From assembly GCF_003260975.1 (NCBI RefSeq), contig NZ_CP030041.1:5831501-5895500 (forward strand): 64,000 nt of DNA, written 5' to 3'. The notes below the pieces were generated by a model, which had not been told where the DNA came from, made no database searches, and saw only the letters and a list, made by a program, of their open reading frames with translations. A program made the position numbers and the translations under genes. Shown in pieces: positions 1 to 64,000 of the stretch (positions within the stretch are counted from its first letter, which is position 1; each line of letters begins with the position of its first letter). Origin of the DNA: Echinicola strongylocentroti (GTDB lineage: Bacteria > Bacteroidota > Bacteroidia > Cytophagales > Cyclobacteriaceae).

Positions 1-1
1 C

Positions 2-1690
2 TATTACACTGAGATATCTACAGCGTTTCATGCACCTCTCCCTAAGATCCTGGAGAATTACAATAAAGAGACAGGCCTTTGGCCAGAATCTCCCGGCTAT
101 GCTTCAGGCATGATAGGAGCATTGCTGGAAATGGCCTTGCCCCTTTACCAAGCAGGAATCAATACGCTAGGAGAAAACCCCATGATCCAAAAAGCTGCCA
201 TGGCCAATTTAGGTTGGCTGGATGCCAGGGGAAACTTGGTGGTGTTTGGAGATATGCGGGGAGGCCCCTTAAACTACGAGGTTTTTGAACGATTACTGAC
301 CTATTATACTTGGGAAGGAATCACTGATGAGGCCAAAAAAGTAGCCACTGTCATCAACAAGGGAATAGCCTCGGATCAGTATGACAGGTCCGAAGTGGAT
401 TGGAGAAGGATTATTCTCAACCAACCGATCAATACTACAGAAAACACCCTGCCTTACCATCGTGCTGCATATTCTCCATTTCATCGGCACATGATTATGC
501 GAAATGGAAATGACGATGAAAACGGCATGATGTTTACCCTATATGGCGGCATGCATGGAAGTCACTTATCTTCGAATGGCCTGGCTTGGCAGTTTTACGG
601 AAATGGTTATGCACTGGCACCTGACGGAGCTGCATACGAATCATATTGGACACCGGACATGGGCTACTATAGTGGACCTGTAGCCAGTAATACCATTGTG
701 CAGGGATATTCCAAAGGAGAGATCACCGTTAATGCCATGGACCCAATGGTACCGAGCGGACAATTTTACAATGAAAGTGTGACCTCGGAATTTTGTTCAT
801 TTGCTGATGTCTCGGCAGATGAGAAGCGAAGATTAATTGCGATGATCAGAACTTCTCCTACTTCTGGATACTACCTGGATATTTTCAGGTCAGACCTAGC
901 AGAGAATGATTACATCCATCATAATTTGGGTAACCGTATGACCCTAAGTGATACTGGTGATACCCCGATTACGTTGGAAAACAGCAGTATAGAAAATCCT
1001 CCCCACGAAGCTTACTCCTTTTTTGAAAATACAAGAAAAGCGCGGTATGCTGATGATTTCAAAGCCACCTGGACCATCGATTCCGTTGCTCCGGCGTTGA
1101 ACGTGGACATGTGGATGATGGGGCAAGAAGGCAGGGAACTGTTCGTAATGGATGCTCCACCGACTACCCTCCGTCCGGATGTAACTCCCGGCCAAGTCAA
1201 CAAAGCTCCCCAAAAAACACCCACTTTACTGGTAAGGCAAAAAGGAAACAACGCTTCAGAAAGTCCATTTGTAGCTGTTTTTGAAACATATAAAAAAGGG
1301 GAGAATTCATTGAAGGCAGTTTCTACGATCCAGAGCACTGATCGGTTTGTAGCTTTAGAGGTAGGCTCTGATAACACCAGACAACTGATACACAATGCGA
1401 TAGATAAGGAGGTTTATGAAACCCCAGCAGGAAGTGTTTTTCAAGGTATCTTTGGCGTAGTATCGTTAAAAAATGATGAATTGACCTACCTTTATTTGGG
1501 CAAAGGAGGCCAGATAGGGTATGGAGGATACCATCTAGCAGCCATTGAAGGAGAAGTAAGTGCCTCCTTGACAATAGAAAATGGAATAGTAGCTTATTCG
1601 GCCGATAAGCCTGTCATGATTAAGCTGCCAGGTGGGGATAAAAAGGAATTTTCGGCAGGTAAGAACATTAGAATACATCCAAGCAAGTAA
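2..1690 (+). CDS. Heparinase II/III-type polysaccharide lyase, 5' truncated
   Basis: The reading frame is open from base 2 and continues from outside the window; the Met at 110 is internal, since the preceding codons (LWPESPGYASG) fit the alpha-helical domain of the family. The visible 563 residues cover the end of an alpha/alpha toroid and a C-terminal beta-sandwich. The protein is clearly related to the complete protein at 51790: both share YY-x-DIFRS, a HNLG segment, a MW/LWM-x-G-x-x-GRE segment and a late PFVAVFE / PFVSVYE segment. In the family such proteins cleave uronic-acid-containing polysaccharides by beta-elimination in the periplasm or outside the cell. A MHGSHLSSNG segment sits where the paralog has LGNHMHANG, a probable His-containing active-site loop. 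The next gene, a sulfatase, starts 11 bp downstream, so they are probably co-transcribed. The exact PL family and substrate are not known. Confidence 0.75.
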   Translation, partial: YYTEISTAFHAPLPKILENYNKETGLWPESPGYASGMIGALLEMALPLYQAGINTLGENPMIQKAAMANLGWLDARGNLVVFGDMRGGPLNYEVFERLLTYYTWEGITDEAKKVATVINKGIASDQYDRSEVDWRRIILNQPINTTENTLPYHRAAYSPFHRHMIMRNGNDDENGMMFTLYGGMHGSHLSSNGLAWQFYGNGYALAPDGAAYESYWTPDMGYYSGPVASNTIVQGYSKGEITVNAMDPMVPSGQFYNESVTSEFCSFADVSADEKRRLIAMIRTSPTSGYYLDIFRSDLAENDYIHHNLGNRMTLSDTGDTPITLENSSIENPPHEAYSFFENTRKARYADDFKATWTIDSVAPALNVDMWMMGQEGRELFVMDAPPTTLRPDVTPGQVNKAPQKTPTLLVRQKGNNASESPFVAVFETYKKGENSLKAVSTIQSTDRFVALEVGSDNTRQLIHNAIDKEVYETPAGSVFQGIFGVVSLKNDELTYLYLGKGGQIGYGGYHLAAIEGEVSASLTIENGIVAYSADKPVMIKLPGGDKKEFSAGKNIRIHPSK

Positions 1691-1701
1691 GTATAAGTAA
1701 A

Positions 1702-3159
1702 ATGAACAATAGGTATTTACACATCGTCATGGTGCTTTTTTTGGGAGGGATGATGGCATCTTTTACCCAAAAAACTCCTCCCAAACGGCCCAATTTTCTA
1801 TTCGTGGTAGGGGATGATCAGTCTCCATTCGACTTGCAGGTGTATGATGGCAAGTCGGTATTGGAAACTCCACATATCAGCCAACTTGCCAGTTCGGGGA
1901 TGGTATTCGAAAGTGCCCGCCATATGGGATCCATGAACGGTGCGGTGTGTACTCCCTCGCGTCATATGATCATGACGGGAAGAACACTTTGGCACCTTCC
2001 TCCCAGTGCGGAATTCCAAAAGCAGACTGACCCTCATCCATTGGACGAGCAGAGTCTTCCGGCTGTTTTCAATAAAGCTGGATATAAAACGATGAGGACC
2101 TGTAAGAAGGGAAATTCCTACCCAGGAGCCAATCGGCAATTTACGGTAATAGAGGATGCTACCAAACGGGGAGGTACTGAGGAGACAGGTAGCGCTTGGC
2201 ATTCCAAGCAAGTGTTGGCGTACTTGGAAGATCGTGAAGCGAATAGGGAAGAAGATCCTTTTTTAATTTATTTTGGGTTTTCCCATCCACATGATACACG
2301 GGACGGCACGCCCGAGCTATTGGATAAGTATGGCGCTGTCAACCATAGGGATAAAAACAGCCTTCCACCGGCCAATCCAAAGCAACCGCCCCTGCAAGAA
2401 AACTATTTGATCGAGCATCCTTTTTTTCATGGACATCCGGAGCTTAGAGATGAAGAACGTGTAAGCGGCGTATGGAAAAATCGGGATGAGCAAACGGTCA
2501 GAAATGAGCTGGGACGGGAATATGCCTGCTCAGAGAATATTGACGACCAATTGGGAAAGGTCCTCCAAAAGCTTGAAAAAATGGGGGAGCTGGACAATAC
2601 CTACATTATTTATACCTCTGACCATGGTATGTCCATAGGAAGGCATGGACTGATGGGCAAACAAAACCTGTACGAGCACACATGGAGAGTGCCGTTCATA
2701 GTGAAGGGGCCGGGTATCCAGCCTGGTCGCCGTGTGGAAGGGAATATCTATTTATTGGATGTGCTCCCGACTTTATGTGATTTGGCAGGAATAGCCATTC
2801 CTGAAACTGTAGAAGGAGCTAGTTTTAAGCCAGTCCTTATGGGGCAAAAGGAAACCATAAGGGAAGTCCAGTACGGGGTGTATTGTGGTGGTACCAAGCC
2901 CGGCATGCGGACAGTAAGAAAGGGAGACTGGAAACTCATAAAATACGATGTGATGGATGGAGAAGTGAGGGAAACACAGCTTTTCAACCTGGCCGAAAAC
3001 CCACATGAATTTCTTCCGGAACATCAAAGGGCTGCCAAAATGGAAACTAACTTGGCCACCCATCCGGAGTACTCAGATAAGCTTCAAGAAATGGAAGCCC
3101 TTCTGCTGGAAGAAATGGTGAAGCACGATGACCCTTACCGACTTTGGAACCAAGAATAG
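1702..3159 (+). CDS. S1-family sulfatase, Cys-type, divergent
   Basis: A 485-residue formylglycine-dependent sulfatase. A signal peptide (about residues 1-22) predicts export. The N-terminal metal-binding GDDQ lies near residue 38, the sulfatase signature CTPSR has C83 as the residue to be converted to formylglycine, and TSDHG near residue 310 supplies further metal ligands. The usual GKWH motif is not visible: the matching segment reads TMRTCKKGNSY, so the substrate-facing Lys/His pair differs from the other sulfatases here. It hydrolyses sulfate esters on a sugar; which position cannot be told from sequence. It lies between a lyase and a second sulfatase, with a 5-bp gap to the latter, so co-transcription is likely. 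The family call is firm, the activity less so because of the changed motif. Confidence 0.85.
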   Translation: MNNRYLHIVMVLFLGGMMASFTQKTPPKRPNFLFVVGDDQSPFDLQVYDGKSVLETPHISQLASSGMVFESARHMGSMNGAVCTPSRHMIMTGRTLWHLPPSAEFQKQTDPHPLDEQSLPAVFNKAGYKTMRTCKKGNSYPGANRQFTVIEDATKRGGTEETGSAWHSKQVLAYLEDREANREEDPFLIYFGFSHPHDTRDGTPELLDKYGAVNHRDKNSLPPANPKQPPLQENYLIEHPFFHGHPELRDEERVSGVWKNRDEQTVRNELGREYACSENIDDQLGKVLQKLEKMGELDNTYIIYTSDHGMSIGRHGLMGKQNLYEHTWRVPFIVKGPGIQPGRRVEGNIYLLDVLPTLCDLAGIAIPETVEGASFKPVLMGQKETIREVQYGVYCGGTKPGMRTVRKGDWKLIKYDVMDGEVRETQLFNLAENPHEFLPEHQRAAKMETNLATHPEYSDKLQEMEALLLEEMVKHDDPYRLWNQE

Positions 3160-3164
3160 AAATA

Positions 3165-4622
3165 ATGAAAAATATCAATACCACCTTGTTGTTAATCCTG
3201 GCCGTGTTGGCCTTTTCCTGTGAACAGAAGAAGGAAAGGGCAAGCCAGCCCAATATTGTTGTTATTCTGTGTGATGATTTGGGCTACGGGGATTTGGGGG
3301 CTTATGGCCATCCAGTGATCCAAACGCCCAACTTGGACGATATGGCGGCCAAGGGAATACAGTTCACCAACTTTTATTCGGCAGCTCCTGTATGTTCACC
3401 ATCCAGGGTGGGATTGCTGACCGGTAGGAGCCCAAACAGGGCCGGTATTTATGATTTTATAATTGGGGGAAGTAGAAAACGACCCAATAACCGGGACTTG
3501 GTCCATCTACAAGCTGATGAGGAAACCATTCCCGCAAGGCTAAAATCTGCAGGATATGCCACTTGTCTATCCGGAAAATGGCACTGTAGCTCATTGTTCA
3601 ACCAACCAGCCAAACAGCCTACCCCTGACCATTTTGGGTTCGACCACTGGTTTGCTACCCATAATAATGCTGCACCAAGTCATGAAAATCCCAATAATTT
3701 TGTCAGAAATGGTCAGGATGTCGGCGAGATAGAAGGGTTCAGTTGTCAGATAGTGGTGGATGAAGCATTGAGTTGGCTTCAGGGGCAGTCGGAAGACAAG
3801 CCTTTCTATTTGCAGGTTACCTTTCATGAGCCTCATGAGCCTATTGCTTCTCCGCAGGACTTGGTGGAGAAGTACCTTCCTACTGCCGAAAACCAACACC
3901 AAGCCGAGTACTTTGCCAATGTCGAAAACATGGATTTGGCAGTTGGGAAATTGATGGCTTATTTGGAAGAAAACCATGGTGAAAATACCCTCATTGTCTT
4001 TACTTCAGACAATGGCCCAGAGACGCTGAACAGGTATGCTCGTGCCAAGCATTCCTATGGTTCTCCAGGAGAACTAAAAGGCATGAAGTTATGGACAAAT
4101 GAGGCAGGTTTTAGGGTTCCGGGTATTATGTACTGGATGGGAGAGTCCATTTATCAAGGCACTTCTGATGCGGTGGTGTCATCATTGGACTTTATGCCTA
4201 CATTCTGTGAATTGGCCGGTGTCGAGGTGCCTGAAAATACATTGGATGGCCAATCTTTCCTGCCTGTACTGGAAGCGGGTACAATGGAGGAGCGTGATAA
4301 GCCGCTGTTATGGAGTTTCTATAATGCGCTCAACGACCACATGGTGGCGATGAGGAAAGGAGACTGGAAAATTCTGGCACGCCTAAAAATGGAAGAGGGC
4401 TATCTGCCCAAAACACTGAACCTTTATCCCGGAAATGAAGATTCCGTAAAAAATGCCAAGTTGGTGGATTTTCAACTGTATGACCTCAGTAAAGACAAAG
4501 GAGAGGGGACGGACTTATCCACTGAGCATCAAGAGAAATTAGCGGAGATGAAGCAATCGCTGGAGAAAGAGTATAAAGCATTATTGGAAGGCAGCCATAT
4601 TTGGGAGCGGGATTCTGAATAA
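3165..4622 (+). CDS. S1-family sulfatase, lipoprotein, Cys-type
   Basis: A 485-residue sulfatase. I start it at the ATG at 3165 rather than the upstream TTG at 3144, because 3165 gives a clean lipoprotein signal (MKNINTTLLLILAVLAFSC) and no overlap with the gene before. The lipobox Cys is at residue 19, predicting a membrane-anchored enzyme. Family motifs are CDDLGYGDLG near residue 33, CSPSR with C77 as the formylglycine site, SGKWH near residue 139, and TSDNGPE near residue 277. It would remove sulfate from oligosaccharides during PUL-driven breakdown. Its ordinary motif set contrasts with the changed motif of its upstream neighbour, suggesting different sulfate positions. Subfamily assignment within S1 is not possible by eye. 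Confidence 0.9.
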   Translation: MKNINTTLLLILAVLAFSCEQKKERASQPNIVVILCDDLGYGDLGAYGHPVIQTPNLDDMAAKGIQFTNFYSAAPVCSPSRVGLLTGRSPNRAGIYDFIIGGSRKRPNNRDLVHLQADEETIPARLKSAGYATCLSGKWHCSSLFNQPAKQPTPDHFGFDHWFATHNNAAPSHENPNNFVRNGQDVGEIEGFSCQIVVDEALSWLQGQSEDKPFYLQVTFHEPHEPIASPQDLVEKYLPTAENQHQAEYFANVENMDLAVGKLMAYLEENHGENTLIVFTSDNGPETLNRYARAKHSYGSPGELKGMKLWTNEAGFRVPGIMYWMGESIYQGTSDAVVSSLDFMPTFCELAGVEVPENTLDGQSFLPVLEAGTMEERDKPLLWSFYNALNDHMVAMRKGDWKILARLKMEEGYLPKTLNLYPGNEDSVKNAKLVDFQLYDLSKDKGEGTDLSTEHQEKLAEMKQSLEKEYKALLEGSHIWERDSE

Positions 4623-4663
4623 TCAATAGCAATAATAAAGTGGAACATAAAATAGGAAGTGTT

Positions 4664-5404
4664 ATGAGTAAATCGGTTTTATGGATAGTCCTTTCGGGCA
4701 TGGTGTTTTTTGCATGCACCAAAGGTGAAGAGAAGACCGTCCAGCTAACAGATGATTTGACGGTGAAGGCGTCTTTACAGTATAGTGATGATTTTGCCGA
4801 AGGTATAGCAAACTGGAAAGCGGAGCAAGGCGAAGGTGGTGAAGTGTACCACAATAATGGAAAACTTGAAATAAATGATAAAAGTGGTTGTACCGTTTGG
4901 TTTAAAGAGAAACTGGAAGGTCCGGTCATGATCGAATACGATGCCTATGTCATCGAAGACGGAGGAGAATATGATCGTGTTTCTGACTTGAACTGCTTCT
5001 GGATGGCTACTGACGGTGAAAACCCAGACAACCTTTTTGCCAAGTCAGATTTTAGAAAGGGTAGTTTTCCTAATTATGACAGCCTCCATCTTTATTATGT
5101 GGGAATGGGGGGACATCACAATACAAAAACAAGATTTAGGAGGTACACGGGCAATGGTGAAAAACCGCTCTTACCTGAGCATGACCTCAGTGCCCCAGAG
5201 TACCTCATCACACCAAATACCGTAAAGCATATTCGGTTAGTGGCTTTTGATAATGTTATCCAATATTATCGAAATGATACATTGATCTATGATTATCGCG
5301 ACCCAAATCCCTATACGGAAGGGCATTTTGGCATCCGAACAGTCCATAATCACATGACCGTAGACAATTTTAAAGTTTACCAGCTCAGTGAAGTAGAAAA
5401 ATAG
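4664..5404 (+). CDS. Small lipoprotein with ConA-like beta-sandwich (DUF6250-like)
   Basis: A 246-residue lipoprotein. The start at ATG 4664 is preferred over an in-frame GTG at 4640: it is preceded by AGGAAG and gives MSKSVLWIVLSGMVFFAC with the lipobox Cys at residue 18. The rest is a single beta-rich domain. Features include DDFAEGIANWKAEQG at the start, a Trp/Asn-rich centre (NCFWMATDG), GGHHNTKTRFRRYTG, and a terminal FGIRTVHNHMTVDNFKVY strand pattern typical of concanavalin-like jelly rolls. I recognise it as resembling DUF6250, which is common in Bacteroidota carbohydrate loci next to lyases and sulfatases. It may be a lyase or a glycan-binding protein. Function is not established, and the assignment rests on recall of the motif pattern, not on a search. 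Confidence 0.65.
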   Translation: MSKSVLWIVLSGMVFFACTKGEEKTVQLTDDLTVKASLQYSDDFAEGIANWKAEQGEGGEVYHNNGKLEINDKSGCTVWFKEKLEGPVMIEYDAYVIEDGGEYDRVSDLNCFWMATDGENPDNLFAKSDFRKGSFPNYDSLHLYYVGMGGHHNTKTRFRRYTGNGEKPLLPEHDLSAPEYLITPNTVKHIRLVAFDNVIQYYRNDTLIYDYRDPNPYTEGHFGIRTVHNHMTVDNFKVYQLSEVEK

Positions 5405-5450
5405 CATAGCTTAAGCAATAAGCCCGTCTCTCGTTAACCTAGTTATTAAA

Positions 5451-8294
5451 ATGAAGATTTCAGGATTCCATTATCTGAATTTACTGATAGTATTTACTTT
5501 CCTACAGCAGGCAGTTGTGGCTAATCCGTTGGGGTTTTCTGACGAACGGGTGAAAGAAATATACGTCTCTCCACTAGGTGATGATGATGGTGCAGGGACG
5601 AAAAATGATCCTTTTGCCACATTTGACAGGGCATTGCGGGAAACCAAAGCATACGCGGGAAAGCAAGCCGTGACAGTGTGGTTCTCTGAGGGAACGTACT
5701 ATTTGGAAGAAACTATCAGGATAGGAAGTGAATATTCCGGGACGGATTCAAATCCCGTGACTTTTGCCGCCTCTCCCGGAGCAAAGGTCACTATAAAAGG
5801 ATCCCAGCGTCTGGACAATTTACAATGGGCAGCCTATAAAGAGGGGATTTATGTGACGTCTATTCCATCTGATCTAGAAGAGGTGGACCAGTTATTTGTG
5901 AATGGAAACAGGCAAGTGCGAGCGCGCTTTCCCAATTACGATGATCAAAATCCCCTGCGAGGTGGCGAAGGATACATTCAGGTGACTGGCGGTATGAATG
6001 AACGCTATGATGAATGGTTTTCCTATGATCCCGAAACATTTACAGAAAAGGAATGGGCACATCCGGAAACAGGGATTGTCCATGCCTTTCAAAGCCACAA
6101 CTGGGGGAATATGCAGTATGCCATTAAGGAAGTAGATAGGAGTTCCAATAAAGTTTATTTGGGAGAGGGAGGATGGCAGCTCCAGAGAAAATATGGAATA
6201 GGAGGAAAAGGGAGCAAGTCTTCTTGGTATTTTATTGAGAATATTTTTGAAGAGCTGGACGATCCGGGAGAATGGTATGTAGACCATGAAGAAAACCTAC
6301 TTTATTACTACCCTCCAGCTGGGGTAAATCTCTCCGAAGCCATGGTGGAAGTTCCGGTGGTGAATGACCTTATCCAGCTGATGGGTAGCCCATCCTCGCC
6401 GGTAAGGCATATTCAATTCAAAGGATTCCGGTTTACCCAATCCAATTACACGTTCATGGATGAATACGAGCCGCTTGCTAGGGGAGATTGGGCCATACAC
6501 AGGGGAGGAGCAGTGTTTATGGAAGGAGCAGAGCACTGTTTGGTAGAGGACTGTGCGTTTGAATACCTAGGAGGAAATGGGGTGTTCATGAGTGCTTACA
6601 ATAGAGAGAATGTAGTAAGAGGGTGTCAATTTGTCCACTTGGGAGAGAGTGCGGTGTGTTTCGTAGGGGATCCTTCATCGGTTCGCTTCTATCAGACTTG
6701 GGATGATAGTGAGCTACTCGGTAAGGACTGGGTCAAGATGCGTGAGGGGATGGATATGGAGCCAGGCCCTAAGACTCCCGACTATCCAAAAAACTGTGTC
6801 GTAGAAAATTCCATCATGCATGACTTTGGTGATGTGGGCAAGCAAGTGGCAGGAATCTATATTTCCATGAGTTTTAAGATCAGGGCATCACATAATACGA
6901 TCTATAACTGTCCCAGGGCCGGTATCTGTATTAATGACGGTACTTGGGGTGGCCACATCATAGAGCACAGTGATATTTGGGAAACAGTCCGGGAAACTGG
7001 AGAGCATGGCCCTTTTAATTCCTGGGGAAGAGAGCGCCAGTGGCGGGGCTCCCGCGGAAAAGATGATCAATTTCTCAAAGAACTCACGAAGCTCGATGCG
7101 TTGGAGAATGTAATCGTTCGGAATAACAGGATCGCCAATTACCGTAAATCGATTAGTGCCGGTAACTGGACAATAGACTTGGATGATGGATCCAGTTATT
7201 TTGAGATATATAATAACCTTAATTTGGGCTCTACCATTAAGCTTCGGGATGGCATGGCCAGAAAGGTTTATAACAATATCACAGTAAGTGCTGTGCCACT
7301 GGGATGGCACGTATGGCCAAAAGAATCTGAAGATGAAATCTACCAAAACATTTTTGTGATAGCCGGTGCTATCCCTGGCAATGAGCAACCTACCCGTAAT
7401 TTTATCCGGCCGGTGGGGTTACCTTCCGACACTAAGTGGAGTGAGCATTATGACCGAAATTTATACTGGAATTATAATTTTCCTGTGGATTTTTTAGTCA
7501 CCGAAAGCAAGGATATGAAGGCTTGGTTAGCAGAAGGATATGACAAAAACTCCCTTGTTGCGGATCCGCAGTTTGTAGATCCGCTCAATGGCAACTACCA
7601 GGTAAGTGAGGATTCTCCTGCGTTGGCGCTTGGTTTTGAAAATTTCCCTATGGATAAATTTGGGCATCAGATGACCCGGATAGTTCCTTTTGGGGGCGAG
7701 TTTGAAGAGGATATAAAAGTGGAGCTAAAGAAGGACTTGCGAGCAAAAGATGGAGGCAAAGTGTATTTTACCCTTGACGGATCCGCCCCGACCATTCATT
7801 CCTTGGAATATAATGGTGAATTCATCTTGGATAAAAACACTACCGTAAGGGCGCAGACTTTTGATGCCAATGGCTTACCTGTTGGTTTCGAAATGAAAGC
7901 AGATTTTGAAAAAGTGGAAAAAGTTATTTATCCGAGCTGGTTACAAACCTTATTGGCCGGAAAATACCAAGGTGATGTAGTAGCTGCCGACCAAGCATTG
8001 GTAAAAGAGGTAGCTGGAGCCACACTGGTGAATATAAAAGATGATCCGGATTTGATTGATGCCACAGGCGGCTACGATTATGGTTGCTATATCAGGTCAC
8101 TAGATGAGGACAAAGGCGCCATGTGGGGCGATGCAGGGCTAGAGCAAGACTGGGTCATACAACAAGTAAATGGCGTTACTGTCCGAAATATCACCTCCCT
8201 GGAAAGGGAATTGGCAAAATACCATAATCAGGACGTGGAAGTAACGGCAGCAAGAGATTATAGTACAAGTACGTTTACCGTAAAAGTACCATAA
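5451..8294 (+). CDS. GH141-like beta-helix glycosidase with PDZ-like C-terminus
   Basis: A 947-residue exported protein (signal peptide to about residue 25). Residues ~35-740 form a right-handed parallel beta-helix opening with IYVSPLGDDDGAGT. Motifs such as GEHGPFNSWGRERQW, DLDDGSSYFEIYNN and IKLRDGMARKVYNN match what I recall of GH141, a family with alpha-L-fucosidase (and reported xylanase) activity. Residues ~755-820 resemble the Fn3-like chitobiase C-terminal domain (KVYFTLDGSAPT). The last ~120 residues look PDZ-like (DWVIQQVNGVTVRNITSLEREL). The protein at 25569 is a full-length paralog with PDZ and CBM32 parts instead. It lies between the DUF6250-like lipoprotein and a heparinase-type gene. 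The likely role is release of fucose or a related sugar from oligosaccharides; beta-helix folds are shared by many families, so substrate is uncertain. Confidence 0.7.
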   Translation: MKISGFHYLNLLIVFTFLQQAVVANPLGFSDERVKEIYVSPLGDDDGAGTKNDPFATFDRALRETKAYAGKQAVTVWFSEGTYYLEETIRIGSEYSGTDSNPVTFAASPGAKVTIKGSQRLDNLQWAAYKEGIYVTSIPSDLEEVDQLFVNGNRQVRARFPNYDDQNPLRGGEGYIQVTGGMNERYDEWFSYDPETFTEKEWAHPETGIVHAFQSHNWGNMQYAIKEVDRSSNKVYLGEGGWQLQRKYGIGGKGSKSSWYFIENIFEELDDPGEWYVDHEENLLYYYPPAGVNLSEAMVEVPVVNDLIQLMGSPSSPVRHIQFKGFRFTQSNYTFMDEYEPLARGDWAIHRGGAVFMEGAEHCLVEDCAFEYLGGNGVFMSAYNRENVVRGCQFVHLGESAVCFVGDPSSVRFYQTWDDSELLGKDWVKMREGMDMEPGPKTPDYPKNCVVENSIMHDFGDVGKQVAGIYISMSFKIRASHNTIYNCPRAGICINDGTWGGHIIEHSDIWETVRETGEHGPFNSWGRERQWRGSRGKDDQFLKELTKLDALENVIVRNNRIANYRKSISAGNWTIDLDDGSSYFEIYNNLNLGSTIKLRDGMARKVYNNITVSAVPLGWHVWPKESEDEIYQNIFVIAGAIPGNEQPTRNFIRPVGLPSDTKWSEHYDRNLYWNYNFPVDFLVTESKDMKAWLAEGYDKNSLVADPQFVDPLNGNYQVSEDSPALALGFENFPMDKFGHQMTRIVPFGGEFEEDIKVELKKDLRAKDGGKVYFTLDGSAPTIHSLEYNGEFILDKNTTVRAQTFDANGLPVGFEMKADFEKVEKVIYPSWLQTLLAGKYQGDVVAADQALVKEVAGATLVNIKDDPDLIDATGGYDYGCYIRSLDEDKGAMWGDAGLEQDWVIQQVNGVTVRNITSLERELAKYHNQDVEVTAARDYSTSTFTVKVP

Positions 8295-8384
8295 ACGTCA
8301 ATTGTGCTATCATCTAAATATTAACCCCGGTTGATGCATATTTCAGGTTAAAGAAGAAAATAGGAAATAGTAATCTCGACCAAT

Positions 8385-11300
8385 ATGATGAAAAATATAC
8401 GAAATAGAGCGTTGTGGACATTTTTTGCCTTTATGATTGCATTTTATGGGTATTCCCAATCCAAGGAAAATATAGGTTCCCCTGATTTTTCTGATTGGTC
8501 AGGTATCCAAGATGTGGAAGGTGGCATAGCAACGATCCAAAATGCCCAAGCTATTTCTTATACCTATGCCCATCAAAACCGGGTTTATTTCCCTGATATA
8601 CAGCGTAATTACTTTGGGGATGCCGCCGATTGGACTGCCTTTTCGGGATTGGCCTTTGACCTATATTTGGGATCTACTTCCCTCACTGAAGTTACGGCGG
8701 TGTTAAAGGTGGACTCCCTCGACTATAAAGAACTAAACCCTGTGAGTACCGCAAAAGTGAATGTGCTGGGAGAAGGTTGGCACAAGGTCTATATCCCGTG
8801 GGACATGTTTGATATTGATGCGGGACAACGGTTGGGGACGCTCTATGCCATTAAGCACGTAAGCTTGTCAGTGAATTCGAATGATAGGACCACACACCAG
8901 ATCCGGAATGTAACGGTCCAAAAAGGAAGAGCCACTTATCTGGAAGGAGGCATCCAAGGTAAATCAGCCAAGGCCGGAGAAAAAGCGATCTATCGATTTG
9001 AAGTGGGCAATTCAACCGACCTGCCGCAGGCAGTCACGCTACGCATCGAGACCATGGGCTGGGAATCCATGAAAGCCAAGTTATCCAACAACATAATTGA
9101 GTTGGCTCCGGGAGAAAGCAAAGAAATGGAGCTGAGCGTTTATATTCCAGACCATCTGCCTGAGGGAATCCGGGAAAAGCAAGTGATCAAAGCCATTGCC
9201 AATGGAATGGGCGAATCCGAAGCGACACTCACCTTTACCACGGCTGTTCAGCTGCCTTTTCCCAATATTGTTTTTACACCTGATAAGTGGCAGGATGTGA
9301 AGGACAAGGTAGCTAACTATGAGTGGGCCAAGGAAGGTTTGGCAGCGTATGAAGAAAAAGCCCAACAATGGAAAGTACCTAAAGGAAATGACTTTTCTGA
9401 TGTGGAAGGATCCTTGTTGGGGAAGTCGGTTTTCAATACGGACGGAAAAGAGATTTTGGACTGTGCCATTGCTTATCAACTTACAGGAAAAGAGGAATAT
9501 GCTGCCAAATGCTTGGCGGTGCTACGACGGCTGACCGATCCAGAAATTGGGTATCCCGCCACCTTGGTAGGTGGTGGAAACTCCTTTGTGGCGGAGGGGA
9601 AATTTTGGCAATCTATTGGTCGGACATATGACCTTATCCGAGGCAGTGAACTTCTCACGCCAAGGGACAGGGAATTGACCGATGAGACATTCAGGCTTTT
9701 TGTGAACCAGACCATTAAGGGAAATAGGCGTGGAGCAATCAGCAATTGGAACATGGCCGAAATTACCGCAGCCCTTTACTGTGCGCTTAATCTCCAAGAT
9801 TGGCACCTCATTGAGCAATTGCTGGAATCTCCTACTGGGGTGTATAAGCACATCGAGCATGGGATAATGAATGATGGCTGGTGGTACGAGTGTGCCGTCG
9901 GGTATAATACTTGGGTAGCCACAGAGCTGTCCGAAATAGCCATTGCCCTGGAGCCTTGGGGGATCAACCTTAAGGACCGACAGTTTCCCATAGGAACCAC
10001 CAAGCACTTTAGCCTACTAGCCAGCAGAAGAGAAGGAGGCTTGATGGGCATGCAGTTTGAAAAATGGGGCAAAATCGAGCGAAACAGTGTAGGCATCAAG
10101 GCGATGTGGGATGCGACCGTCCAATTCCTGGATTATAGAGGAGTGATATTGGCCGTTAATGATGCCGTGGAATCTCAGGTGGCGGGCAAGCCGTACGAAT
10201 TGGCTTATTACCTATACCGAGATCCTGAATATGCAGCTGTGATCAATAGGGGAGACCAGAGGGACTTACTGTATGGGGTGCCCGATTTGCCGGAAGTAAC
10301 TTCTGAGCAAATGAAAAAGTCCACCTATGCCGACAATATGGGAATCGTCCAATTAAGGTCACAAACCAAAGGACGGGAACAACGAGAACAGCTCCAAGCA
10401 TCGCTTCATTATGGATCGCATGGTGGCTACCATGGGCATTTTGATAGGACCAGCCTTGTGAACATGGCCAGGTACGGGCGGAGTTTTTATGGTACCCTGG
10501 CTTACTGGTTTCGTTACCAAAGCTACTTGTACAAATTCTGGAAACAAACCTCCATAAATAAAAACATGGTGGTGGTAGATGAGAAAATGCAATTGCCTGT
10601 AGAGAATTTCAGGACGTTGTTTCATGCTGGTGAAATGATGCAGGCCACCGCGGTGGAAACCAATTCAAAATGGAGCTATGCACCCTATGGCGGGATCCAT
10701 TATAAAGCGGACCAAACTTTTGCAGAGAAAGTATGGGAAGAAGGACGGTCCATTACGATCCCAGAAAATGCCCCGGAATATGGTGCCGTTACGGGATATA
10801 CCGAACCTGTGATGCAGCGAAGGACGATGTTGGTCATGGATGATTATGTGGTGTTGGCTGATTACCTGGAAGGAGAAAAAGAACACCAGTTTGATTGGAT
10901 GCTGCAGGTGAAAGGTTTTAAAGGAATCTACGCCGATAAGGTGAAATATTCGCACCATACCTTTCAAATGAATACCGATCCACTTGGAAGTGCCCAGTTT
11001 ATCACGGATTGTGATTGGTATATCACCGAAGGCACCACCAAAACCCAGTACGAAATGTGCTTCGGTGAAGGTTGCGACAATAGGGGAGTTCGACTGCCAA
11101 ACAGGGCCGACGGCCCATTGAAAATAGATGTTTATAATGCTTGGCCCAGAAAAAACGAAGTGATGATCGGGACATCTACCGAGTCGGTAGGGGTAAATAA
11201 AAAGCTATGGTACACCATTTCGGCAGATGGCGAAGAGGTGGTCAATGATAGTACAGGAGCGTGGATTTTGGGAAGTAAGACTATCGCCCTGGATATTGCT

Positions 11301-11885
11301 GGCAAAAAGCAATTGGAACTGGCATCAAAAACCGAAAGTCGGGTGAACAACAACACCCTGTTTTGGGGAAATGCAAAAGTCATTTTGAGTGATAGTTCAG
11401 AAGTTTTTCTTTCTACCCTTCCCCTTACCTACGAAAACATCTTAATTCCTGACGAAAAGGGCAAAGACTATTACGGCGGCCCTGTCAAAATCCAAGGTGA
11501 ACAGATGGATATGTCCACCCCGGCCATGCCGGAAGACACCAAGGAATGGGGGAAAGTAAAGGTGGATTTGAGCGGTTTGGATGTGGTGAGGTTGGAAGCT
11601 AAGGTAGGTGGTGATTTTCCACTGGGCGACGAGACTTCCAGGTTAAAGAATATGGCGGTAAGAAGCCATGGCAAAAAGGCCAGGTACTTGGCCGTACTGG
11701 AGCCCTACGAAAACGAATCCATGGTCAAAGAGGTCATTGCCAAAAATGAAAATGAATTGGTGGTAAAACTTCTCGATGGCCGCGAACAACACATTACGTT
11801 GTCGGGAATGGAAGAAGGTAATGTCTCGGTAGCAGTCGAGGAATACAAGAACGGAAAACTTATACGGCAAGAAAAAACCAAATAA
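8385..11885 (+). CDS. Multidomain heparinase II/III-type polysaccharide lyase
   Basis: A 1166-residue exported protein (signal peptide to about residue 25). Domain order: a CBM-like beta-sandwich (~30-185), an Ig/NEW3-like domain (~190-290), an alpha/alpha toroid (~295-640), then large beta-sandwich domains. Family-typical active-site segments are NWNMAEITAALYCAL, IMNDGWWYECAVGYNTW and the strongly conserved YGSHGGYHGHFDRTS near residue 676, followed by NMVVVDEK and VLADYLEGEKEHQFDWML. Proteins of this superfamily break uronic acid linkages by beta-elimination. The frameshifted gene at 61692 is a close relative lacking the first CBM-like domain. The next gene, the GH28, begins 3 bp after the stop, so the two are surely co-transcribed. 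I cannot name the PL family by eye; length is well above the usual 600-750 residues because of the added N-terminal domains. Confidence 0.75.
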   Translation: MMKNIRNRALWTFFAFMIAFYGYSQSKENIGSPDFSDWSGIQDVEGGIATIQNAQAISYTYAHQNRVYFPDIQRNYFGDAADWTAFSGLAFDLYLGSTSLTEVTAVLKVDSLDYKELNPVSTAKVNVLGEGWHKVYIPWDMFDIDAGQRLGTLYAIKHVSLSVNSNDRTTHQIRNVTVQKGRATYLEGGIQGKSAKAGEKAIYRFEVGNSTDLPQAVTLRIETMGWESMKAKLSNNIIELAPGESKEMELSVYIPDHLPEGIREKQVIKAIANGMGESEATLTFTTAVQLPFPNIVFTPDKWQDVKDKVANYEWAKEGLAAYEEKAQQWKVPKGNDFSDVEGSLLGKSVFNTDGKEILDCAIAYQLTGKEEYAAKCLAVLRRLTDPEIGYPATLVGGGNSFVAEGKFWQSIGRTYDLIRGSELLTPRDRELTDETFRLFVNQTIKGNRRGAISNWNMAEITAALYCALNLQDWHLIEQLLESPTGVYKHIEHGIMNDGWWYECAVGYNTWVATELSEIAIALEPWGINLKDRQFPIGTTKHFSLLASRREGGLMGMQFEKWGKIERNSVGIKAMWDATVQFLDYRGVILAVNDAVESQVAGKPYELAYYLYRDPEYAAVINRGDQRDLLYGVPDLPEVTSEQMKKSTYADNMGIVQLRSQTKGREQREQLQASLHYGSHGGYHGHFDRTSLVNMARYGRSFYGTLAYWFRYQSYLYKFWKQTSINKNMVVVDEKMQLPVENFRTLFHAGEMMQATAVETNSKWSYAPYGGIHYKADQTFAEKVWEEGRSITIPENAPEYGAVTGYTEPVMQRRTMLVMDDYVVLADYLEGEKEHQFDWMLQVKGFKGIYADKVKYSHHTFQMNTDPLGSAQFITDCDWYITEGTTKTQYEMCFGEGCDNRGVRLPNRADGPLKIDVYNAWPRKNEVMIGTSTESVGVNKKLWYTISADGEEVVNDSTGAWILGSKTIALDIAGKKQLELASKTESRVNNNTLFWGNAKVILSDSSEVFLSTLPLTYENILIPDEKGKDYYGGPVKIQGEQMDMSTPAMPEDTKEWGKVKVDLSGLDVVRLEAKVGGDFPLGDETSRLKNMAVRSHGKKARYLAVLEPYENESMVKEVIAKNENELVVKLLDGREQHITLSGMEEGNVSVAVEEYKNGKLIRQEKTK

Positions 11886-11888
11886 GGA

Positions 11889-13391
11889 ATGTCAATAAGA
11901 AAATTAATAGGGATAGTGAAAGTCATGTTTTTGATCGTGTTGACTTCTTGTGGAGATGAGGCCAAGAAAGTGACCGTATATCCAGCTCCTGATGGAGTGG
12001 CACTGTCTGAGGACTATAATGTAACCGTAGACGGGCAGTCGGTGCCGGTTTACAAGACCAAGATTCCACCGGACAAGCCCATACCACGACTGAACCACTC
12101 CCGTTCGGAATATGGCTATGCTTCTTTGGCATCTTTTGATATGGCAGAGGAAGCAGTGGAGCTTAGTATAACTTATCCAGTAGCGATCGAGGAGGCAAAA
12201 GTCCTGCCTTCATCCTTAGGCATAACACCCCGGATCGAGGGAGACAGGCTGGTATTTAATGTTACCAAACCCGGTAACCTGACCATAGAAATAAATGGTG
12301 ATTGGCACGAGTCCTTGCATGTCTTTGTGAATCCGATGGAGACCGATGTTCCCGATCCGGATGACCCAAATGTGATCTATTTTGGCTCCGGCCTCCACGA
12401 AGTAAGCCATGTCAATGTAAAGGACAGTACCACCGTGTATTTGGCCGGAGGAGCTTATTTAAAGTGTTTATCCGATCCTGAGGAAGAGGACATAGACAGG
12501 CTGATTGGGCATAATAAAACACCGCCGACATTTTTGCTGGAAGGTAAGGGTATTACCCTACGGGGAAGGGGCATTATTGACCAATCGGCTATTCACAAAA
12601 AGGAAAGACGCTATACCATTTTCTCCCAATATTCCGATAATGTGAAGTTGGAAGGGGTGACCATACTGGATCCGAGCCACTGGACAGTGCCGATTCAAGC
12701 CTCAGGAAATATTCATGTAGACAATCTTAAAATCATAGGTTGGCGGGACAATTCCGACGGTGTCGATATTTCCAACAGTCGGGATGTGCTGGTAGAAAAC
12801 TGTTTTATGAGGACGCTCGATGATGCAGTAGTGATCAAGTCCTTTGAGGGAAAAGGTGAAGTACGGAATATCCATACCCGTAAATGTGTGGTATGGAACG
12901 AACTGGCCCATTCTTTTAGCATTGGTGCGGAAGTTCAGGAAGATGTAAGTGATGTGCTTTTTGAAGATTGTGATGTCATCCATGATGTGGGACGAGAGAC
13001 GGCCTTACGTGTGTATCATTGTGACGATGCACTTATTAGTGATGTTACTTTTGAAAATATCCGGGTAGAAGAAGCCCGCAGGTTAATTTCTTGCTGGATA
13101 GGAAAAACACGATGGACCGAATCCGAAGAGCGTGGAAATATCAGAAATGTTACGTTCAAAGACATTAAAGCTATCTCCGCACCCATTGATACCACATTGA
13201 CCGGTTTTCAGGATGGGCCAGACTGGAAGCCGTACATTATTCGGGATCATGCGAGTATGGAATTGACAGGCTTTGATAAAAACCATACCATTGAAGGAGT
13301 GATTTTCGATAATGTGCAGTTGGATGGGGAGATAGTAAGTGCCGATCAGGTAACGATAAATGAATTCGTAAAAGATGTAGCATTCCATTAA
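11889..13391 (+). CDS. GH28-like beta-helix glycosidase, lipoprotein
   Basis: A 500-residue lipoprotein (MSIRKLIGIVKVMFLIVLTSC, lipobox Cys at 21). After a beta domain to about residue 150 it folds as a right-handed beta-helix of the polygalacturonase type. The three GH28 acids are visible: N288-S-D290 (NSDGVDIS), D311 and D312 (LDDAVVIKS). The usual GHG motif is AHS (H341 kept) and the usual RxK is R374-V-Y376, so the outer active site differs from pectinases. It most likely acts exo on an alpha-linked uronic acid or a related sugar in the sulfated substrate, not on pectin. Three bases separate it from the lyase upstream and 51 from the beta-helix gene downstream. The family call is fairly safe; the substrate is inference. 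Confidence 0.75.
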   Translation: MSIRKLIGIVKVMFLIVLTSCGDEAKKVTVYPAPDGVALSEDYNVTVDGQSVPVYKTKIPPDKPIPRLNHSRSEYGYASLASFDMAEEAVELSITYPVAIEEAKVLPSSLGITPRIEGDRLVFNVTKPGNLTIEINGDWHESLHVFVNPMETDVPDPDDPNVIYFGSGLHEVSHVNVKDSTTVYLAGGAYLKCLSDPEEEDIDRLIGHNKTPPTFLLEGKGITLRGRGIIDQSAIHKKERRYTIFSQYSDNVKLEGVTILDPSHWTVPIQASGNIHVDNLKIIGWRDNSDGVDISNSRDVLVENCFMRTLDDAVVIKSFEGKGEVRNIHTRKCVVWNELAHSFSIGAEVQEDVSDVLFEDCDVIHDVGRETALRVYHCDDALISDVTFENIRVEEARRLISCWIGKTRWTESEERGNIRNVTFKDIKAISAPIDTTLTGFQDGPDWKPYIIRDHASMELTGFDKNHTIEGVIFDNVQLDGEIVSADQVTINEFVKDVAFH

Positions 13392-13412
13392 AATGGGATT
13401 TTCTGATTATAT

Positions 13413-13430
13413 AGTAAAAGGTTTTAATTT
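13413..13430 (+). promoter_or_regulatory. Near-palindromic motif, possible operator
   Basis: AGTAAAAGGTTTTAATTT lies 12 bp before the start of the beta-helix gene at 13443. It matches 17 of 18 bases of the motif at 39725-39742, which lies upstream of the 2426-residue paralog. The core TAAAAGGTTTTA (13415-13426) recurs exactly at 51776-51787. This is read directly; a regulatory role is inference, as no cognate regulator is in the window. Confidence 0.35.
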
Positions 13431-13442
13431 TAGATTCAATAT

Positions 13443-14843
13443 ATGCGAACGATAAAAAATACATTGACCGTCCTGTTCTTTTGTTTATGGAGCAGCGGGT
13501 ATTCACAAGAGCTTGTCGGCTCCTTGGACGAATTACTTCCGTATTTGTCCCAAGATGGAGCAGAGGTAACGATAGCACCAGGCACTTATACCATAACAGC
13601 AGCAGATATTGCCGAAGGACGCTACCAAGGCATTACCACTATCCGGAAGCACAAAGGCTATGCATTATTGCTTTTTGAAGGGAATAACAGCACTTATGAT
13701 TTTACAGATGTCACCATTAATGTGGAGACGGCTGGTTTCAGTGATTACGGGGATTTTGATGAGTTTTACGAAGTACAGGTGACAGGCAATGACAACATCA
13801 TAAAAAACCTTACGCTGACTGACGTAGGATCAGTCCATGATTACCCCAAAAGAAGAGCTTGCAATATCGTCATGGACGGCGCCAATAACAGGATTGAAGG
13901 TTTTCATGTCACCACACGGGGATCATTTCCTTATGGTTATGGAGAGTCCTTTGGCAAGGGAGGAAATAATGTGATCGGGCATTATAAACATTCGGCTCTT
14001 TTGGTAAGGGGATATAAAAACCATGTGAAAAATTGTAGCATCATCCATCGGTCTTATGGTCATGCCATCTTTATGCAAGCGGCGGACAAGCCGCTGATAG
14101 AGGGCTGCTATGTGGAAGGCCAGATGCGGTCTACAGATGATATGCTGGAAGAAGAAGGTACGGGGTCAGAAGCGGATAAGGTGGATTTTATGACCTATTT
14201 TGATTATAAGCTTCCTCAAGGCTATATGCTCAGCCTCGGCGAAGAGGGCATACGTGCTTATAATGGCGGAGAAACTATCATAGATGGTGTAGAATATGTC
14301 CGTGGTACTTCTAATCCCACCATCCTAAACTGTACAGTAAAAAACATGCGAGCTGGCGTGACCCTCACCCACGCTACAGGTACCAAGTATGTAGAAGGTT
14401 GTGTGGTAATTGGTTGTGAGCGTGGGTATTGTATAGGATCTGGCGATATAGTGGATTGCTATGCGGACACACAGTATGGGCCAGCCTTGGGCGTAGACTA
14501 TGCCACCGATCATGGAACGAATGCCGAAATAACGCTTTTGCCTTATGACGGCCCTTCCTATAATGGGAGTAAGCATGCTGCTATCATCATTGGGCATGAC
14601 CACTATATTACTTTGAAGGGAGAAGTGCCGGATGCTGACCAAGATTTAAAAATCAACGTTGGTGGAGATAATCGCACCATTGGACTATTAAAAAAGGATG
14701 AAAATTATCCTGCTTCCAATATTGTCCTTCACAATTTGACCGGTTATCCCGTGGTAATGGACGATAACAGTAAAGGCTGTACGGGGATTTCTGTCGGTAG
14801 CGTAACAGATCAAGGAAGGAACAACCATGTGTTTGAAAAATGA
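13443..14843 (+). CDS. Orphan beta-helix family protein, single-domain form
   Basis: A 466-residue exported protein (signal peptide MRTIKNTLTVLFFCLWSSGYSQ) made of one right-handed beta-helix. Homologous domains form residues ~35-480 of the proteins at 39826 and 56768. Conserved blocks are LLFEGNNSTYDFTDV, GSFPYGYGESFGKGG, KHSALLVRG, NCSIIHRSYGHAIFMQAA, RSTDDML, GEEGIRAYNGG and THATGTKYVEGC. Repeated Asp, His, Arg and Tyr in these blocks make a catalytic role (lyase or hydrolase) plausible. I do not recognise the family: it lacks the motifs of PL1, PL6, GH28, GH141 and GH120 that I know. Unlike its two paralogs it has no CBM and no T9SS sorting domain, so it is probably periplasmic and acts on imported oligosaccharides, while the others act on polymer outside. 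That division of labour is inference. Confidence 0.6.
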   Translation: MRTIKNTLTVLFFCLWSSGYSQELVGSLDELLPYLSQDGAEVTIAPGTYTITAADIAEGRYQGITTIRKHKGYALLLFEGNNSTYDFTDVTINVETAGFSDYGDFDEFYEVQVTGNDNIIKNLTLTDVGSVHDYPKRRACNIVMDGANNRIEGFHVTTRGSFPYGYGESFGKGGNNVIGHYKHSALLVRGYKNHVKNCSIIHRSYGHAIFMQAADKPLIEGCYVEGQMRSTDDMLEEEGTGSEADKVDFMTYFDYKLPQGYMLSLGEEGIRAYNGGETIIDGVEYVRGTSNPTILNCTVKNMRAGVTLTHATGTKYVEGCVVIGCERGYCIGSGDIVDCYADTQYGPALGVDYATDHGTNAEITLLPYDGPSYNGSKHAAIIIGHDHYITLKGEVPDADQDLKINVGGDNRTIGLLKKDENYPASNIVLHNLTGYPVVMDDNSKGCTGISVGSVTDQGRNNHVFEK

Positions 14844-14897
14844 TCATAGAGCTAGTTTTGCCCATTTACAAGGGGCTAGGCTGTTAATGAAAAAGAT

Positions 14898-16340
14898 ATG
14901 AAAAAGTATTGTATTTGGTTTCTTTTATTAATTCTTACTATTTCATGTGGCCCAGAAAAAGAGCATAAAAAAAATGTTCTGCTCATTTGTATTGATGATT
15001 TGCGTCCAGAATTAAATTCCTTCGGAGCCACCTATATTAAATCTCCACATATCGATAAGTTGGCTGCAGATGGACGTGCTTTTCATAGGCATTTTGTAAA
15101 CGCTCCAAGTTGTGGCCCTTCTAGGTATACCTTATTGACAGGTCAATATGGACTCCAGTACCGCCGACATTATAACCAACCACTATTTTCGAGGGCGGCA
15201 GAATTTCAGAAGGATGCTGTTTTGGGCGATGCTAGTATGCCAGCGTGGTTTCGGCAAAATGGTTATACAACCGTTTCTGTAGGAAAGGTCTCTCATCACC
15301 CAGGAGGTAGAGGTGGGGAAAATTGGGATAATGATTCCATACCGGAAATGCCCAGTGCATGGGACAGACACTTGATGCCGGTAGGAGATTGGAAGACACC
15401 TCGTGGAGCCATGCATGGACTTGCTTATGGAAAAGTGAGGGAACCCAATCAAAGAGATGTGATAGAATCGGTAGACGGAGGAGACGATAGCTATCCTGAT
15501 GGGCTTATCGCAGAGGAAGGCTTAAGACAACTCGAAGACCTGGCCGCAGCCGATAAGCCATTCTTTTTAGCTATCGGTCTTATTAAACCTCATCTCCCTT
15601 TTGGAGTGCCTAAAGAGTATTTGGATTACTATGAGGGTGTGGACATACCACCTATTCCTCATCCTGAAAAACCAAATGGAAAAACCACTTGGCATGGTTC
15701 CAAGGAATTTATGAATTACAATCGCTGGGGAAAAGATCCTAGAAAAGATGCTGAGTTTGCCATGACTTTAAAAAAATATTATGCGGCCTGTGTGAGTTAT
15801 GCCGACAAGCATGTGGGAGACATTCTGGATAAATTAAAAGAAACTGGGCAAGACCAAAACACCATTGTAGTAGTATGGGGAGATCATGGTTGGCATTTGG
15901 GTGAACATGCAATCTGGGGTAAGCACAGTTTATTCGAAGAGTCGCTGCATTCTCCTTTGATTATTTTTGATCCTGCGATGTCCCAAAAAGGAAAATCCAC
16001 CAATGCGCTTGTAGAGACGTTGGATGTTTTTCCAACACTTTGTGATTTGACACAGATCGGAAAGCCTGAATATTTACAAGGTATATCCCTTTTACCTTTC
16101 ATGAAAGACCCGAGCTCAAAGGGACATTCTGCTCTGGCATATTCATCAGGCGCTACTACTATCAGGACAGATCGGTACAGGTTTACGCAAGATGCAAGCG
16201 GAAATATGGAATTATATGACCATATGGCTGATGAATACGAAATCCAAAATGTCGCTATGGAAAACCCTGTAATGGTGGAGAAATTGAAAAAACTTATCAT
16301 AGATAAGGCAGGAGAAATTGCTTTTGTTTGGGATCCATAA
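14898..16340 (+). CDS. Iduronate-2-sulfatase-like S1 sulfatase, lipoprotein
   Basis: A 480-residue lipoprotein (MKKYCIWFLLLILTISC, lipobox Cys 17). The opening CIDDLRPELNSFGATYIKSPHIDKLA is typical of the iduronate-2-sulfatase branch of S1 (S1_7-like by recall). The formylglycine signature is CGPSR with C72. GKVSHHPGG replaces GKWH, as is usual in this branch, and GLIKPHLPFGVP and WGDHGWHLGEH are also branch-typical. Such enzymes remove 2-O-sulfate from uronic acids, but marine relatives act on other sulfated sugars. Together with the heparinase-type lyases and GH39 it points to a sulfated uronic acid in the substrate. The gene sits between the single-domain beta-helix gene and the first GH95-like gene. 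Confidence 0.85.
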   Translation: MKKYCIWFLLLILTISCGPEKEHKKNVLLICIDDLRPELNSFGATYIKSPHIDKLAADGRAFHRHFVNAPSCGPSRYTLLTGQYGLQYRRHYNQPLFSRAAEFQKDAVLGDASMPAWFRQNGYTTVSVGKVSHHPGGRGGENWDNDSIPEMPSAWDRHLMPVGDWKTPRGAMHGLAYGKVREPNQRDVIESVDGGDDSYPDGLIAEEGLRQLEDLAAADKPFFLAIGLIKPHLPFGVPKEYLDYYEGVDIPPIPHPEKPNGKTTWHGSKEFMNYNRWGKDPRKDAEFAMTLKKYYAACVSYADKHVGDILDKLKETGQDQNTIVVVWGDHGWHLGEHAIWGKHSLFEESLHSPLIIFDPAMSQKGKSTNALVETLDVFPTLCDLTQIGKPEYLQGISLLPFMKDPSSKGHSALAYSSGATTIRTDRYRFTQDASGNMELYDHMADEYEIQNVAMENPVMVEKLKKLIIDKAGEIAFVWDP

Positions 16341-16396
16341 ATGGACATTCAACGATTTGAAGCTGATCATTACAATTATAAAACCTAATAATAAGC

Positions 16397-18703
16397 ATGA
16401 CCAATAAATACTTATTCAGCTTACTATTCATATCCTTCGGTTGGTTGACGGCACCCCATCAGGCAAATGGACAGGTAAAAACGGAGATAGACTGGCCAGA
16501 GTTCATGTCTCAGCATGACTTGGTTTGGGAGGATATTCCATTACAGTGGGCCGAAGGAGCATTTGTTGGGAACGGGCAACTTGGTATGATGATGTATGCC
16601 AAGATGGACGAGAACCGATTCAACTTCCATGTGGGAAGGCAAGATGTGACAGACCACAGAAGGGCACCTGATAAAAAAACATCCATGGGAGTAGAAGGGG
16701 CTAATTTGTTGGACTTTTCAAGGCTGGATATTGGCAAAATGGTGTTGCACCCAGCGGGTGAAATTCAAACGGCTCACATCCGTCAGGATTTATACAATGC
16801 CGAGGTTCGCGGTACTATTTTTACGGATAGGGGAGAGATTAAATTCCGTGCCTTCACCCCACATGATAGAATGGTTCAGGTTATTGAAGTCAGTTCCACA
16901 GAACAAAAAGAGGGTAAGGAACTTCCGTTTTCTTGGGAATGGATGCCTGGAAATCCTTCTTGTCCAAGGGCGCTACTTATGCCGGACCGATATGAGGATA
17001 CGTATAAAATGAACCCCTATAAACCTGAGATCAGTTCACTGGACGGAGCGTCAGTTTGTGTCCAGCGGCTGGAAGCAGGAGGCGACTATGCCACCGCCTG
17101 GAAGGAGGTAAGGTCCGGAGATGGGCGACAGGCGACCGTCTATATTGCTACGGCCAATGAAGTCCCTGAATCTAATAAATCAGCAGGGGTAGCTGTTAGC
17201 GATGTGAAGGAAGCAGCCGAATTAGGGGTCGAAGCACTGGAAGTGGCTCATCAGAAATGGTGGCATACCTATTTCCAAAAGTCATTTCTTAGCTTCCCTG
17301 ACACGAGAATGGAATCCTTTTACTGGATCCAATTGTATAAAATGGCCACTTGCTCTCGTGCAGATGGCCCAGCCCTTGATTTGTTGGGGCCGTTTTTTAA
17401 AAACACCTCCTGGCCTGGATTGTGGTGGAACCTTAATGTCCAACTCACCTATTGGCCGTTCAATGCCAGCAACCATCAGGATATTGCTATCAACTATATC
17501 AAATTGATCGATGATCACTTTGATTACCAGATCAAGCATAAGTCAGGAAAAAACCTAGGGGATTTTGCCTGGGCCACTCATAATTACTGGTTGTATTTTA
17601 ACTATCAAGGGGATGACCAATCCATCTTGGAAAAGTGGGTACCCAAAGGGATGGCCATTGCCAAAAAATATGAAGAAAAGCTAGCTCGAAACTCAGAAGG
17701 CCAATTAGAATTGACTCCTATGGGTTCTCCTGAATACATGGGATTTAAGTCCTTCAAAAACACCAATTATAACCTGGCCATACTACGTTGGTTGCTCAAT
17801 GCCCTTATAGAGGCCAATGAAAAAGCCGATCAATACCCCGAAAAGGTAGCGCATTGGAAAAGTATTTTGGCAGATCTGATTCCTTTTCCAGTAGATGAAA
17901 ATGGGCTGATGATAGGAAGTGACCAAGCAGTGGATATGTCTCACCGTCACTATTCCCACTTGTTGGCATTGTATCCGCTGTTCCAACTAAACCCAAACTC
18001 TCCAGCGGATCGTGACTTGGTGGTAAAGTCTGTTTTACACTGGCACAATATAGATAATGGGTCAGGTTTGGCCGGTTATTCTTTTACGGGGGCTTCATCA
18101 CTTTATGCTGCATTGGGTATGGGAGATGAGGCGGTAGCGGTAATGCAGGATTTTTTGGATGCCAATATTGGTAAGGCCCATTTTCTGCCCAATACATTTT
18201 ATATGGAGGGCACCAACCCTGTCATAGAAACGCCATTGAGCGGTGCTGCTGCCATAATGGAGTACAGTCTCCAAAGCTGGGGAAATAAAATCCGGGTTTT
18301 TCCTGCCATACCAAAAGATTGGAAAAACGCATCATTCAAAGATTTATTGGCCCAAGGAGGTTTTGAAGTAAGTGCATCACTTGAAAATGGCCAGGTCCAA
18401 TGGGTACGGATCAAGAGTTTGGCAGGGAAACCATGCAAGCTGGTCGTGCCTGGCTGGGAAAATGCCGTTACGGTGGGCATGGACAATGAGGTGAATATTA
18501 CTAAAACGGAACAAGGAGAATTTTCAATTGAGCTTGGTAAAAATGACACGGTGGTGTTGAGCCCTGCTGTATTGGAAAGCATACCCTCTATAATGCCAGT
18601 AGCACACCCTGATGACGAGACGAACTATTTTGGAGTGAAAAAAGGCCGAAAAAGAAAGCCGCTATTGGAAGCGCCTATCTTAGAATATAGTGAACAAAAT
18701 TGA
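16397..18703 (+). CDS. Divergent GH95-like glycosidase with D-to-E catalytic change
   Basis: A 768-residue exported protein, homologous over its length to the two GH95 proteins downstream but clearly more distant. The N-terminal FVGNGQLGMMMY matches the GH95 block [12 protein letters not shown]. The acid Glu is kept (E446 in GSPEY). The two Asn that assist the base are kept in WNLNVQLTYWP. The base, an Asp in QIDGNFG of GH95, is replaced by E611 in VIETPLSG; the alignment through MEYSLQS/AEMLVQS needs no gap. GH95 enzymes are inverting alpha-L-fucosidases or alpha-L-galactosidases. The longer carboxylate should change activity or substrate. About 65 residues at the C-terminus, ending in a basic GVKKGRKRKP stretch, have no match in the paralogs. 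Confidence 0.75.
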   Translation: MTNKYLFSLLFISFGWLTAPHQANGQVKTEIDWPEFMSQHDLVWEDIPLQWAEGAFVGNGQLGMMMYAKMDENRFNFHVGRQDVTDHRRAPDKKTSMGVEGANLLDFSRLDIGKMVLHPAGEIQTAHIRQDLYNAEVRGTIFTDRGEIKFRAFTPHDRMVQVIEVSSTEQKEGKELPFSWEWMPGNPSCPRALLMPDRYEDTYKMNPYKPEISSLDGASVCVQRLEAGGDYATAWKEVRSGDGRQATVYIATANEVPESNKSAGVAVSDVKEAAELGVEALEVAHQKWWHTYFQKSFLSFPDTRMESFYWIQLYKMATCSRADGPALDLLGPFFKNTSWPGLWWNLNVQLTYWPFNASNHQDIAINYIKLIDDHFDYQIKHKSGKNLGDFAWATHNYWLYFNYQGDDQSILEKWVPKGMAIAKKYEEKLARNSEGQLELTPMGSPEYMGFKSFKNTNYNLAILRWLLNALIEANEKADQYPEKVAHWKSILADLIPFPVDENGLMIGSDQAVDMSHRHYSHLLALYPLFQLNPNSPADRDLVVKSVLHWHNIDNGSGLAGYSFTGASSLYAALGMGDEAVAVMQDFLDANIGKAHFLPNTFYMEGTNPVIETPLSGAAAIMEYSLQSWGNKIRVFPAIPKDWKNASFKDLLAQGGFEVSASLENGQVQWVRIKSLAGKPCKLVVPGWENAVTVGMDNEVNITKTEQGEFSIELGKNDTVVLSPAVLESIPSIMPVAHPDDETNYFGVKKGRKRKPLLEAPILEYSEQN

Positions 18704-18738
18704 CCAAGATAATTAGCAACGACTAAACGTTAAAAAAG

Positions 18739-20379
18739 ATGAATAAGATCATACTATTTACCATAACCTTATTGTTACAAGGGGGGCTTTGTTTTGGACA
18801 AAAGCCCGTATCCGTCAGTTCAAAAGCAGCTGGTGAGAAATTTGAACACTTCTGGAGCAAAAGTGTAGGAGCGGGCCGAGCCAATGAAGGATTACGTGCT
18901 GGTTGGCTAGAGCAATTGGAAAAGGTGCAGCAAAATTGTGGGTTTGAATACGTGAGGTTTCACGGTATTTTCCATGATGATATGTTTCCCATCTTTGAAA
19001 AAGACGGGAAATACACCTATAACTGGCAATATATCGACGATTTGTTTGATAGGATGCTGGACTTGAATGTGCGGCCTTTTGTGGAGCTGGCCTTTTTCCC
19101 TACACCATTGGCGGCAGAAAACAGCAAAACGCAGTTTTGGTGGAAGGCCAATATCACCCCCGATGAATCTAAATACGACGAATGGTATAACTTGGTACAG
19201 GCCTTTACCCAGCATTGTGTGGATCGCTATGGGATCGACGAGGTGCTTACGTGGTATTTTGAAGTATGGAACGAGCCCAATCTCTATTATGGATTTTTTG
19301 ATGGTACCAAGTCGCAGTATTTTGAATTGTACAAACAGTCGGTGCTGGCAGTACGTTCGGTGGATGAGCGACTGAAAGTAGGAGGGCCTTCCAGTAGTAA
19401 CTTTGTGGCTGATGGCAGGTATGACGGCGAAGTAGAAAGCAGGGATGGCGATCTTATCACATTTACGGCAGATAATATCAATGACCTGGAATGGAAGGGC
19501 TCGTGGATAGTGGATTTTCTGGAATACTGTGAAAAGGAAGAGTTGCCGGTGGATTTTATATCTACACATCCTTACCCTACCGATTATCCTTTTAATCCCA
19601 ATACGGGCAAAGGAAAGGATTTTTCACGGTACGTAAATTCTACCAAGGATGATATGGAGTGGCTTAATGAAGTAATAAAAAACAGTGCGTATCCAACTGC
19701 CGAAATTCACCTTACGGAATGGAATACAAGCCCGAACAGCCGGGATGCCATGCACGACTTTTTACCTCCTGCTGCCTATATTGCCAAGGTAAATCTGGAT
19801 TGCATTGGATTGGCCAATTCATTGGCATTCTGGACGTTTACGGATATTTTTGAAGAAAAAGGTGGTGGAGAGAGTATTTTTCACGGAGGTTTTGGCATGA
19901 TCAATTACCAAGGTCTTGTGAAGCCTTCCTATCATGCCTATCGAATGCTTCACCAGCTCGGGGACGAGAAAATCTATCATAACGATTACCTATTTGTGAG
20001 CAGAAAATCAGGCGATGGAAAAATAGTAGCATTGGCCTATAACTACCCCGAAGACCATTACAATGCAGTGCCTTCCAGTATCAAAAAGATCGACCAGCAT
20101 AAAAATGGCAAAAGCCGATCCTTGGACTTTAACTTATCTGACCTAAAATCGGGCACCATGTTCAAAATAGAAGTACTGGACTGGGAAAGTGGAAATATCT
20201 ATGACTACTGGGAACAAATGGGCAAACCGGAACCACCAACGCGTGAACAGATAAAAGTAATGAAAAACTACGCTGAGAACTTGGACACTGACCTTGTTAG
20301 TGCCGATGAAAATGGAGAAGTCAGTTTTCAACGTACGCTGGCTCCTTGGAGTTTGGTCCTTATAGAACAGGTTAATTGA
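18739..20379 (+). CDS. GH39-family glycosidase (beta-xylosidase / alpha-L-iduronidase type)
   Basis: A 546-residue exported protein (signal peptide MNKIILFTITLLLQGGLCFG). The (beta/alpha)8 barrel carries the GH39 signatures: acid/base E179 in EVWNEPNL and nucleophile E327 in LTEWNTSP, with KVGGPSSS and STHPYPTDYP between them. The C-terminal ~150 residues form the expected beta-sandwich. Known GH39 activities include beta-xylosidase, alpha-L-iduronidase and exo-beta-galactosidase types. With several uronate lyases and an iduronate-sulfatase-like gene nearby, iduronidase or xylosidase activity on a sulfated glycan is reasonable, but sequence alone does not choose. It lies between the divergent GH95-like gene and the two standard GH95 genes, with short gaps (35 and 52 bp). 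Confidence 0.85.
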   Translation: MNKIILFTITLLLQGGLCFGQKPVSVSSKAAGEKFEHFWSKSVGAGRANEGLRAGWLEQLEKVQQNCGFEYVRFHGIFHDDMFPIFEKDGKYTYNWQYIDDLFDRMLDLNVRPFVELAFFPTPLAAENSKTQFWWKANITPDESKYDEWYNLVQAFTQHCVDRYGIDEVLTWYFEVWNEPNLYYGFFDGTKSQYFELYKQSVLAVRSVDERLKVGGPSSSNFVADGRYDGEVESRDGDLITFTADNINDLEWKGSWIVDFLEYCEKEELPVDFISTHPYPTDYPFNPNTGKGKDFSRYVNSTKDDMEWLNEVIKNSAYPTAEIHLTEWNTSPNSRDAMHDFLPPAAYIAKVNLDCIGLANSLAFWTFTDIFEEKGGGESIFHGGFGMINYQGLVKPSYHAYRMLHQLGDEKIYHNDYLFVSRKSGDGKIVALAYNYPEDHYNAVPSSIKKIDQHKNGKSRSLDFNLSDLKSGTMFKIEVLDWESGNIYDYWEQMGKPEPPTREQIKVMKNYAENLDTDLVSADENGEVSFQRTLAPWSLVLIEQVN

Positions 20380-20431
20380 TCTTTACATCACTTGTGCAAA
20401 TAATTAAATAAACCATTGTAAATAACCTGAA

Positions 20432-22930
20432 ATGAGATTCATAAGACATATCTTTTTATTTGTCATGCTGGGTGTTTCCATAGCTGGCCAAGCCCAAGAC
20501 TTGAAGTTGTGGTATGATCGTCCCGCACCGGACTGGAATGAGGCGTTACCTATTGGAAACGGAAGGTTAGGCGCTATGGTCTATGGTGATCCCCTAAGGG
20601 AGAATATCCAACTTAACGAGGAAACGCTTTGGTCCGGAGGGCCACACCGCAATGATAACCCGGACACAAAGGCCATATTGGACGATATCCGAGCGCTGCT
20701 TTTTGAGGGGAAGTACAAAGAAGCCCATGACTTGGCCAATGCCAAAATCATTTCCCAAACATCCCATGGGATGCCCTACGAAACGGCAGGAAACCTATAC
20801 CTTGATTTTCCCGGTAGTGATAATTATACCAATTATTATCGGGAATTGGATATTAGTAAAGCCATCCAAAAGACGACCTATACGGTGAATGGTGTGGATT
20901 ATGAGCGGGAAATGTTTACTTCCTTCGCCGACCAAGTACTGGTCATCCATCTTCGTGCAAGCCAACCAGGGAAAATCAACTTTACGGCCACCATGGATCG
21001 GCCTGATTCTACCTTGCGAAAGCTGTCTACAGCAGGTGATAACCTCCTGATAATGAATGGCAGGAATGCTGACCGCAAAAATAAGCGTTTACCCAAAGGT
21101 GCTGTGGGAACCAAAGGGCAACTGAAATTCGAATCATTGGTAAAGGTCATCCCGCAAGGAGGGAATCTGGTGACAGAAGAAGCTTCCCTGACCGTAATGA
21201 ATGCCAATAGTGCTACCATTTATGTTTCCATTGCCACTAATTTTGTCAATTACCAAGATATCAGTGGTGATCAGCATGAGCGAGCCCAATCGTACCTGAA
21301 AGGGGTGGAAGGAAAATCCTATGATGCACTCAAAGAAGCCCACATTGCCAAATACCAACGGTTTTTTGATCGGGTAACCTTGGATCTTGGCCATACAGCA
21401 GAAGCTGAAAAAACTACCGATCAACGTATCAGGGATTTCAGTAAGGTAAATGATCCTTCTTTGGCGGCACTTTATTTTCAGTACGGGAGATACCTTTTGA
21501 TCAGCTCTTCCCAACCGGGCGGCCAGCCATCAAACTTACAGGGTATTTGGTGCAACCAACTCGACCCACCATGGAAAAGTGCCTACACCATCAATATCAA
21601 TACGGAAATGAATTACTGGCCTGCCGAAGTGACCAATCTCCCAGAGATGCATGAACCATTGATCCAAATGGTGAAGGAGCTGTCCGAAGCAGGGAAAGAA
21701 ACCGCCCAAGTGATGTATGGCGCTGATGGCTGGACGACGCATCACAATACGGATCTTTGGCGCATCTGTGGCCCGGTGGATGGAGCTACTTGGGGGATGT
21801 GGCCAATGGGAGGTGTATGGCTGTCCCAACACCTCTGGGACAAGTTCATGTTTTCTGGTGACCTTGAGTACTTAAAGGATGTCTACCCTGCGATGAAAGG
21901 TGCTAGCGCTTTCTGTCTTGATTTTTTGACTCCAGAGCCCACAAATGGGTGGTTGGTAGTGGCTCCTTCCACTTCCCCAGAGAACAGGCCCCAACATTTT
22001 CCAAACATGGTAAACATAGCTTATGGTACCACGATGGATACACAGCTGGTATTCGATATCCTTACCAAGACTGCCAAGGCAGCACAATTACTCGATGTGG
22101 ATGCGGAGTTGGTGGCTAAAATTGACAAAGTACTCCCTCAGCTTCCGCCCATGCAAGTGGGACAGCACGGTCAGCTTCAAGAATGGCTTTATGATTGGGA
22201 TGACCCTGAGGACCATCATCGACATGTTTCACATCTCTACGGGCTGTACCCCTCCAACCAGATTTCGCCTTATCAAAACCCCACATTAGTAGAAGCGGCC
22301 AAAAACGTGTTGATCTACCGTGGTGATCCTTCTACAGGCTGGTCCATGAACTGGAAAATCAACCTTTGGGCGCGCTTGCTGGATGGAAACCACGCTTATA
22401 AGCTGATGACAGATCAGATCAAATTGGTAGGAAGACCAGATTCCCCCAAAGGTGGCGGGACGTACGCCAATATGCTCGATGCCCATCCTCCTTTTCAAAT
22501 AGACGGAAACTTTGGATTTACCTCTGGACTGGCCGAAATGCTGGTACAGAGCCACGATGGCGCCGTTCACTTATTACCTGCCCTACCCGATGTGTGGGAT
22601 AAAGGCAAAGTCGAAGGGCTACGGGCCAGGGGCGGTTTTGTCATCGAGTCATTGGAATGGGAGGATGGTCAGGTCAAAGAGGCCGTTATCCGTTCGACCA
22701 TAGGAGGAAACTGTAGGATACGTTCTTTTAGCGAACTTTCCCTCAAAGGAACGGGAAGCCTTAAAATTGCCGAAGGCACCAACCAAAACTTGTTTTATCA
22801 AGTGCCACAGATCGAAAACCCTGAAATTTCAGCAAAGGCCAGCCTAGCAGCATTTGAAGTGCCTAAAAGCCATTTATATGAGTTGTCAACTAACCCAGGA
22901 CAACGCATTGTTTTAGTCAGTAAACCATGA
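20432..22930 (+). CDS. GH95 family alpha-L-fucosidase / alpha-L-galactosidase
   Basis: An 832-residue exported protein (signal peptide to about residue 22), the normal length for GH95. All catalytic residues known for the family are visible: [13 protein letters not shown] near residue 36, N388 and N390 in INTEMNYWP, acid E517 in TSPENRP, and base D691 in FQIDGNFG. Other blocks are [33 protein letters not shown] and [13 protein letters not shown]. The enzyme would remove terminal alpha-1,2-linked L-fucose or L-galactose by inversion in the periplasm. It is paired with the paralog at 22948 (17-bp gap) and shares with it a 62-bp DNA patch that is nearly identical, although flanking DNA is much less alike. 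The family call is certain; fucose versus galactose cannot be decided. Confidence 0.92.
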
Positions 22931-22947
22931 AATAACCTTAAGTACTT

Positions 22948-25479
22948 ATGAAGAATCAATGGATTACGAATTTCAAGCATTGTTTTCCTATCATCATTGC
23001 CTTGATTGGCCTTCAGAACGTTTGTTTTGGCCAAGGGAATCAGGAAGGAGAAAATGTAAAGAGCGATCGCCGTTTGTCACTGTGGTACGAACAGCCAGCC
23101 ACAGAGTGGACCAAAGCCCTTCCTATAGGGAATGGTCGACTTGGAGCCATGGTGTATGGCGGGATCCAAATGGAGCACTTGCAGCTGAATGAGGAAACGC
23201 TATGGAATGGCGGACCGCATAGTTATGATAATCCAGAAGCCTATCAATACCTTAAGGAAGTGAGGGGATTATTGGAACAGGGTGAATATATCCAAGCTGA
23301 AGATACAGCCCAAAAAATGCTCGGGTCACCTTCCAAGCAGATGGCCTATCAGCCATTTGGAGATTTGTTTTTGATGTTTCCGCAAGGTGAAAAAGCAAAA
23401 AACTACCGTCATGAGCTTGATTTGGCGTCGGCAGTGAGTACTGTTTCCTATGATATCGGCCCCACCCACTATACCAGGAAGGTGTTTGCCTCCCATCCCG
23501 ATGAGTCGATTGTCATGCGGGTAGAGGGGGAAGGCGAGGGACAGGTTACCTTTGATCTATTACTTACCAGTCCGCATCCATCCTCCACCTCAGTGGATGA
23601 GCATGGCCTGTTAGTGATGAAAGGCCAGTTGGGTCCCCGTGAAGAAAGAGGGCTGATAGGTCCTTGGGAAGGAGAGGGAATCGAATTTGCCGCTAAGGTA
23701 AAAGTCTTGGCCGAAGGAGGAGAGGTGGTCTCACAAGGAGAAAAAATATCCGTCAGGGATGCCGATGCAGTGACCTTGGTATATGTGGCGGCCACCAGTT
23801 TTGAAAGCTATGATGATGTAAGCGGAGACCCTGTGCAGAAGGTCAATGATGATTTATCGGCAGTAGACGGAAAGTCCTATGACGATTTATATCAAAGGCA
23901 CATTAAAGAATATTCAGAGGTGTTTAACAGGGTTTCTATTGACCTTGGTGGTCCAGAGGAAGGGGATGATGTCCCTACAGATCAAAGACTTCACAAAGTG
24001 ATCGACGGAGGAACGGATCCATTGCTGGCAGAAAAGATCTTCCAATATGGCCGTTACTTAATGATAGCTGGATCCAGACCAGGTTCGCAGCCATTGAACC
24101 TTCAGGGGATTTGGAATGGGACGATTAACCCTCCTTGGGCCAGTAAGTACACGATCAATATCAATATCCAGATGAATTATTGGGTAGCTGAGGTGTGTAA
24201 TTTGAGTGAGTTCCATGAGCCTTTACTGAACATGGTGGATGAGTTACAGGGGCCCGGAAGCACTACAGCCGAGGTACATTATCGTGCCAATGGCTGGGTG
24301 ACTCACCATAATACAGACCTCTGGCGTGGTACGGCTCCCGTGGATGGTGCGCAGTGGGGAATGTGGCCCATGGGAGGAGCATGGCTTTGCCAGCACTTAT
24401 GGGAGCATTACCTATATACGGGAGATCGTGAGTTTCTCAAGAAAGCCTATCCCATCATGAAGGGAGCGGCCACTTTCTTTTTTGATGCATTGGTAGAAAA
24501 TGAGGAGGGATACCTGATTACTTCTCCTTCTATTTCACCAGAGCATAGCCATGGGGGCACCACAGCCGATGGCCTAAGTGTGGGACGGGATGGCACCTCG
24601 CTTTGTGCTGGTCCTACCATGGATACCCAGATCTTGAATGACCTGTTTGCCAATTGTGTGAGGGCATCTGAAATATTGGGAGAGGACAAGAAGTTTAGGC
24701 ATCAGGTCGAACGAACAAGAGCCAGGTTGGCTCCAATGAAAGTGGGCCGCTACGGTCAGCTTCAGGAGTGGCAGTCCGATTGGGACAATCCTGATGATCC
24801 CCATTCCCATGTTTCACACTTGTACGGACTTTATCCAAGTAGCCAAATAAACCCTTCCAAAACGCCCGTTCTTTTTGATGCAGCGCGGACTTCGTTGATC
24901 CAGCGTGGCTTTAATGATGGCTGGCCCGGGGCTTGGAGGATTTCTCTATGGGCCAGGGTAGGAGATGGCAATAACGCCCACAAATCCCTCAATGACTATG
25001 TCATCCCAGGATTGTCCGAAAGTTTGCTCAACAACGGTAGGGTGTTCCAGATAGACGCTAATTTTGGAGCGACCGCAGGGATAGCCGAAATGTTGCTTCA
25101 GAGCCATGATGGGGCTGTCAACTTATTACCTGCCTTGCCAGATGTGTGGGATAAAGGCAAAGTCGAAGGGCTACAGGCCAGGGGCGGTTTTGTCATCGAG
25201 TCCATGACTTGGAAAGATGGTCAGCTCGAGGAAGCAGTGATCAAATCAACACTTGGTGGCAATTGTAGGGTGAAAGCATCCAACGAGCTGGTTTTAGCAA
25301 GTGGCCAATCCCTGAAACTGGCCAAAGGCAACAATAAGAATGAGTTTTATCAAATTCCAGCTATAAAAGAACCGGTGATAGCCGATCGCTCGGCCCTACA
25401 AGGCTATTCTGTCCCAGAAACCACTGCATATGATATACCTACCGAAAAGGGTGAAATAATCAGGTTGGAGAGGAAGTAA
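22948..25479 (+). CDS. GH95 family alpha-L-fucosidase / alpha-L-galactosidase, second copy
   Basis: An 843-residue exported protein (signal peptide to about residue 28). GH95 residues are complete: [13 protein letters not shown] near 56, N404 and N406 in INIQMNYWV, E532 in SISPEHS and D703 in FQIDANFG. Compared with its neighbour it has a longer loop after the acid Glu (SHGGTTADGLSVGRDGTS), which probably alters the active-site rim and so specificity. [25 protein letters not shown] marks the usual GH95 segment. It follows the other GH95 by 17 bp, so the two are translated from one message. Two intact and one altered GH95 in a row suggest several alpha-L-fucosyl (or galactosyl) linkages or sulfation patterns in the substrate. 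Confidence 0.92.
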   Translation: MKNQWITNFKHCFPIIIALIGLQNVCFGQGNQEGENVKSDRRLSLWYEQPATEWTKALPIGNGRLGAMVYGGIQMEHLQLNEETLWNGGPHSYDNPEAYQYLKEVRGLLEQGEYIQAEDTAQKMLGSPSKQMAYQPFGDLFLMFPQGEKAKNYRHELDLASAVSTVSYDIGPTHYTRKVFASHPDESIVMRVEGEGEGQVTFDLLLTSPHPSSTSVDEHGLLVMKGQLGPREERGLIGPWEGEGIEFAAKVKVLAEGGEVVSQGEKISVRDADAVTLVYVAATSFESYDDVSGDPVQKVNDDLSAVDGKSYDDLYQRHIKEYSEVFNRVSIDLGGPEEGDDVPTDQRLHKVIDGGTDPLLAEKIFQYGRYLMIAGSRPGSQPLNLQGIWNGTINPPWASKYTININIQMNYWVAEVCNLSEFHEPLLNMVDELQGPGSTTAEVHYRANGWVTHHNTDLWRGTAPVDGAQWGMWPMGGAWLCQHLWEHYLYTGDREFLKKAYPIMKGAATFFFDALVENEEGYLITSPSISPEHSHGGTTADGLSVGRDGTSLCAGPTMDTQILNDLFANCVRASEILGEDKKFRHQVERTRARLAPMKVGRYGQLQEWQSDWDNPDDPHSHVSHLYGLYPSSQINPSKTPVLFDAARTSLIQRGFNDGWPGAWRISLWARVGDGNNAHKSLNDYVIPGLSESLLNNGRVFQIDANFGATAGIAEMLLQSHDGAVNLLPALPDVWDKGKVEGLQARGGFVIESMTWKDGQLEEAVIKSTLGGNCRVKASNELVLASGQSLKLAKGNNKNEFYQIPAIKEPVIADRSALQGYSVPETTAYDIPTEKGEIIRLERK

Positions 25480-25568
25480 ACCATCGCTAGATGCGGTTCG
25501 TCATCCAAGGCCTTCACTAAGGATGGGCTATGGCTAGGGAATCCAGCAATACGTCAATAAATTAAATT

Positions 25569-28412
25569 ATGGATATGATACAAAAAGTAAAATTTATAAA
25601 ACCTCGGTTGTGCTTACTATTTATCTTGTTCTTTGGCATATCGGTCAGTGGAATCGCTAAGGAGTTTTATGTCTCCCCGTCAGGAAATGATAAAGGGAAA
25701 GGGACATTGAAAAAGCCTTTTGCGACCATTGCCTATGCCCAATCGATGGTGAGGGCTTTCAAAAAAGCCAATCCCACAGAACCCGTCACGGTTTACCTAA
25801 AAGGCGGGAAATATTACCTGTCCGAGCCTATCGTGTTTACCGCAGCGGATAGCGGTACTGCAGACGCTCCCATCACCTATAAAGCGTATAAAGATGAAGT
25901 ACCCATGGTACTGGGAGGCGTGGAGCTGACAGACTTGCAATGGGAACAATATGATGAGCATATCTACAAGACCAAGGTGCCAGAAGGGCTGGTCTTCGAA
26001 ACCCTTTTTGTCAACGGAAAACAACAAGTGCTTGCCCGCTATCCCAATTACGACGAGGATGCTGCCAAGTTCAATGGAACGGCCGCAGACTGTTTATCCC
26101 CAGAGAGGGTAGCTACTTGGGAAGACCCCACCTATGGTTACTTTCATGCCATGCACAAGGCGCTATGGGGAGGTGTTCATTATCAGATCACTGGTAAGAA
26201 AAATGACCAAGAGGTGATCCTCGAAGGGGGCACGCAAAACAACCGCGGAAGTAGTCAGCACGCTGAATTTCGCTTTGTGGAAAACATCTTCGAAGAGCTG
26301 GATACCTTAAACGAATGGTATTTGGACCGAAAAACCTCCGAACTATATTTTTATCCGGAAGAGCAACAGGATTTGGACAAAGCAGCGATAGAGGTCGCCG
26401 CTTTGGAACAACTGTTCGTGTTTGATGGGACAATGGAAAACCCCGTGAAGTATGTTTCCATTGAAGGGTTGACCCTAAAGCGCACCATTAGGACATTTAT
26501 GAAGACCGCCAATCGCTTGTTGCGTAGTGACTGGACGATTTATAGGGGCGGAGTGGTCCATTTTGAGGGAACGGAAAATTGTGCCATTAAGGATTGTGAA
26601 ATGAGTGACTTGGGAGGCAATGCCGTATTCTTTAATGAGTATAATAAAAACAGTGCTGTAGAAGGTTGTCATATATTTGATGTAGGAGGAAGCGGTGTTT
26701 GTTTTGTAGGAGATATCAATACAGTATGGCATGAGAACTACGATATTGGCAATGCCCCGGATCTGGACAAGATGAACTTTACGCGCGGCCCAAAAACCGA
26801 TAATTACCCCCAACATTGCCTTGTGGACAATAACCTGATCCATAATATAGGAACGGTGGAAAAACAAACGGCAGGGGTACATATGAGTTTGGCGGCTTAT
26901 ATTACTGTGAGCAGAAATAGTATTTATGACGTGCCCAGAGCAGGGATCAATATTAGTGAAGGAAAATGGGGAGGGCATATATTGGAATACAATGATGTGT
27001 TCCTGACCGTCCAAGAAACCCATGATCATGGTGCCTTTAACAGTTGGGGACGGGATCGGTATTATACTAAAAACAGAGGTGCTGCCGGAGATAGAGTGGC
27101 CCTGCATGGGTATGATTTGGTGAGATTGGATATGATTGAAAAGAATGTAATCAGAAACAACCGTTTTCGTTGTGATCACGGATGGGACATAGACCTTGAT
27201 GATGGCTCCGCTTGGTACGAAATCTATAATAATGTTTGTTTGAGTGGAGGTATCAAATTGCGTGACGGGATGCTCAGGACAGTTTATAATAACGTCACCA
27301 TCAATAACTCCATGAACTTGCACGTATGGTTGCAAAATAGTGGGGACACCGTTAAGAATAATATTTTCACCCATGGGTACATGCCCATAGGCATGAGGCA
27401 CTGGGGATCTCAGCTTGATTCCAATCTGTTTTTCCAAAAAGAATCCTTAAAGAAAATCCAGAACTCCTTTGGTACCGATCAGAACAGTGTGTATGGAGAT
27501 CCTGAGTTTGCAGATCCTGCCAATGGTGATTATACAGTGACCGATACGGCCTTGGCCAATAAGATAGGATGGAAGAATTTTGCAATGGATCAATTTGGCG
27601 TTCAAAAACCTGCTCTAAAGGCCATTGCCAAAACGCCTGAAATCCCTGAAATCGAACTGACACCTGACGAGGTGATTCCCGGTGTGGAATACATGGGCGG
27701 TGTGATAAAGAACATTGTCAATGATGGCGAAAAATCAGCAGCAGGACTGCCTGACTATAAAGGAGCCAAGATCGTAGAAAGGCCAACAAAGGGGATTTTC
27801 TCAGTCGTCCAATTACAGGACGATGATGTGATCCTCAAATTGGATGATGAAGAAATCGACAATATTGATGATTTCAGGACCCTTTTGGCCAGTGACCATG
27901 TGTATGGAACCATTGGGGTATGGCGATACCAAAAGCTGATCGAGCTGGAATTGCCTGATCCTGCTGATTGCACTATTCCAATGATGATCGATAAGGAAAA
28001 TTGGGAATTGGTTTCTGTAGACAGTGAAGCAGCAGATTATTCGGCCAAAAATGCTATAGATGGGGATCCACAGACTTTTTGGCACACACAGTTTGAACCT
28101 ACCGAACCGGCTTTTCCCCATGAAATAGTCGTGGATATGGGCGAAGCGCATGTCCTTCATTCGTTTGAATATGTGCCACGACAGGGATCCTCACATCCCC
28201 GTATCAAGGACTTCCGGTTGTATGTTTCGGAAGATGGCAAATCGTGGGGCAAGCCCTTGGTGGAAGGGACCTTTGAAGACTCCGAAGAGATTCAAGCCTT
28301 CTCCATTGATAAGGTAAAAGGCCGCTACTTCAAGCTAGAAGGGCGTTCGGGATATACTCGCAATGCTGCAGCAGTGGGCGAGATCTCCTTATACGGAACT
28401 TGTGTGCCTTAA
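25569..28412 (+). CDS. GH141-like beta-helix glycosidase with PDZ and CBM32-like domains
   Basis: A 947-residue exported protein, paralog of the protein at 5451. Residues ~35-690 form the beta-helix, opening with EFYVSPSGNDKGKGT and carrying GGNAVFFNEYN, DVPRAGINI, DHGAFNSWGRDRYY, DLDDGSAWYEIYNN and IKLRDGMLRTVYNN as in GH141. Residues ~705-800 look like a PDZ domain (EYMGGVIKNIVNDGEKSAAGL, then DDDVILKLDDEEIDNIDDFRTLL). Residues ~805-947 are an F5/8-type (CBM32-like) sugar-binding domain (AKNAIDGDPQTFWHTQ, IVVDMG, GRYFKLEGRSG). GH141 includes alpha-L-fucosidases. A PDZ between a glycosidase and a CBM is unusual and may bind a partner or cap the helix. The gene follows the GH95 pair, strengthening the idea of a fucose-removing cluster. 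Confidence 0.72.
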   Translation: MDMIQKVKFIKPRLCLLFILFFGISVSGIAKEFYVSPSGNDKGKGTLKKPFATIAYAQSMVRAFKKANPTEPVTVYLKGGKYYLSEPIVFTAADSGTADAPITYKAYKDEVPMVLGGVELTDLQWEQYDEHIYKTKVPEGLVFETLFVNGKQQVLARYPNYDEDAAKFNGTAADCLSPERVATWEDPTYGYFHAMHKALWGGVHYQITGKKNDQEVILEGGTQNNRGSSQHAEFRFVENIFEELDTLNEWYLDRKTSELYFYPEEQQDLDKAAIEVAALEQLFVFDGTMENPVKYVSIEGLTLKRTIRTFMKTANRLLRSDWTIYRGGVVHFEGTENCAIKDCEMSDLGGNAVFFNEYNKNSAVEGCHIFDVGGSGVCFVGDINTVWHENYDIGNAPDLDKMNFTRGPKTDNYPQHCLVDNNLIHNIGTVEKQTAGVHMSLAAYITVSRNSIYDVPRAGINISEGKWGGHILEYNDVFLTVQETHDHGAFNSWGRDRYYTKNRGAAGDRVALHGYDLVRLDMIEKNVIRNNRFRCDHGWDIDLDDGSAWYEIYNNVCLSGGIKLRDGMLRTVYNNVTINNSMNLHVWLQNSGDTVKNNIFTHGYMPIGMRHWGSQLDSNLFFQKESLKKIQNSFGTDQNSVYGDPEFADPANGDYTVTDTALANKIGWKNFAMDQFGVQKPALKAIAKTPEIPEIELTPDEVIPGVEYMGGVIKNIVNDGEKSAAGLPDYKGAKIVERPTKGIFSVVQLQDDDVILKLDDEEIDNIDDFRTLLASDHVYGTIGVWRYQKLIELELPDPADCTIPMMIDKENWELVSVDSEAADYSAKNAIDGDPQTFWHTQFEPTEPAFPHEIVVDMGEAHVLHSFEYVPRQGSSHPRIKDFRLYVSEDGKSWGKPLVEGTFEDSEEIQAFSIDKVKGRYFKLEGRSGYTRNAAAVGEISLYGTCVP

Positions 28413-28511
28413 CGAAATAGGGCAAATCAACTGATAAGCCTAATACGCTCCTTCAGCCTTTCTTGTCGCAAGCAATGAAGCTACAAATGCAAATTAAGAA
28501 TAAGACGTGAA

Positions 28512-30377
28512 ATGATGTTTATAAACGAAGTAGGACCAAGTGGGCAATTCCAAAAAGGGTTGGTAATCCTTTTTTGTATATTATTATGCCCTGATGCGCT
28601 GTTATTGGCCCAGTCAACTGATCGGCCCAATGTTATCTTTGTGATGCCCGATGACATCAGTCATCATGCATTTTCTTATTACAACGAAGATGGTCCCCAG
28701 ACTCCTCATATTGATGGTTTTGCTCAGGAGGCTGTTCGCTTGACGGATTTTCATGTATCACCAAGCTGTTCACCAACACGTGCGGCACTTTTGACGGGTA
28801 GACCGAGTAATGTAGTAGGGGTGTGGCATACCATTAATGGACGTAATATGATGCGTGCTGATGAAATTACCATGGCAGATATCTTTAAAGCCAATGGATA
28901 CGCTACAGGTTTGTTTTTTAAATGGCATTTAGGCGATAATTATCCTTTTCGCCCAAAAGATCGAGGTTTTGAGTATGTAGCTTGGATCAAAGGTGGAGGT
29001 ACAGGCCAACAGCCTGATTACTGGGGCAATACCAATAGAAGTGCCAGCATGTGGGTGAATGACCAGTTGGTCAAAATGACCGATGAAGATGATGGAATCG
29101 AAGGAGCCTTCACTACCAACTTCTTTATGAACCGGGCCATGGATTTTATGGAAGAAAATATCCGGCAGAACAAACCGTTTTTTGCCTATATACCACTAGG
29201 GACAGCCCATGCGCCACATGTAATGCCACCTGATGCCCGTAAGGGTGTAAGCGCCAAGACTGGAACGATCGAGAATATAGACAAGAATTTTGGTCGCTTA
29301 TTGGAGTTTTTGGAAGATAAAGGCATTGCAGACAATACCATTTTGGTCTTTACCACTGATAATGGGTCCGGCACTCACCTGCGGGGTGGTAAAGGATCCA
29401 ATTATGATGGAGGCACACGAGTTCCTTGTTTCGTCAGGTGGGAAAATGGCCAACTTGGTGGCGAAGGTAAAGGAAGAGAATTGGCCCTTCTGACGGCACA
29501 TATCGATTGGTTACCCACGTTTATGGATATGCTAGACCTGGATGATGAGGAAGGACGACCCGCAAAACTCAAGATACGAGGTAGGAGCTTTAGGCCTTTT
29601 TTGGATGAAGATCCCACCAATGATCCAGTGGACTATAAAAACAGGGCCGTCACCATTAATGACATGTGGACTGAGTTTCCCGAAAAATACAAAAAGCTTT
29701 CGGTGAAAAAAGACGAGTGGGATGGCGATGTCATTACGCACAAGTGGCGGTTGGTACGTACCAATAGTGAGTCCGATTGGGAGCTGTATGATGTGCTTGA
29801 AGATGAAGTGCAGCAAAATGATATCATCGATCATCCTGCCTATGAGGAGATTGTGGGTGAGCTGAAGGAGGAATATGAAAAATGGTGGCAGCTTGTGGAT
29901 GAAAGATCGAGTGAATATACGAGGATCATTATAGGAAATCCTGCCGAACCAGTTAGTGATCTTCATGCCCATGATTTTCACGGTACGGTGATCTGGAGCC
30001 AAGGAGATGTGAAAAAGGGAGCAGAAGGCAGTGGCTTCATTGCAGTGGAATTTGATAAAACGGGTACCTATACGTTTGATCTTCGTCGGTGGCCAAAGGA
30101 AATTGCAGCAGAAACCACTTTGACCTCAGCAGGTCCTGGAGAAGCCCTGGACATATCCAGTGCGAGGATTAAGATCTGGAATGGCGATCAAGTATATGTC
30201 GATAAGAGCAAAGAAGCTGATCCGGATGCAGATGGCGTGCATTTCACCATTGATGATTTACCAAAAGGGCCTGCCTTTATCCAAACTTGGTTTTACGATG
30301 AAGCAGGAGAAATGGAAGGTGCGGTTTATTATAATTATGCTCAGGTTCATAACCAAGGTTTTCCTTTGTCCAACTGA
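28512..30377 (+). CDS. S1-family sulfatase with C-terminal beta-domain
   Basis: A 621-residue exported sulfatase. Motifs: MPDDISHHAFSYY near residue 46, CSPTR with formylglycine Cys C86, KWHLGDNYPFRPKDRGF near residue 137 (Phe instead of Gly before KWH), and TTDNGSGTHLRGGKGSNYDGGTRVP near residue 280. About 130 residues at the C-terminus form an added beta-rich domain (TYTFDLRRWPKE, then FIQTWFYDEAGEMEGA). The protein at 48820 has the same layout and the same extra domain, so the two are paralogs of one S1 subfamily. The subfamily number and the sulfate position are unknown. It closes the upstream enzyme block; the next gene is the sigma factor after a 193-bp gap. Confidence 0.9.
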   Translation: MMFINEVGPSGQFQKGLVILFCILLCPDALLLAQSTDRPNVIFVMPDDISHHAFSYYNEDGPQTPHIDGFAQEAVRLTDFHVSPSCSPTRAALLTGRPSNVVGVWHTINGRNMMRADEITMADIFKANGYATGLFFKWHLGDNYPFRPKDRGFEYVAWIKGGGTGQQPDYWGNTNRSASMWVNDQLVKMTDEDDGIEGAFTTNFFMNRAMDFMEENIRQNKPFFAYIPLGTAHAPHVMPPDARKGVSAKTGTIENIDKNFGRLLEFLEDKGIADNTILVFTTDNGSGTHLRGGKGSNYDGGTRVPCFVRWENGQLGGEGKGRELALLTAHIDWLPTFMDMLDLDDEEGRPAKLKIRGRSFRPFLDEDPTNDPVDYKNRAVTINDMWTEFPEKYKKLSVKKDEWDGDVITHKWRLVRTNSESDWELYDVLEDEVQQNDIIDHPAYEEIVGELKEEYEKWWQLVDERSSEYTRIIIGNPAEPVSDLHAHDFHGTVIWSQGDVKKGAEGSGFIAVEFDKTGTYTFDLRRWPKEIAAETTLTSAGPGEALDISSARIKIWNGDQVYVDKSKEADPDADGVHFTIDDLPKGPAFIQTWFYDEAGEMEGAVYYNYAQVHNQGFPLSN

Positions 30378-30435
30378 GGTAAAAGAGTAAAATTTCTGTA
30401 GCCTTTTTTTGGATGGTAAAACAATTTACTTGATC

Positions 30436-30464
30436 TTGTAGAAGATGCGAAAAAAGTGTATTTG
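30436..30464 (+). promoter_or_regulatory. Weak candidate Bacteroidota promoter
   Basis: TTG (30436-30438), an 18-base spacer and TGTATTTG (30457-30464) resemble the Bacteroidota -33 TTTG and -7 TAnnTTTG elements with one mismatch in the latter. It would drive the sigma factor gene at 30571 after a ~100-base leader. The rest of the 193-bp gap holds nothing else I can name. Confidence 0.25.
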
Positions 30465-30570
30465 GTAAAAAATATGCCTAAATGCTAGCGTTTAGTTGAG
30501 GATGAAATTTCATTGCGGATATATGTGAGTCGGAATTGTATCTATTCATTAACCTAGAAATAATCACAAA

Positions 30571-31182
30571 ATGAATACGGTTCATCTTAAGGATATCTTG
30601 AGAAAGATGGTGGATAATAATGATGAAAAGGCATTTTCTGTTTTTTTTGACCATTATCATACACGAATGATCAACATGTCCATGCTTTTTGTTCAAAACT
30701 TTGATCTAGCCGAAGAGGTAGTTTCGGAGGTGTTATTAAAGCTCCTGCAAAAAAAGGAGCGATTGCTTAAAATTGAAAATTTTGAAGGGTACTTGTTTAA
30801 GATGGTGAAAAACTACTCTTTAAATAAGCTGAAATTTCATAAGAAGGAAAGTAAACATTTACGGGTTGATGATATTCAAGATTTTCTGATACCAGACACT
30901 TCAGATCCAGAGAAAGACCTGATCAACTGCCATTTAGGAGATTTTTTAGATGAGGTTATCCAAAAGTTACCTCCAAAAAGGAGAATGGTTTTTAAGCTGA
31001 TCAAAGAAGAAAATATGAGCTATAGTGAAACTGCAGCGTTGTTGGAAATCTCCGTAAAAACCGTAGATGTGCATTTGAGTTTGGCCATAAAGGAACTCCG
31101 CAAAAGGCTTAAGGTATTTTATGACGAACACCAAGAAAAAATACCCATGTCCCGACAGCGATTTTTATCTATCTTTTTGTAA
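30571..31182 (+). CDS. ECF-type RNA polymerase sigma factor (FecI-like)
   Basis: A 203-residue sigma-70 family protein of the extracytoplasmic-function type. Region 2 covers about residues 15-90 (AFSVFFDHYHTRMINM, then LAEEVVSEVLLKLLQKK, ENFEGYLFKMVKNYSLNKLK). Region 4 covers about 125-185 and has the helix-turn-helix MSYSETAALLEISVKTVDVHLSLAIKEL in two parts. There is no region 3, as expected for ECF. The FecR gene follows 367 bp downstream and a SusC with a signalling domain follows that, the standard Bacteroidota trans-envelope control set. It probably binds promoters inside this PUL once released by FecR. Its place in the middle of the locus, between the two enzyme blocks, is consistent with dedicated control of both, though this is inference. 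Confidence 0.93.
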   Translation: MNTVHLKDILRKMVDNNDEKAFSVFFDHYHTRMINMSMLFVQNFDLAEEVVSEVLLKLLQKKERLLKIENFEGYLFKMVKNYSLNKLKFHKKESKHLRVDDIQDFLIPDTSDPEKDLINCHLGDFLDEVIQKLPPKRRMVFKLIKEENMSYSETAALLEISVKTVDVHLSLAIKELRKRLKVFYDEHQEKIPMSRQRFLSIFL

Positions 31183-31273
31183 TTGCCCCCCTAACATAGC
31201 CATCAGGCTAATACATGTAAGTTGCTGAAAATCTGTGTCCTTAAAAATGTTTGTGCTCTTCATAAATGGCCTA

Positions 31274-31324
31274 GGGGGATTGCAAATCCCCCATTATTCC
31301 GGTTCGGGATTCCAAATCCCGAAC
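31274..31324. repeat. Pair of perfect hairpins
   Basis: Two adjacent inverted repeats: GGGGGATTGCAAATCCCCC (31274-31292) and 31302-31324 with arms GTTCGGGATT and AAATCCCGAAC. A third, TCCCCTTTAGGGGA, lies at 31405-31418. This kind of hairpin pair is known as a dispersed intergenic repeat in Bacteroidota genomes. They lie in the 367-bp gap between the sigma factor and FecR, and may attenuate or stabilise the transcript. Confidence 0.6.
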
Positions 31325-31413
31325 AGCTAGGGTTTAAGAGATAAGAGGAGAGGTTTTTTCGATTTCCTAAAACTAGCCCATACGCTGAAGAGGTGATCAA
31401 AAAGTCCCCTTTA

Positions 31414-31472
31414 GGGGATTTAAGGGTGAATTTTAACTAAATTCCTTCAAAAGCAACGTCTATGCTCGGACG
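31414..31472 (+). repeat. Dispersed ~59-bp repeat, copy 1
   Basis: The stretch beginning GGGGATTTAAGGG and ending AAGCAACGTCTATGCTCGGACG is clearly related to 61546-61603 (GGGGATTTAGGG to AAGCAACATCTTTACTCGGACG), with the best match over the last ~35 bases. Both copies lie in gene-free stretches upstream of a start codon, about 80-90 bp away. No coding potential is apparent. Confidence 0.55.
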
Positions 31473-31549
31473 CCACTAAAAAAAATAGTAAAAACCATTA
31501 AGGAGTTTTCTGGGCTGCATTGTCTTTATAGTGTTGACAATGTACCTAG

Positions 31550-32587
31550 ATGGAAAACCGTAAAGACATAGACCTAAAAATAGCCCGATGTTTACAAGGC
31601 GAAGCTTCAGAGGATGAAAAAAGAGAAGTTGATTCTTGGGCGAAACAGTCTGAGCAGAACGAGTATGAATACGAACGTCTACGTGCATACTGGAAGAAGC
31701 CAATAAGGGATCCCCAACTGGTAAACCATGAAGAGCAAAAGGCCCAAATATGGCAATCCTTCCTAGAGCAGCAGGAAGATATTCCTCAAAGAAAAACTTC
31801 CAGAGGCTGGTTAAGGATGGTGGCTGCATTTTTACTGTTAGCTTGCGGGTCATTCCTCTTCTATCAGTCTGATTATATCTTTCAGAAAGCCGATCCTGAT
31901 AGTCCTTTATGGATCACCAAGGCCAACCAAAAAGGCCAAAAGTCACAAATTCAACTTCCGGATGGATCAAAAGTATGGTTAAATGCCGATAGTAAGATCA
32001 GTTATCAAGAAGTGTTTTCAGATACGGCGAGAGTGATACAGCTAGGTGGAGAGGCATTTTTTGATGTCGTAAGAGACAGTCTTCGCCCATTCATCGTGAC
32101 CACAGAAGGGCTCAATGTGCGTGTTTTGGGCACTCAATTCAATGTCGAAGCTTTTGAAGGTGAAAGGGATATTACAGTTTCGCTATTAGAAGGTGCGGTA
32201 GAAGTCCATTCATCTGAAGAAGACTCCAACGAGGGGATCTCCATCCAGCCAGAAAACGGTATTTCTTTTATAAAACAGGAGAATATTTTTCAGCGATTTT
32301 CAAAATCCTCCCATAAAGAAAAATTCAATAAGGCCATTTCATGGAAAGAGGGTGTTTTGATATTTGAAGGGGTAGACATGTCGGTTTTTATACAAGAAAT
32401 AAGCCGTTGGTATGGAGTGTCAGTTGTAGTGAAGGGGACACCAACAGATGACTGGGACTTAAAAGGACAATTCAATAATGAGTACCTGAGCAATATCCTT
32501 GAAGCGGTAAGCTACAGTAAAGGCTTCGAATATGAAATAGAGGATAAGCTAGTGACTTTGACCTTCGATAACAATCAAAAGAGATAG
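31550..32587 (+). CDS. FecR-type anti-sigma factor
   Basis: A 345-residue single-pass inner-membrane protein. The N-terminal ~85 residues are cytoplasmic (DLKIARCLQGEASEDEKREVDSW is the usual anti-sigma start). A membrane segment follows at about 88-104 (MVAAFLLLACGSFLFY). The periplasmic FecR domain covers about 115-215 (QIQLPDGSKVWLNADSKISY, then GEAFFDV, LNVRVLGTQFNVEAF, VSLLEGAVEV). A DUF4974-type C-terminal domain follows (about 265-340: GVLIFEGVDMSVFIQEISRWYGV). It binds and restrains the sigma factor encoded upstream and receives the signal from the STN domain of the SusC encoded 81 bp downstream. The three genes form one trans-envelope signalling unit. Confidence 0.93.
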   Translation: MENRKDIDLKIARCLQGEASEDEKREVDSWAKQSEQNEYEYERLRAYWKKPIRDPQLVNHEEQKAQIWQSFLEQQEDIPQRKTSRGWLRMVAAFLLLACGSFLFYQSDYIFQKADPDSPLWITKANQKGQKSQIQLPDGSKVWLNADSKISYQEVFSDTARVIQLGGEAFFDVVRDSLRPFIVTTEGLNVRVLGTQFNVEAFEGERDITVSLLEGAVEVHSSEEDSNEGISIQPENGISFIKQENIFQRFSKSSHKEKFNKAISWKEGVLIFEGVDMSVFIQEISRWYGVSVVVKGTPTDDWDLKGQFNNEYLSNILEAVSYSKGFEYEIEDKLVTLTFDNNQKR

Positions 32588-32668
32588 ATGCTTATGAAAC
32601 AAGCTGTCTGGCAAGAGGCCAGAAAATCAATTAACATCAGATTTTAGAACAATAAACCAATACCCAAA

Positions 32669-35600
32669 ATGACGACAACCTTACCTCAATTAATGAAGAC
32701 GGCACTGTGGTACTTGATTTCAGGCCTGCTGGCCCTGATAATAAGTATGAATGGTCTCTTGGCAAAAGAGACCTCAATACAAGGTGACAAAAAGTTAAAG
32801 GATTATCATATTGAAATCGGATTTGACCAAGTATCCATTCAGGACGTCTTTGTACAACTCGAATCAGCCACACCTTTTACTTTTGTTTATGACAAATCAG
32901 ATGATTACCTGCATAAACGGGTTTCCATCACCAAAAAGGATTATAGCCTAGAGGAGCTTTTGGGAGAAATAGGCAAATTCCAAGGGCTTCATTTTAAGCA
33001 GGTAAATTATAATATTAGTGTATTGGACACCGTAGAAGAGCGGGAGCCGGTGGAGACCAAGGCCATGGTTCATACTGTCCAAGGAACTGTCATATCCCAA
33101 TCCGATGGCGAGCCTATTCCCGGCGCAACGGTGGTGCTAAAGAACACCACAAAGGGTACTGTCACGGACATCGAAGGGAAATTTACCCTGGAAGTTCCAG
33201 ATGAGAATGCCATATTGATCATTTCTTTTGTCGGGTATCGCTCCGAAGAGATCCCTGTAAATAACCAAACGACGATAGAGGTGCTCTTGGAAGAGGACTT
33301 GCAAGGTTTGGAGGAAGTGGTGGTCGTAGGATATGGGGAGCAGAAAAAGGAAACGTTGACAGGGTCAGTGGTGAATGTAAAAGGCGATGAAGTGGTGGCA
33401 AGCCCATCAGCCAATGTGACCAATTCTTTGGCAGGGCGCTTACCCGGTCTAGTGGTGAACCAGCGAAGTGGTGAGCCTGGCAAGGATGATCCCAATATCC
33501 TGATCCGTGGAAATTCCACATTGGGAAATAATTCACCTTTGATCATTATTGATGGGGTACAGCGGAGTCTCATGGGCAGGCTGAACCCAGAGGATATCGA
33601 AGATATTACCGTGCTGAAAGATGCTTCGGCGGCGATCTATGGAGCTAGGGCGGCTAACGGCGTGATTATTATTACCACTAAAAAAGGGAAAGTTGGAAAG
33701 CCGTCTTTTAACTTGTCCTATAATCAGGCATTCAACCAACCCACTAGGATGCTGGAAGTAATGGATGGCCCTACCTTTGCCGATGTATATAATGAAGCTG
33801 CTTGGTACAGGGCAGGGCGGCCAGAAAATTTTAACAATCCCTATTCCGAGGATTTTATCCAACAGACAAGGGATGGAAGTGATCCAGTTCTCTATCCAGA
33901 TACCGACTGGGTGGGAGAGGTACTGAAGCCTCATTCTTTGCAGAGCCGACTTAATCTTTCCGTTAACGGAGGAGGAGAAAATACACGGTATTTTGTCTCC
34001 TTGGGAATGATGAACCAAAACGGGAATTTTAAGAATAATCCTACATCCTATGAACAATATAATTTTAGGGCCAAACTAGATGTGGATATTTCCGATGACC
34101 TGACAGTCGGTTTGAATATTTCCGGTATTTTAAATAATGGAACCTATCCATCTACAGGAGTATGGGCAGGTTTTTATAATATTCTCCATGCCAGCCCATT
34201 GCTAGTAGCACAGTATCCCAATGGGCTGATCGGTCCTGGGAGACTGGGACAGAATCCCTTGCTTCGTGATCAGGTAGGAACGACTACCACGGAAGATGTT
34301 CCCATATATTCCACTTTTACGGCAGAGTATAAAGTTCCGTTTTTGGAAGGCATGAAGATCTCAGGATCATATAATTATGATATTAGCCACAGGTTTGAGA
34401 AGACCTTTAGGACACCATTTTATTTTTATGAATACAATGTTAATACAGAAGAATATGATCGTACAATGTCCTCCGAAATTCCCGTTACGGAGTTGACGGA
34501 CAGGTTTGATAAGTGGACGACTTCACTGTACAATATTAAAATTCATTATGACAAGAGTTTTGACCAGCACAATATAGGGGTGATGCTCGGTAATGAACAG
34601 CAGAAGAACACCAATAAATGGGTGAGTGCTTATCGACGTAACTTCGTCAGTACGGCCATTCCCCAGATCAATGTGGGAAGTAATGCTCCAGAAGACAAAA
34701 ATAACGGAGGATCAGCATCCTATGGTGGTTATAATAATTACTTTGGGCGGCTTAACTATAATTTTGATGAACGTTACTTGGCCGAATTTGTCTTTAGGTA
34801 TGATGGATCACAGATTTTTCCCAAAGAAAACAGGTATGGCTTTTTTCCGGCGTTTTCTGCTGGATGGAGAATCTCAGAGGAAAATTTTATCAAAAACAAC
34901 CTTCCATCCATCAATCAACTTAAGGTGAGAGTTTCCCACGGCAAAATCGGTAATGATAAAGTAGGACAGTTCCAGTATCTCCAGGCTTTTTCATTCGGTG
35001 ATAATTACGTATTTGGAGGGGGAGATGTCCCGGGCATTTATCCCAATACCATGCCCAACCCAAATATCACTTGGGAAGAAAGTATCAAAACCGATATAGG
35101 ACTGGAATTAGGTCTTTGGAATGGTCTTTTAGGACTTGACCTGACCTATTTCAAAGAAGACAGGAATAGTATTTTGGCCAAAAGAAACCTCAGTATCAGT
35201 GCGATATATGGTTTTTCAGGATTGCCGGATGAAAACATCGGAGAGGTCAAAAGCCAAGGTTATGAAGCGATCATTACACACCGTAACCAAGTGGGGGAAT
35301 TCAATTATAACCTCAGTGGTAATGTTTCCTATGCCCGTACCGAAGTAGTGTACCTAGATGAAGTACCGCCGACGGAAGAGTACCAGGCCGTAACTGGCAG
35401 ACCTGTAGGAGCACCGTTATATTATCATGCTGATGGTATCTTCAATACAGAGGAAGAACTGGAGGCCTATCCCCATCTGGCAGCTGCACAAGTAGGGGAT
35501 ATCAAACTGGTGGACCTTAACGAAGACGGACAGATCAATGCCCAAGATCAGGCGCGCTTTGATTATTCAGAGACACCAGAATTTGTTTTTGGCCTAAATG

Positions 35601-36034
35601 CTTCTGCCCAATATAAAGGGTTTGATTTCAGTATGCTTTGGCAAGGGCAGACCAACGCGTACAACCTTGACACAGAGTTCAGGAAACTGGGTACCACTGG
35701 CTATGACAATACGGCTGTGGCCAGGGCGGAGGATCGCTGGACAGTAGATAATCCGGACGGTAGTATGCCCAGGGCTGATGATGCATCACCTTCCAACAAT
35801 ACTTTTTGGGTTTTTGATGCCAGTTTTGTCAGGTTAAAGCAGGTAGAGCTGGGGTATACCTTGCCCAAACCTGTTAGCTCTAGCATCAAAATGGACAATG
35901 TCAGGCTCTATATAAGTGGCTTTAATATGTTGACCTTTGCCAAGAATGATTGGACCGATCCTGAAAGAAGTGGTGGTTACTTGTTTTATCCACAACTAAG
36001 GACAATGAACCTAGGTGTTAATATCAAATTCTAA
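32669..36034 (+). CDS. SusC-family TonB-dependent transporter with STN signalling domain
   Basis: A 1121-residue outer-membrane protein. Order: signal peptide (to ~33), STN domain (~45-120: IGFDQVSIQDVFVQLESAT, then EELLGEIGKFQGLHF), carboxypeptidase-regulatory-like domain (~133-210: VQGTVISQSDGEPIPGATV), TonB box EEVVVVGYGEQKKE near 216, plug (~225-340, ending AIYGARAANGVIIITTKKG) and a beta-barrel to the terminal Phe. It imports oligosaccharides across the outer membrane using TonB energy. The STN domain marks it as a signalling transporter working with FecR and the ECF sigma factor upstream. SusD follows after 11 bp. It is the only SusC in the window, so the whole enzyme set probably feeds one uptake system. 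The substrate is not readable from the sequence. Confidence 0.97.
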   Translation: MTTTLPQLMKTALWYLISGLLALIISMNGLLAKETSIQGDKKLKDYHIEIGFDQVSIQDVFVQLESATPFTFVYDKSDDYLHKRVSITKKDYSLEELLGEIGKFQGLHFKQVNYNISVLDTVEEREPVETKAMVHTVQGTVISQSDGEPIPGATVVLKNTTKGTVTDIEGKFTLEVPDENAILIISFVGYRSEEIPVNNQTTIEVLLEEDLQGLEEVVVVGYGEQKKETLTGSVVNVKGDEVVASPSANVTNSLAGRLPGLVVNQRSGEPGKDDPNILIRGNSTLGNNSPLIIIDGVQRSLMGRLNPEDIEDITVLKDASAAIYGARAANGVIIITTKKGKVGKPSFNLSYNQAFNQPTRMLEVMDGPTFADVYNEAAWYRAGRPENFNNPYSEDFIQQTRDGSDPVLYPDTDWVGEVLKPHSLQSRLNLSVNGGGENTRYFVSLGMMNQNGNFKNNPTSYEQYNFRAKLDVDISDDLTVGLNISGILNNGTYPSTGVWAGFYNILHASPLLVAQYPNGLIGPGRLGQNPLLRDQVGTTTTEDVPIYSTFTAEYKVPFLEGMKISGSYNYDISHRFEKTFRTPFYFYEYNVNTEEYDRTMSSEIPVTELTDRFDKWTTSLYNIKIHYDKSFDQHNIGVMLGNEQQKNTNKWVSAYRRNFVSTAIPQINVGSNAPEDKNNGGSASYGGYNNYFGRLNYNFDERYLAEFVFRYDGSQIFPKENRYGFFPAFSAGWRISEENFIKNNLPSINQLKVRVSHGKIGNDKVGQFQYLQAFSFGDNYVFGGGDVPGIYPNTMPNPNITWEESIKTDIGLELGLWNGLLGLDLTYFKEDRNSILAKRNLSISAIYGFSGLPDENIGEVKSQGYEAIITHRNQVGEFNYNLSGNVSYARTEVVYLDEVPPTEEYQAVTGRPVGAPLYYHADGIFNTEEELEAYPHLAAAQVGDIKLVDLNEDGQINAQDQARFDYSETPEFVFGLNASAQYKGFDFSMLWQGQTNAYNLDTEFRKLGTTGYDNTAVARAEDRWTVDNPDGSMPRADDASPSNNTFWVFDASFVRLKQVELGYTLPKPVSSSIKMDNVRLYISGFNMLTFAKNDWTDPERSGGYLFYPQLRTMNLGVNIKF

Positions 36035-36045
36035 AAGTAGCAATC

Positions 36046-37719
36046 ATGAAAAATATACTAATTTATACAATTATACTTATAGCATGTTTGGGGTGCAATG
36101 ATGACTATTTAGATGTTACGCCTCAGGATAGGGTTTCGGAAGATGCGGTCTGGTCAGATCCCAATTTGATAGCGGCTTATCACAATGGCTTGTATAATGG
36201 GATCCCCCATGGTTTTGGACGCCATATGATTTCAAAATACTCAGATGAAGCATTCAGTAATTTTTGGGATATACAGCGAAATACACTAAATCCCGATAAT
36301 GTCACCTCAGTAGGAGGAGGAAACACCAACTATCTTTATTTTTGGGGAAGGGCGTATCAGTACATTCGAAAAGTGAATGTTTTTCTTGAAGAAATGGAAG
36401 ATCCCCAAGTCGAGCTTCCAGATTTGGACAGGATGGTCGGCGAGGCAAAGTTTATAAGGGCCTATATGTATTTTGAGATGGTGAGGCGTTTTGGCGGTAT
36501 CCCCTTGGTCACAGAGGTATATGCACTAGGAGACGAAGTGATGTTTACCAGAAATACATTTGATGAGTGTGTGGATTTTATCGATGCAGAATTGGATGAG
36601 GCCATCGCTTTGTTGCCGCAATCATATGCATCAACGGATGCTGATTTTGGTAGAGCTACACAAGATGCCTGTCAGGCACTGAAATCCCGCATGTGGCTGT
36701 ATGCGGCTTCTCCATTGTTTAATTCTTCCAATGATATGGCCGTTTGGCAAAAAACCGCCGATGCAGCAGAGCTGCTATTGGATAGAGGATATTCATTGCA
36801 TCCTGACTATAGACAGATGTTTATCCAAGAAAGTGGAGCTGCGAACGAAGAACTCTTGTTCGTAAGGAACTTTTCAGTGTCCAATTCCCATCAAGCACCC
36901 ATTATCAACATGAACAGGAGATATGGAGGTTATGGTGGGTGGAGTGCCAGTAATGGTCCGACCCAAAATCTGGTAGATGATTATGATATGGAAAATGGTC
37001 AGCCGCCCTTTATCTATGATAATGGCCAAAAGCAGCTGAATCCAGCTGCCGGATATGACCCACAGGATCCTTATGCCGACCGAGATCCCAGAATGGACTA
37101 TACCCTGCTCCACAATGGGTCTGAATACAGGGGGGATGTAATGGAAATGTGGGTTTCCTCGGATGAAGCCACATGGGGCTTTGATTCCTTCAGGCAAAGT
37201 GGTGACAATCCCCGATCAAACTACGTACTGAAAAAATTCATGCCGGATGAGGATATACCGCTGGATTGGTCTACACCTTTCCATATGCCTTGGATTCACT
37301 TTAGATTAGCCGAGATCTACCTCAACTATGCTGAGGCACAATTCGAACTGGGTAATGAATCTGTATGCAGAGAGTACATCAACATGGTAAGGGCTAGGCC
37401 TAGCGTAGCACTTCCGCCTATTGGCAATGACGTGACGGGCGAAGAATTACGAAGGAGACTTTATAATGAAAGGAGGATCGAGCTGGCCTTTGAAGGACAT
37501 CGGTATTTTGATCAACGCAGATGGAAAGTTCCTTTAGAAGAATTGTCATCACCTATTATGGGAATGGATATTATAAAAGATGCAGCATCCGGTGAGCTGA
37601 CTTTTACGCCATTCGTTTTGGGAGAGCGGGAGCCATTTGAGGACCATATGTACCTTTTACCCATAGAAACCAATGAGATCCAGCGTAATCCAGAACTAGA
37701 ACAAACGCCTGGGTGGTAA
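36046..37719 (+). CDS. SusD/RagB-family surface glycan-binding lipoprotein
   Basis: A 557-residue lipoprotein (lipobox LIACLGC, Cys at 17). It has the SusD start NDDYLDVTPQDRVSEDAVWSDPNLI, the early TPR region (VGEAKFIRAYMYFEMVRRFGGIPLVTE) and the late block HMPWIHFRLAEIYLNYAEAQFELG followed by RRRLYNERRIELAFEGHRYFDQRRWK. The mature protein sits on the SusC barrel as a lid that captures glycan. It starts 11 bp after the SusC stop and is followed by a strong hairpin terminator at 37758, so it is the end of the sigma-SusCD transcript. Family call is certain; ligand is unknown. Confidence 0.97.
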   Translation: MKNILIYTIILIACLGCNDDYLDVTPQDRVSEDAVWSDPNLIAAYHNGLYNGIPHGFGRHMISKYSDEAFSNFWDIQRNTLNPDNVTSVGGGNTNYLYFWGRAYQYIRKVNVFLEEMEDPQVELPDLDRMVGEAKFIRAYMYFEMVRRFGGIPLVTEVYALGDEVMFTRNTFDECVDFIDAELDEAIALLPQSYASTDADFGRATQDACQALKSRMWLYAASPLFNSSNDMAVWQKTADAAELLLDRGYSLHPDYRQMFIQESGAANEELLFVRNFSVSNSHQAPIINMNRRYGGYGGWSASNGPTQNLVDDYDMENGQPPFIYDNGQKQLNPAAGYDPQDPYADRDPRMDYTLLHNGSEYRGDVMEMWVSSDEATWGFDSFRQSGDNPRSNYVLKKFMPDEDIPLDWSTPFHMPWIHFRLAEIYLNYAEAQFELGNESVCREYINMVRARPSVALPPIGNDVTGEELRRRLYNERRIELAFEGHRYFDQRRWKVPLEELSSPIMGMDIIKDAASGELTFTPFVLGEREPFEDHMYLLPIETNEIQRNPELEQTPGW

Positions 37720-37757
37720 TCTACTAAAAAAACATCATAATAGGGTTTATTTGATGT

Positions 37758-37804
37758 AGGGTGGCTTTGTCTTCTGGTTAACCAGTGGCGAGGTCACCCT
37801 TTTT
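37758..37804 (+). terminator. Rho-independent-type terminator after SusD
   Basis: Outer arms AGGGTG (37758-37763) and CACCCT (37795-37800) enclose the perfect palindrome CTGGTTAACCAG; a run of T follows. It lies about 40 bp after the SusD stop and separates the SusCD transcript from the repeat region. Confidence 0.6.
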
Positions 37805-37857
37805 ACTTGGGTTCGAAGACGATGAGAGAGTAACGTAAAGTGGCCAACTTATTAAGG

Positions 37858-39306
37858 AACCACATAGGCAGATAGAAAACATAGTTTTTTTGACTTGTGA
37901 TGGAACGCAGATACCGCTGATCAGGCAGATGACCACTGATTTTTAAAAGAACAACATAGGAACATGAGGACACATAGCGCATTGGGTAAGCCTATGTTTT
38001 TTATTGATGAAGTTAACCTTAAACCATCTTCCCAAGAGCAGCTCTGAAAAGTGGAGGTGAGTTAAAAACTCAACTTTCGTGGTTCCGCAGCACAGCTGCT
38101 GTAACAACAGGATTCTGCTGTGTCCTATGTGTCTATGTTGTTAACCATAAATCATACTCCAAAGAATAACTTGTAGATGGTATTGTCTTTAACCACATAG
38201 GCAGATAGAAGACATAGGTTTTTTGACTTGTGATGGAACACAGATACCGCTGATCAGGCAGATGACCACTGATTTTTAAAAGAACAACATAGGAACATGA
38301 GGACACATAGCGCATTGGGTAAGCCTATGTTTTTTATTGATGAGGTTAATCTTAAACCATCACCCTAAGAGCAGCTCTGAAAAGTGGAGGTGAGTTAAAA
38401 ACTCAATTTTCGTGGTTCCGCAGCACAGCTGCTGTAACAACAGGCTCCTACTGTGTCCTATGTGTCTATGTTGTTAACCATAAATCATACTCCAAAGAAT
38501 AACTTGTAGATGGTATTGTCTTTAACCACATAGGCAGATAGAAAACATAGTTTTTTTGACTTGTGATGGAACACAGATACCGCTGATCAGGCAGATGACC
38601 GCTGATTTTTAAAAGAACAACTCTGAAAAGTGGAGGTGAGTTAAAAACTCAACTTTCGTGGTTCCGCAGCATAGCTGCTGTAACAACAGGATTCTGCTGT
38701 GTCCTATGTGTCTATGTTATTAACCATAAATCATGCTCCAAAGAATAACTTGTAGATGGTATTTGTCTTTAACCACATAGGCAGATAGAAGAGATAGTTT
38801 TTTTGACTTGTGATGGAACACAGATACCGCTGATCAGGCAGATGACCACTGATTTTTAAAAGAACAACATAGGAACATGAGGACACATAGAGCAGTGGCT
38901 ACCCCTATGTTTTTTATTGATGAGGCTAACCTCAAACCATCACCCTAAGAGCAGCTCTGAAAAGTGGAGGTGAGTTAAAAACTCAACTTTCGTGGTTCCG
39001 CAGCACAGCTGCTGTAACAACAGGATTCTGCTGTGCCCTATGTGTCTATGTTGTTAACCATAAATCATACTCCAAAGAATAACTTGTAGATGGTATTTGC
39101 CTTTAACCACATAGGCAGATAGAAGAGATAGTTTTTTTGACTTGTGATGGAACGCAGATACCGCTGATCAGGCAGATGACCACTGATTTTTAAAAGAACA
39201 ACTCTGAAAAGTGGAGGTGAGTTAAAAACTCAATTTTCGTGGTTCCGCAGCACAGCTGCTGTAACAACAAGTTCCTACTGTGCTCTATGTGTCTATGTTG
39301 TTAACC
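37858..39306. repeat. Five tandem copies of a ~333-bp intergenic repeat
   Basis: Copies begin with AACCACATAGGCAGATAGA at 37858, 38191, 38524, 38771 and 39105, giving units of 333, 333, 247, 334 and ~202 bp. Copies 3 and 5 lack the same 86-bp block, with an identical junction (AGAACAAC joined to TCTGAAAAG). Each unit has internal inverted repeats: ACATAGGC against GCCTATGT, GAGTTAAAAACTC, and CAGCAC/AGCTGCTG. Copies are more than 90 percent alike by eye. No conserved ORF runs through the unit; short ORFs here are chance. It is not CRISPR: units are too long and there are no spacers. The function is unknown. Confidence 0.85.
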
Positions 39307-39825
39307 GCATAATCCTTCACTAAAAGACATTCATACCGGGTCATTAGAGCACGTAAATGGCCTTGATATAAAAACGGTTTACTTAATTTCTCCAATAGGA
39401 GAGGATATGTTAACCTGTTCTCGGGAATGTCAACGTGTTTCCTTGTTGTGTTTGTAAAATAGGTTTTTTTCAGTGTTTTATTCTATTTATGGTAATTTAG
39501 AAAAAGTTAATTATGTAAAAATGATCTCTTGGGTCTACTGCTCGTTTTTTTAGGGGATAAAAAAGAGAGGTAATTGGGTGGTGTTTTAGGCCTGTTCGTA
39601 TAAGGTAGCGGTGATCTATAAGTGATTTATATGCTATAAATATGACTATTTATACTGTTATAGGTGAAAAATATAAGAAATAGCTTGGTAAAAGAAGAAA
39701 AAAGTGAAATATTGTAAAGTAAATAGTAAAACGTTTTAATTTCAATCTTTCAGTTTGGTAAAGTGGCGCCAAATGGAGGAAAGAACTTAGCGAACAATTA
39801 ACCAACCAAATAACCAAAATAACCT
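39307..39825 (+). promoter_or_regulatory. AT-rich leader with palindromic operator-like site
   Basis: About 520 bp without a gene, very AT-rich, between the tandem repeats and the 2426-residue protein gene. The main signal is the perfect 12-bp palindrome TAAAACGTTTTA at 39727-39738 within AGTAAAACGTTTTAATTT (39725-39742), about 85 bp before the start codon. The same 18-mer with one change is at 13413-13430. Its symmetry is like that of LacI-type operators. I see no exact TAnnTTTG promoter and no riboswitch. Confidence 0.4.
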
Positions 39826-42800
39826 ATGAAAACAGACTTTTACCTGAGAGGAGGTAGTAAGTTGCGCTACCTATTTTGTATGAAGATGTTTCTTGTCGCG
39901 TGGCTATGGAGTGTATGCGGCATGGCACAGACTACAGTGGCCTCGCTGGCGGAATTGAAACCGTACCTTAAGCAAGATAATGTCGATGTGAAAATGACAC
40001 CAGGGGTTTACACCATCACAGCAGAAGATGTGGCCAATGGGCTGTTTGATGATGAGACAACCATCTCTGGGGTTACTGTAAAGGCGCTTCTATTATTTGA
40101 AGGAAGCAATAGTACCTATGATTTTTCGGACGTGACCATACAAGTAGAAACGGCCGTTTTCCAAGCCTATGGCAATGTTCAAGTTTATGAAGTCCAGGTC
40201 ATTGGAAATGAAAATGTGCTTAAAAACCTCACCTTAGAAGATGTGGGTTCGGTGCATGATCGCCCAACAAGAGGTGCATTGAATATATGCATGGACGGTA
40301 GGGCAAACCGGATAGAAGGTTTTCATGTAACGGCAAAGGGATCCTATCCTTATGGGTATGGAGATGCTTTTGGCAAGGGTGGCTCGTATACCATCAAACA
40401 TTATAAACACAGTGCTTGCCTCATCCGGGGAGAATCCAACCACTTAAAAAACAGTACTTTTATTCACCGATCCTATGGTCATTGTATTTTTATGCAGGCA
40501 GCCAGCAATCCATTAATCGAAGGCTGTCTGGTGGAAGGAGAAGTAAGGAGTACCGACGATATGCTGGCAGAGACTTCTGGACCTGCCTATGATATCGATT
40601 TTATGACCGATTGGGGATACAGACTGCCTGCCGGCTATATGTTGAGTACGGGGGAAGCTGGTATCAGGGCATATAACGGTGGCCAGACTGTGATCGATGG
40701 AGTGGAATATTCTCGCGGGACCTCTAATCCCACCGTTTTAAACTGTACCATTAAATACATGCGTACCGGGGTCACCATAGCCCATGCCACGGGTACCAAA
40801 TACGTAGAAGGATGTACAGCGATAGGTTGTGAAAATGGATTTTCCTTAGGCTCTGGGGATGTGGTGGACTGTGCTGCGGACTGCACTTATGGCCCTGTGT
40901 ATGCCTCTACGTACGAAAATGACCGCAATTATAATGCTGACATTACCATTCTTCCGGCCAGTGATCCCTACTATAATGGCTCTGGAAGCGTGGCATATAT
41001 AGGAGGAAGCGGCCATCAAATCACCTTAAAAGGATCATCAGAAGCCCTAGAGCAGGGATATAAGATCAAAGTGGGCGGGGATAAGAATAATATCCGGCTA
41101 CTTAATGGCAACCTTCCCCATCAGAATGATTTTGCAGCATCGGACTTTGAGCTTAACAACCACACCAATATCCCTGTATTTCTCTCGTCAAAGTCCTCGG
41201 GTATCGTGGGGCAGTCAGGAGGAATGGTGACCGATTTAGGGACCAACAATAATTTGGTACATACTGCCGTGCCGGTGCTTGATATTGAAGCGGAAGATTA
41301 TACAGACATGAGTGGTGTGACTACCGAAACCACTACGGATAATAATGGTGGAGAAAACATCACCTCCGTTGAAGGGGATGATTGGTTGGAATATCAGATT
41401 GACGTTCCCTATAGCGGGACATATTTTATGGATTATCGAGTAGCCAGTGCATCTGTTACGGGTGATTTTGTAGTGCTTGCTGAAGAAGATACGTTGGAAA
41501 ACATTACTTTTCCGGCTACCGGGGGTGGGCAAACATGGTCTACCACCAGATCACCCGCGGCTTTTTACCTAAGCAAAGGTACCCATACACTGAAGGTACA
41601 CGCCAATAGTCCAGGGTGGAACCTTAATTGGATGCAGTTATTATTGGAATGTGCGGAGACTCCTATCGTCCCTTTTGGGGAGGAATCCAATTCCCTAGGA
41701 ATGAGCATTCGTAGGGAACAAACTGCGTCATGGACTGTTTTTCCTGGCAATACAATTAGCCTGCAGCCTGAGCCACTATTGGGAGGCAGCTGGACTTGGG
41801 CTGGACCAAATGGATTTACAGCCAACTCCCGAGTGGTCGATATCCAAAATATAGATGTGGATGATGCGGGAGCTTATGTAGCCACTTATACCAATGATTG
41901 TGGTCAATCCACTTCGGTGGAGTTTACAGTTGTAGTACAAAATGCATTGGAAATAGAGGCAGAGGATTATTCGGACATGAGCGGAGTGGAGACAGAAGAT
42001 ACTGATGATACTACTGGCACAGAGAATGTTACGGCTATAGATGCGGGAGATTGGATGGAGTATTCCGTCGAGGTGGCTGTTTCCGGAACCTACTCCGTGG
42101 ACTATCGCCTGTCCAGTGAGGATGAAGGGGATTTTACCTTAAGTATAAATGGTGAAGAAAAAGAGACGGTTGATTTTACCGCTACAGAAGGCACTCCTCC
42201 ATGGGAAACCATCGCCGGCATTACTTCCTATTACCTAGAGGAGGGCACCCACACTTTTCGTATTACTGCCAATACCCCCGGCTGGAAAATCAATTGGGTG
42301 AAGTTGAATAGTGAGCAATTTGTCAATCCGTGTGAATTGCCATTTTCGCCTGAAGGATTTTCCATAAAAAATGAAACTGTAGAATGGTCTTCTGGGTTGA
42401 TCGATATTGGCTGTGCGGCTACAGTAAATGCGTATGTTGAGCTTTCTGAAGCTGGTTCTTTAGGTTCGGAAGACCATATCAACCTATATTACAGGTTGGA
42501 TGGAAGTGAAAAGGTGGCCATTCTCGAAAATTCCGGTTCATTGGCCGAAGCGGCAGGAATAGTAAGGGAGTTGGATGGAGAGACATTGGAGCTTATCATA
42601 GAAGGTAGCAGTGCTAGCGCCACGGATTTTTATACGATCAATAAAATCAATATTGTAGAAAGCAGTGACCCATTTGCCAGAATAGAGGCCGAGGACTTTA
42701 CCGAAGCTGACGGGCCAAGGGCCGGTAACACTGGTGATGTAGGAGGAGGACAGAATTTAGGCTCGATAGTACCCGGTGCATGGAGCATGTATGCCGATTT

Positions 42801-45800
42801 AGACCTTACCGATGTGAAAAGCATCGATGCCAGAGTGGCCTCTATTTATGATGATTCGTATGTGGAAGTGAGGATAAATGCCGTGGACGGCCCGCTCATC
42901 GGTACGTTGGAAGTACCACAAACTGGTGATTGGCAAACCTATGAAACAGTCAGCGCTTATATCGAAGATGTCGTAGGGATTTATGATGTTTATTTGGTCT
43001 ATCAATCAGGTAGTTCCCATGTTTGTAATATCAACTGGTTCGAATTTTCGGATGCGTTCGTGGCTCCTCCCATCGATCCATATGAACGCTTTGAAGCCGA
43101 AAATTACGATGGACAGGAGGGAACCGATACCGTAGCTACATCCGACATGGATGGTGACCAAGAGTTAGGGGATCTTCAGGATGGTGACTGGGTAAGGTAC
43201 GACGGACTTGATTTTTCTGATGCGTCGACTTTAACATTAAGACTGGCCAGTGATTCCGAAGGTAGCGGCACCGTCGAACTGCGTTTGGATGCAGTAAATG
43301 GTCCGATTATATCCATTTTGGATGTGCCGGATACAGGTTCACTCGGGGATTGGCAGACGGTGGCTACCCAGATCGATAGGGTAGAAGAAGAACACGATAT
43401 CTTTTTGGTATTCAAAGGAGAAGGTGATGATCTATTGCGATTAAATTGGCTGCAATTTGATATTTATGAGAACCCCAATGAACGGATAGAAGCAGAGGAT
43501 TTTGATGACCAATTTGGTGATCCCAATGTGGCCGGTACCACTTCGGATGTAGATGGTGGGATGGATTTACGAGGGATATTTCCTGGTGATTGGATCATGT
43601 TTACTGATATCGACCTCACGGGTGCCAAGAGCATTACTGCTCGGATAGGTTCGCTATATGATGATGCCTATATAGAAATAAGGGATGCATCTGTGGATGG
43701 TCCTGTCATCGGCAACATCCCCCTTCACAACACTGGTGGATGGCACAGCTGGGAGACCGTCACTGGAAGCATTGAGGAACTGCAAGGATTGCATGACCTA
43801 TACTTTATTTTCAAAACTGAAAGTAGCCCCAATGTTTGTAATATCAACTGGTTTCAGCTTTCAGGCCTAAAGGTAGATGCTGTCATCGATCCTTTCGCCA
43901 GGATTGAAGCGGAGGATTATTCCGGTGAAAAGGGCACTGCTATAGCGACCACCACCGACAGTGATGGCGAGGAAGAGGTGGAAGGCCTCGACCAAGGTGA
44001 CTGGATCAAGTTTAATCAGGTAAGTATGGATGATGTTGGCAGAATAGATGTACGTGTGGCAAGTACCTGTGATGACTGCCATATCCAGCTACGTTCCGGT
44101 GCTTACGATGGGCCGCTTTTGGCGGAGATGGATATCCCCAATACAGGAGCGACCAATTCTTGGGAGACCATCAATGCACCAGTCACTTCATCAGAAGGTA
44201 TACATCATCTTTATTTGGTATTCCAAGGTGGACAGGACATGGCTGTCAAAGTCAATTGGTTGCAGTTTTTTGAGTTTGAAATTCCAGCAGGGTACTTGGA
44301 AGCGGAAGACCATGATGATATGTATGGCATTCAGACACAAGAAACATCCGATGAGTCTGGAGGAGAAAATGTGGGCTGGGTCCACAATGACGATTGGATC
44401 ATGTTCAGCGAGGTGGACCTTACCGATATTTCCATGGTGGATGCCCGATACAGTTCTCCCAATACCGGGTGCGGGCTGGAAGTACGTTTGGGAGCTGTGG
44501 ATGGGCCTTTGGTCAGCTATATTGATCAACCAAGTACCGGAGACTGGGACAATTGGCAAACCGCCAGTGCCAATGTGCTGGACACGGAAGGGGTCCATGA
44601 TGTTTACATCATCTTCAAAGGTGGAGGAGGCTATCTGTCCAATCTCAATTGGCTTTATTTCAAAGAAGGAGAAAGGGTTTTTGAAAGGGTTGAGATAGAA
44701 GACTTTACTACCATAAGTAGTGGTCCTCGTGTAGCGTCTTCTACTTCTGATGTGGATGGTGGAGCTGATATCCGTTCCGTAAAACCAGGCAATTGGACAT
44801 ATTATGAGAACTTGGACCTCACTTCGGCCAAAAGCTTAACAGTGAGATCGGGAACACAGGTACCCGATGCACGTGTGGAAATACGGCTAGACGATCCTAA
44901 TGGAACCTTGGTGGGCGAAGTCCCCTTGATCAATTCAGGTGGATGGCATAATTGGGTAAATTCCTCAGCCAATATCGAAGGGGCAGAGGGAGTGCAAGAT
45001 GTATATTTGGTCTATCAGACCGATAGCAGTGCTAATGTAGGGAACTTTAATTGGTTTGAGTTTTCCAGCACAACCTTGCAGCAGGACGTGGATCCTTTAG
45101 CAAGAATAGAGGCCGAAAATTACGATTTGGTAAAAGGAACTTCTGTTGAGACCACCACCGATACTGATGGGGTAAAAGAGCTCATGGGTAACGATGGAGA
45201 TTGGATTGCCTTTGGCAATTTGGACTTGAGTGAAATTGGTCGTTTGGACCTGCGGGTAGCCAGTAATCAAGATGGAGGTACGATCGAAGTCAGGTCCGCA
45301 GACTACCTCGGTGAACTGCTTGCGACCATAGAAGTACCAGGCACGGACTCGTTCACTGGTTGGGAAACGATAAAAGGAGAAATCAGCGATATTGCCGATA
45401 AACAGCATATATTCCTTGTTTTCAAGGCAAACAGTGAACAACCTATTAAAGTGAATTGGCTTCAGTTTAAACCGAAACCCATTGATATTGGTGAAAATAG
45501 TAAAGTAGAAGCTGAAAAATACTATGAACAAGTGGGAGTAGAAACCCAAATCACCACTGATGAAACTGGTCATGAGCATGTGGGAATGATCGATAACGGA
45601 GACCATATTTCCTTTGATGTCAATGTACTCCAAAGTGGCATTTACAAGGTGTCATTTAGGGTTTCTTCCGAAAGCACAGGAGGTGAAATTGCCATGAGGA
45701 CGGATGGTGATCATCTGGGCACTACGGCTGTGCCAGTGACAGGAAGCAAGGAAAGCTGGAAAACCGTGGAAGCCCTGATTAAGTTGAACGCTGGTAAACA

Positions 45801-47106
45801 GGTCCTGGCGTTTGAATTTTTAGGAGATGGTGAAGACCTATTTGATCTAAACTGGATCCTATTTGAGCTAAGCGGTATTGACCTGAGTCTGCAGACAAGG
45901 ACAAAAGGCAAAGTTTCCGACAATAGTATACAAACAGATTTTGAGCTTCTAAACCAAGGGAATGAATCCCTATCCTTGGATAGTTTGACCATTCGCTATT
46001 GGTTTACTGCTGAGGATGCTGCCCCGCTAAGCTTTAATGTTGATTATGCGGAACTGGGGGGTGAAAATATCACTGGTAAATTCCATTCCAGCGCTCCCGT
46101 TCGAAAAGGAGGCTATACCTTCCTTGAGATGGACTTCCAGTCGGGGATAGACCTTATAGGAGGGATGAGCACAGGAGATATCCAAACCCGCATAGCGAAG
46201 AATGATTGGACCGATTTCAGTGAAGACGATGACCATTCATTTATTGCATCTAGCAGTTATGTGGAAAACCAGAAAGTAACCCTATACTATAACGGGAACT
46301 TGATTTGGGGGACAGTGCCAGAGATAGAGCCCGCTGAAACGGCCTTGGAAGTTTATCATAAAGCTGGTGATTTCAACTCTCCTGCTGACAATCAACTAAA
46401 ACCACAATTCAAACTGGAAAACACGGGCAATACCCCGGTAGCTTTAGCAGATATCAAGGTACGTTATTGGTTTTCGGAGGAGGATGAGGCTCCCGTTAAT
46501 TTCTATTTGGATTGGGCAGAAATGGGTGGCCAGGGCATAGATGGTGCGATTTATGAAAATGAATCCGAAGGAATTGGAGCCAATAAATACTTGGAACTGA
46601 CCTTTACTGGAAATGACACCCTGCACAGCCTGAGCGGAACGGGAGAAATCAGGACCCGATTGGCCAAAACCAATTGGAGCGATTTTGAAGAAACCGACGA
46701 TCATTCTTATGTAAGCACTAAAACGTATGAATCTAATGAGAAGATCACCGTTTATATCAAAGAGGAACTCGTGTGGGGATACGAGCCCATGGGGTCAGAA
46801 AGTGCCAGGGAATACCCAACAGAAGCAGCCTCCAAAGAAGGTGAAGTCATCCTTACGGAGGTCCAGCTCTATCCAAACCCTGCTTCTGAGAAATTGACGG
46901 TAGATTATGCAGTGCCACAAAAAGGCCTGGTAGTACTAAAAGTACTGGATATAACAGGAAAGGTACTCCATAATGAAATGAATGAGGTGGACGCTGGCAG
47001 GCACACTACTGAATTAAGTGTCTCTGATCTATCTAGCGGAGTGTACATTCTTCAGTTGAAGCAGTTTGGCAACCAATCCGCGCTTAAGTTCATTGTGAAG
47101 CATTAA
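39826..47106 (+). CDS. Giant secreted beta-helix protein with ten CBM6-like and two CBM3-like modules
   Basis: A 2426-residue T9SS-secreted protein. After the signal peptide (to ~35), residues ~35-480 are the orphan beta-helix domain shared with 13443 and 56768 (GSYPYGYGDAFGKGG, HRSYGHCIFMQAA, RSTDDML). Ten CBM6-like modules, each opening with an IEAEDY-type motif, begin near residues 486, 709, 953, 1088, 1221, 1360, 1491, 1623, 1761 and 1894. An Ig-like domain lies at ~612-707 (VDDAGAYVATYTNDCG) and an unassigned beta domain at ~836-945. Two CBM3-like modules follow (~2019 and ~2174: IRYWFTAEDAAPLSFNVDYAE and VRYWFSEEDEAPVNFYLDWAE). Residues ~2344-2426 are a type A T9SS sorting domain (VQLYPNPASEKLTV). 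It probably binds and cuts the polymer at the cell surface. The catalytic role of the beta-helix is inference. Confidence 0.8.
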   Translation: MKTDFYLRGGSKLRYLFCMKMFLVAWLWSVCGMAQTTVASLAELKPYLKQDNVDVKMTPGVYTITAEDVANGLFDDETTISGVTVKALLLFEGSNSTYDFSDVTIQVETAVFQAYGNVQVYEVQVIGNENVLKNLTLEDVGSVHDRPTRGALNICMDGRANRIEGFHVTAKGSYPYGYGDAFGKGGSYTIKHYKHSACLIRGESNHLKNSTFIHRSYGHCIFMQAASNPLIEGCLVEGEVRSTDDMLAETSGPAYDIDFMTDWGYRLPAGYMLSTGEAGIRAYNGGQTVIDGVEYSRGTSNPTVLNCTIKYMRTGVTIAHATGTKYVEGCTAIGCENGFSLGSGDVVDCAADCTYGPVYASTYENDRNYNADITILPASDPYYNGSGSVAYIGGSGHQITLKGSSEALEQGYKIKVGGDKNNIRLLNGNLPHQNDFAASDFELNNHTNIPVFLSSKSSGIVGQSGGMVTDLGTNNNLVHTAVPVLDIEAEDYTDMSGVTTETTTDNNGGENITSVEGDDWLEYQIDVPYSGTYFMDYRVASASVTGDFVVLAEEDTLENITFPATGGGQTWSTTRSPAAFYLSKGTHTLKVHANSPGWNLNWMQLLLECAETPIVPFGEESNSLGMSIRREQTASWTVFPGNTISLQPEPLLGGSWTWAGPNGFTANSRVVDIQNIDVDDAGAYVATYTNDCGQSTSVEFTVVVQNALEIEAEDYSDMSGVETEDTDDTTGTENVTAIDAGDWMEYSVEVAVSGTYSVDYRLSSEDEGDFTLSINGEEKETVDFTATEGTPPWETIAGITSYYLEEGTHTFRITANTPGWKINWVKLNSEQFVNPCELPFSPEGFSIKNETVEWSSGLIDIGCAATVNAYVELSEAGSLGSEDHINLYYRLDGSEKVAILENSGSLAEAAGIVRELDGETLELIIEGSSASATDFYTINKINIVESSDPFARIEAEDFTEADGPRAGNTGDVGGGQNLGSIVPGAWSMYADLDLTDVKSIDARVASIYDDSYVEVRINAVDGPLIGTLEVPQTGDWQTYETVSAYIEDVVGIYDVYLVYQSGSSHVCNINWFEFSDAFVAPPIDPYERFEAENYDGQEGTDTVATSDMDGDQELGDLQDGDWVRYDGLDFSDASTLTLRLASDSEGSGTVELRLDAVNGPIISILDVPDTGSLGDWQTVATQIDRVEEEHDIFLVFKGEGDDLLRLNWLQFDIYENPNERIEAEDFDDQFGDPNVAGTTSDVDGGMDLRGIFPGDWIMFTDIDLTGAKSITARIGSLYDDAYIEIRDASVDGPVIGNIPLHNTGGWHSWETVTGSIEELQGLHDLYFIFKTESSPNVCNINWFQLSGLKVDAVIDPFARIEAEDYSGEKGTAIATTTDSDGEEEVEGLDQGDWIKFNQVSMDDVGRIDVRVASTCDDCHIQLRSGAYDGPLLAEMDIPNTGATNSWETINAPVTSSEGIHHLYLVFQGGQDMAVKVNWLQFFEFEIPAGYLEAEDHDDMYGIQTQETSDESGGENVGWVHNDDWIMFSEVDLTDISMVDARYSSPNTGCGLEVRLGAVDGPLVSYIDQPSTGDWDNWQTASANVLDTEGVHDVYIIFKGGGGYLSNLNWLYFKEGERVFERVEIEDFTTISSGPRVASSTSDVDGGADIRSVKPGNWTYYENLDLTSAKSLTVRSGTQVPDARVEIRLDDPNGTLVGEVPLINSGGWHNWVNSSANIEGAEGVQDVYLVYQTDSSANVGNFNWFEFSSTTLQQDVDPLARIEAENYDLVKGTSVETTTDTDGVKELMGNDGDWIAFGNLDLSEIGRLDLRVASNQDGGTIEVRSADYLGELLATIEVPGTDSFTGWETIKGEISDIADKQHIFLVFKANSEQPIKVNWLQFKPKPIDIGENSKVEAEKYYEQVGVETQITTDETGHEHVGMIDNGDHISFDVNVLQSGIYKVSFRVSSESTGGEIAMRTDGDHLGTTAVPVTGSKESWKTVEALIKLNAGKQVLAFEFLGDGEDLFDLNWILFELSGIDLSLQTRTKGKVSDNSIQTDFELLNQGNESLSLDSLTIRYWFTAEDAAPLSFNVDYAELGGENITGKFHSSAPVRKGGYTFLEMDFQSGIDLIGGMSTGDIQTRIAKNDWTDFSEDDDHSFIASSSYVENQKVTLYYNGNLIWGTVPEIEPAETALEVYHKAGDFNSPADNQLKPQFKLENTGNTPVALADIKVRYWFSEEDEAPVNFYLDWAEMGGQGIDGAIYENESEGIGANKYLELTFTGNDTLHSLSGTGEIRTRLAKTNWSDFEETDDHSYVSTKTYESNEKITVYIKEELVWGYEPMGSESAREYPTEAASKEGEVILTEVQLYPNPASEKLTVDYAVPQKGLVVLKVLDITGKVLHNEMNEVDAGRHTTELSVSDLSSGVYILQLKQFGNQSALKFIVKH

Positions 47107-47296
47107 ACCCGGAATATGCATTAGCCTATCTACGCCACGGCGCACAGGTGTTGTGACCTGAAACTGCTTCAAAATCAGCCGTTTCATTTTAGTTTTCGGC
47201 ATTACCGTAGCGGTGCTACGCTAATGCCTCCAAACTAACTGATTTTCTTGCAATTTCAGCTCTCACTACGATTCCTAACGCATAATCCGGGTTAAA
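47104..47296. repeat. MITE-like palindromic element, copy 1
   Basis: A ~193-bp element with imperfect ~20-bp terminal inverted repeats (left AACCCGGAATATGCATTAG, right end reads CTAACGCATAATCCGGGTT). Inside, arms AAAATCAG...TTTAGTTTT and AAACTAACTGATTTT and a central GGCATTACCGTAGC/GCTACGCTAATGCC hairpin make one nested fold. Its first bases coincide with the TAA stop of the upstream gene. Related copies are at 51555 and 61299. No ORF. Confidence 0.75.
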
Positions 47297-47361
47297 TCAA
47301 TTCAGTATTATGATTGGATAAGATAAATGGAGCTTAGTTAGGTAAAAAAGCTGTATTATTG

Positions 47362-47394
47362 AAGTTGCCCTGAAGCTTCTTCTCGGGGCAACTT
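47362..47394 (+). terminator. Hairpin, possible terminator
   Basis: AAGTTGCCC (47362-47370) pairs with GGGCAACTT (47386-47394) around a 15-base loop, in the gap between the giant protein gene and the sulfatase at 47455. The T-run after it is short, so termination is uncertain. Confidence 0.4.
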
Positions 47395-47454
47395 TATCTA
47401 TATTACAACTAGTAAAATAGCTAGGAAAGAAAGTGATTTTAACGCATTAGTAAC

Positions 47455-48807
47455 ATGGTATTAAGTAAAACGTTTAAGTTTCTTTTGGTTGCGCTTTTTT
47501 TGGGGGCTTTCAGTAAGGGATATGGCCAAGATACTCCGCCAAATATAATTTTGATCATGGCAGATGATTTGGGGTATGGGGAGCTATCCAGTTATGGGAG
47601 TAAGTCCATCGACACCCCCAATCTGGACCGACTGGCTAGGAATGGGGTGAAGTTTTCGGATTTTCATTCTAATGGCCCTGTTTGTAGCCCTACCCGAGCC
47701 GCATTGATGACAGGTAAGTACCAACAGCGAACAGGAGTGGAAGGAGTGATCACAGCGGCAGATCATCGCGAAGTGGGTTTATCCTTGGATGAAGAGACTA
47801 TGGCCGAAGCCCTTAAGGAGCTAGGTTACAACTGTGGGATTTTTGGAAAATGGCATTTGGGTTATGATAAGGAGTTTAGCCCTATTGACCAAGGTTTTGA
47901 TGAGTTTGTGGGCTTTGTGGGAGGAAATATTGATTATATTTCGCATGTGGACCAAGCAGGTTATTTGGATTGGTGGCAGGGTAAGGTAATAGAGGATGAA
48001 GAAGGATATACCACTGATTTGATTGCAGATTATGGTGTGGAGTACATAAAAAATAATCATCCGGATAAGACTGGCAAGCCTTTTTTTCTGTACCTGCCAC
48101 AGGAAGCGCCCCACTATCCCATACAGGGAAGGGGAGACAAAGCAGTAAGGAAAGTGGGCAGTGGAAAGTACATAAGAAAGGTGCCCAATGACAGTGTCCC
48201 GGTGATTTACGAAGAGATGATAGAGACCATGGACGAAACTATCGGGAGAATACTCCAGACGGTGTCCGAGGAAGGTTTGGATGAGAATACCCTCATTGTA
48301 TTTTGTTCCGATAATGGCGCAGCAGGTGGGCGTGGGGATAATGGAGTCTTAAGGGCGGCAAAGGCTTCCGTCTATGAAGGTGGCCATCGGGTACCCGCAA
48401 TAATCAGTTATCCCGGAAAGATCAAAGCTGGTACAGAAAGTACGGCGACTATAATGTCGATGGATTTATATCCTACTTTTGTAGAGCTTGCTGGTGGAAG
48501 TGTGGCCCAAGGAAAATTTGATGGCGTCAGCCTAAAAAAGCACTTGTTGCAAGGCAAAAACCTCCCGAAAAGAGACTTGTTTTTGTCGTTTAAGGGAAAT
48601 GCTGCCATCCGTAGTGGAAAGTGGAAATTAGTTGCCAAAGGGGTAGACAAAGAGGATCCCGAGTTGGAATTATACGATTTGGAAACCGATCTGTCGGAAC
48701 AAAATGACCTGTCCGACAAGTACCCCAAGAGAGTAAAAAAGATGTTTCGTAATCTTCAGGATTGGGATCAGGAGGTGAGAGAAGGAGTGACGTTTATAGC
48801 AGAATAA
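47455..48807 (+). CDS. S1-family sulfatase (arylsulfatase A-like)
   Basis: A 450-residue exported sulfatase (signal peptide MVLSKTFKFLLVALFLGAFSKGYG). It is the shortest and most standard sulfatase here: MADDLGYGELSSYG near residue 35, CSPTR with formylglycine Cys C77 in FHSNGPVCSPTRAALMTG, FGKWHLGYDKEF near 129, PQEAPHYP near 220 and CSDNGAAGG near 285. It removes sulfate esters from oligosaccharides, probably in the periplasm. It is followed after 12 bp by another sulfatase and then an esterase, forming a small operon-like set. It is preceded by a repeat element and a hairpin, so it may start a new transcript. The sulfated position cannot be told. Confidence 0.92.
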   Translation: MVLSKTFKFLLVALFLGAFSKGYGQDTPPNIILIMADDLGYGELSSYGSKSIDTPNLDRLARNGVKFSDFHSNGPVCSPTRAALMTGKYQQRTGVEGVITAADHREVGLSLDEETMAEALKELGYNCGIFGKWHLGYDKEFSPIDQGFDEFVGFVGGNIDYISHVDQAGYLDWWQGKVIEDEEGYTTDLIADYGVEYIKNNHPDKTGKPFFLYLPQEAPHYPIQGRGDKAVRKVGSGKYIRKVPNDSVPVIYEEMIETMDETIGRILQTVSEEGLDENTLIVFCSDNGAAGGRGDNGVLRAAKASVYEGGHRVPAIISYPGKIKAGTESTATIMSMDLYPTFVELAGGSVAQGKFDGVSLKKHLLQGKNLPKRDLFLSFKGNAAIRSGKWKLVAKGVDKEDPELELYDLETDLSEQNDLSDKYPKRVKKMFRNLQDWDQEVREGVTFIAE

Positions 48808-48819
48808 AGATTAAAATTG

Positions 48820-50643
48820 ATGCATAAAATGAGACTTGAAATTAAGCTTTTAGCAAGCTTTCTATGTATGGTGCTGTTGGGGTGCGGGAGTACCCGATTA
48901 GATGCGGTTCCCAAAGATCGCCCCAATGTCATATTGATATTGGTGGATGATCAGGGCTATGGTGATATTGCCAGTCTTGGCAACCCTTACATCAAAACAC
49001 CCAATATCGATCAGCTTCACGAGGTGAGTGCCCGTTTTACGGACTATCACGTGAATCCTACTTGTGCACCCAGCAGAGCTGCATTGCTCACGGGCCATAA
49101 TGCCAACAGGACAGGGGTTTGGCACACCGTCAATGGGCGTTCGTTGATTTTGGAACGTGAGATTACGGCGGCTCAAATAATGAAAGAAAATGGATATGCA
49201 ACGGGGATTTTTGGAAAATGGCATTTGGGGGATAATTATCCCTTTAGGCCAGAAGACAAAGGCTTCGAAGAAGTATTGGTCCATGGTGGCGGTGGTATAG
49301 AGCAAACCATGGATTACTTCGACAATGATTATTATAACGATACCTATATCCATAACGGTAAATTGGAACAATACGAAGGCTATTGTACTGATATTTGGTT
49401 TGAAGAAGCCATGAAGTTTATGGATTCGAACCAAGACCAACCGTTTTTCTGCTATTTACCGACCAATGCAGCCCATTCTCCCTATTTTGTCGATGACAGC
49501 TATATCGAGCCTTATAAGGACAATGAAGATATCCCGCTTCCTGCTTTTTATGGGATGATCGCCAATATTGATGAGAACATTGGGAAGCTGATGGACCATC
49601 TTGAGAAAAATGGTCAGTTGGACAATACCATTGTTATTTTTACCACTGACAATGGTACTGCACAGGGTGCAAGAGTAGAAGGACACCGCTTGGATGGGTT
49701 TGTAAACCAAGGCTATAATGCAGGCATGCGCGGTATCAAAGCCAGTAAATACGAAGGTGGCCACCGTGTGCCTTTGTTCATCCATTGGAAGAATGGGGGG
49801 ATTACGGTAGGCAAGGACATTGATGAATTAGCGGCGCATTATGACATTCTCCCTACGCTTGTGGAAATGTGCGATCTGGAGGTGCGGCCGGAAATTGATT
49901 TTGACGGAAAAAGCCTTTTGCCTCTTATCAATGGGGACAAGGGGGATTTTAAAGACCGAATCGTCATCACCAACTCCCAGCGGACAGAAGTCCCCGAACC
50001 ATGGAGAAGGACTTCACTGATGCAAGGGAAGTGGCGATTGATCGATGGAACAGAACTGTATAATTTAGAAAAAGATCCAGAGCAGCGCGAAAACATTGCA
50101 GATCAGCATCCAGAAAAAATGAAGGAGTTTAAAGCTGCATATGATCGCTGGTGGAAGGATCTTGAGCCAGGATATGAAGACCAGCCACGTATATATGTGG
50201 GGCATGAAGAAGAAAACCCTACAAAATTGTATTGTCACGATTGGCATACAGAGGAAGTCAGCCCTTGGCACCAGCGCCATATCAGGGAAGGGTTTATTGA
50301 TAATGGATATTGGCTGATAAAAGTCGCTGAAGGCGGCAAATACAGGGTGCGTTTGAGAAGATGGCCAGTAGAGACAGGGCTTTCATTAGGAGCAGAAGCG
50401 CCTGTACGGCCAGCACTTCCCGGGACTAGTGTAAACGCCAGTAAGCTGGGAAAAGCCATGAAAATAAAAGAAGCGAGGCTTGCTGTCCAAGGCATTGAGA
50501 TGCAGAAAGAAGCCAGCCTTGCCGATGAATATGTTGAATTTGAAGTGGATCTAAAAAAAGGCGACACCAGGCTACAGACATGGTTTACATTAGAAGACCA
50601 GAAAGAACTAGGAGCCTATTTTGTGGAAGTAAAAAAACTATGA
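48820..50643 (+). CDS. S1-family sulfatase with C-terminal beta-domain, lipoprotein
   Basis: A 607-residue sulfatase. I use ATG 48820 in place of a TTG three bases earlier; ATG 48829 is also possible. The lipobox is LLGC near residue 21, predicting membrane anchoring. Motifs: LVDDQGYGDIASLG near residue 42, CAPSR with formylglycine Cys C82, FGKWHLGDNYPFRPEDKGF near 132 and TTDNGTAQGA near 275. The C-terminal ~140 residues repeat the extra domain of the sulfatase at 28512 (YRVRLRRWPVE, then TRLQTWFTLEDQKELGAYF), so the two are subfamily paralogs. The esterase gene downstream starts at or just past the stop codon, implying translational coupling. Confidence 0.9.
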   Translation: MHKMRLEIKLLASFLCMVLLGCGSTRLDAVPKDRPNVILILVDDQGYGDIASLGNPYIKTPNIDQLHEVSARFTDYHVNPTCAPSRAALLTGHNANRTGVWHTVNGRSLILEREITAAQIMKENGYATGIFGKWHLGDNYPFRPEDKGFEEVLVHGGGGIEQTMDYFDNDYYNDTYIHNGKLEQYEGYCTDIWFEEAMKFMDSNQDQPFFCYLPTNAAHSPYFVDDSYIEPYKDNEDIPLPAFYGMIANIDENIGKLMDHLEKNGQLDNTIVIFTTDNGTAQGARVEGHRLDGFVNQGYNAGMRGIKASKYEGGHRVPLFIHWKNGGITVGKDIDELAAHYDILPTLVEMCDLEVRPEIDFDGKSLLPLINGDKGDFKDRIVITNSQRTEVPEPWRRTSLMQGKWRLIDGTELYNLEKDPEQRENIADQHPEKMKEFKAAYDRWWKDLEPGYEDQPRIYVGHEEENPTKLYCHDWHTEEVSPWHQRHIREGFIDNGYWLIKVAEGGKYRVRLRRWPVETGLSLGAEAPVRPALPGTSVNASKLGKAMKIKEARLAVQGIEMQKEASLADEYVEFEVDLKKGDTRLQTWFTLEDQKELGAYFVEVKKL

Positions 50644-50645
50644 TA

Positions 50646-51524
50646 ATGAAAAAGATTTGTACGATGCTGTTTCTTTTGGCCATGACGATGGGGATTTCTG
50701 GCGCCCAGGATCTGGCCAACTTGGGAGAAGCAGTCAACCATGATGCCCCTTTTGATTTGATCTATAAGGTCAAAAATGGCGACACATTAAAATTGACCTT
50801 CAGGTACCCAGACAATGTGAAGAAATCAAAGAAGTACCCTACCATTGTCTTCTTTTTTGGCGGTGGATGGAACGGTGGATCGGTCAACCAGTTTAAGCCC
50901 CATGCCGAATACTTTGCCTCTAGGGGAATGATTACCGTTTTGGCCGATTATAGGGTGAAATCCCGACATGGTACCACTCCCTATGAAGCGGTCAGCGATG
51001 CCAAGTCTGCAGTTCGTTTCTTACGGGAACATGCCAAAGCCTTAAATGTCAATCCCAAAAAGATAGTAGCCTCCGGAGGTTCGGCAGGTGGTCATTTGGC
51101 TGCTGCCTGTGGGAATTTACCTGGTCTGGATGAGCCCGGAGATGATTTGTCCATTAGCTCCAAGGCCAATGCCCTGGTTTTGTTCAATCCTGTGTTTGAT
51201 AATGGACCAGATGGATTTGAACACGAAAGAATGGGAGAACGCTGGAAAGAGATTTCTCCTGTACACAATATCAAAAAAGGTGCCCCGCCAACGATCGTTT
51301 TTCTGGGTACAGAAGATCACTTGATCCCTGTTGCCATCGCCGAAAACTATAAAGAAACAATGGAAGCGGTAGGAAGCCGGTGTGACCTACATCTCTATGA
51401 AGGAGCAGGACACGGTTTTTTTAACAAGGGAAAAAAAGACGGAATCTATTATGACAAGACAGTTCGGGAGACGGATTTGTTTTTGATTTCCCTCAAGTAC
51501 CTAAAAGGCAAGCCTACGATTTGA
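50646..51524 (+). CDS. Alpha/beta-hydrolase, probable carbohydrate esterase
   Basis: A 292-residue exported serine hydrolase. The start is set at ATG 50646 (MKKICTMLFLLAMTMGISGAQ, a clear signal peptide); an ATG at 50640 overlaps the upstream TGA stop, so translation is probably coupled. A longer start further upstream would overlap the sulfatase by 60 bases and bury the signal peptide. The oxyanion loop FFFGGGWNGGS, the nucleophile elbow GGSAGGH (S146), the acid D224 in GTEDHLIPV and H256 in GAGHGFFN complete the triad. Related enzymes remove acetyl or other acyl groups from polysaccharides. In this cluster it probably deacylates the sulfated glycan so lyases and sulfatases can act. Confidence 0.85.
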   Translation: MKKICTMLFLLAMTMGISGAQDLANLGEAVNHDAPFDLIYKVKNGDTLKLTFRYPDNVKKSKKYPTIVFFFGGGWNGGSVNQFKPHAEYFASRGMITVLADYRVKSRHGTTPYEAVSDAKSAVRFLREHAKALNVNPKKIVASGGSAGGHLAAACGNLPGLDEPGDDLSISSKANALVLFNPVFDNGPDGFEHERMGERWKEISPVHNIKKGAPPTIVFLGTEDHLIPVAIAENYKETMEAVGSRCDLHLYEGAGHGFFNKGKKDGIYYDKTVRETDLFLISLKYLKGKPTI

Positions 51525-51554
51525 CCAGAGGGAAAGGCGCGCTAGGTTACCTTA

Positions 51555-51745
51555 TTTAACTCGGAGTATGCATTAGCCCATCTACGCCACGGCGGACAAA
51601 ATCAGCGGCTTTGCTTTAGTTTGGAGGTGTGAGTGTAGCGGTGCTCCGCCCGCAACTCCAAACTAACTGATTTTATGGTGCTTTAAGCTCTTCCCGTATC
51701 AGTTGGGGCAGGCTATTACGGTTGCTAATGCATCAGCCGGGTTTA
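51555..51745. repeat. MITE-like palindromic element, copy 2 (diverged)
   Basis: Shares with the copies at 47104 and 61299 the ends (AACTCGGAGTATGCATTAG and CTAATGCATCAGCCGGGTT), the ATCTACGCCACGGCG block and AAACTAACTGATTTT. The middle differs: GGAGGTGTGAGTGTAGCGGTGC replaces the GGCATTACC hairpin, yet an inverted repeat is kept. It begins about 30 bp after the esterase stop. Confidence 0.65.
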
Positions 51746-51775
51746 CTTCGCATTGATAGAATTAAATATGTTTAT

Positions 51776-51787
51776 TAAAAGGTTTTA
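51776..51787 (+). promoter_or_regulatory. Palindromic operator-like motif
   Basis: TAAAAGGTTTTA, identical to the core at 13415-13426 and one base from 39727-39738. It ends 2 bp before the annotated ATG at 51790, so an operator here could block translation or transcription start, or the true start may be the ATG at 51802. Confidence 0.3.
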
Positions 51788-51789
51788 TA

Positions 51790-54543
51790 ATGATTGATAA
51801 TATGTGTCGGAGGATCATCATCATAGTTTTTGGGCTTTTTGTTTGGGGGGAGAGTACGGGGCAGACCCACCGGATCATTCCTACTCCCGATGACCTACCC
51901 CAGGCCTATCCCCGTATTTATGTAAGTCCAGAAGACAAAAGCGATTTGATAGAAACGGTTGCTGACGAAGAGTGGGCAACAGGGGTGGTGTCTGGAATCC
52001 ATGACCGTATCGATGAGCATGTTTATCGCCATGAGAAAGATAAGGAGTGGATGATTTCCCGTTTACAAATGTACTGGAATACCAAAGCTACGGATGTTTA
52101 TATTGATGGGATCTACTATTCCCATGCCTCAGGAAAAGCCCCCGTGCCTACAGTTCGGTATTCTGGGTCGAGGGATCCTGTCACGCCCTATAAGCGACCC
52201 AAGCTGGAAGATATCCAACCCTATATGGATGATGAAAGAGGCTTGTTTTTTCACAATACCAGCAAAGAAGGTAATCCCCTTGAATGGGTGGAACAGTCCA
52301 AAACCGGGAAGCAAATAGAAAGTATTAACCAAGAGATAATCGGTTATGGCCGTGATGCTGCGTTTTTGTATTGGTTAGAGGAGGACGATCGGTTTGCGGA
52401 ATTTGCTTTCGACCTGTTTGATACTTATATGGATGGGATGTATTACCGTAGCGAGCCCATTGACATCTCCAATAGCCATATACAGACCTTAGTTGGGCTT
52501 TCTTCCTTTCAGGTGATCCACGAGGGCATCCTTCAGGACCTGTCGATATTATATGATTTCCTTCATGGCTATATTGAGACCAACCATGGTGAAGAAATAG
52601 CAGGGTATGAGGAGACCTTCAAGAAGTGGATCGATCTGATCATACAAAATGGTGTACCCCAAAATAACTGGAACCTCCATCAGGCCAAGCATATTTTGAA
52701 GGTGGCGATGGTGCTTCGTGACAATGTACACTATGAAGACGGCAAAGGCCGGGAGTATTATATCGATTACCTCCTGAACCAAACTTCAGCCAGACAATGG
52801 TCGCTGACGAAGTTTATGGATTATGGATATGATTTAGAAAACGGAGTGTGGGCCGAGTGTCCAGGGTATTCGCAAGGAGTCACCAATGATCTGACTCATT
52901 TTATTCGGGATTACTATACTAATTTTGACTTTAACATTTTGCCTTATACTCCTGTAATGGCAAAGGCCGTAAAGATGCTTCCACAGTACTTGTTTCCCAA
53001 TGGAGATATTACAGCCTTTGGGGACACCTATTATGGTGCTGTCAGCACAGGCCCAATGGAAGATATGATCTGGATGGCCCAGCAGACCGATGATGAAAAA
53101 ATGGAGGAGGAGTTTACGGCGATGTATAGGTTATTTGAGCCGAATGCAGAAAAAATGGGGAATAAATACAGGCCTCGGCCCGAAATTTCTTCGCTTTTTT
53201 CCAGTAAGCAGCTCAGCTTGGATCCAGCTTATAAGAAGGGTGAATTGACTGATTACCTTACCCAGACTTTTTATGCGCCCAATGTAAGTTGGCATGTCCA
53301 GCGTATCGGTCAAGACCCGAAGAATGGTATGATGGTCTCCATGGTCGGCTCGCTCGGTAACCATATGCACGCCAATGGGATCAGCGTAGAGCTATACGGA
53401 AAGGGATATGTACAAGGAGCCGAATCGGGTAGGGGATCCAGTTATTTCCAGCCGGATTACTTGGAATATTATTCCCAATTCCCTGCGCATAATACGGTGA
53501 TGGTAGATGGTATTTCGTCCTATCCTGAGATGCTGAGCAATCATGCGTTTGACTTGAATGCGGAATACCCACTATCCGGAAAAAAGGAAGGTTACTATCC
53601 AAGCATTACTTTTTCTGATGTGTATTTCTTGGAACCTGAATCACAGAGCGACCAACGGCGCCAAGTGAGCATTGTGAAAACCAGCGAATCAAGGGGGTAT
53701 TATGTGGATATATTCCGGTCCAAAAAACAGCGTGAAGGTGATAAGTTTCATGACTATTTTTACCATAACCTTGGACAGTCCATGACCATTACGGATGAGG
53801 AAGGGGAGGCATTAAAGCTGGTCCCTAGTGATGAGATGGCCTTTGCTGGGGGGCATTTATTTGCATTGGATTATCAATGGGACAAAAAATCCATTACTAC
53901 CAATGAAGACTACCAAGCGGAATGGAAAATAGCACATCCTGACGGGGAAGACGTATATATGAACCTTTGGATGAAAGGAACCAAAGGCAGGGAAGTGTTT
54001 TCGCTTAAATCACCACCTACCAAAGCATTTAGAAAATCAGCTGATCTGCCTTATGACGCTTCCAAGGAGCCGTTTTTGACCATTGCTGCACGGCAGCATG
54101 GAGAGGCTTGGGAGCATCCTTTTGTCTCTGTGTATGAGCCATATACCTCTTCAGAAGGCAAAAGCATAGCCTCTATCGATGGATTTGAGGACGAAAATGG
54201 GAACAGTGGATTTGTAGGCATAAAAATCACCCATAAGTCAGGAAGGGAAGACTTGGTCTTTTCCTCAGCTGATGGTGCCGTAGCCAAATTCAACGGGATA
54301 TCCACTGATGCATCCTATGCTTTGGTAGGGAAAGAAGCGGATGGGAGAATGGTGTTATTTCTCGGTGATGGAAATCAGTTGGAGCTGGATGGCTATTCCT
54401 TGACCACCACAGAAAAAGGTACTGTGGTCATGGAGGTAAGCGAGGGAAGTGTCATGCTCCATAATGAGGTTACTGTGAAGGTGACCAAGGAAGGAAAAAG
54501 CCAAACTATTGATCCAGGAGATTTCCGTAAAATTAAATTCTGA
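51790..54543 (+). CDS. Heparinase II/III-type polysaccharide lyase
   Basis: A 917-residue exported protein (signal peptide to about residue 25; an ATG at 51802 would also fit). It is the full-length relative of the truncated gene at the window start. Domains: an N-terminal region to about 190, an alpha/alpha toroid (~190-500: NWNLHQAKHILKVAMVL, ENGVWAECPGYSQGV) and C-terminal beta-sandwich domains. The likely active-site loop is SLGNHMHANGISVELYGKGYVQG, followed by FPAHNTVMVDGIS. Other blocks are YYVDIFRSKK, FYHNLGQSMTI and LWMKGTKGREVF. Such folds cleave uronate linkages; I recall a resemblance to large marine lyases but cannot fix the PL number. It is preceded by a repeat and a motif and followed by another lyase gene 133 bp away. 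Confidence 0.75.
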   Translation: MIDNMCRRIIIIVFGLFVWGESTGQTHRIIPTPDDLPQAYPRIYVSPEDKSDLIETVADEEWATGVVSGIHDRIDEHVYRHEKDKEWMISRLQMYWNTKATDVYIDGIYYSHASGKAPVPTVRYSGSRDPVTPYKRPKLEDIQPYMDDERGLFFHNTSKEGNPLEWVEQSKTGKQIESINQEIIGYGRDAAFLYWLEEDDRFAEFAFDLFDTYMDGMYYRSEPIDISNSHIQTLVGLSSFQVIHEGILQDLSILYDFLHGYIETNHGEEIAGYEETFKKWIDLIIQNGVPQNNWNLHQAKHILKVAMVLRDNVHYEDGKGREYYIDYLLNQTSARQWSLTKFMDYGYDLENGVWAECPGYSQGVTNDLTHFIRDYYTNFDFNILPYTPVMAKAVKMLPQYLFPNGDITAFGDTYYGAVSTGPMEDMIWMAQQTDDEKMEEEFTAMYRLFEPNAEKMGNKYRPRPEISSLFSSKQLSLDPAYKKGELTDYLTQTFYAPNVSWHVQRIGQDPKNGMMVSMVGSLGNHMHANGISVELYGKGYVQGAESGRGSSYFQPDYLEYYSQFPAHNTVMVDGISSYPEMLSNHAFDLNAEYPLSGKKEGYYPSITFSDVYFLEPESQSDQRRQVSIVKTSESRGYYVDIFRSKKQREGDKFHDYFYHNLGQSMTITDEEGEALKLVPSDEMAFAGGHLFALDYQWDKKSITTNEDYQAEWKIAHPDGEDVYMNLWMKGTKGREVFSLKSPPTKAFRKSADLPYDASKEPFLTIAARQHGEAWEHPFVSVYEPYTSSEGKSIASIDGFEDENGNSGFVGIKITHKSGREDLVFSSADGAVAKFNGISTDASYALVGKEADGRMVLFLGDGNQLELDGYSLTTTEKGTVVMEVSEGSVMLHNEVTVKVTKEGKSQTIDPGDFRKIKF

Positions 54544-54676
54544 TTATAGGCTTTGTGAGATTTCCATGTTTTCTGTGAGTACCTATTTAATTTTCCTGTG
54601 ATTACTGGCATCATTGGGGATAACCATAAATTGAATTAACCTTATCAAACAAACGAATCAGCGAATACCATTTGAT

Positions 54677-56635
54677 ATGAAAGTAATTAACAAACAACCC
54701 AGACTAGCCGTTTACCTGCTTTTTATCTGTGCATTGACTGTCCTTCCAAGAGCTGGCCAATCACAGATCAACAGTAAGCAGCTGGATATCCCAGCTTACC
54801 TTCAGCTAGCAAAAAAAGGCGATATATACCCCAATGCAGCCCAATTGGAAATGCTGGATGCAGTGCTTCCCAAGACGGCCTTTCAGCCAGCGCCCTCTTT
54901 TCAAAACAGGAAATATTGGCAGAAAATGGCGGACACTGACTTGGGAAAGAAATACATCCTAGAAGCCGAAGAGGCTATCGGCCAGGCTCCTGAAGTGCCC
55001 ATTTCGGATGCCATCTATCGAAGGGCAAACAAGGAAGGAAACCGAGGGATTTATAAGCCCAGGTATTATCGGACGATGGACAGGCTGGAGAAGTACATTT
55101 TAGCGGAGTGCATGCTGAATGATGGACGCTATCTAGCCCAGATCGAAACGTATATAGAAGCCATTATGGAAATGAAAAGTTGGCTTCATCCCAACCATGA
55201 TGATTCGGACAATTCCGTTTTGGAAGGAAAACGGGTGTCGATTGATCTTGGAGCACGTAAATTCGGGTTGGTTTTGGCACTTGCAGATGCTTTACTAGAA
55301 AATAAGCTGTCCACCACCTTGAGAAATGAGATAGCAGAACAACTTCAGTGGCGGATCATTGATACCTATTTGGCATCCTGTAAAGAAGATGACCCTGAAA
55401 GCAACCATTGGATCAGAAGTACCAGCAACTGGAATTCTGTCTGCACCAGCGGTACGCTTTTTACGACGATGGTGATATCAGATGATGAAGAAGAAAGAAA
55501 AGCAGCTATTGGAGCAGCGCTCAATAGTATGGTGTTTTACTTGTCAGGTTTTGGAGAGGACGGGTACTGCTCGGAAGGTACGGGATACTGGAACTATGGT
55601 TTTGGGCATTACCTTTACCTAGCAGAAATTTTGTTTGATTATTCAGGAGGAAAGATTGACCTCTTCCGCTTTGATAACCCGGAAAAACTCCAAAAAGTAG
55701 CTGATTTTCCTGAGAATTTCCAAGTGCATCAAGGGCTTTATGCCCCTTTTTCGGATGGAGTCACCAGGGTCAAAGAAGGAGGCGACAACTTTGCCTATGT
55801 GATGTCGGCAAAATATTACGGCGCCCAGAAGCCCAAGGGCTTTGTTCCTGATGAGGCTGTGCAATCCTTGGTGGTGTGGCCAGATTATCAACAGTACATT
55901 TCAAATGAAAAGGGCAAGAATCCATTACCGCCAGTAACCTATTTTGATGATTATGGTATAGTGATTTCCCGTGGTCAACAAACGACTCCCTTTTCCATTG
56001 CTGTCAAAGCAGGACATAATGCCGAAAACCACAACCACAGTGATGTAGGAAGTTATGTGATCGCCTATGGTGAGCAGATTATGGCAGGTGATATCGGTGC
56101 GCCCTCGTATATAGCAGGCGCTTTTTCCAAGGACAATCCTGCCAGAAGTTCTTGGGGACACCCCGTGCCCAAGATCAATGACCAGCTCCAATCCAATGGT
56201 AGAGAGTACAAAGGGAGGATCACCAGCACGGAATTCACCAAGAATAAAGATAAAGTAGAGGTGGATATACAACCCGCCTATGAAATTCCTTCTTTGACCT
56301 CCTTGTCCAGAACTGTGGAAAATGATAAGACTGGTCAGGGTACCATCAGTATTACGGATCATTTTGCGGCCAGTCGCCCAGTAGACTTTGGGGTAGCCAT
56401 CATGACCTTGGCCGAATATGAAATCGTCGATTCGCGAACTGTTATTATCACCGAAAACGGGTATAAAATAAAAGCAGAAATCACTGGAGAGGGGGGCGAC
56501 TTGGTCATTAAGGATGAACAAGTCCCTGTGGAACACCTGAGAGAAGGAGGGCCGGCATATAGGATTGGGGTGGACTATACAGCGCCCGTAGCAGAGGGCA
56601 GCATTACGGTACGGTACAGCCCACTTCAAGAGTAA
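54677..56635 (+). CDS. Heparinase II/III-type lyase, compact form
   Basis: A 652-residue exported protein (signal peptide to about residue 30). It has the usual two-part fold: an alpha/alpha toroid (~75-370: NWNSVCTSGTLFTTMVI, DGYCSEGTGYWNYGFGHYLYL) and a C-terminal beta-sandwich. The strongest signature is KAGHNAENHNHSDVGSY near residue 450, a His/Asn/Asp cluster typical of heparinase II-like enzymes that holds catalytic His and metal ligands. EGTGYWNYG supplies the likely catalytic Tyr. It belongs to a different branch from the other lyases here: the HNHSDVG motif is absent in them. It probably works on oligosaccharides in the periplasm. Its neighbours are another lyase upstream and the beta-helix/T9SS gene downstream. 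Confidence 0.82.
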   Translation: MKVINKQPRLAVYLLFICALTVLPRAGQSQINSKQLDIPAYLQLAKKGDIYPNAAQLEMLDAVLPKTAFQPAPSFQNRKYWQKMADTDLGKKYILEAEEAIGQAPEVPISDAIYRRANKEGNRGIYKPRYYRTMDRLEKYILAECMLNDGRYLAQIETYIEAIMEMKSWLHPNHDDSDNSVLEGKRVSIDLGARKFGLVLALADALLENKLSTTLRNEIAEQLQWRIIDTYLASCKEDDPESNHWIRSTSNWNSVCTSGTLFTTMVISDDEEERKAAIGAALNSMVFYLSGFGEDGYCSEGTGYWNYGFGHYLYLAEILFDYSGGKIDLFRFDNPEKLQKVADFPENFQVHQGLYAPFSDGVTRVKEGGDNFAYVMSAKYYGAQKPKGFVPDEAVQSLVVWPDYQQYISNEKGKNPLPPVTYFDDYGIVISRGQQTTPFSIAVKAGHNAENHNHSDVGSYVIAYGEQIMAGDIGAPSYIAGAFSKDNPARSSWGHPVPKINDQLQSNGREYKGRITSTEFTKNKDKVEVDIQPAYEIPSLTSLSRTVENDKTGQGTISITDHFAASRPVDFGVAIMTLAEYEIVDSRTVIITENGYKIKAEITGEGGDLVIKDEQVPVEHLREGGPAYRIGVDYTAPVAEGSITVRYSPLQE

Positions 56636-56767
56636 CTTAGCTAATCGGTGACGGCTTTACCATTCGGTAATTTGTGAAATTCCTTGAATAGATTCCTATT
56701 GAAATATTGATTGGAACCAGCATGTTAATGAGCAAGTAAAACAATTTATCAACAAACCCAATAAGAT

Positions 56768-59500
56768 ATGTTAAACCGCATAAACCATTTTATAGCCACA
56801 AATAGCTTTTTTACCACCGTACTCCGGTTGATTGGTGTGGTATTACTTTATTTGATCAGTAATGTTGTTTATTCTCAAACAATGGTTCATTCACTTAGTG
56901 AACTGAAACCTTTTTTGGATGATGACGATGTCAATGTGAAATTAGCACCAGGGACTTATACGATCACAGCTGAAGATGTAGCCAATGGTGAAATAGGTAG
57001 TGACAGTGAAACGTGGCCTAACGTAAGTCGATTATTGGCATTTGAGGGCAATAACAGTACCTATGATTTTACAGATGTAAAATTCGATATTGATACAGAA
57101 GTGCTACAGGCTTTTGGAAGGAATGATGTCTATGAGTTGCATATCACTGGAAGTCATAATGTCATTCAACATCTTACCATAGAGGATTTAGGAAATACCC
57201 GACCAAATTTCCGTGCCACAAGTATTGTCGTTGATGGTTTGGACAATAGACTGGAAGGAATTCATATGACTGTAAGAGGTTCATACCCTTATGGATATGG
57301 TGATGCTTTTGGTAAGGGAGGTCCCCAAGTCATAAAACACTATAAACATAGCGCCCTGTTGGTAAGAGGAGAAAGTAACCATATAAAAAACTGTACTATT
57401 ATCCATAGGGCCTATGGGCACGCCATCTTTATGCAGGCAGCCGCCAAACCAATTATTGAAGGGTGTTATATAGAAGGTGAGGTTAGGTCCACCGATGATA
57501 TGTTAGCTGAAGAGGGTACAGGTTCCCCAGCAGACAATGTTGATTTTATGACCATCTGGGGTTATAAACTGCCAGCAGGATACGTGATGAGTCTTCAAGA
57601 AGAAGGAATTCGTGCTTATAATGCAGGGCAAACCATTGTAGATGGAACACTCTATAAACGTGGTACCTCTGATCCTACGATCATTAACTGTACCGTGAAG
57701 AATGTAAGGGGAGGTGTGACACTTGCCCACGCATCAGGGACCAAATACGTTGAAGGTTGTACCGTACTGAGTTCTGAACAGGGATATTCTGTTGGATCCA
57801 ATGGGAATATTGTGGATTGTAGCGCAGATGCCAAATATGGTCCCGTTTTGGGATTTGCATACTCCAGTGATAATAATAGTACGATTGACATAGCCATTAT
57901 TCCTAGTGACAGTATCCAAAATGGTGCTGGCTCTTTAGCTTATGTAGGAGGGTCCGACCATAAAATAACCTTTAGAAATGCGGAGTCCAGTATCAATCAA
58001 GGCTTAAAAATAAGCGTATCCGGTCCTAGGTACAGTGTGAGACGGCTGGACAGCACTGATACAAATAATGATTTGAATTCTTCCAATATAGAAATTTACA
58101 ATTATACGCCTTACCCCCTAGAACTTGCAGGTAACAGTGCTGACATATCAGGAGAGTCGTGTGGGCCAATCACAGACAATGGAGCGAATAACAATATCAA
58201 CAATAATGACTGCAGTGGGGCTTTGATTTCACCTTGGGAAAACAATGATGTCGGAACAGTAAAGAAAAATGGTCGTGCATCAGATCTTGGGGGACTATTT
58301 ACCATAGATGGTGCAGGCAAGGATATCTGGGATACATCGGATGAATTTCACTGGGTATATAAGGAAATGTATGGTGATGCAGTGATTACCGCCAAAGTAA
58401 ATAAACTGGGAAATACCCATAATTGGGCAAAGGCTGGATTGATGATACGGGAAGAAGCCGCAGGAGAAGGTTCTAAATATGCCATGGTAGGCATAACAGC
58501 TACTAAGGGAAGTGTTTTCCAGTTTAGAAATACAGAAGACGGCCCTACTTCTCACGAAATCCCTAAGGACGGAAAAGCGACTCCAAGTTGGCTTAAACTT
58601 GAAAGGCTAGGGGAAGTGATCACAGGATATATTTCGGATGATGGTATTTCTTGGAAAGAAATAGGAAGTACCTCTGTGGCAATGAATGCGACGGTTTCAG
58701 TTGGTATGTGTGCGACATCCCATAAAAAAGGCACTACTACAACAGCTACATTCAGGGGAGTACGCACAGCATCTCCTTCTGTGCACATCCCCCAAGTAGG
58801 TAAAACTTATTATATAGACAATAGGAGATGGAATGTCCGGTTGGCTGCAGATGGGAATAACAAACCCTATACGACTTCTGTAGACAGTATAGGAGCTAAA
58901 ACGGAGTGGGTAGTCAAGGCCAGTGATGTTCCTGAATATTTTTATTTGGAAAGTAATGGGGCTCCTACGAAGAGCCGAATAGCTTCTGATGGGATAGCCA
59001 ATGCTACCATGAAAGAAAATACTAACACTGAAGATGCAGCGAAATGGGAATTTGTCCCCATAAAAGAAGGAGTATATCATATCGTTACAAAGGATCCAAC
59101 CTTACCAAGGTTGTTGGTAGACAATGATGGGAACGTTAAAATGACAGGAGTAGAAGGTACTAACTTCTGGACCAGGTTTCAGTTTACCGTAGTACCAGAT
59201 CCGGAGGGCAAAGAACCGCTAGCAGTAAATAATGCAGCGCAAGTAAATGGGGAGAAGAGCAAGGCAGAGGTGGCCATATATCCCAATCCTGTCCAAAGCG
59301 AGCTCACCGTAAAAGTACCTTCCGCGACTTATCATCAGTATGTGATCTATGATGACTTAGGGAATACTTCATCAGTAGGAGATATTCCAGTGGATAGTAA
59401 TATTCTATCTATTGATGTCAGTAAGTTAGGAATTGGGGTCTATATGCTTCGATTGAACGGAGTGGAGAGAACGGATGGTTTTAAGATAATCAAGGAGTAG
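56768..59500 (+). CDS. Secreted orphan beta-helix protein with DUF1349-like and ricin-like domains
   Basis: A 910-residue T9SS cargo. A signal sequence (to ~37) is followed by the orphan beta-helix (~38-478) shared with 13443 and 39826 (LLAFEGNNSTYDFTDV, GSYPYGYGDAFGKGG, HRAYGHAIFMQAA, RSTDDML, EEGIRAYNAG). Residues ~488-670 are a concanavalin-like DUF1349-type domain (NWAKAGLMIREEAAGEGSKYA, WLKLERLGEVITGYISDDG). Residues ~671-813 look like a beta-trefoil ricin-type module. Residues ~826-910 are a type A sorting domain (VAIYPNPVQSELTVKV). The family relatives differ only in accessory domains, so the beta-helix is the shared working part. It is likely cell-surface or released, acting on polymer. 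The exact reaction is unknown. Confidence 0.75.
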   Translation: MLNRINHFIATNSFFTTVLRLIGVVLLYLISNVVYSQTMVHSLSELKPFLDDDDVNVKLAPGTYTITAEDVANGEIGSDSETWPNVSRLLAFEGNNSTYDFTDVKFDIDTEVLQAFGRNDVYELHITGSHNVIQHLTIEDLGNTRPNFRATSIVVDGLDNRLEGIHMTVRGSYPYGYGDAFGKGGPQVIKHYKHSALLVRGESNHIKNCTIIHRAYGHAIFMQAAAKPIIEGCYIEGEVRSTDDMLAEEGTGSPADNVDFMTIWGYKLPAGYVMSLQEEGIRAYNAGQTIVDGTLYKRGTSDPTIINCTVKNVRGGVTLAHASGTKYVEGCTVLSSEQGYSVGSNGNIVDCSADAKYGPVLGFAYSSDNNSTIDIAIIPSDSIQNGAGSLAYVGGSDHKITFRNAESSINQGLKISVSGPRYSVRRLDSTDTNNDLNSSNIEIYNYTPYPLELAGNSADISGESCGPITDNGANNNINNNDCSGALISPWENNDVGTVKKNGRASDLGGLFTIDGAGKDIWDTSDEFHWVYKEMYGDAVITAKVNKLGNTHNWAKAGLMIREEAAGEGSKYAMVGITATKGSVFQFRNTEDGPTSHEIPKDGKATPSWLKLERLGEVITGYISDDGISWKEIGSTSVAMNATVSVGMCATSHKKGTTTTATFRGVRTASPSVHIPQVGKTYYIDNRRWNVRLAADGNNKPYTTSVDSIGAKTEWVVKASDVPEYFYLESNGAPTKSRIASDGIANATMKENTNTEDAAKWEFVPIKEGVYHIVTKDPTLPRLLVDNDGNVKMTGVEGTNFWTRFQFTVVPDPEGKEPLAVNNAAQVNGEKSKAEVAIYPNPVQSELTVKVPSATYHQYVIYDDLGNTSSVGDIPVDSNILSIDVSKLGIGVYMLRLNGVERTDGFKIIKE

Positions 59501-59620
59501 CAGAAGTAATATAATCATATTCTTCATTCCAATTTGATCCATTTGGGGAAATGGCCAATTTGTTTTGGTAAAATGATTTCAGGCCACAAAAAGTAAAAAA
59601 TTAGTCAATCAAATAGTAAT

Positions 59621-61264
59621 ATGAAGTTCAAAATCAGTGCAAAATGGTTACTGGTGTTATTCGTGGGAATAGTATCGTGTGATCAAAAAGGTGGAAATAC
59701 CAAGGGAAAAAAGCCCAATATCCTTTTTATAATGTCTGATGATCATGCCTATCAGGCGATCAGTGCCTATGGAAGTAAACTGGTACAGACACCACACATC
59801 GACCGTCTGGCCAAGGAAGGGATGTTGTTTACCAATGCCAGTGTGACCAATTCAATATGCGCACCATCAAGGGCTACCATTCTCACAGGAAAGCATACGC
59901 ATCTAAATGGTAAGATAGATAACTTGATGCCTTTTGATACCACACAGGTGACCTTCCCCCAGCTATTTCAAAAGAACGGATACCAAACGGCGATGTTTGG
60001 GAAATTACATTTTGGCAATAACCCAAAAGGGGTGGATGAATTCAAGATTTTGCCGGGCCAAGGGTATTACCTCAACCCTGATTTTAACACCCCAAAGGGA
60101 GATATGACCATCATGGGATATGTCACCGATATCATCACCGATCTTACGCTGGGATGGCTGGAGGAGGAACGGAATCCCGATAAGCCATTTATGCTAATGT
60201 ACCTGCATAAGGCTCCTCATCGTCCTTGGTGGCCAAGTCCAGAGAAGTTTGAGGAATTTACAAAAAAAGAGTTTCCAGAACCCGCTACATTGTTTGATGA
60301 TTACCAAAACCGGGGCACAGCAGCCAAAGAGGCAGAGATGAACCTGCTCACCCATATGATGTACAGCCATGACAGTAAGATCAGGCCTGAATTATTGAGC
60401 GAGATGGGAGAAAAGGTGAGCCCCAAGGTCGAAGAGTTTGAAAATGGATTTTATGGCCCTTATGGTCGGGCTACAGCAGAACAGAAAGCTAAATACGACA
60501 AGGTATTGGACAGGATCAATAGGGATTTTGAAGCGAACTGGCCTGATATGACCAAGGAAGAAAAAATGCGCTGGAAATACCAACGGTATATGCAAGATTA
60601 TCTAGCGTGTATTTCTTCTGTGGATGATAATGTAGGTAGGGTATTGGACTACTTGGATGAAAGTGGCCTAGCGGAGAATACCATAGTGGTCTATACTTCG
60701 GATCAAGGATTCTATTTGGGAGAGCATGGTTGGTTTGATAAACGGTTCATTTATGATGAATCTTTTAAAACGCCACTGATCGTCAGATGGCCTGAGAAAG
60801 TGGCTGGAGGTTCAGTAGAGGACGAAATGGTACAGAATCTTGATTTTGCCCAGACATTATTGGATGCTTCCGGAATCGAGGCTCCTGATGATATGCAGGG
60901 AGAAAGCCTGATGCCTCTGCTGACGGGAAATAAGGAAAAATGGGACAGGGATGCAGTATATTACCATTACTATGAATACCCAAGTGTACATATGGTAAAG
61001 CGCCATTATGGTATCGTCACGAAGGAATATAAGCTTGTCCACTTCTATTATGACGTGGATGAATGGGAGCTTTATGATCGCAAAAAGGACCCGAATGAAA
61101 TGAACAATGTGATCAACGACCCTGCTTATGCTGAGGTAGTGGCCGAAATGAAGGTGAAGTTAAAGGAACTTAGGGCGAAGTATAAAGATTCTCCAGAGCT
61201 GGACAGCGTGTTTATAGAAAAGTACAAAACCATGCAAATAGAAAAAGGGAATGATTTCTGGTAA
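59621..61264 (+). CDS. S1-family sulfatase (GlcNAc-6-sulfatase / mucin-desulfating-like)
   Basis: A 547-residue sulfatase with a lipoprotein-like start (lipobox VGIVSC, Cys at 20). Motifs: MSDDHAYQAISAYG near residue 38, CAPSR with formylglycine Cys C80, FGKLHFGNN near 127 (Leu in place of Trp), KAPHRPWWPSPE near 197 and TSDQGFYLGEHGWFDKRFIYDES near 360. This last block is typical of the N-acetylglucosamine-6-sulfatase-like branch of S1 (S1_11-like by recall). A charged insert around residues 215-320 (many Lys/Glu) is longer than usual. Marine members of this branch also act on sulfated fucose or galactose, so the amino sugar is not implied. It stands alone between intergenic gaps of 120 and 427 bp. 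Confidence 0.9.
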   Translation: MKFKISAKWLLVLFVGIVSCDQKGGNTKGKKPNILFIMSDDHAYQAISAYGSKLVQTPHIDRLAKEGMLFTNASVTNSICAPSRATILTGKHTHLNGKIDNLMPFDTTQVTFPQLFQKNGYQTAMFGKLHFGNNPKGVDEFKILPGQGYYLNPDFNTPKGDMTIMGYVTDIITDLTLGWLEEERNPDKPFMLMYLHKAPHRPWWPSPEKFEEFTKKEFPEPATLFDDYQNRGTAAKEAEMNLLTHMMYSHDSKIRPELLSEMGEKVSPKVEEFENGFYGPYGRATAEQKAKYDKVLDRINRDFEANWPDMTKEEKMRWKYQRYMQDYLACISSVDDNVGRVLDYLDESGLAENTIVVYTSDQGFYLGEHGWFDKRFIYDESFKTPLIVRWPEKVAGGSVEDEMVQNLDFAQTLLDASGIEAPDDMQGESLMPLLTGNKEKWDRDAVYYHYYEYPSVHMVKRHYGIVTKEYKLVHFYYDVDEWELYDRKKDPNEMNNVINDPAYAEVVAEMKVKLKELRAKYKDSPELDSVFIEKYKTMQIEKGNDFW

Positions 61265-61298
61265 GCTCTTTTACTGGTTATCCGCCTTCTTGCCAGTA

Positions 61299-61492
61299 TT
61301 AAACCCGGAATATGCATTAGCCTATCTACGCCACGGCGCACAGGTGTTGCGACCTTAAACTGCTTCAAAATCAGTCGTTTCACTTTAGTTTTAGGCATAA
61401 CCGTAGCGGTGCTACGCTAATGCCTCCAACCTAACTGATTTTCTTGCAATTTCAGCTCTCACTACGATTCCTAATGCATAATCCGGGTTAAA
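61299..61492. repeat. MITE-like palindromic element, copy 3
   Basis: Nearly the same sequence as 47104-47296 over its full ~194 bp, with a handful of differences. Ends are AACCCGGAATATGCATTAG and CTAATGCATAATCCGGGTT, near-perfect inverted repeats. The internal hairpins are kept. It begins 34 bp after the sulfatase stop. Other than this and the next repeat, the 427-bp gap holds nothing I can name. Confidence 0.75.
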
Positions 61493-61545
61493 GTCTTTCA
61501 CGGATTTCTTGGATGATCATAGACAATCACAGACAACGCACTTTT

Positions 61546-61603
61546 GGGGATTTAGGGCAGATATGGACGAATTTCCTTCGAAAGCAACATCTTTACTCGG
61601 ACG
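61546..61603 (+). repeat. Dispersed ~59-bp repeat, copy 2
   Basis: Related to 31414-31472; see that entry. It lies about 90 bp before the start of the frameshifted lyase gene, as the first copy lies about 80 bp before FecR. Confidence 0.55.
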
Positions 61604-61691
61604 TTGTTTGTGGCTAGTGGTTCGTCGCCTATGATGATCAACCTAGCTTACGGGCATAAAATCGAATAAACAACAACCATAATAGATTGGA

Positions 61692-64000
61692 ATGAATAAG
61701 TTACTGAACATCGTATTATTACAGTTTATCGTGTTTTCGGCAATAGCGAACGAAAACAAAAAAATAAACAGTCTATCCAAAGCCGCCAATGCAGGTGAAG
61801 AAGTAGTATACGAATTTGATGTTTCCAATAACTCAGCAGAGGCCCAGGCTTTTCGGCTTATGATAGCTACACCCCGGGAGTTGACATGTGAGTATCTACT
61901 GGAAGATTCCTTGGTAAGTCTAAGCCCAGGAGAGACCTATGAAGGTCGGTTAAAAGTTATCGTAAGCGATCAGATCCCCATTGGGGCATATGAAAGCGCC
62001 AGCCTGTTGATAAAATCGGCAAATGAAGTAAAGAGGAGGGAATTTGTGACCGTACGGTCAAGACAGCATCCGTTCGTTTTGGTAACTGAAGAAACCTTTA
62101 CAGAGACCAAGCAAAAAATCAATGACCATTCATGGGCCAGAGAGAATTTGGACGATATGCTTCAAGAGCTGGAAAGATTTGACTTTCCAGAGAAAAAGAT
62201 CATTAGCAAGCCAAGACCCACGAAAGTCTGGTCGAGTTTTAACTACCAAGCCAGCGATGGCGAAATGGCTTTTAAGTACAGTTTGGCATGGAAGCTTACT
62301 GGTGAGGATCACTACTTGGATAAAGTCGTGGAATTTGTCAAGACCGTTTGTGATCGCGAGGAGGGATACCTGTCCATCGGGGCGGCTACTTCCGGGGTAC
62401 AGGTCCATGAAGGTAACTTTTTTCTTTTTTTGGCGGCAGCATGTGATATTATTTATAATGAGCCCAGTTTTTCCTCAGAAGACAGGGAGAATATCAACGC
62501 TACTTTTCGGTATTATCTAGCCCAAAACCGACAACACATGAATTCTTTGGGAATCATGAACCATCAGGCCAGTGCTAATGCTGGGGCGCTTTTGGTAGCA
62601 TTGTTTTTACAGGATATTCCAGAAATCCACCACCTTATAGAGGCTGATGGGGCATGGCAGATCAAATCGGAAAAGGAGTCATGGCAGACGGCTGGTGGTT
62701 TGAGTCCACGGCAAACTATTGTTATTTGGTGGCACAGAGATACACTTTGGTGGCGCAGGCCTTTAAAAATTATGGATGGGACTTGTACCACAGGAAGTTT
62801 CCGACCAAATATAAAAGCAAGGATTTTGAAAATGCCAAAAGCGGTTTTACTGGGATGAAGTTTGAAAACTGGGGCCCTACAGGCAAAAACACCCGGAGTC
62901 TAGAAGATATGGTGACTCCTTATGTACCCATGATGGATGAAAATGCCAATGCCGTTGCCAGTAACGATACTAATCTTAAGGAACCGGATCCTTTTTACGA
63001 ACTGGCTTATCGGGAATATGGACAGGATGAATTGGCCTGGGTGCTGAGTAAGACGGACAGGGACTCATGGGTAGCACTCATGTATGGTGTGCCCGTATTG
63101 CCGGATGTGGAAGACCCCAGAAGGCATTCTGCCTATAAACCTAACGTAGGAATAACGGCATTGAGGTCCCAGGGTGAATCGCAAGCACCGGAAGAACAAG
63201 TACAGGCCTATCTCAAATATGGGACACATGGTGGATGGCATGGACAGTTTGATAGGACAGGGCTGCTCGCACTGGATAGGTATGGGCACAAATATTTCAG
63301 TACAGAAATGGTTTGGTTCGGATACGGGCATCCAGGATATAAAGAATGTGTCCAGACCTCTGCTACCCATAATATGGTCGTGGTGGATGGTTTGCAGCAA
63401 GAGGCCGTACCCTCTGAGCAGTTGGTGTTTTATGCCGGGGATATGATGCAGGTAAGCGTGGTAGAGACCGAGGCAAGATGGAGGAAAATACCAACATTCA
63501 ATATAGAAAAATTCCCCCCTTGGGATGATGCCGAATATGAAGATGGCTTTGAGCCGGTTTTGCAACGCCGAATGGCCATAGTGACGGATGATTATGTGGT
63601 GCTGGCTGATTATATGTCATCCTCCCAAAATCATCAGTACGATTGGTTGATCCATCCAGTTGGTTTTCAGGATATAGGTGATGTAAAGAGAAAAGGTACG
63701 CAACTCGATCAGTTAAGCACTGCCGATGATTCGCCATATAAATACTTTAAGAATGCCCAATGGTACCACATATCTCAAGGAACTTTGGTAGAATTCAAGG
63801 AAGGTGAAATGCACCTTGATGTACATACACTTTGGCCAAAAAAGGCAGAAGCATTAATTGCCGATTACCCTAATGGAGGCCGTCAAAGAGATATGAGAAA
63901 CAATCCCAATAGAAGAACTTTTGGCGTACGCACCAATGGGGAAAAAGCCTCTTTTCTGACCGTATTGGAGCCTTATAAGGGAGCATCTGCTATTGAGAAA
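61692..64000 (+). pseudogene. Heparinase II/III-type lyase with an apparent frameshift, 3' truncated by the window
   Basis: The first frame runs from 61692 to about 62650 (signal peptide, Ig-like domain, toroid start ending IHHLIEADG) and then continues out of frame to a stop at 62858. The matching protein resumes in another frame: from about 62654 it reads MADQIGKGVMADGWWFES, then GMKFENWG-like and YGTHGGWHGQFDRTG segments that match IMNDGWWYEC and YGSHGGYHGHFDRTS of the protein at 8385, and stays open to 64000. Adding one G to GGGG at 62649-62652 restores a continuous protein. So this is either a real one-base deletion or a sequencing error in a homopolymer. It lacks the N-terminal CBM-like domain of its paralog. 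If real, the lyase is inactive, since active-site loops lie after the break. Confidence 0.8.

Follow-up and report, generated by a model that had tools for sequence, protein, structure and literature searches.

Three putative FdlA-type fucoidan lyases of different architecture at one Echinicola strongylocentroti locus

Three genes share one beta-helix domain

We analysed a 64,000-nucleotide stretch of the Echinicola strongylocentroti genome (the window; contig NZ_CP030041.1, positions 5,831,501 to 5,895,500) in which three genes encode proteins built on the same right-handed beta-helix of about 440 residues. The shortest, copy 13443 (466 amino acids; 13443..14843, + strand), consists of a signal-peptide-like N-terminus and the beta-helix only, and a Pfam scan of it found no sorting-domain match. 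Copy 39826 (2,426 amino acids; 39826..47106, + strand) is multimodular and continues after the beta-helix into a CBM6/CBM35-type array, two CBM3 stretches and a T9SS sorting domain (residues 2348–2425), with Pfam marking ten stretches of CBM6, nine of the overlapping CBM35_2 model and two of CBM3. In copy 56768 (910 amino acids; 56768..59500, + strand) the beta-helix is followed by a DUF1349/GH43_C2-like module (residues 517–667), on which both models score slightly below cut-off, and by a T9SS sorting domain (residues 837–910); both longer copies match Por_Secre_tail (PF18962). The beta-helix parts are 54–60% identical in the three pairings of copies (59.6%, 53.9% and 54.6% over 458, 451 and 463 columns), with E-values of 3.8e-173, 1.6e-164 and 3.5e-158 that lie far beyond chance. 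A profile search of the 6.25 Mb genome, with 24/24 candidates scored, found no fourth copy. These results bear out what an earlier note on this DNA had described: one domain common to the three open reading frames, the blocks PYGYG-x-x-FGKGG, H-R-x-YGH-x-IFMQAA and RSTDDML, which are present in all three translations, and three architectures, one bare and two with T9SS tails and differing binding modules.

The same note placed the domain only among lyases, sulfatases and glycosidases. The locus is indeed rich in lyases and sulfatases, but it also holds SusC-like (TonB plug) and SusD genes (32669..37719, + strand) and sigma/FecR genes. An S1-type sulfatase (14898..16340, + strand) lies directly 3′ of the bare copy. 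Two polysaccharide-lyase-like proteins are encoded at 51790..54543 (+ strand), with a match to the heparinase II/III C-terminal model and a relationship to Uly1040 (PDB 9vtk), and at 54677..56635 (+ strand), related to heparinase chains such as 8r75. A 1,166-amino-acid protein (8385..11885, + strand) has relatives of which some are named alginate lyase family, heparinase II/III-like or putative PLnc, and the window further contains a GH28-like gene at 11889 and a GH141-like gene at 5451. Lyase-like genes, S1 sulfatases and DUF6250, which adjoin the bare copy here, also stand next to it in two Maribacter genomes. In Maribacter stanieri the bare gene is preceded, at a distance of about 1.7 kb, by a 66% identical relative of the S1 sulfatase.

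The domain matches the fucoidan lyase FdlA

Comparison of copy 13443 with PDB sequences revealed a full-length match to FdlA (E = 2.5e-151; residues 24–463 of 466), and residues 37–477 of copy 39826 and 39–477 of copy 56768 align to the same protein. Identity to FdlA is 239/429 for copy 13443, 261/431 for copy 39826 and 254/431 for copy 56768 (56–61%). Passages of PMC9410043 describe FdlA as a sulfated fucoglucuronomannan (fucoidan) lyase from Flavobacterium sp. SA-0082, with crystal structures, mutants and a proposed elimination mechanism that uses no metal; its PDB entries are 7xz7–7xzf. The beta-helix fold and the deep alkaline pocket of the window copies would follow from this homology, and all three domains are very probably FdlA-type fucoidan lyases, enzymes that cleave a sulfated polysaccharide of brown seaweeds. 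Judged by their sequences, they are further examples of a known enzyme type and not a new family.

The domain had looked unplaced because Pfam and NCBIfam hold no specific model for it: its sole match is the generic Pfam Beta_helix model, above cut-off in one copy and slightly below in two, with no NCBIfam match. This is what spoke for the earlier note's lyase or hydrolase family so far unknown, a reading that the direct full-length match to a characterised enzyme of solved structure (PMC9410043) leaves barely tenable; the lyase half of the claim agrees with FdlA, and the new family falls away. The note had looked to a characterised CAZy family for a decisive hit. The hit found is decisive in substance, because it is to a characterised enzyme, although the passages of PMC9410043 give FdlA no CAZy family as of 2022. 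Our literature search found no later CAZy assignment, and FdlA is absent from main-text passages of the reviews PMC11943901 and PMC13380512. Fucoglucuronomannan, one of the substrates the note had guessed, fits the match, and the note was also right about a beta-helix enzyme of lyase type; the catalytic residues of FdlA are conserved in it apart from one change.

According to passages of PMC9410043, mutation of any of seven FdlA residues (D137, K141, H176, F179, E236, R240 and Y242) nearly abolishes activity. In alignment to FdlA, all seven are identical in copy 39826 (D180, K184, H219, F222, E277, R281 and Y283; 40363..40674, + strand) and in copy 56768 (D179, K183, H218, F221, E278, R282 and Y284; 57302..57619, + strand). 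The bare copy keeps six of the seven, its set being E168, K172, H207, F210, E267, R271 and Y273, and the remaining one is D137E, a change common to nearly all its clade. Glu168 (FdlA Asp137) and Lys172 (FdlA Lys141, the base proposed in PMC9410043) form an active-site block at 13944..13958 (+ strand); His207 and Phe210 (FdlA His176 and Phe179) are encoded at 14061..14072 (+ strand), and Glu267, Arg271 and Tyr273 at 14241..14261 (+ strand), corresponding to FdlA Glu236, Arg240 and Tyr242, the last two being the neutraliser and acid proposed in the same passages. The FdlA numbering used here fits all 11 mutated residues and places five ladder cysteines one lower than PMC9410043 prints them. Across 149 aligned sequences, which exclude two contig-end fragments (L022 and L031), H176, E236, R240, Y242 and R272 show no variation, and 148 have K141.

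The D137E change counts against assigning activity to the bare copy, as it falls at a position where replacement by alanine leaves FdlA inactive; as mutants, the passages of PMC9410043 describe alanine changes and Y242F. Three copies per locus could permit one to lose its function, and D137E might then mark a non-catalytic carbohydrate-binding or regulatory paralogue. That at least one copy is of this kind seems very unlikely to us, given that K141, H176, F179, E236, R240 and Y242 are found in all of them.

The nearest known proteins are FdlA and FdlB of Flavobacterium sp. SA-0082, and our sequence comparison was made to FdlA. The window copies resemble it along the whole domain and in the essential residues, and two share the C-terminal T9SS tail that PMC9410043 describes for it. 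They differ from FdlA at 39–44% of aligned residues and in their modules: FdlA has an F5/8 type C module, whereas copy 39826 has the CBM6/CBM35/CBM3 array, copy 56768 the DUF1349-like module, and the bare copy, in a separate Glu137 sub-clade, no C-terminal modules. Families PL1, PL3, PL6, PL9 and PL31 share the right-handed parallel beta-helix and elimination on uronate polysaccharides, but PMC9410043 sets FdlA apart from them: it superposes poorly on them (2.5–3.6 Å), is less than 15% identical to them, relies on different residues and does without the metal that the metal-dependent ones need. GH28 and GH141 hydrolases are alike in the Pfam beta-helix repeat signal; the GH28-like and GH141-like proteins of the window match their own Pfam families, whereas the FdlA-type copies do not.

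Three lineages and a bare Glu137 clade

The three copies are three lineages. The tree groups each with sequences from elsewhere and so rules out a local triplication: copy 39826 stands with P0061 (support 97, starred), copy 13443 within the Glu137 clade (95, starred) and copy 56768 with P0063 (88, unstarred). All three may have kept the FdlA fold and chemistry while at least one shifted to another uronic-acid polysaccharide, differing in sulfation pattern or backbone, or to oligosaccharides, which would make the bare Glu137 clade a functionally separate subfamily; we put this at somewhat less than an even chance. The clade is well delimited (SH-aLRT 95 for its narrow and 98 for its wide form, both starred), and of the positions that are fixed throughout the 44 rows of the narrow clade, but not throughout the 89 rows with Asp137, some adjoin tested residues in sequence: 137 itself, 273 and 278 beside R272 and H279, and 318–320 beside Y322. 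Pfam found a T9SS tail in 0/11 whole-genome copies of the narrow sub-clade, taken from loci free of any protein length limit, and each ends directly after the beta-helix. Two Maribacter genomes, one of them a MAG, contain the Glu137 bare form alone (23/23 candidates scored in each). Against a functional shift, the remaining tested residues are all kept and Asp to Glu is a mild change; P0020 and P0021 carry Asp at 137 though within the clade, and copy 56768, outside it, has 318 and 319 in common with it.

The bare form is seen in 63 of 64 Glu137 sequences, in a sample whose database proteins were the best 120 of 394 matches at 0.55–1.75 times query length and so under-represent long copies. The exception, L002, is a 994-amino-acid wide-clade member from a Pontiellaceae genome, and its C-terminal parts resemble the CBM array of copy 39826. 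All 27 long copies scanned have a T9SS tail by Pfam; 25 of them belong to other genomes, and the remaining two are copies 39826 and 56768. A rule equating Asp137 with a tail is ruled out by nine Asp137 copies of 478–496 amino acids, bare by length, from the family of Maribacter stanieri; these are 67–71% identical to the domain of copy 39826, whose lineage therefore exists both bare and tailed. The rule that tailed forms always accompany the bare form held in 6/6 genomes at first and then failed in both Maribacter genomes. Among genomes with the narrow Glu137 clade, 9/11 also have a copy with a Pfam-confirmed tail. Where scoring covered the top 4 or 5 candidates of a genome, copy numbers are lower bounds.

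Proposed activity and location

By homology to FdlA, each copy would cleave sulfated fucoglucuronomannan by a metal-independent beta-elimination at the bond that joins mannose to glucuronic acid. In FdlA numbering, the carboxylate of the GlcA bound in subsite +1 would be neutralised by Arg240 and His176, with Lys141 as the proposed base and Tyr242 as the proposed acid. The predicted products are trisaccharides that carry an unsaturated GlcA and a branch of sulfated fucose. The T9SS-tailed copies 39826 and 56768, which differ in their carbohydrate-binding modules, would work at the cell surface or beyond it. The N-terminus of the bare copy is signal-peptide-like and, by pattern and by eye, without a lipobox; a crude lipobox pattern occurs in 4/57 Glu137-type N-termini. 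Lacking both sorting tail and lipobox, this copy most likely acts in the periplasm, where its substrates would be imported oligosaccharides and its partners the other lyases, the GH95 enzymes and the sulfatases that the locus encodes. The note had the family at work both outside and inside the cell; for the bare copy, given its signal-peptide-like N-terminus without a lipobox, 'inside' probably means the periplasm.

FdlA already releases a trisaccharide, which would leave a periplasmic copy idle on exactly that product; such a copy should have another preference or longer imports as its substrate. We tentatively consider, without holding it the likelier case, that the bare Glu137 clade forms a fucoidan-lyase branch of its own, located in the periplasm and with a distinct preference, for oligosaccharides or for another sulfation pattern. 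If so, genomes with this branch alone, as in the two Maribacter, would live on fragments freed by owners of the secreted branch.

Fucoidan lyases are the rarer kind of fucoidan-degrading enzyme, as the abstract of PMC9410043 puts it. At this locus a single catalytic domain occurs in three natural versions that differ in export tags and binding modules, and one of them belongs to a sub-clade with signature positions near the active site, which makes the putative division of one enzyme fold between outside and periplasm easy to study. Where a library has no FdlA profile, such genes stay 'hypothetical protein', a name that many of them carry, and fucoglucuronomannan loci can then go hidden in genome surveys.

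Three copies of a known lyase type

The open reading frames at 13443 (466 aa), 39826 (2426 aa) and 56768 (910 aa) have about 450 N-terminal residues in common at 54–60% identity, as the earlier note claimed. Two of them carry the T9SS sorting tail Por_Secre_tail (Pfam), and the third, at 13443, stops at the end of the β-helix. Within the shared part, Pfam recognizes only the generic Beta_helix model, above cut-off in one copy and slightly below in two, and a scan against NCBIfam gave no match. With the bare copy alone as query, phmmer run against the whole set of PDB sequences returned nine distinct chains named fucoidan lyase, 7xz7 to 7xzf (E 2.5e-151 to 5.3e-150), with the next match no better than E 0.099; copies 39826 and 56768 were instead aligned to the chain of this enzyme, FdlA. 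'SFGM lyase' figures in the title of a 2003 paper. The FdlA structures come from a paper on the enzyme of a Flavobacterium sp. (PMC9410043), which places FdlA outside any CAZy family at that time and raises a possible new PL family. The three-copy observation is real; the PDB match of the bare copy shows that the family, which the note had considered unplaced and possibly new, is already known as that of FdlA.

Conservation of the FdlA site

Alignment to FdlA shows that copies 39826 and 56768 keep all seven essential residues and that copy 13443 keeps six, with Glu replacing D137. We extended the alignment to 149 sequences, comprising 119 database proteins (from the best 120 of 394 matches in a search for relatives), the three window copies, FdlA and 26 genomic loci. 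H176, E236, R240, Y242 and R272 are invariant and K141 is present in 148 of 149, while position 137 is Asp in 84, Glu in 64 and Ser in 1. More distant relatives retain H176, E236, R240 and Y242, with K141 missing in some (L035, L038, L098 and L100). This conservation indicates that the site critical in FdlA is strongly constrained; among the main residues, the proposed base, K141, varies most in far relatives. In the divergent loci L013, L035, L038, L098 and L100, position 137 is Ser and position 141 is Leu or Ile, with H176, E236, R240 and Y242 retained (L038 has an internal stop); lacking Lys141, they could test its assignment as base.

Separate lineages and a bare sub-clade

In a quick 67-row tree with SH-aLRT support, copy 13443 lies in a narrow 17-row clade (95*) nested in a 24-row Glu137 clade (98*), copy 39826 pairs with database protein P0061 (97*) and copy 56768 with P0063 (88, without a star). 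FdlA and copy 39826 share a 25-row group (99*). The long branches L013 and L027 join, and the deep part of the tree is unsure. This genome has three copies, all of them in the window. Their placement in separate lineages makes them old paralogues or products of separate acquisition and rules out a local triplication. Three copies at one locus are not unusual, because two other genomes hold five within about 45 and 50 kb, and copy numbers of at least three to at least five per genome recur. Matches occur in 8 of 295 genomes of the same family, 6 of 390 of the same order (G000 and G007 being common to both sets), 2 of 395 of the same class (this genome and one weak partial match, E 3e-4) and 17 of 397 from the family of Maribacter stanieri (one partial, E 2e-4), so the FdlA-type family is patchy. 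In a Pontiellaceae genome (G999, the source of locus L002), 15 genes or pieces match the FdlA-type profile; among ten read, three are <35% identical to FdlA and still have K141, H176, E236, R240 and Y242.

Por_Secre_tail is present in 24 of 24 long copies (Pfam), comprising the two window copies and all 22 from other genomes seen in the own-family and own-order searches, with F5/8 type C (14), ricin-type (11), CBM6 (10) and PA14 (7) modules; three of the long copies listed for the Maribacter family were scanned and all match the tail. By contrast, the 11 whole-genome copies read from the narrow Glu137 clade each end just past the β-helix, and none of the 11 matches Por_Secre_tail. A simple rule linking clade and tail fails: nine Asp137 copies of 478–496 aa are bare by length, and one wide-clade Glu137 copy has 994 aa. 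N-termini resemble ordinary signal peptides; among database proteins with a Met start, 4 of 57 with Glu137 and 5 of 61 with Asp137 match a crude lipobox pattern. Our literature search, made without the sub-clade's name and with subscription papers mostly outside its scope, yielded no account of a bare sub-clade with Glu137. The copy at 39826–47106 is a single gene with about ten CBM6-type stretches, and genome G341 has an FdlA-type copy close to it in length (2439-codon open frame).

By homology, all three copies would act by the β-elimination proposed for FdlA, the tailed copies cutting polymer outside the cell and the bare copy probably acting in the periplasm. Because the FdlA product is already trisaccharides, a different preference would be expected of the bare form. 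Comparison of 44 narrow-clade rows with 89 Asp137 rows shows clade-specific fixed positions that include 137, 273, 278 and 318–320, which adjoin, in sequence, residues tested in FdlA and may be the place to look for that difference; at 318 and 319, copy 56768 is the same as the narrow clade.

A predicted polysaccharide utilisation locus

Pfam annotation of 29 window ORFs marks the window as a predicted polysaccharide utilisation locus, with SusC/SusD, FecR and a sigma factor. Its S1-type sulfatases number seven (1702, 3144, 14898, 28512, 47455, 48817 and 59621), and its glycosidases comprise three GH95 proteins and one each of GH39, GH28-like and GH141-like type. Lyase-like proteins lie at 110, 8385, 51790 and 54677. 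In Maribacter sp. HyVt-319 (L001), relatives of 54677, 51790, 1702 and 3144 are followed by a bare lyase and relatives of 48817 and 4640, and the bare lyase of Maribacter stanieri (L003) is immediately preceded by relatives of 14898 and 11889 as well. Unsaturated uronic acid is usually removed by GH88-type enzymes. No GH88-type gene (PF07470) was found within the window; the genome has 16 matches (14 above cut-off), the nearest lying upstream at contig position 5827870–5828808 (45.9 bits), about 2.7 kb from the window start at 5831501.

Two further proteins match Beta_helix: 5451–8294, which also matches a GH141 insertion domain, and 25569–28412, which has F5/8 type C. GH141 endo-fucanases are the topic of PMC12786026. 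The 1166-aa protein at 8385–11885 has a weak NPCBM match as its sole Pfam match and no match in the PDB; some of its 116 relatives are named alginate lyase family, heparinase II/III-like or putative 'PLnc'. It represents a candidate uncharacterised lyase family. In Mariniflexile ostreae, the locus tags of one relative and of two FdlA-type proteins are near neighbours. The proteins at 110–1690 and 51790–54543 match the same PDB chain, Uly1040 (9vtk), whose name presumably stands for an ulvan lyase; the 110–1690 match is confined to the C-terminal half of the chain.
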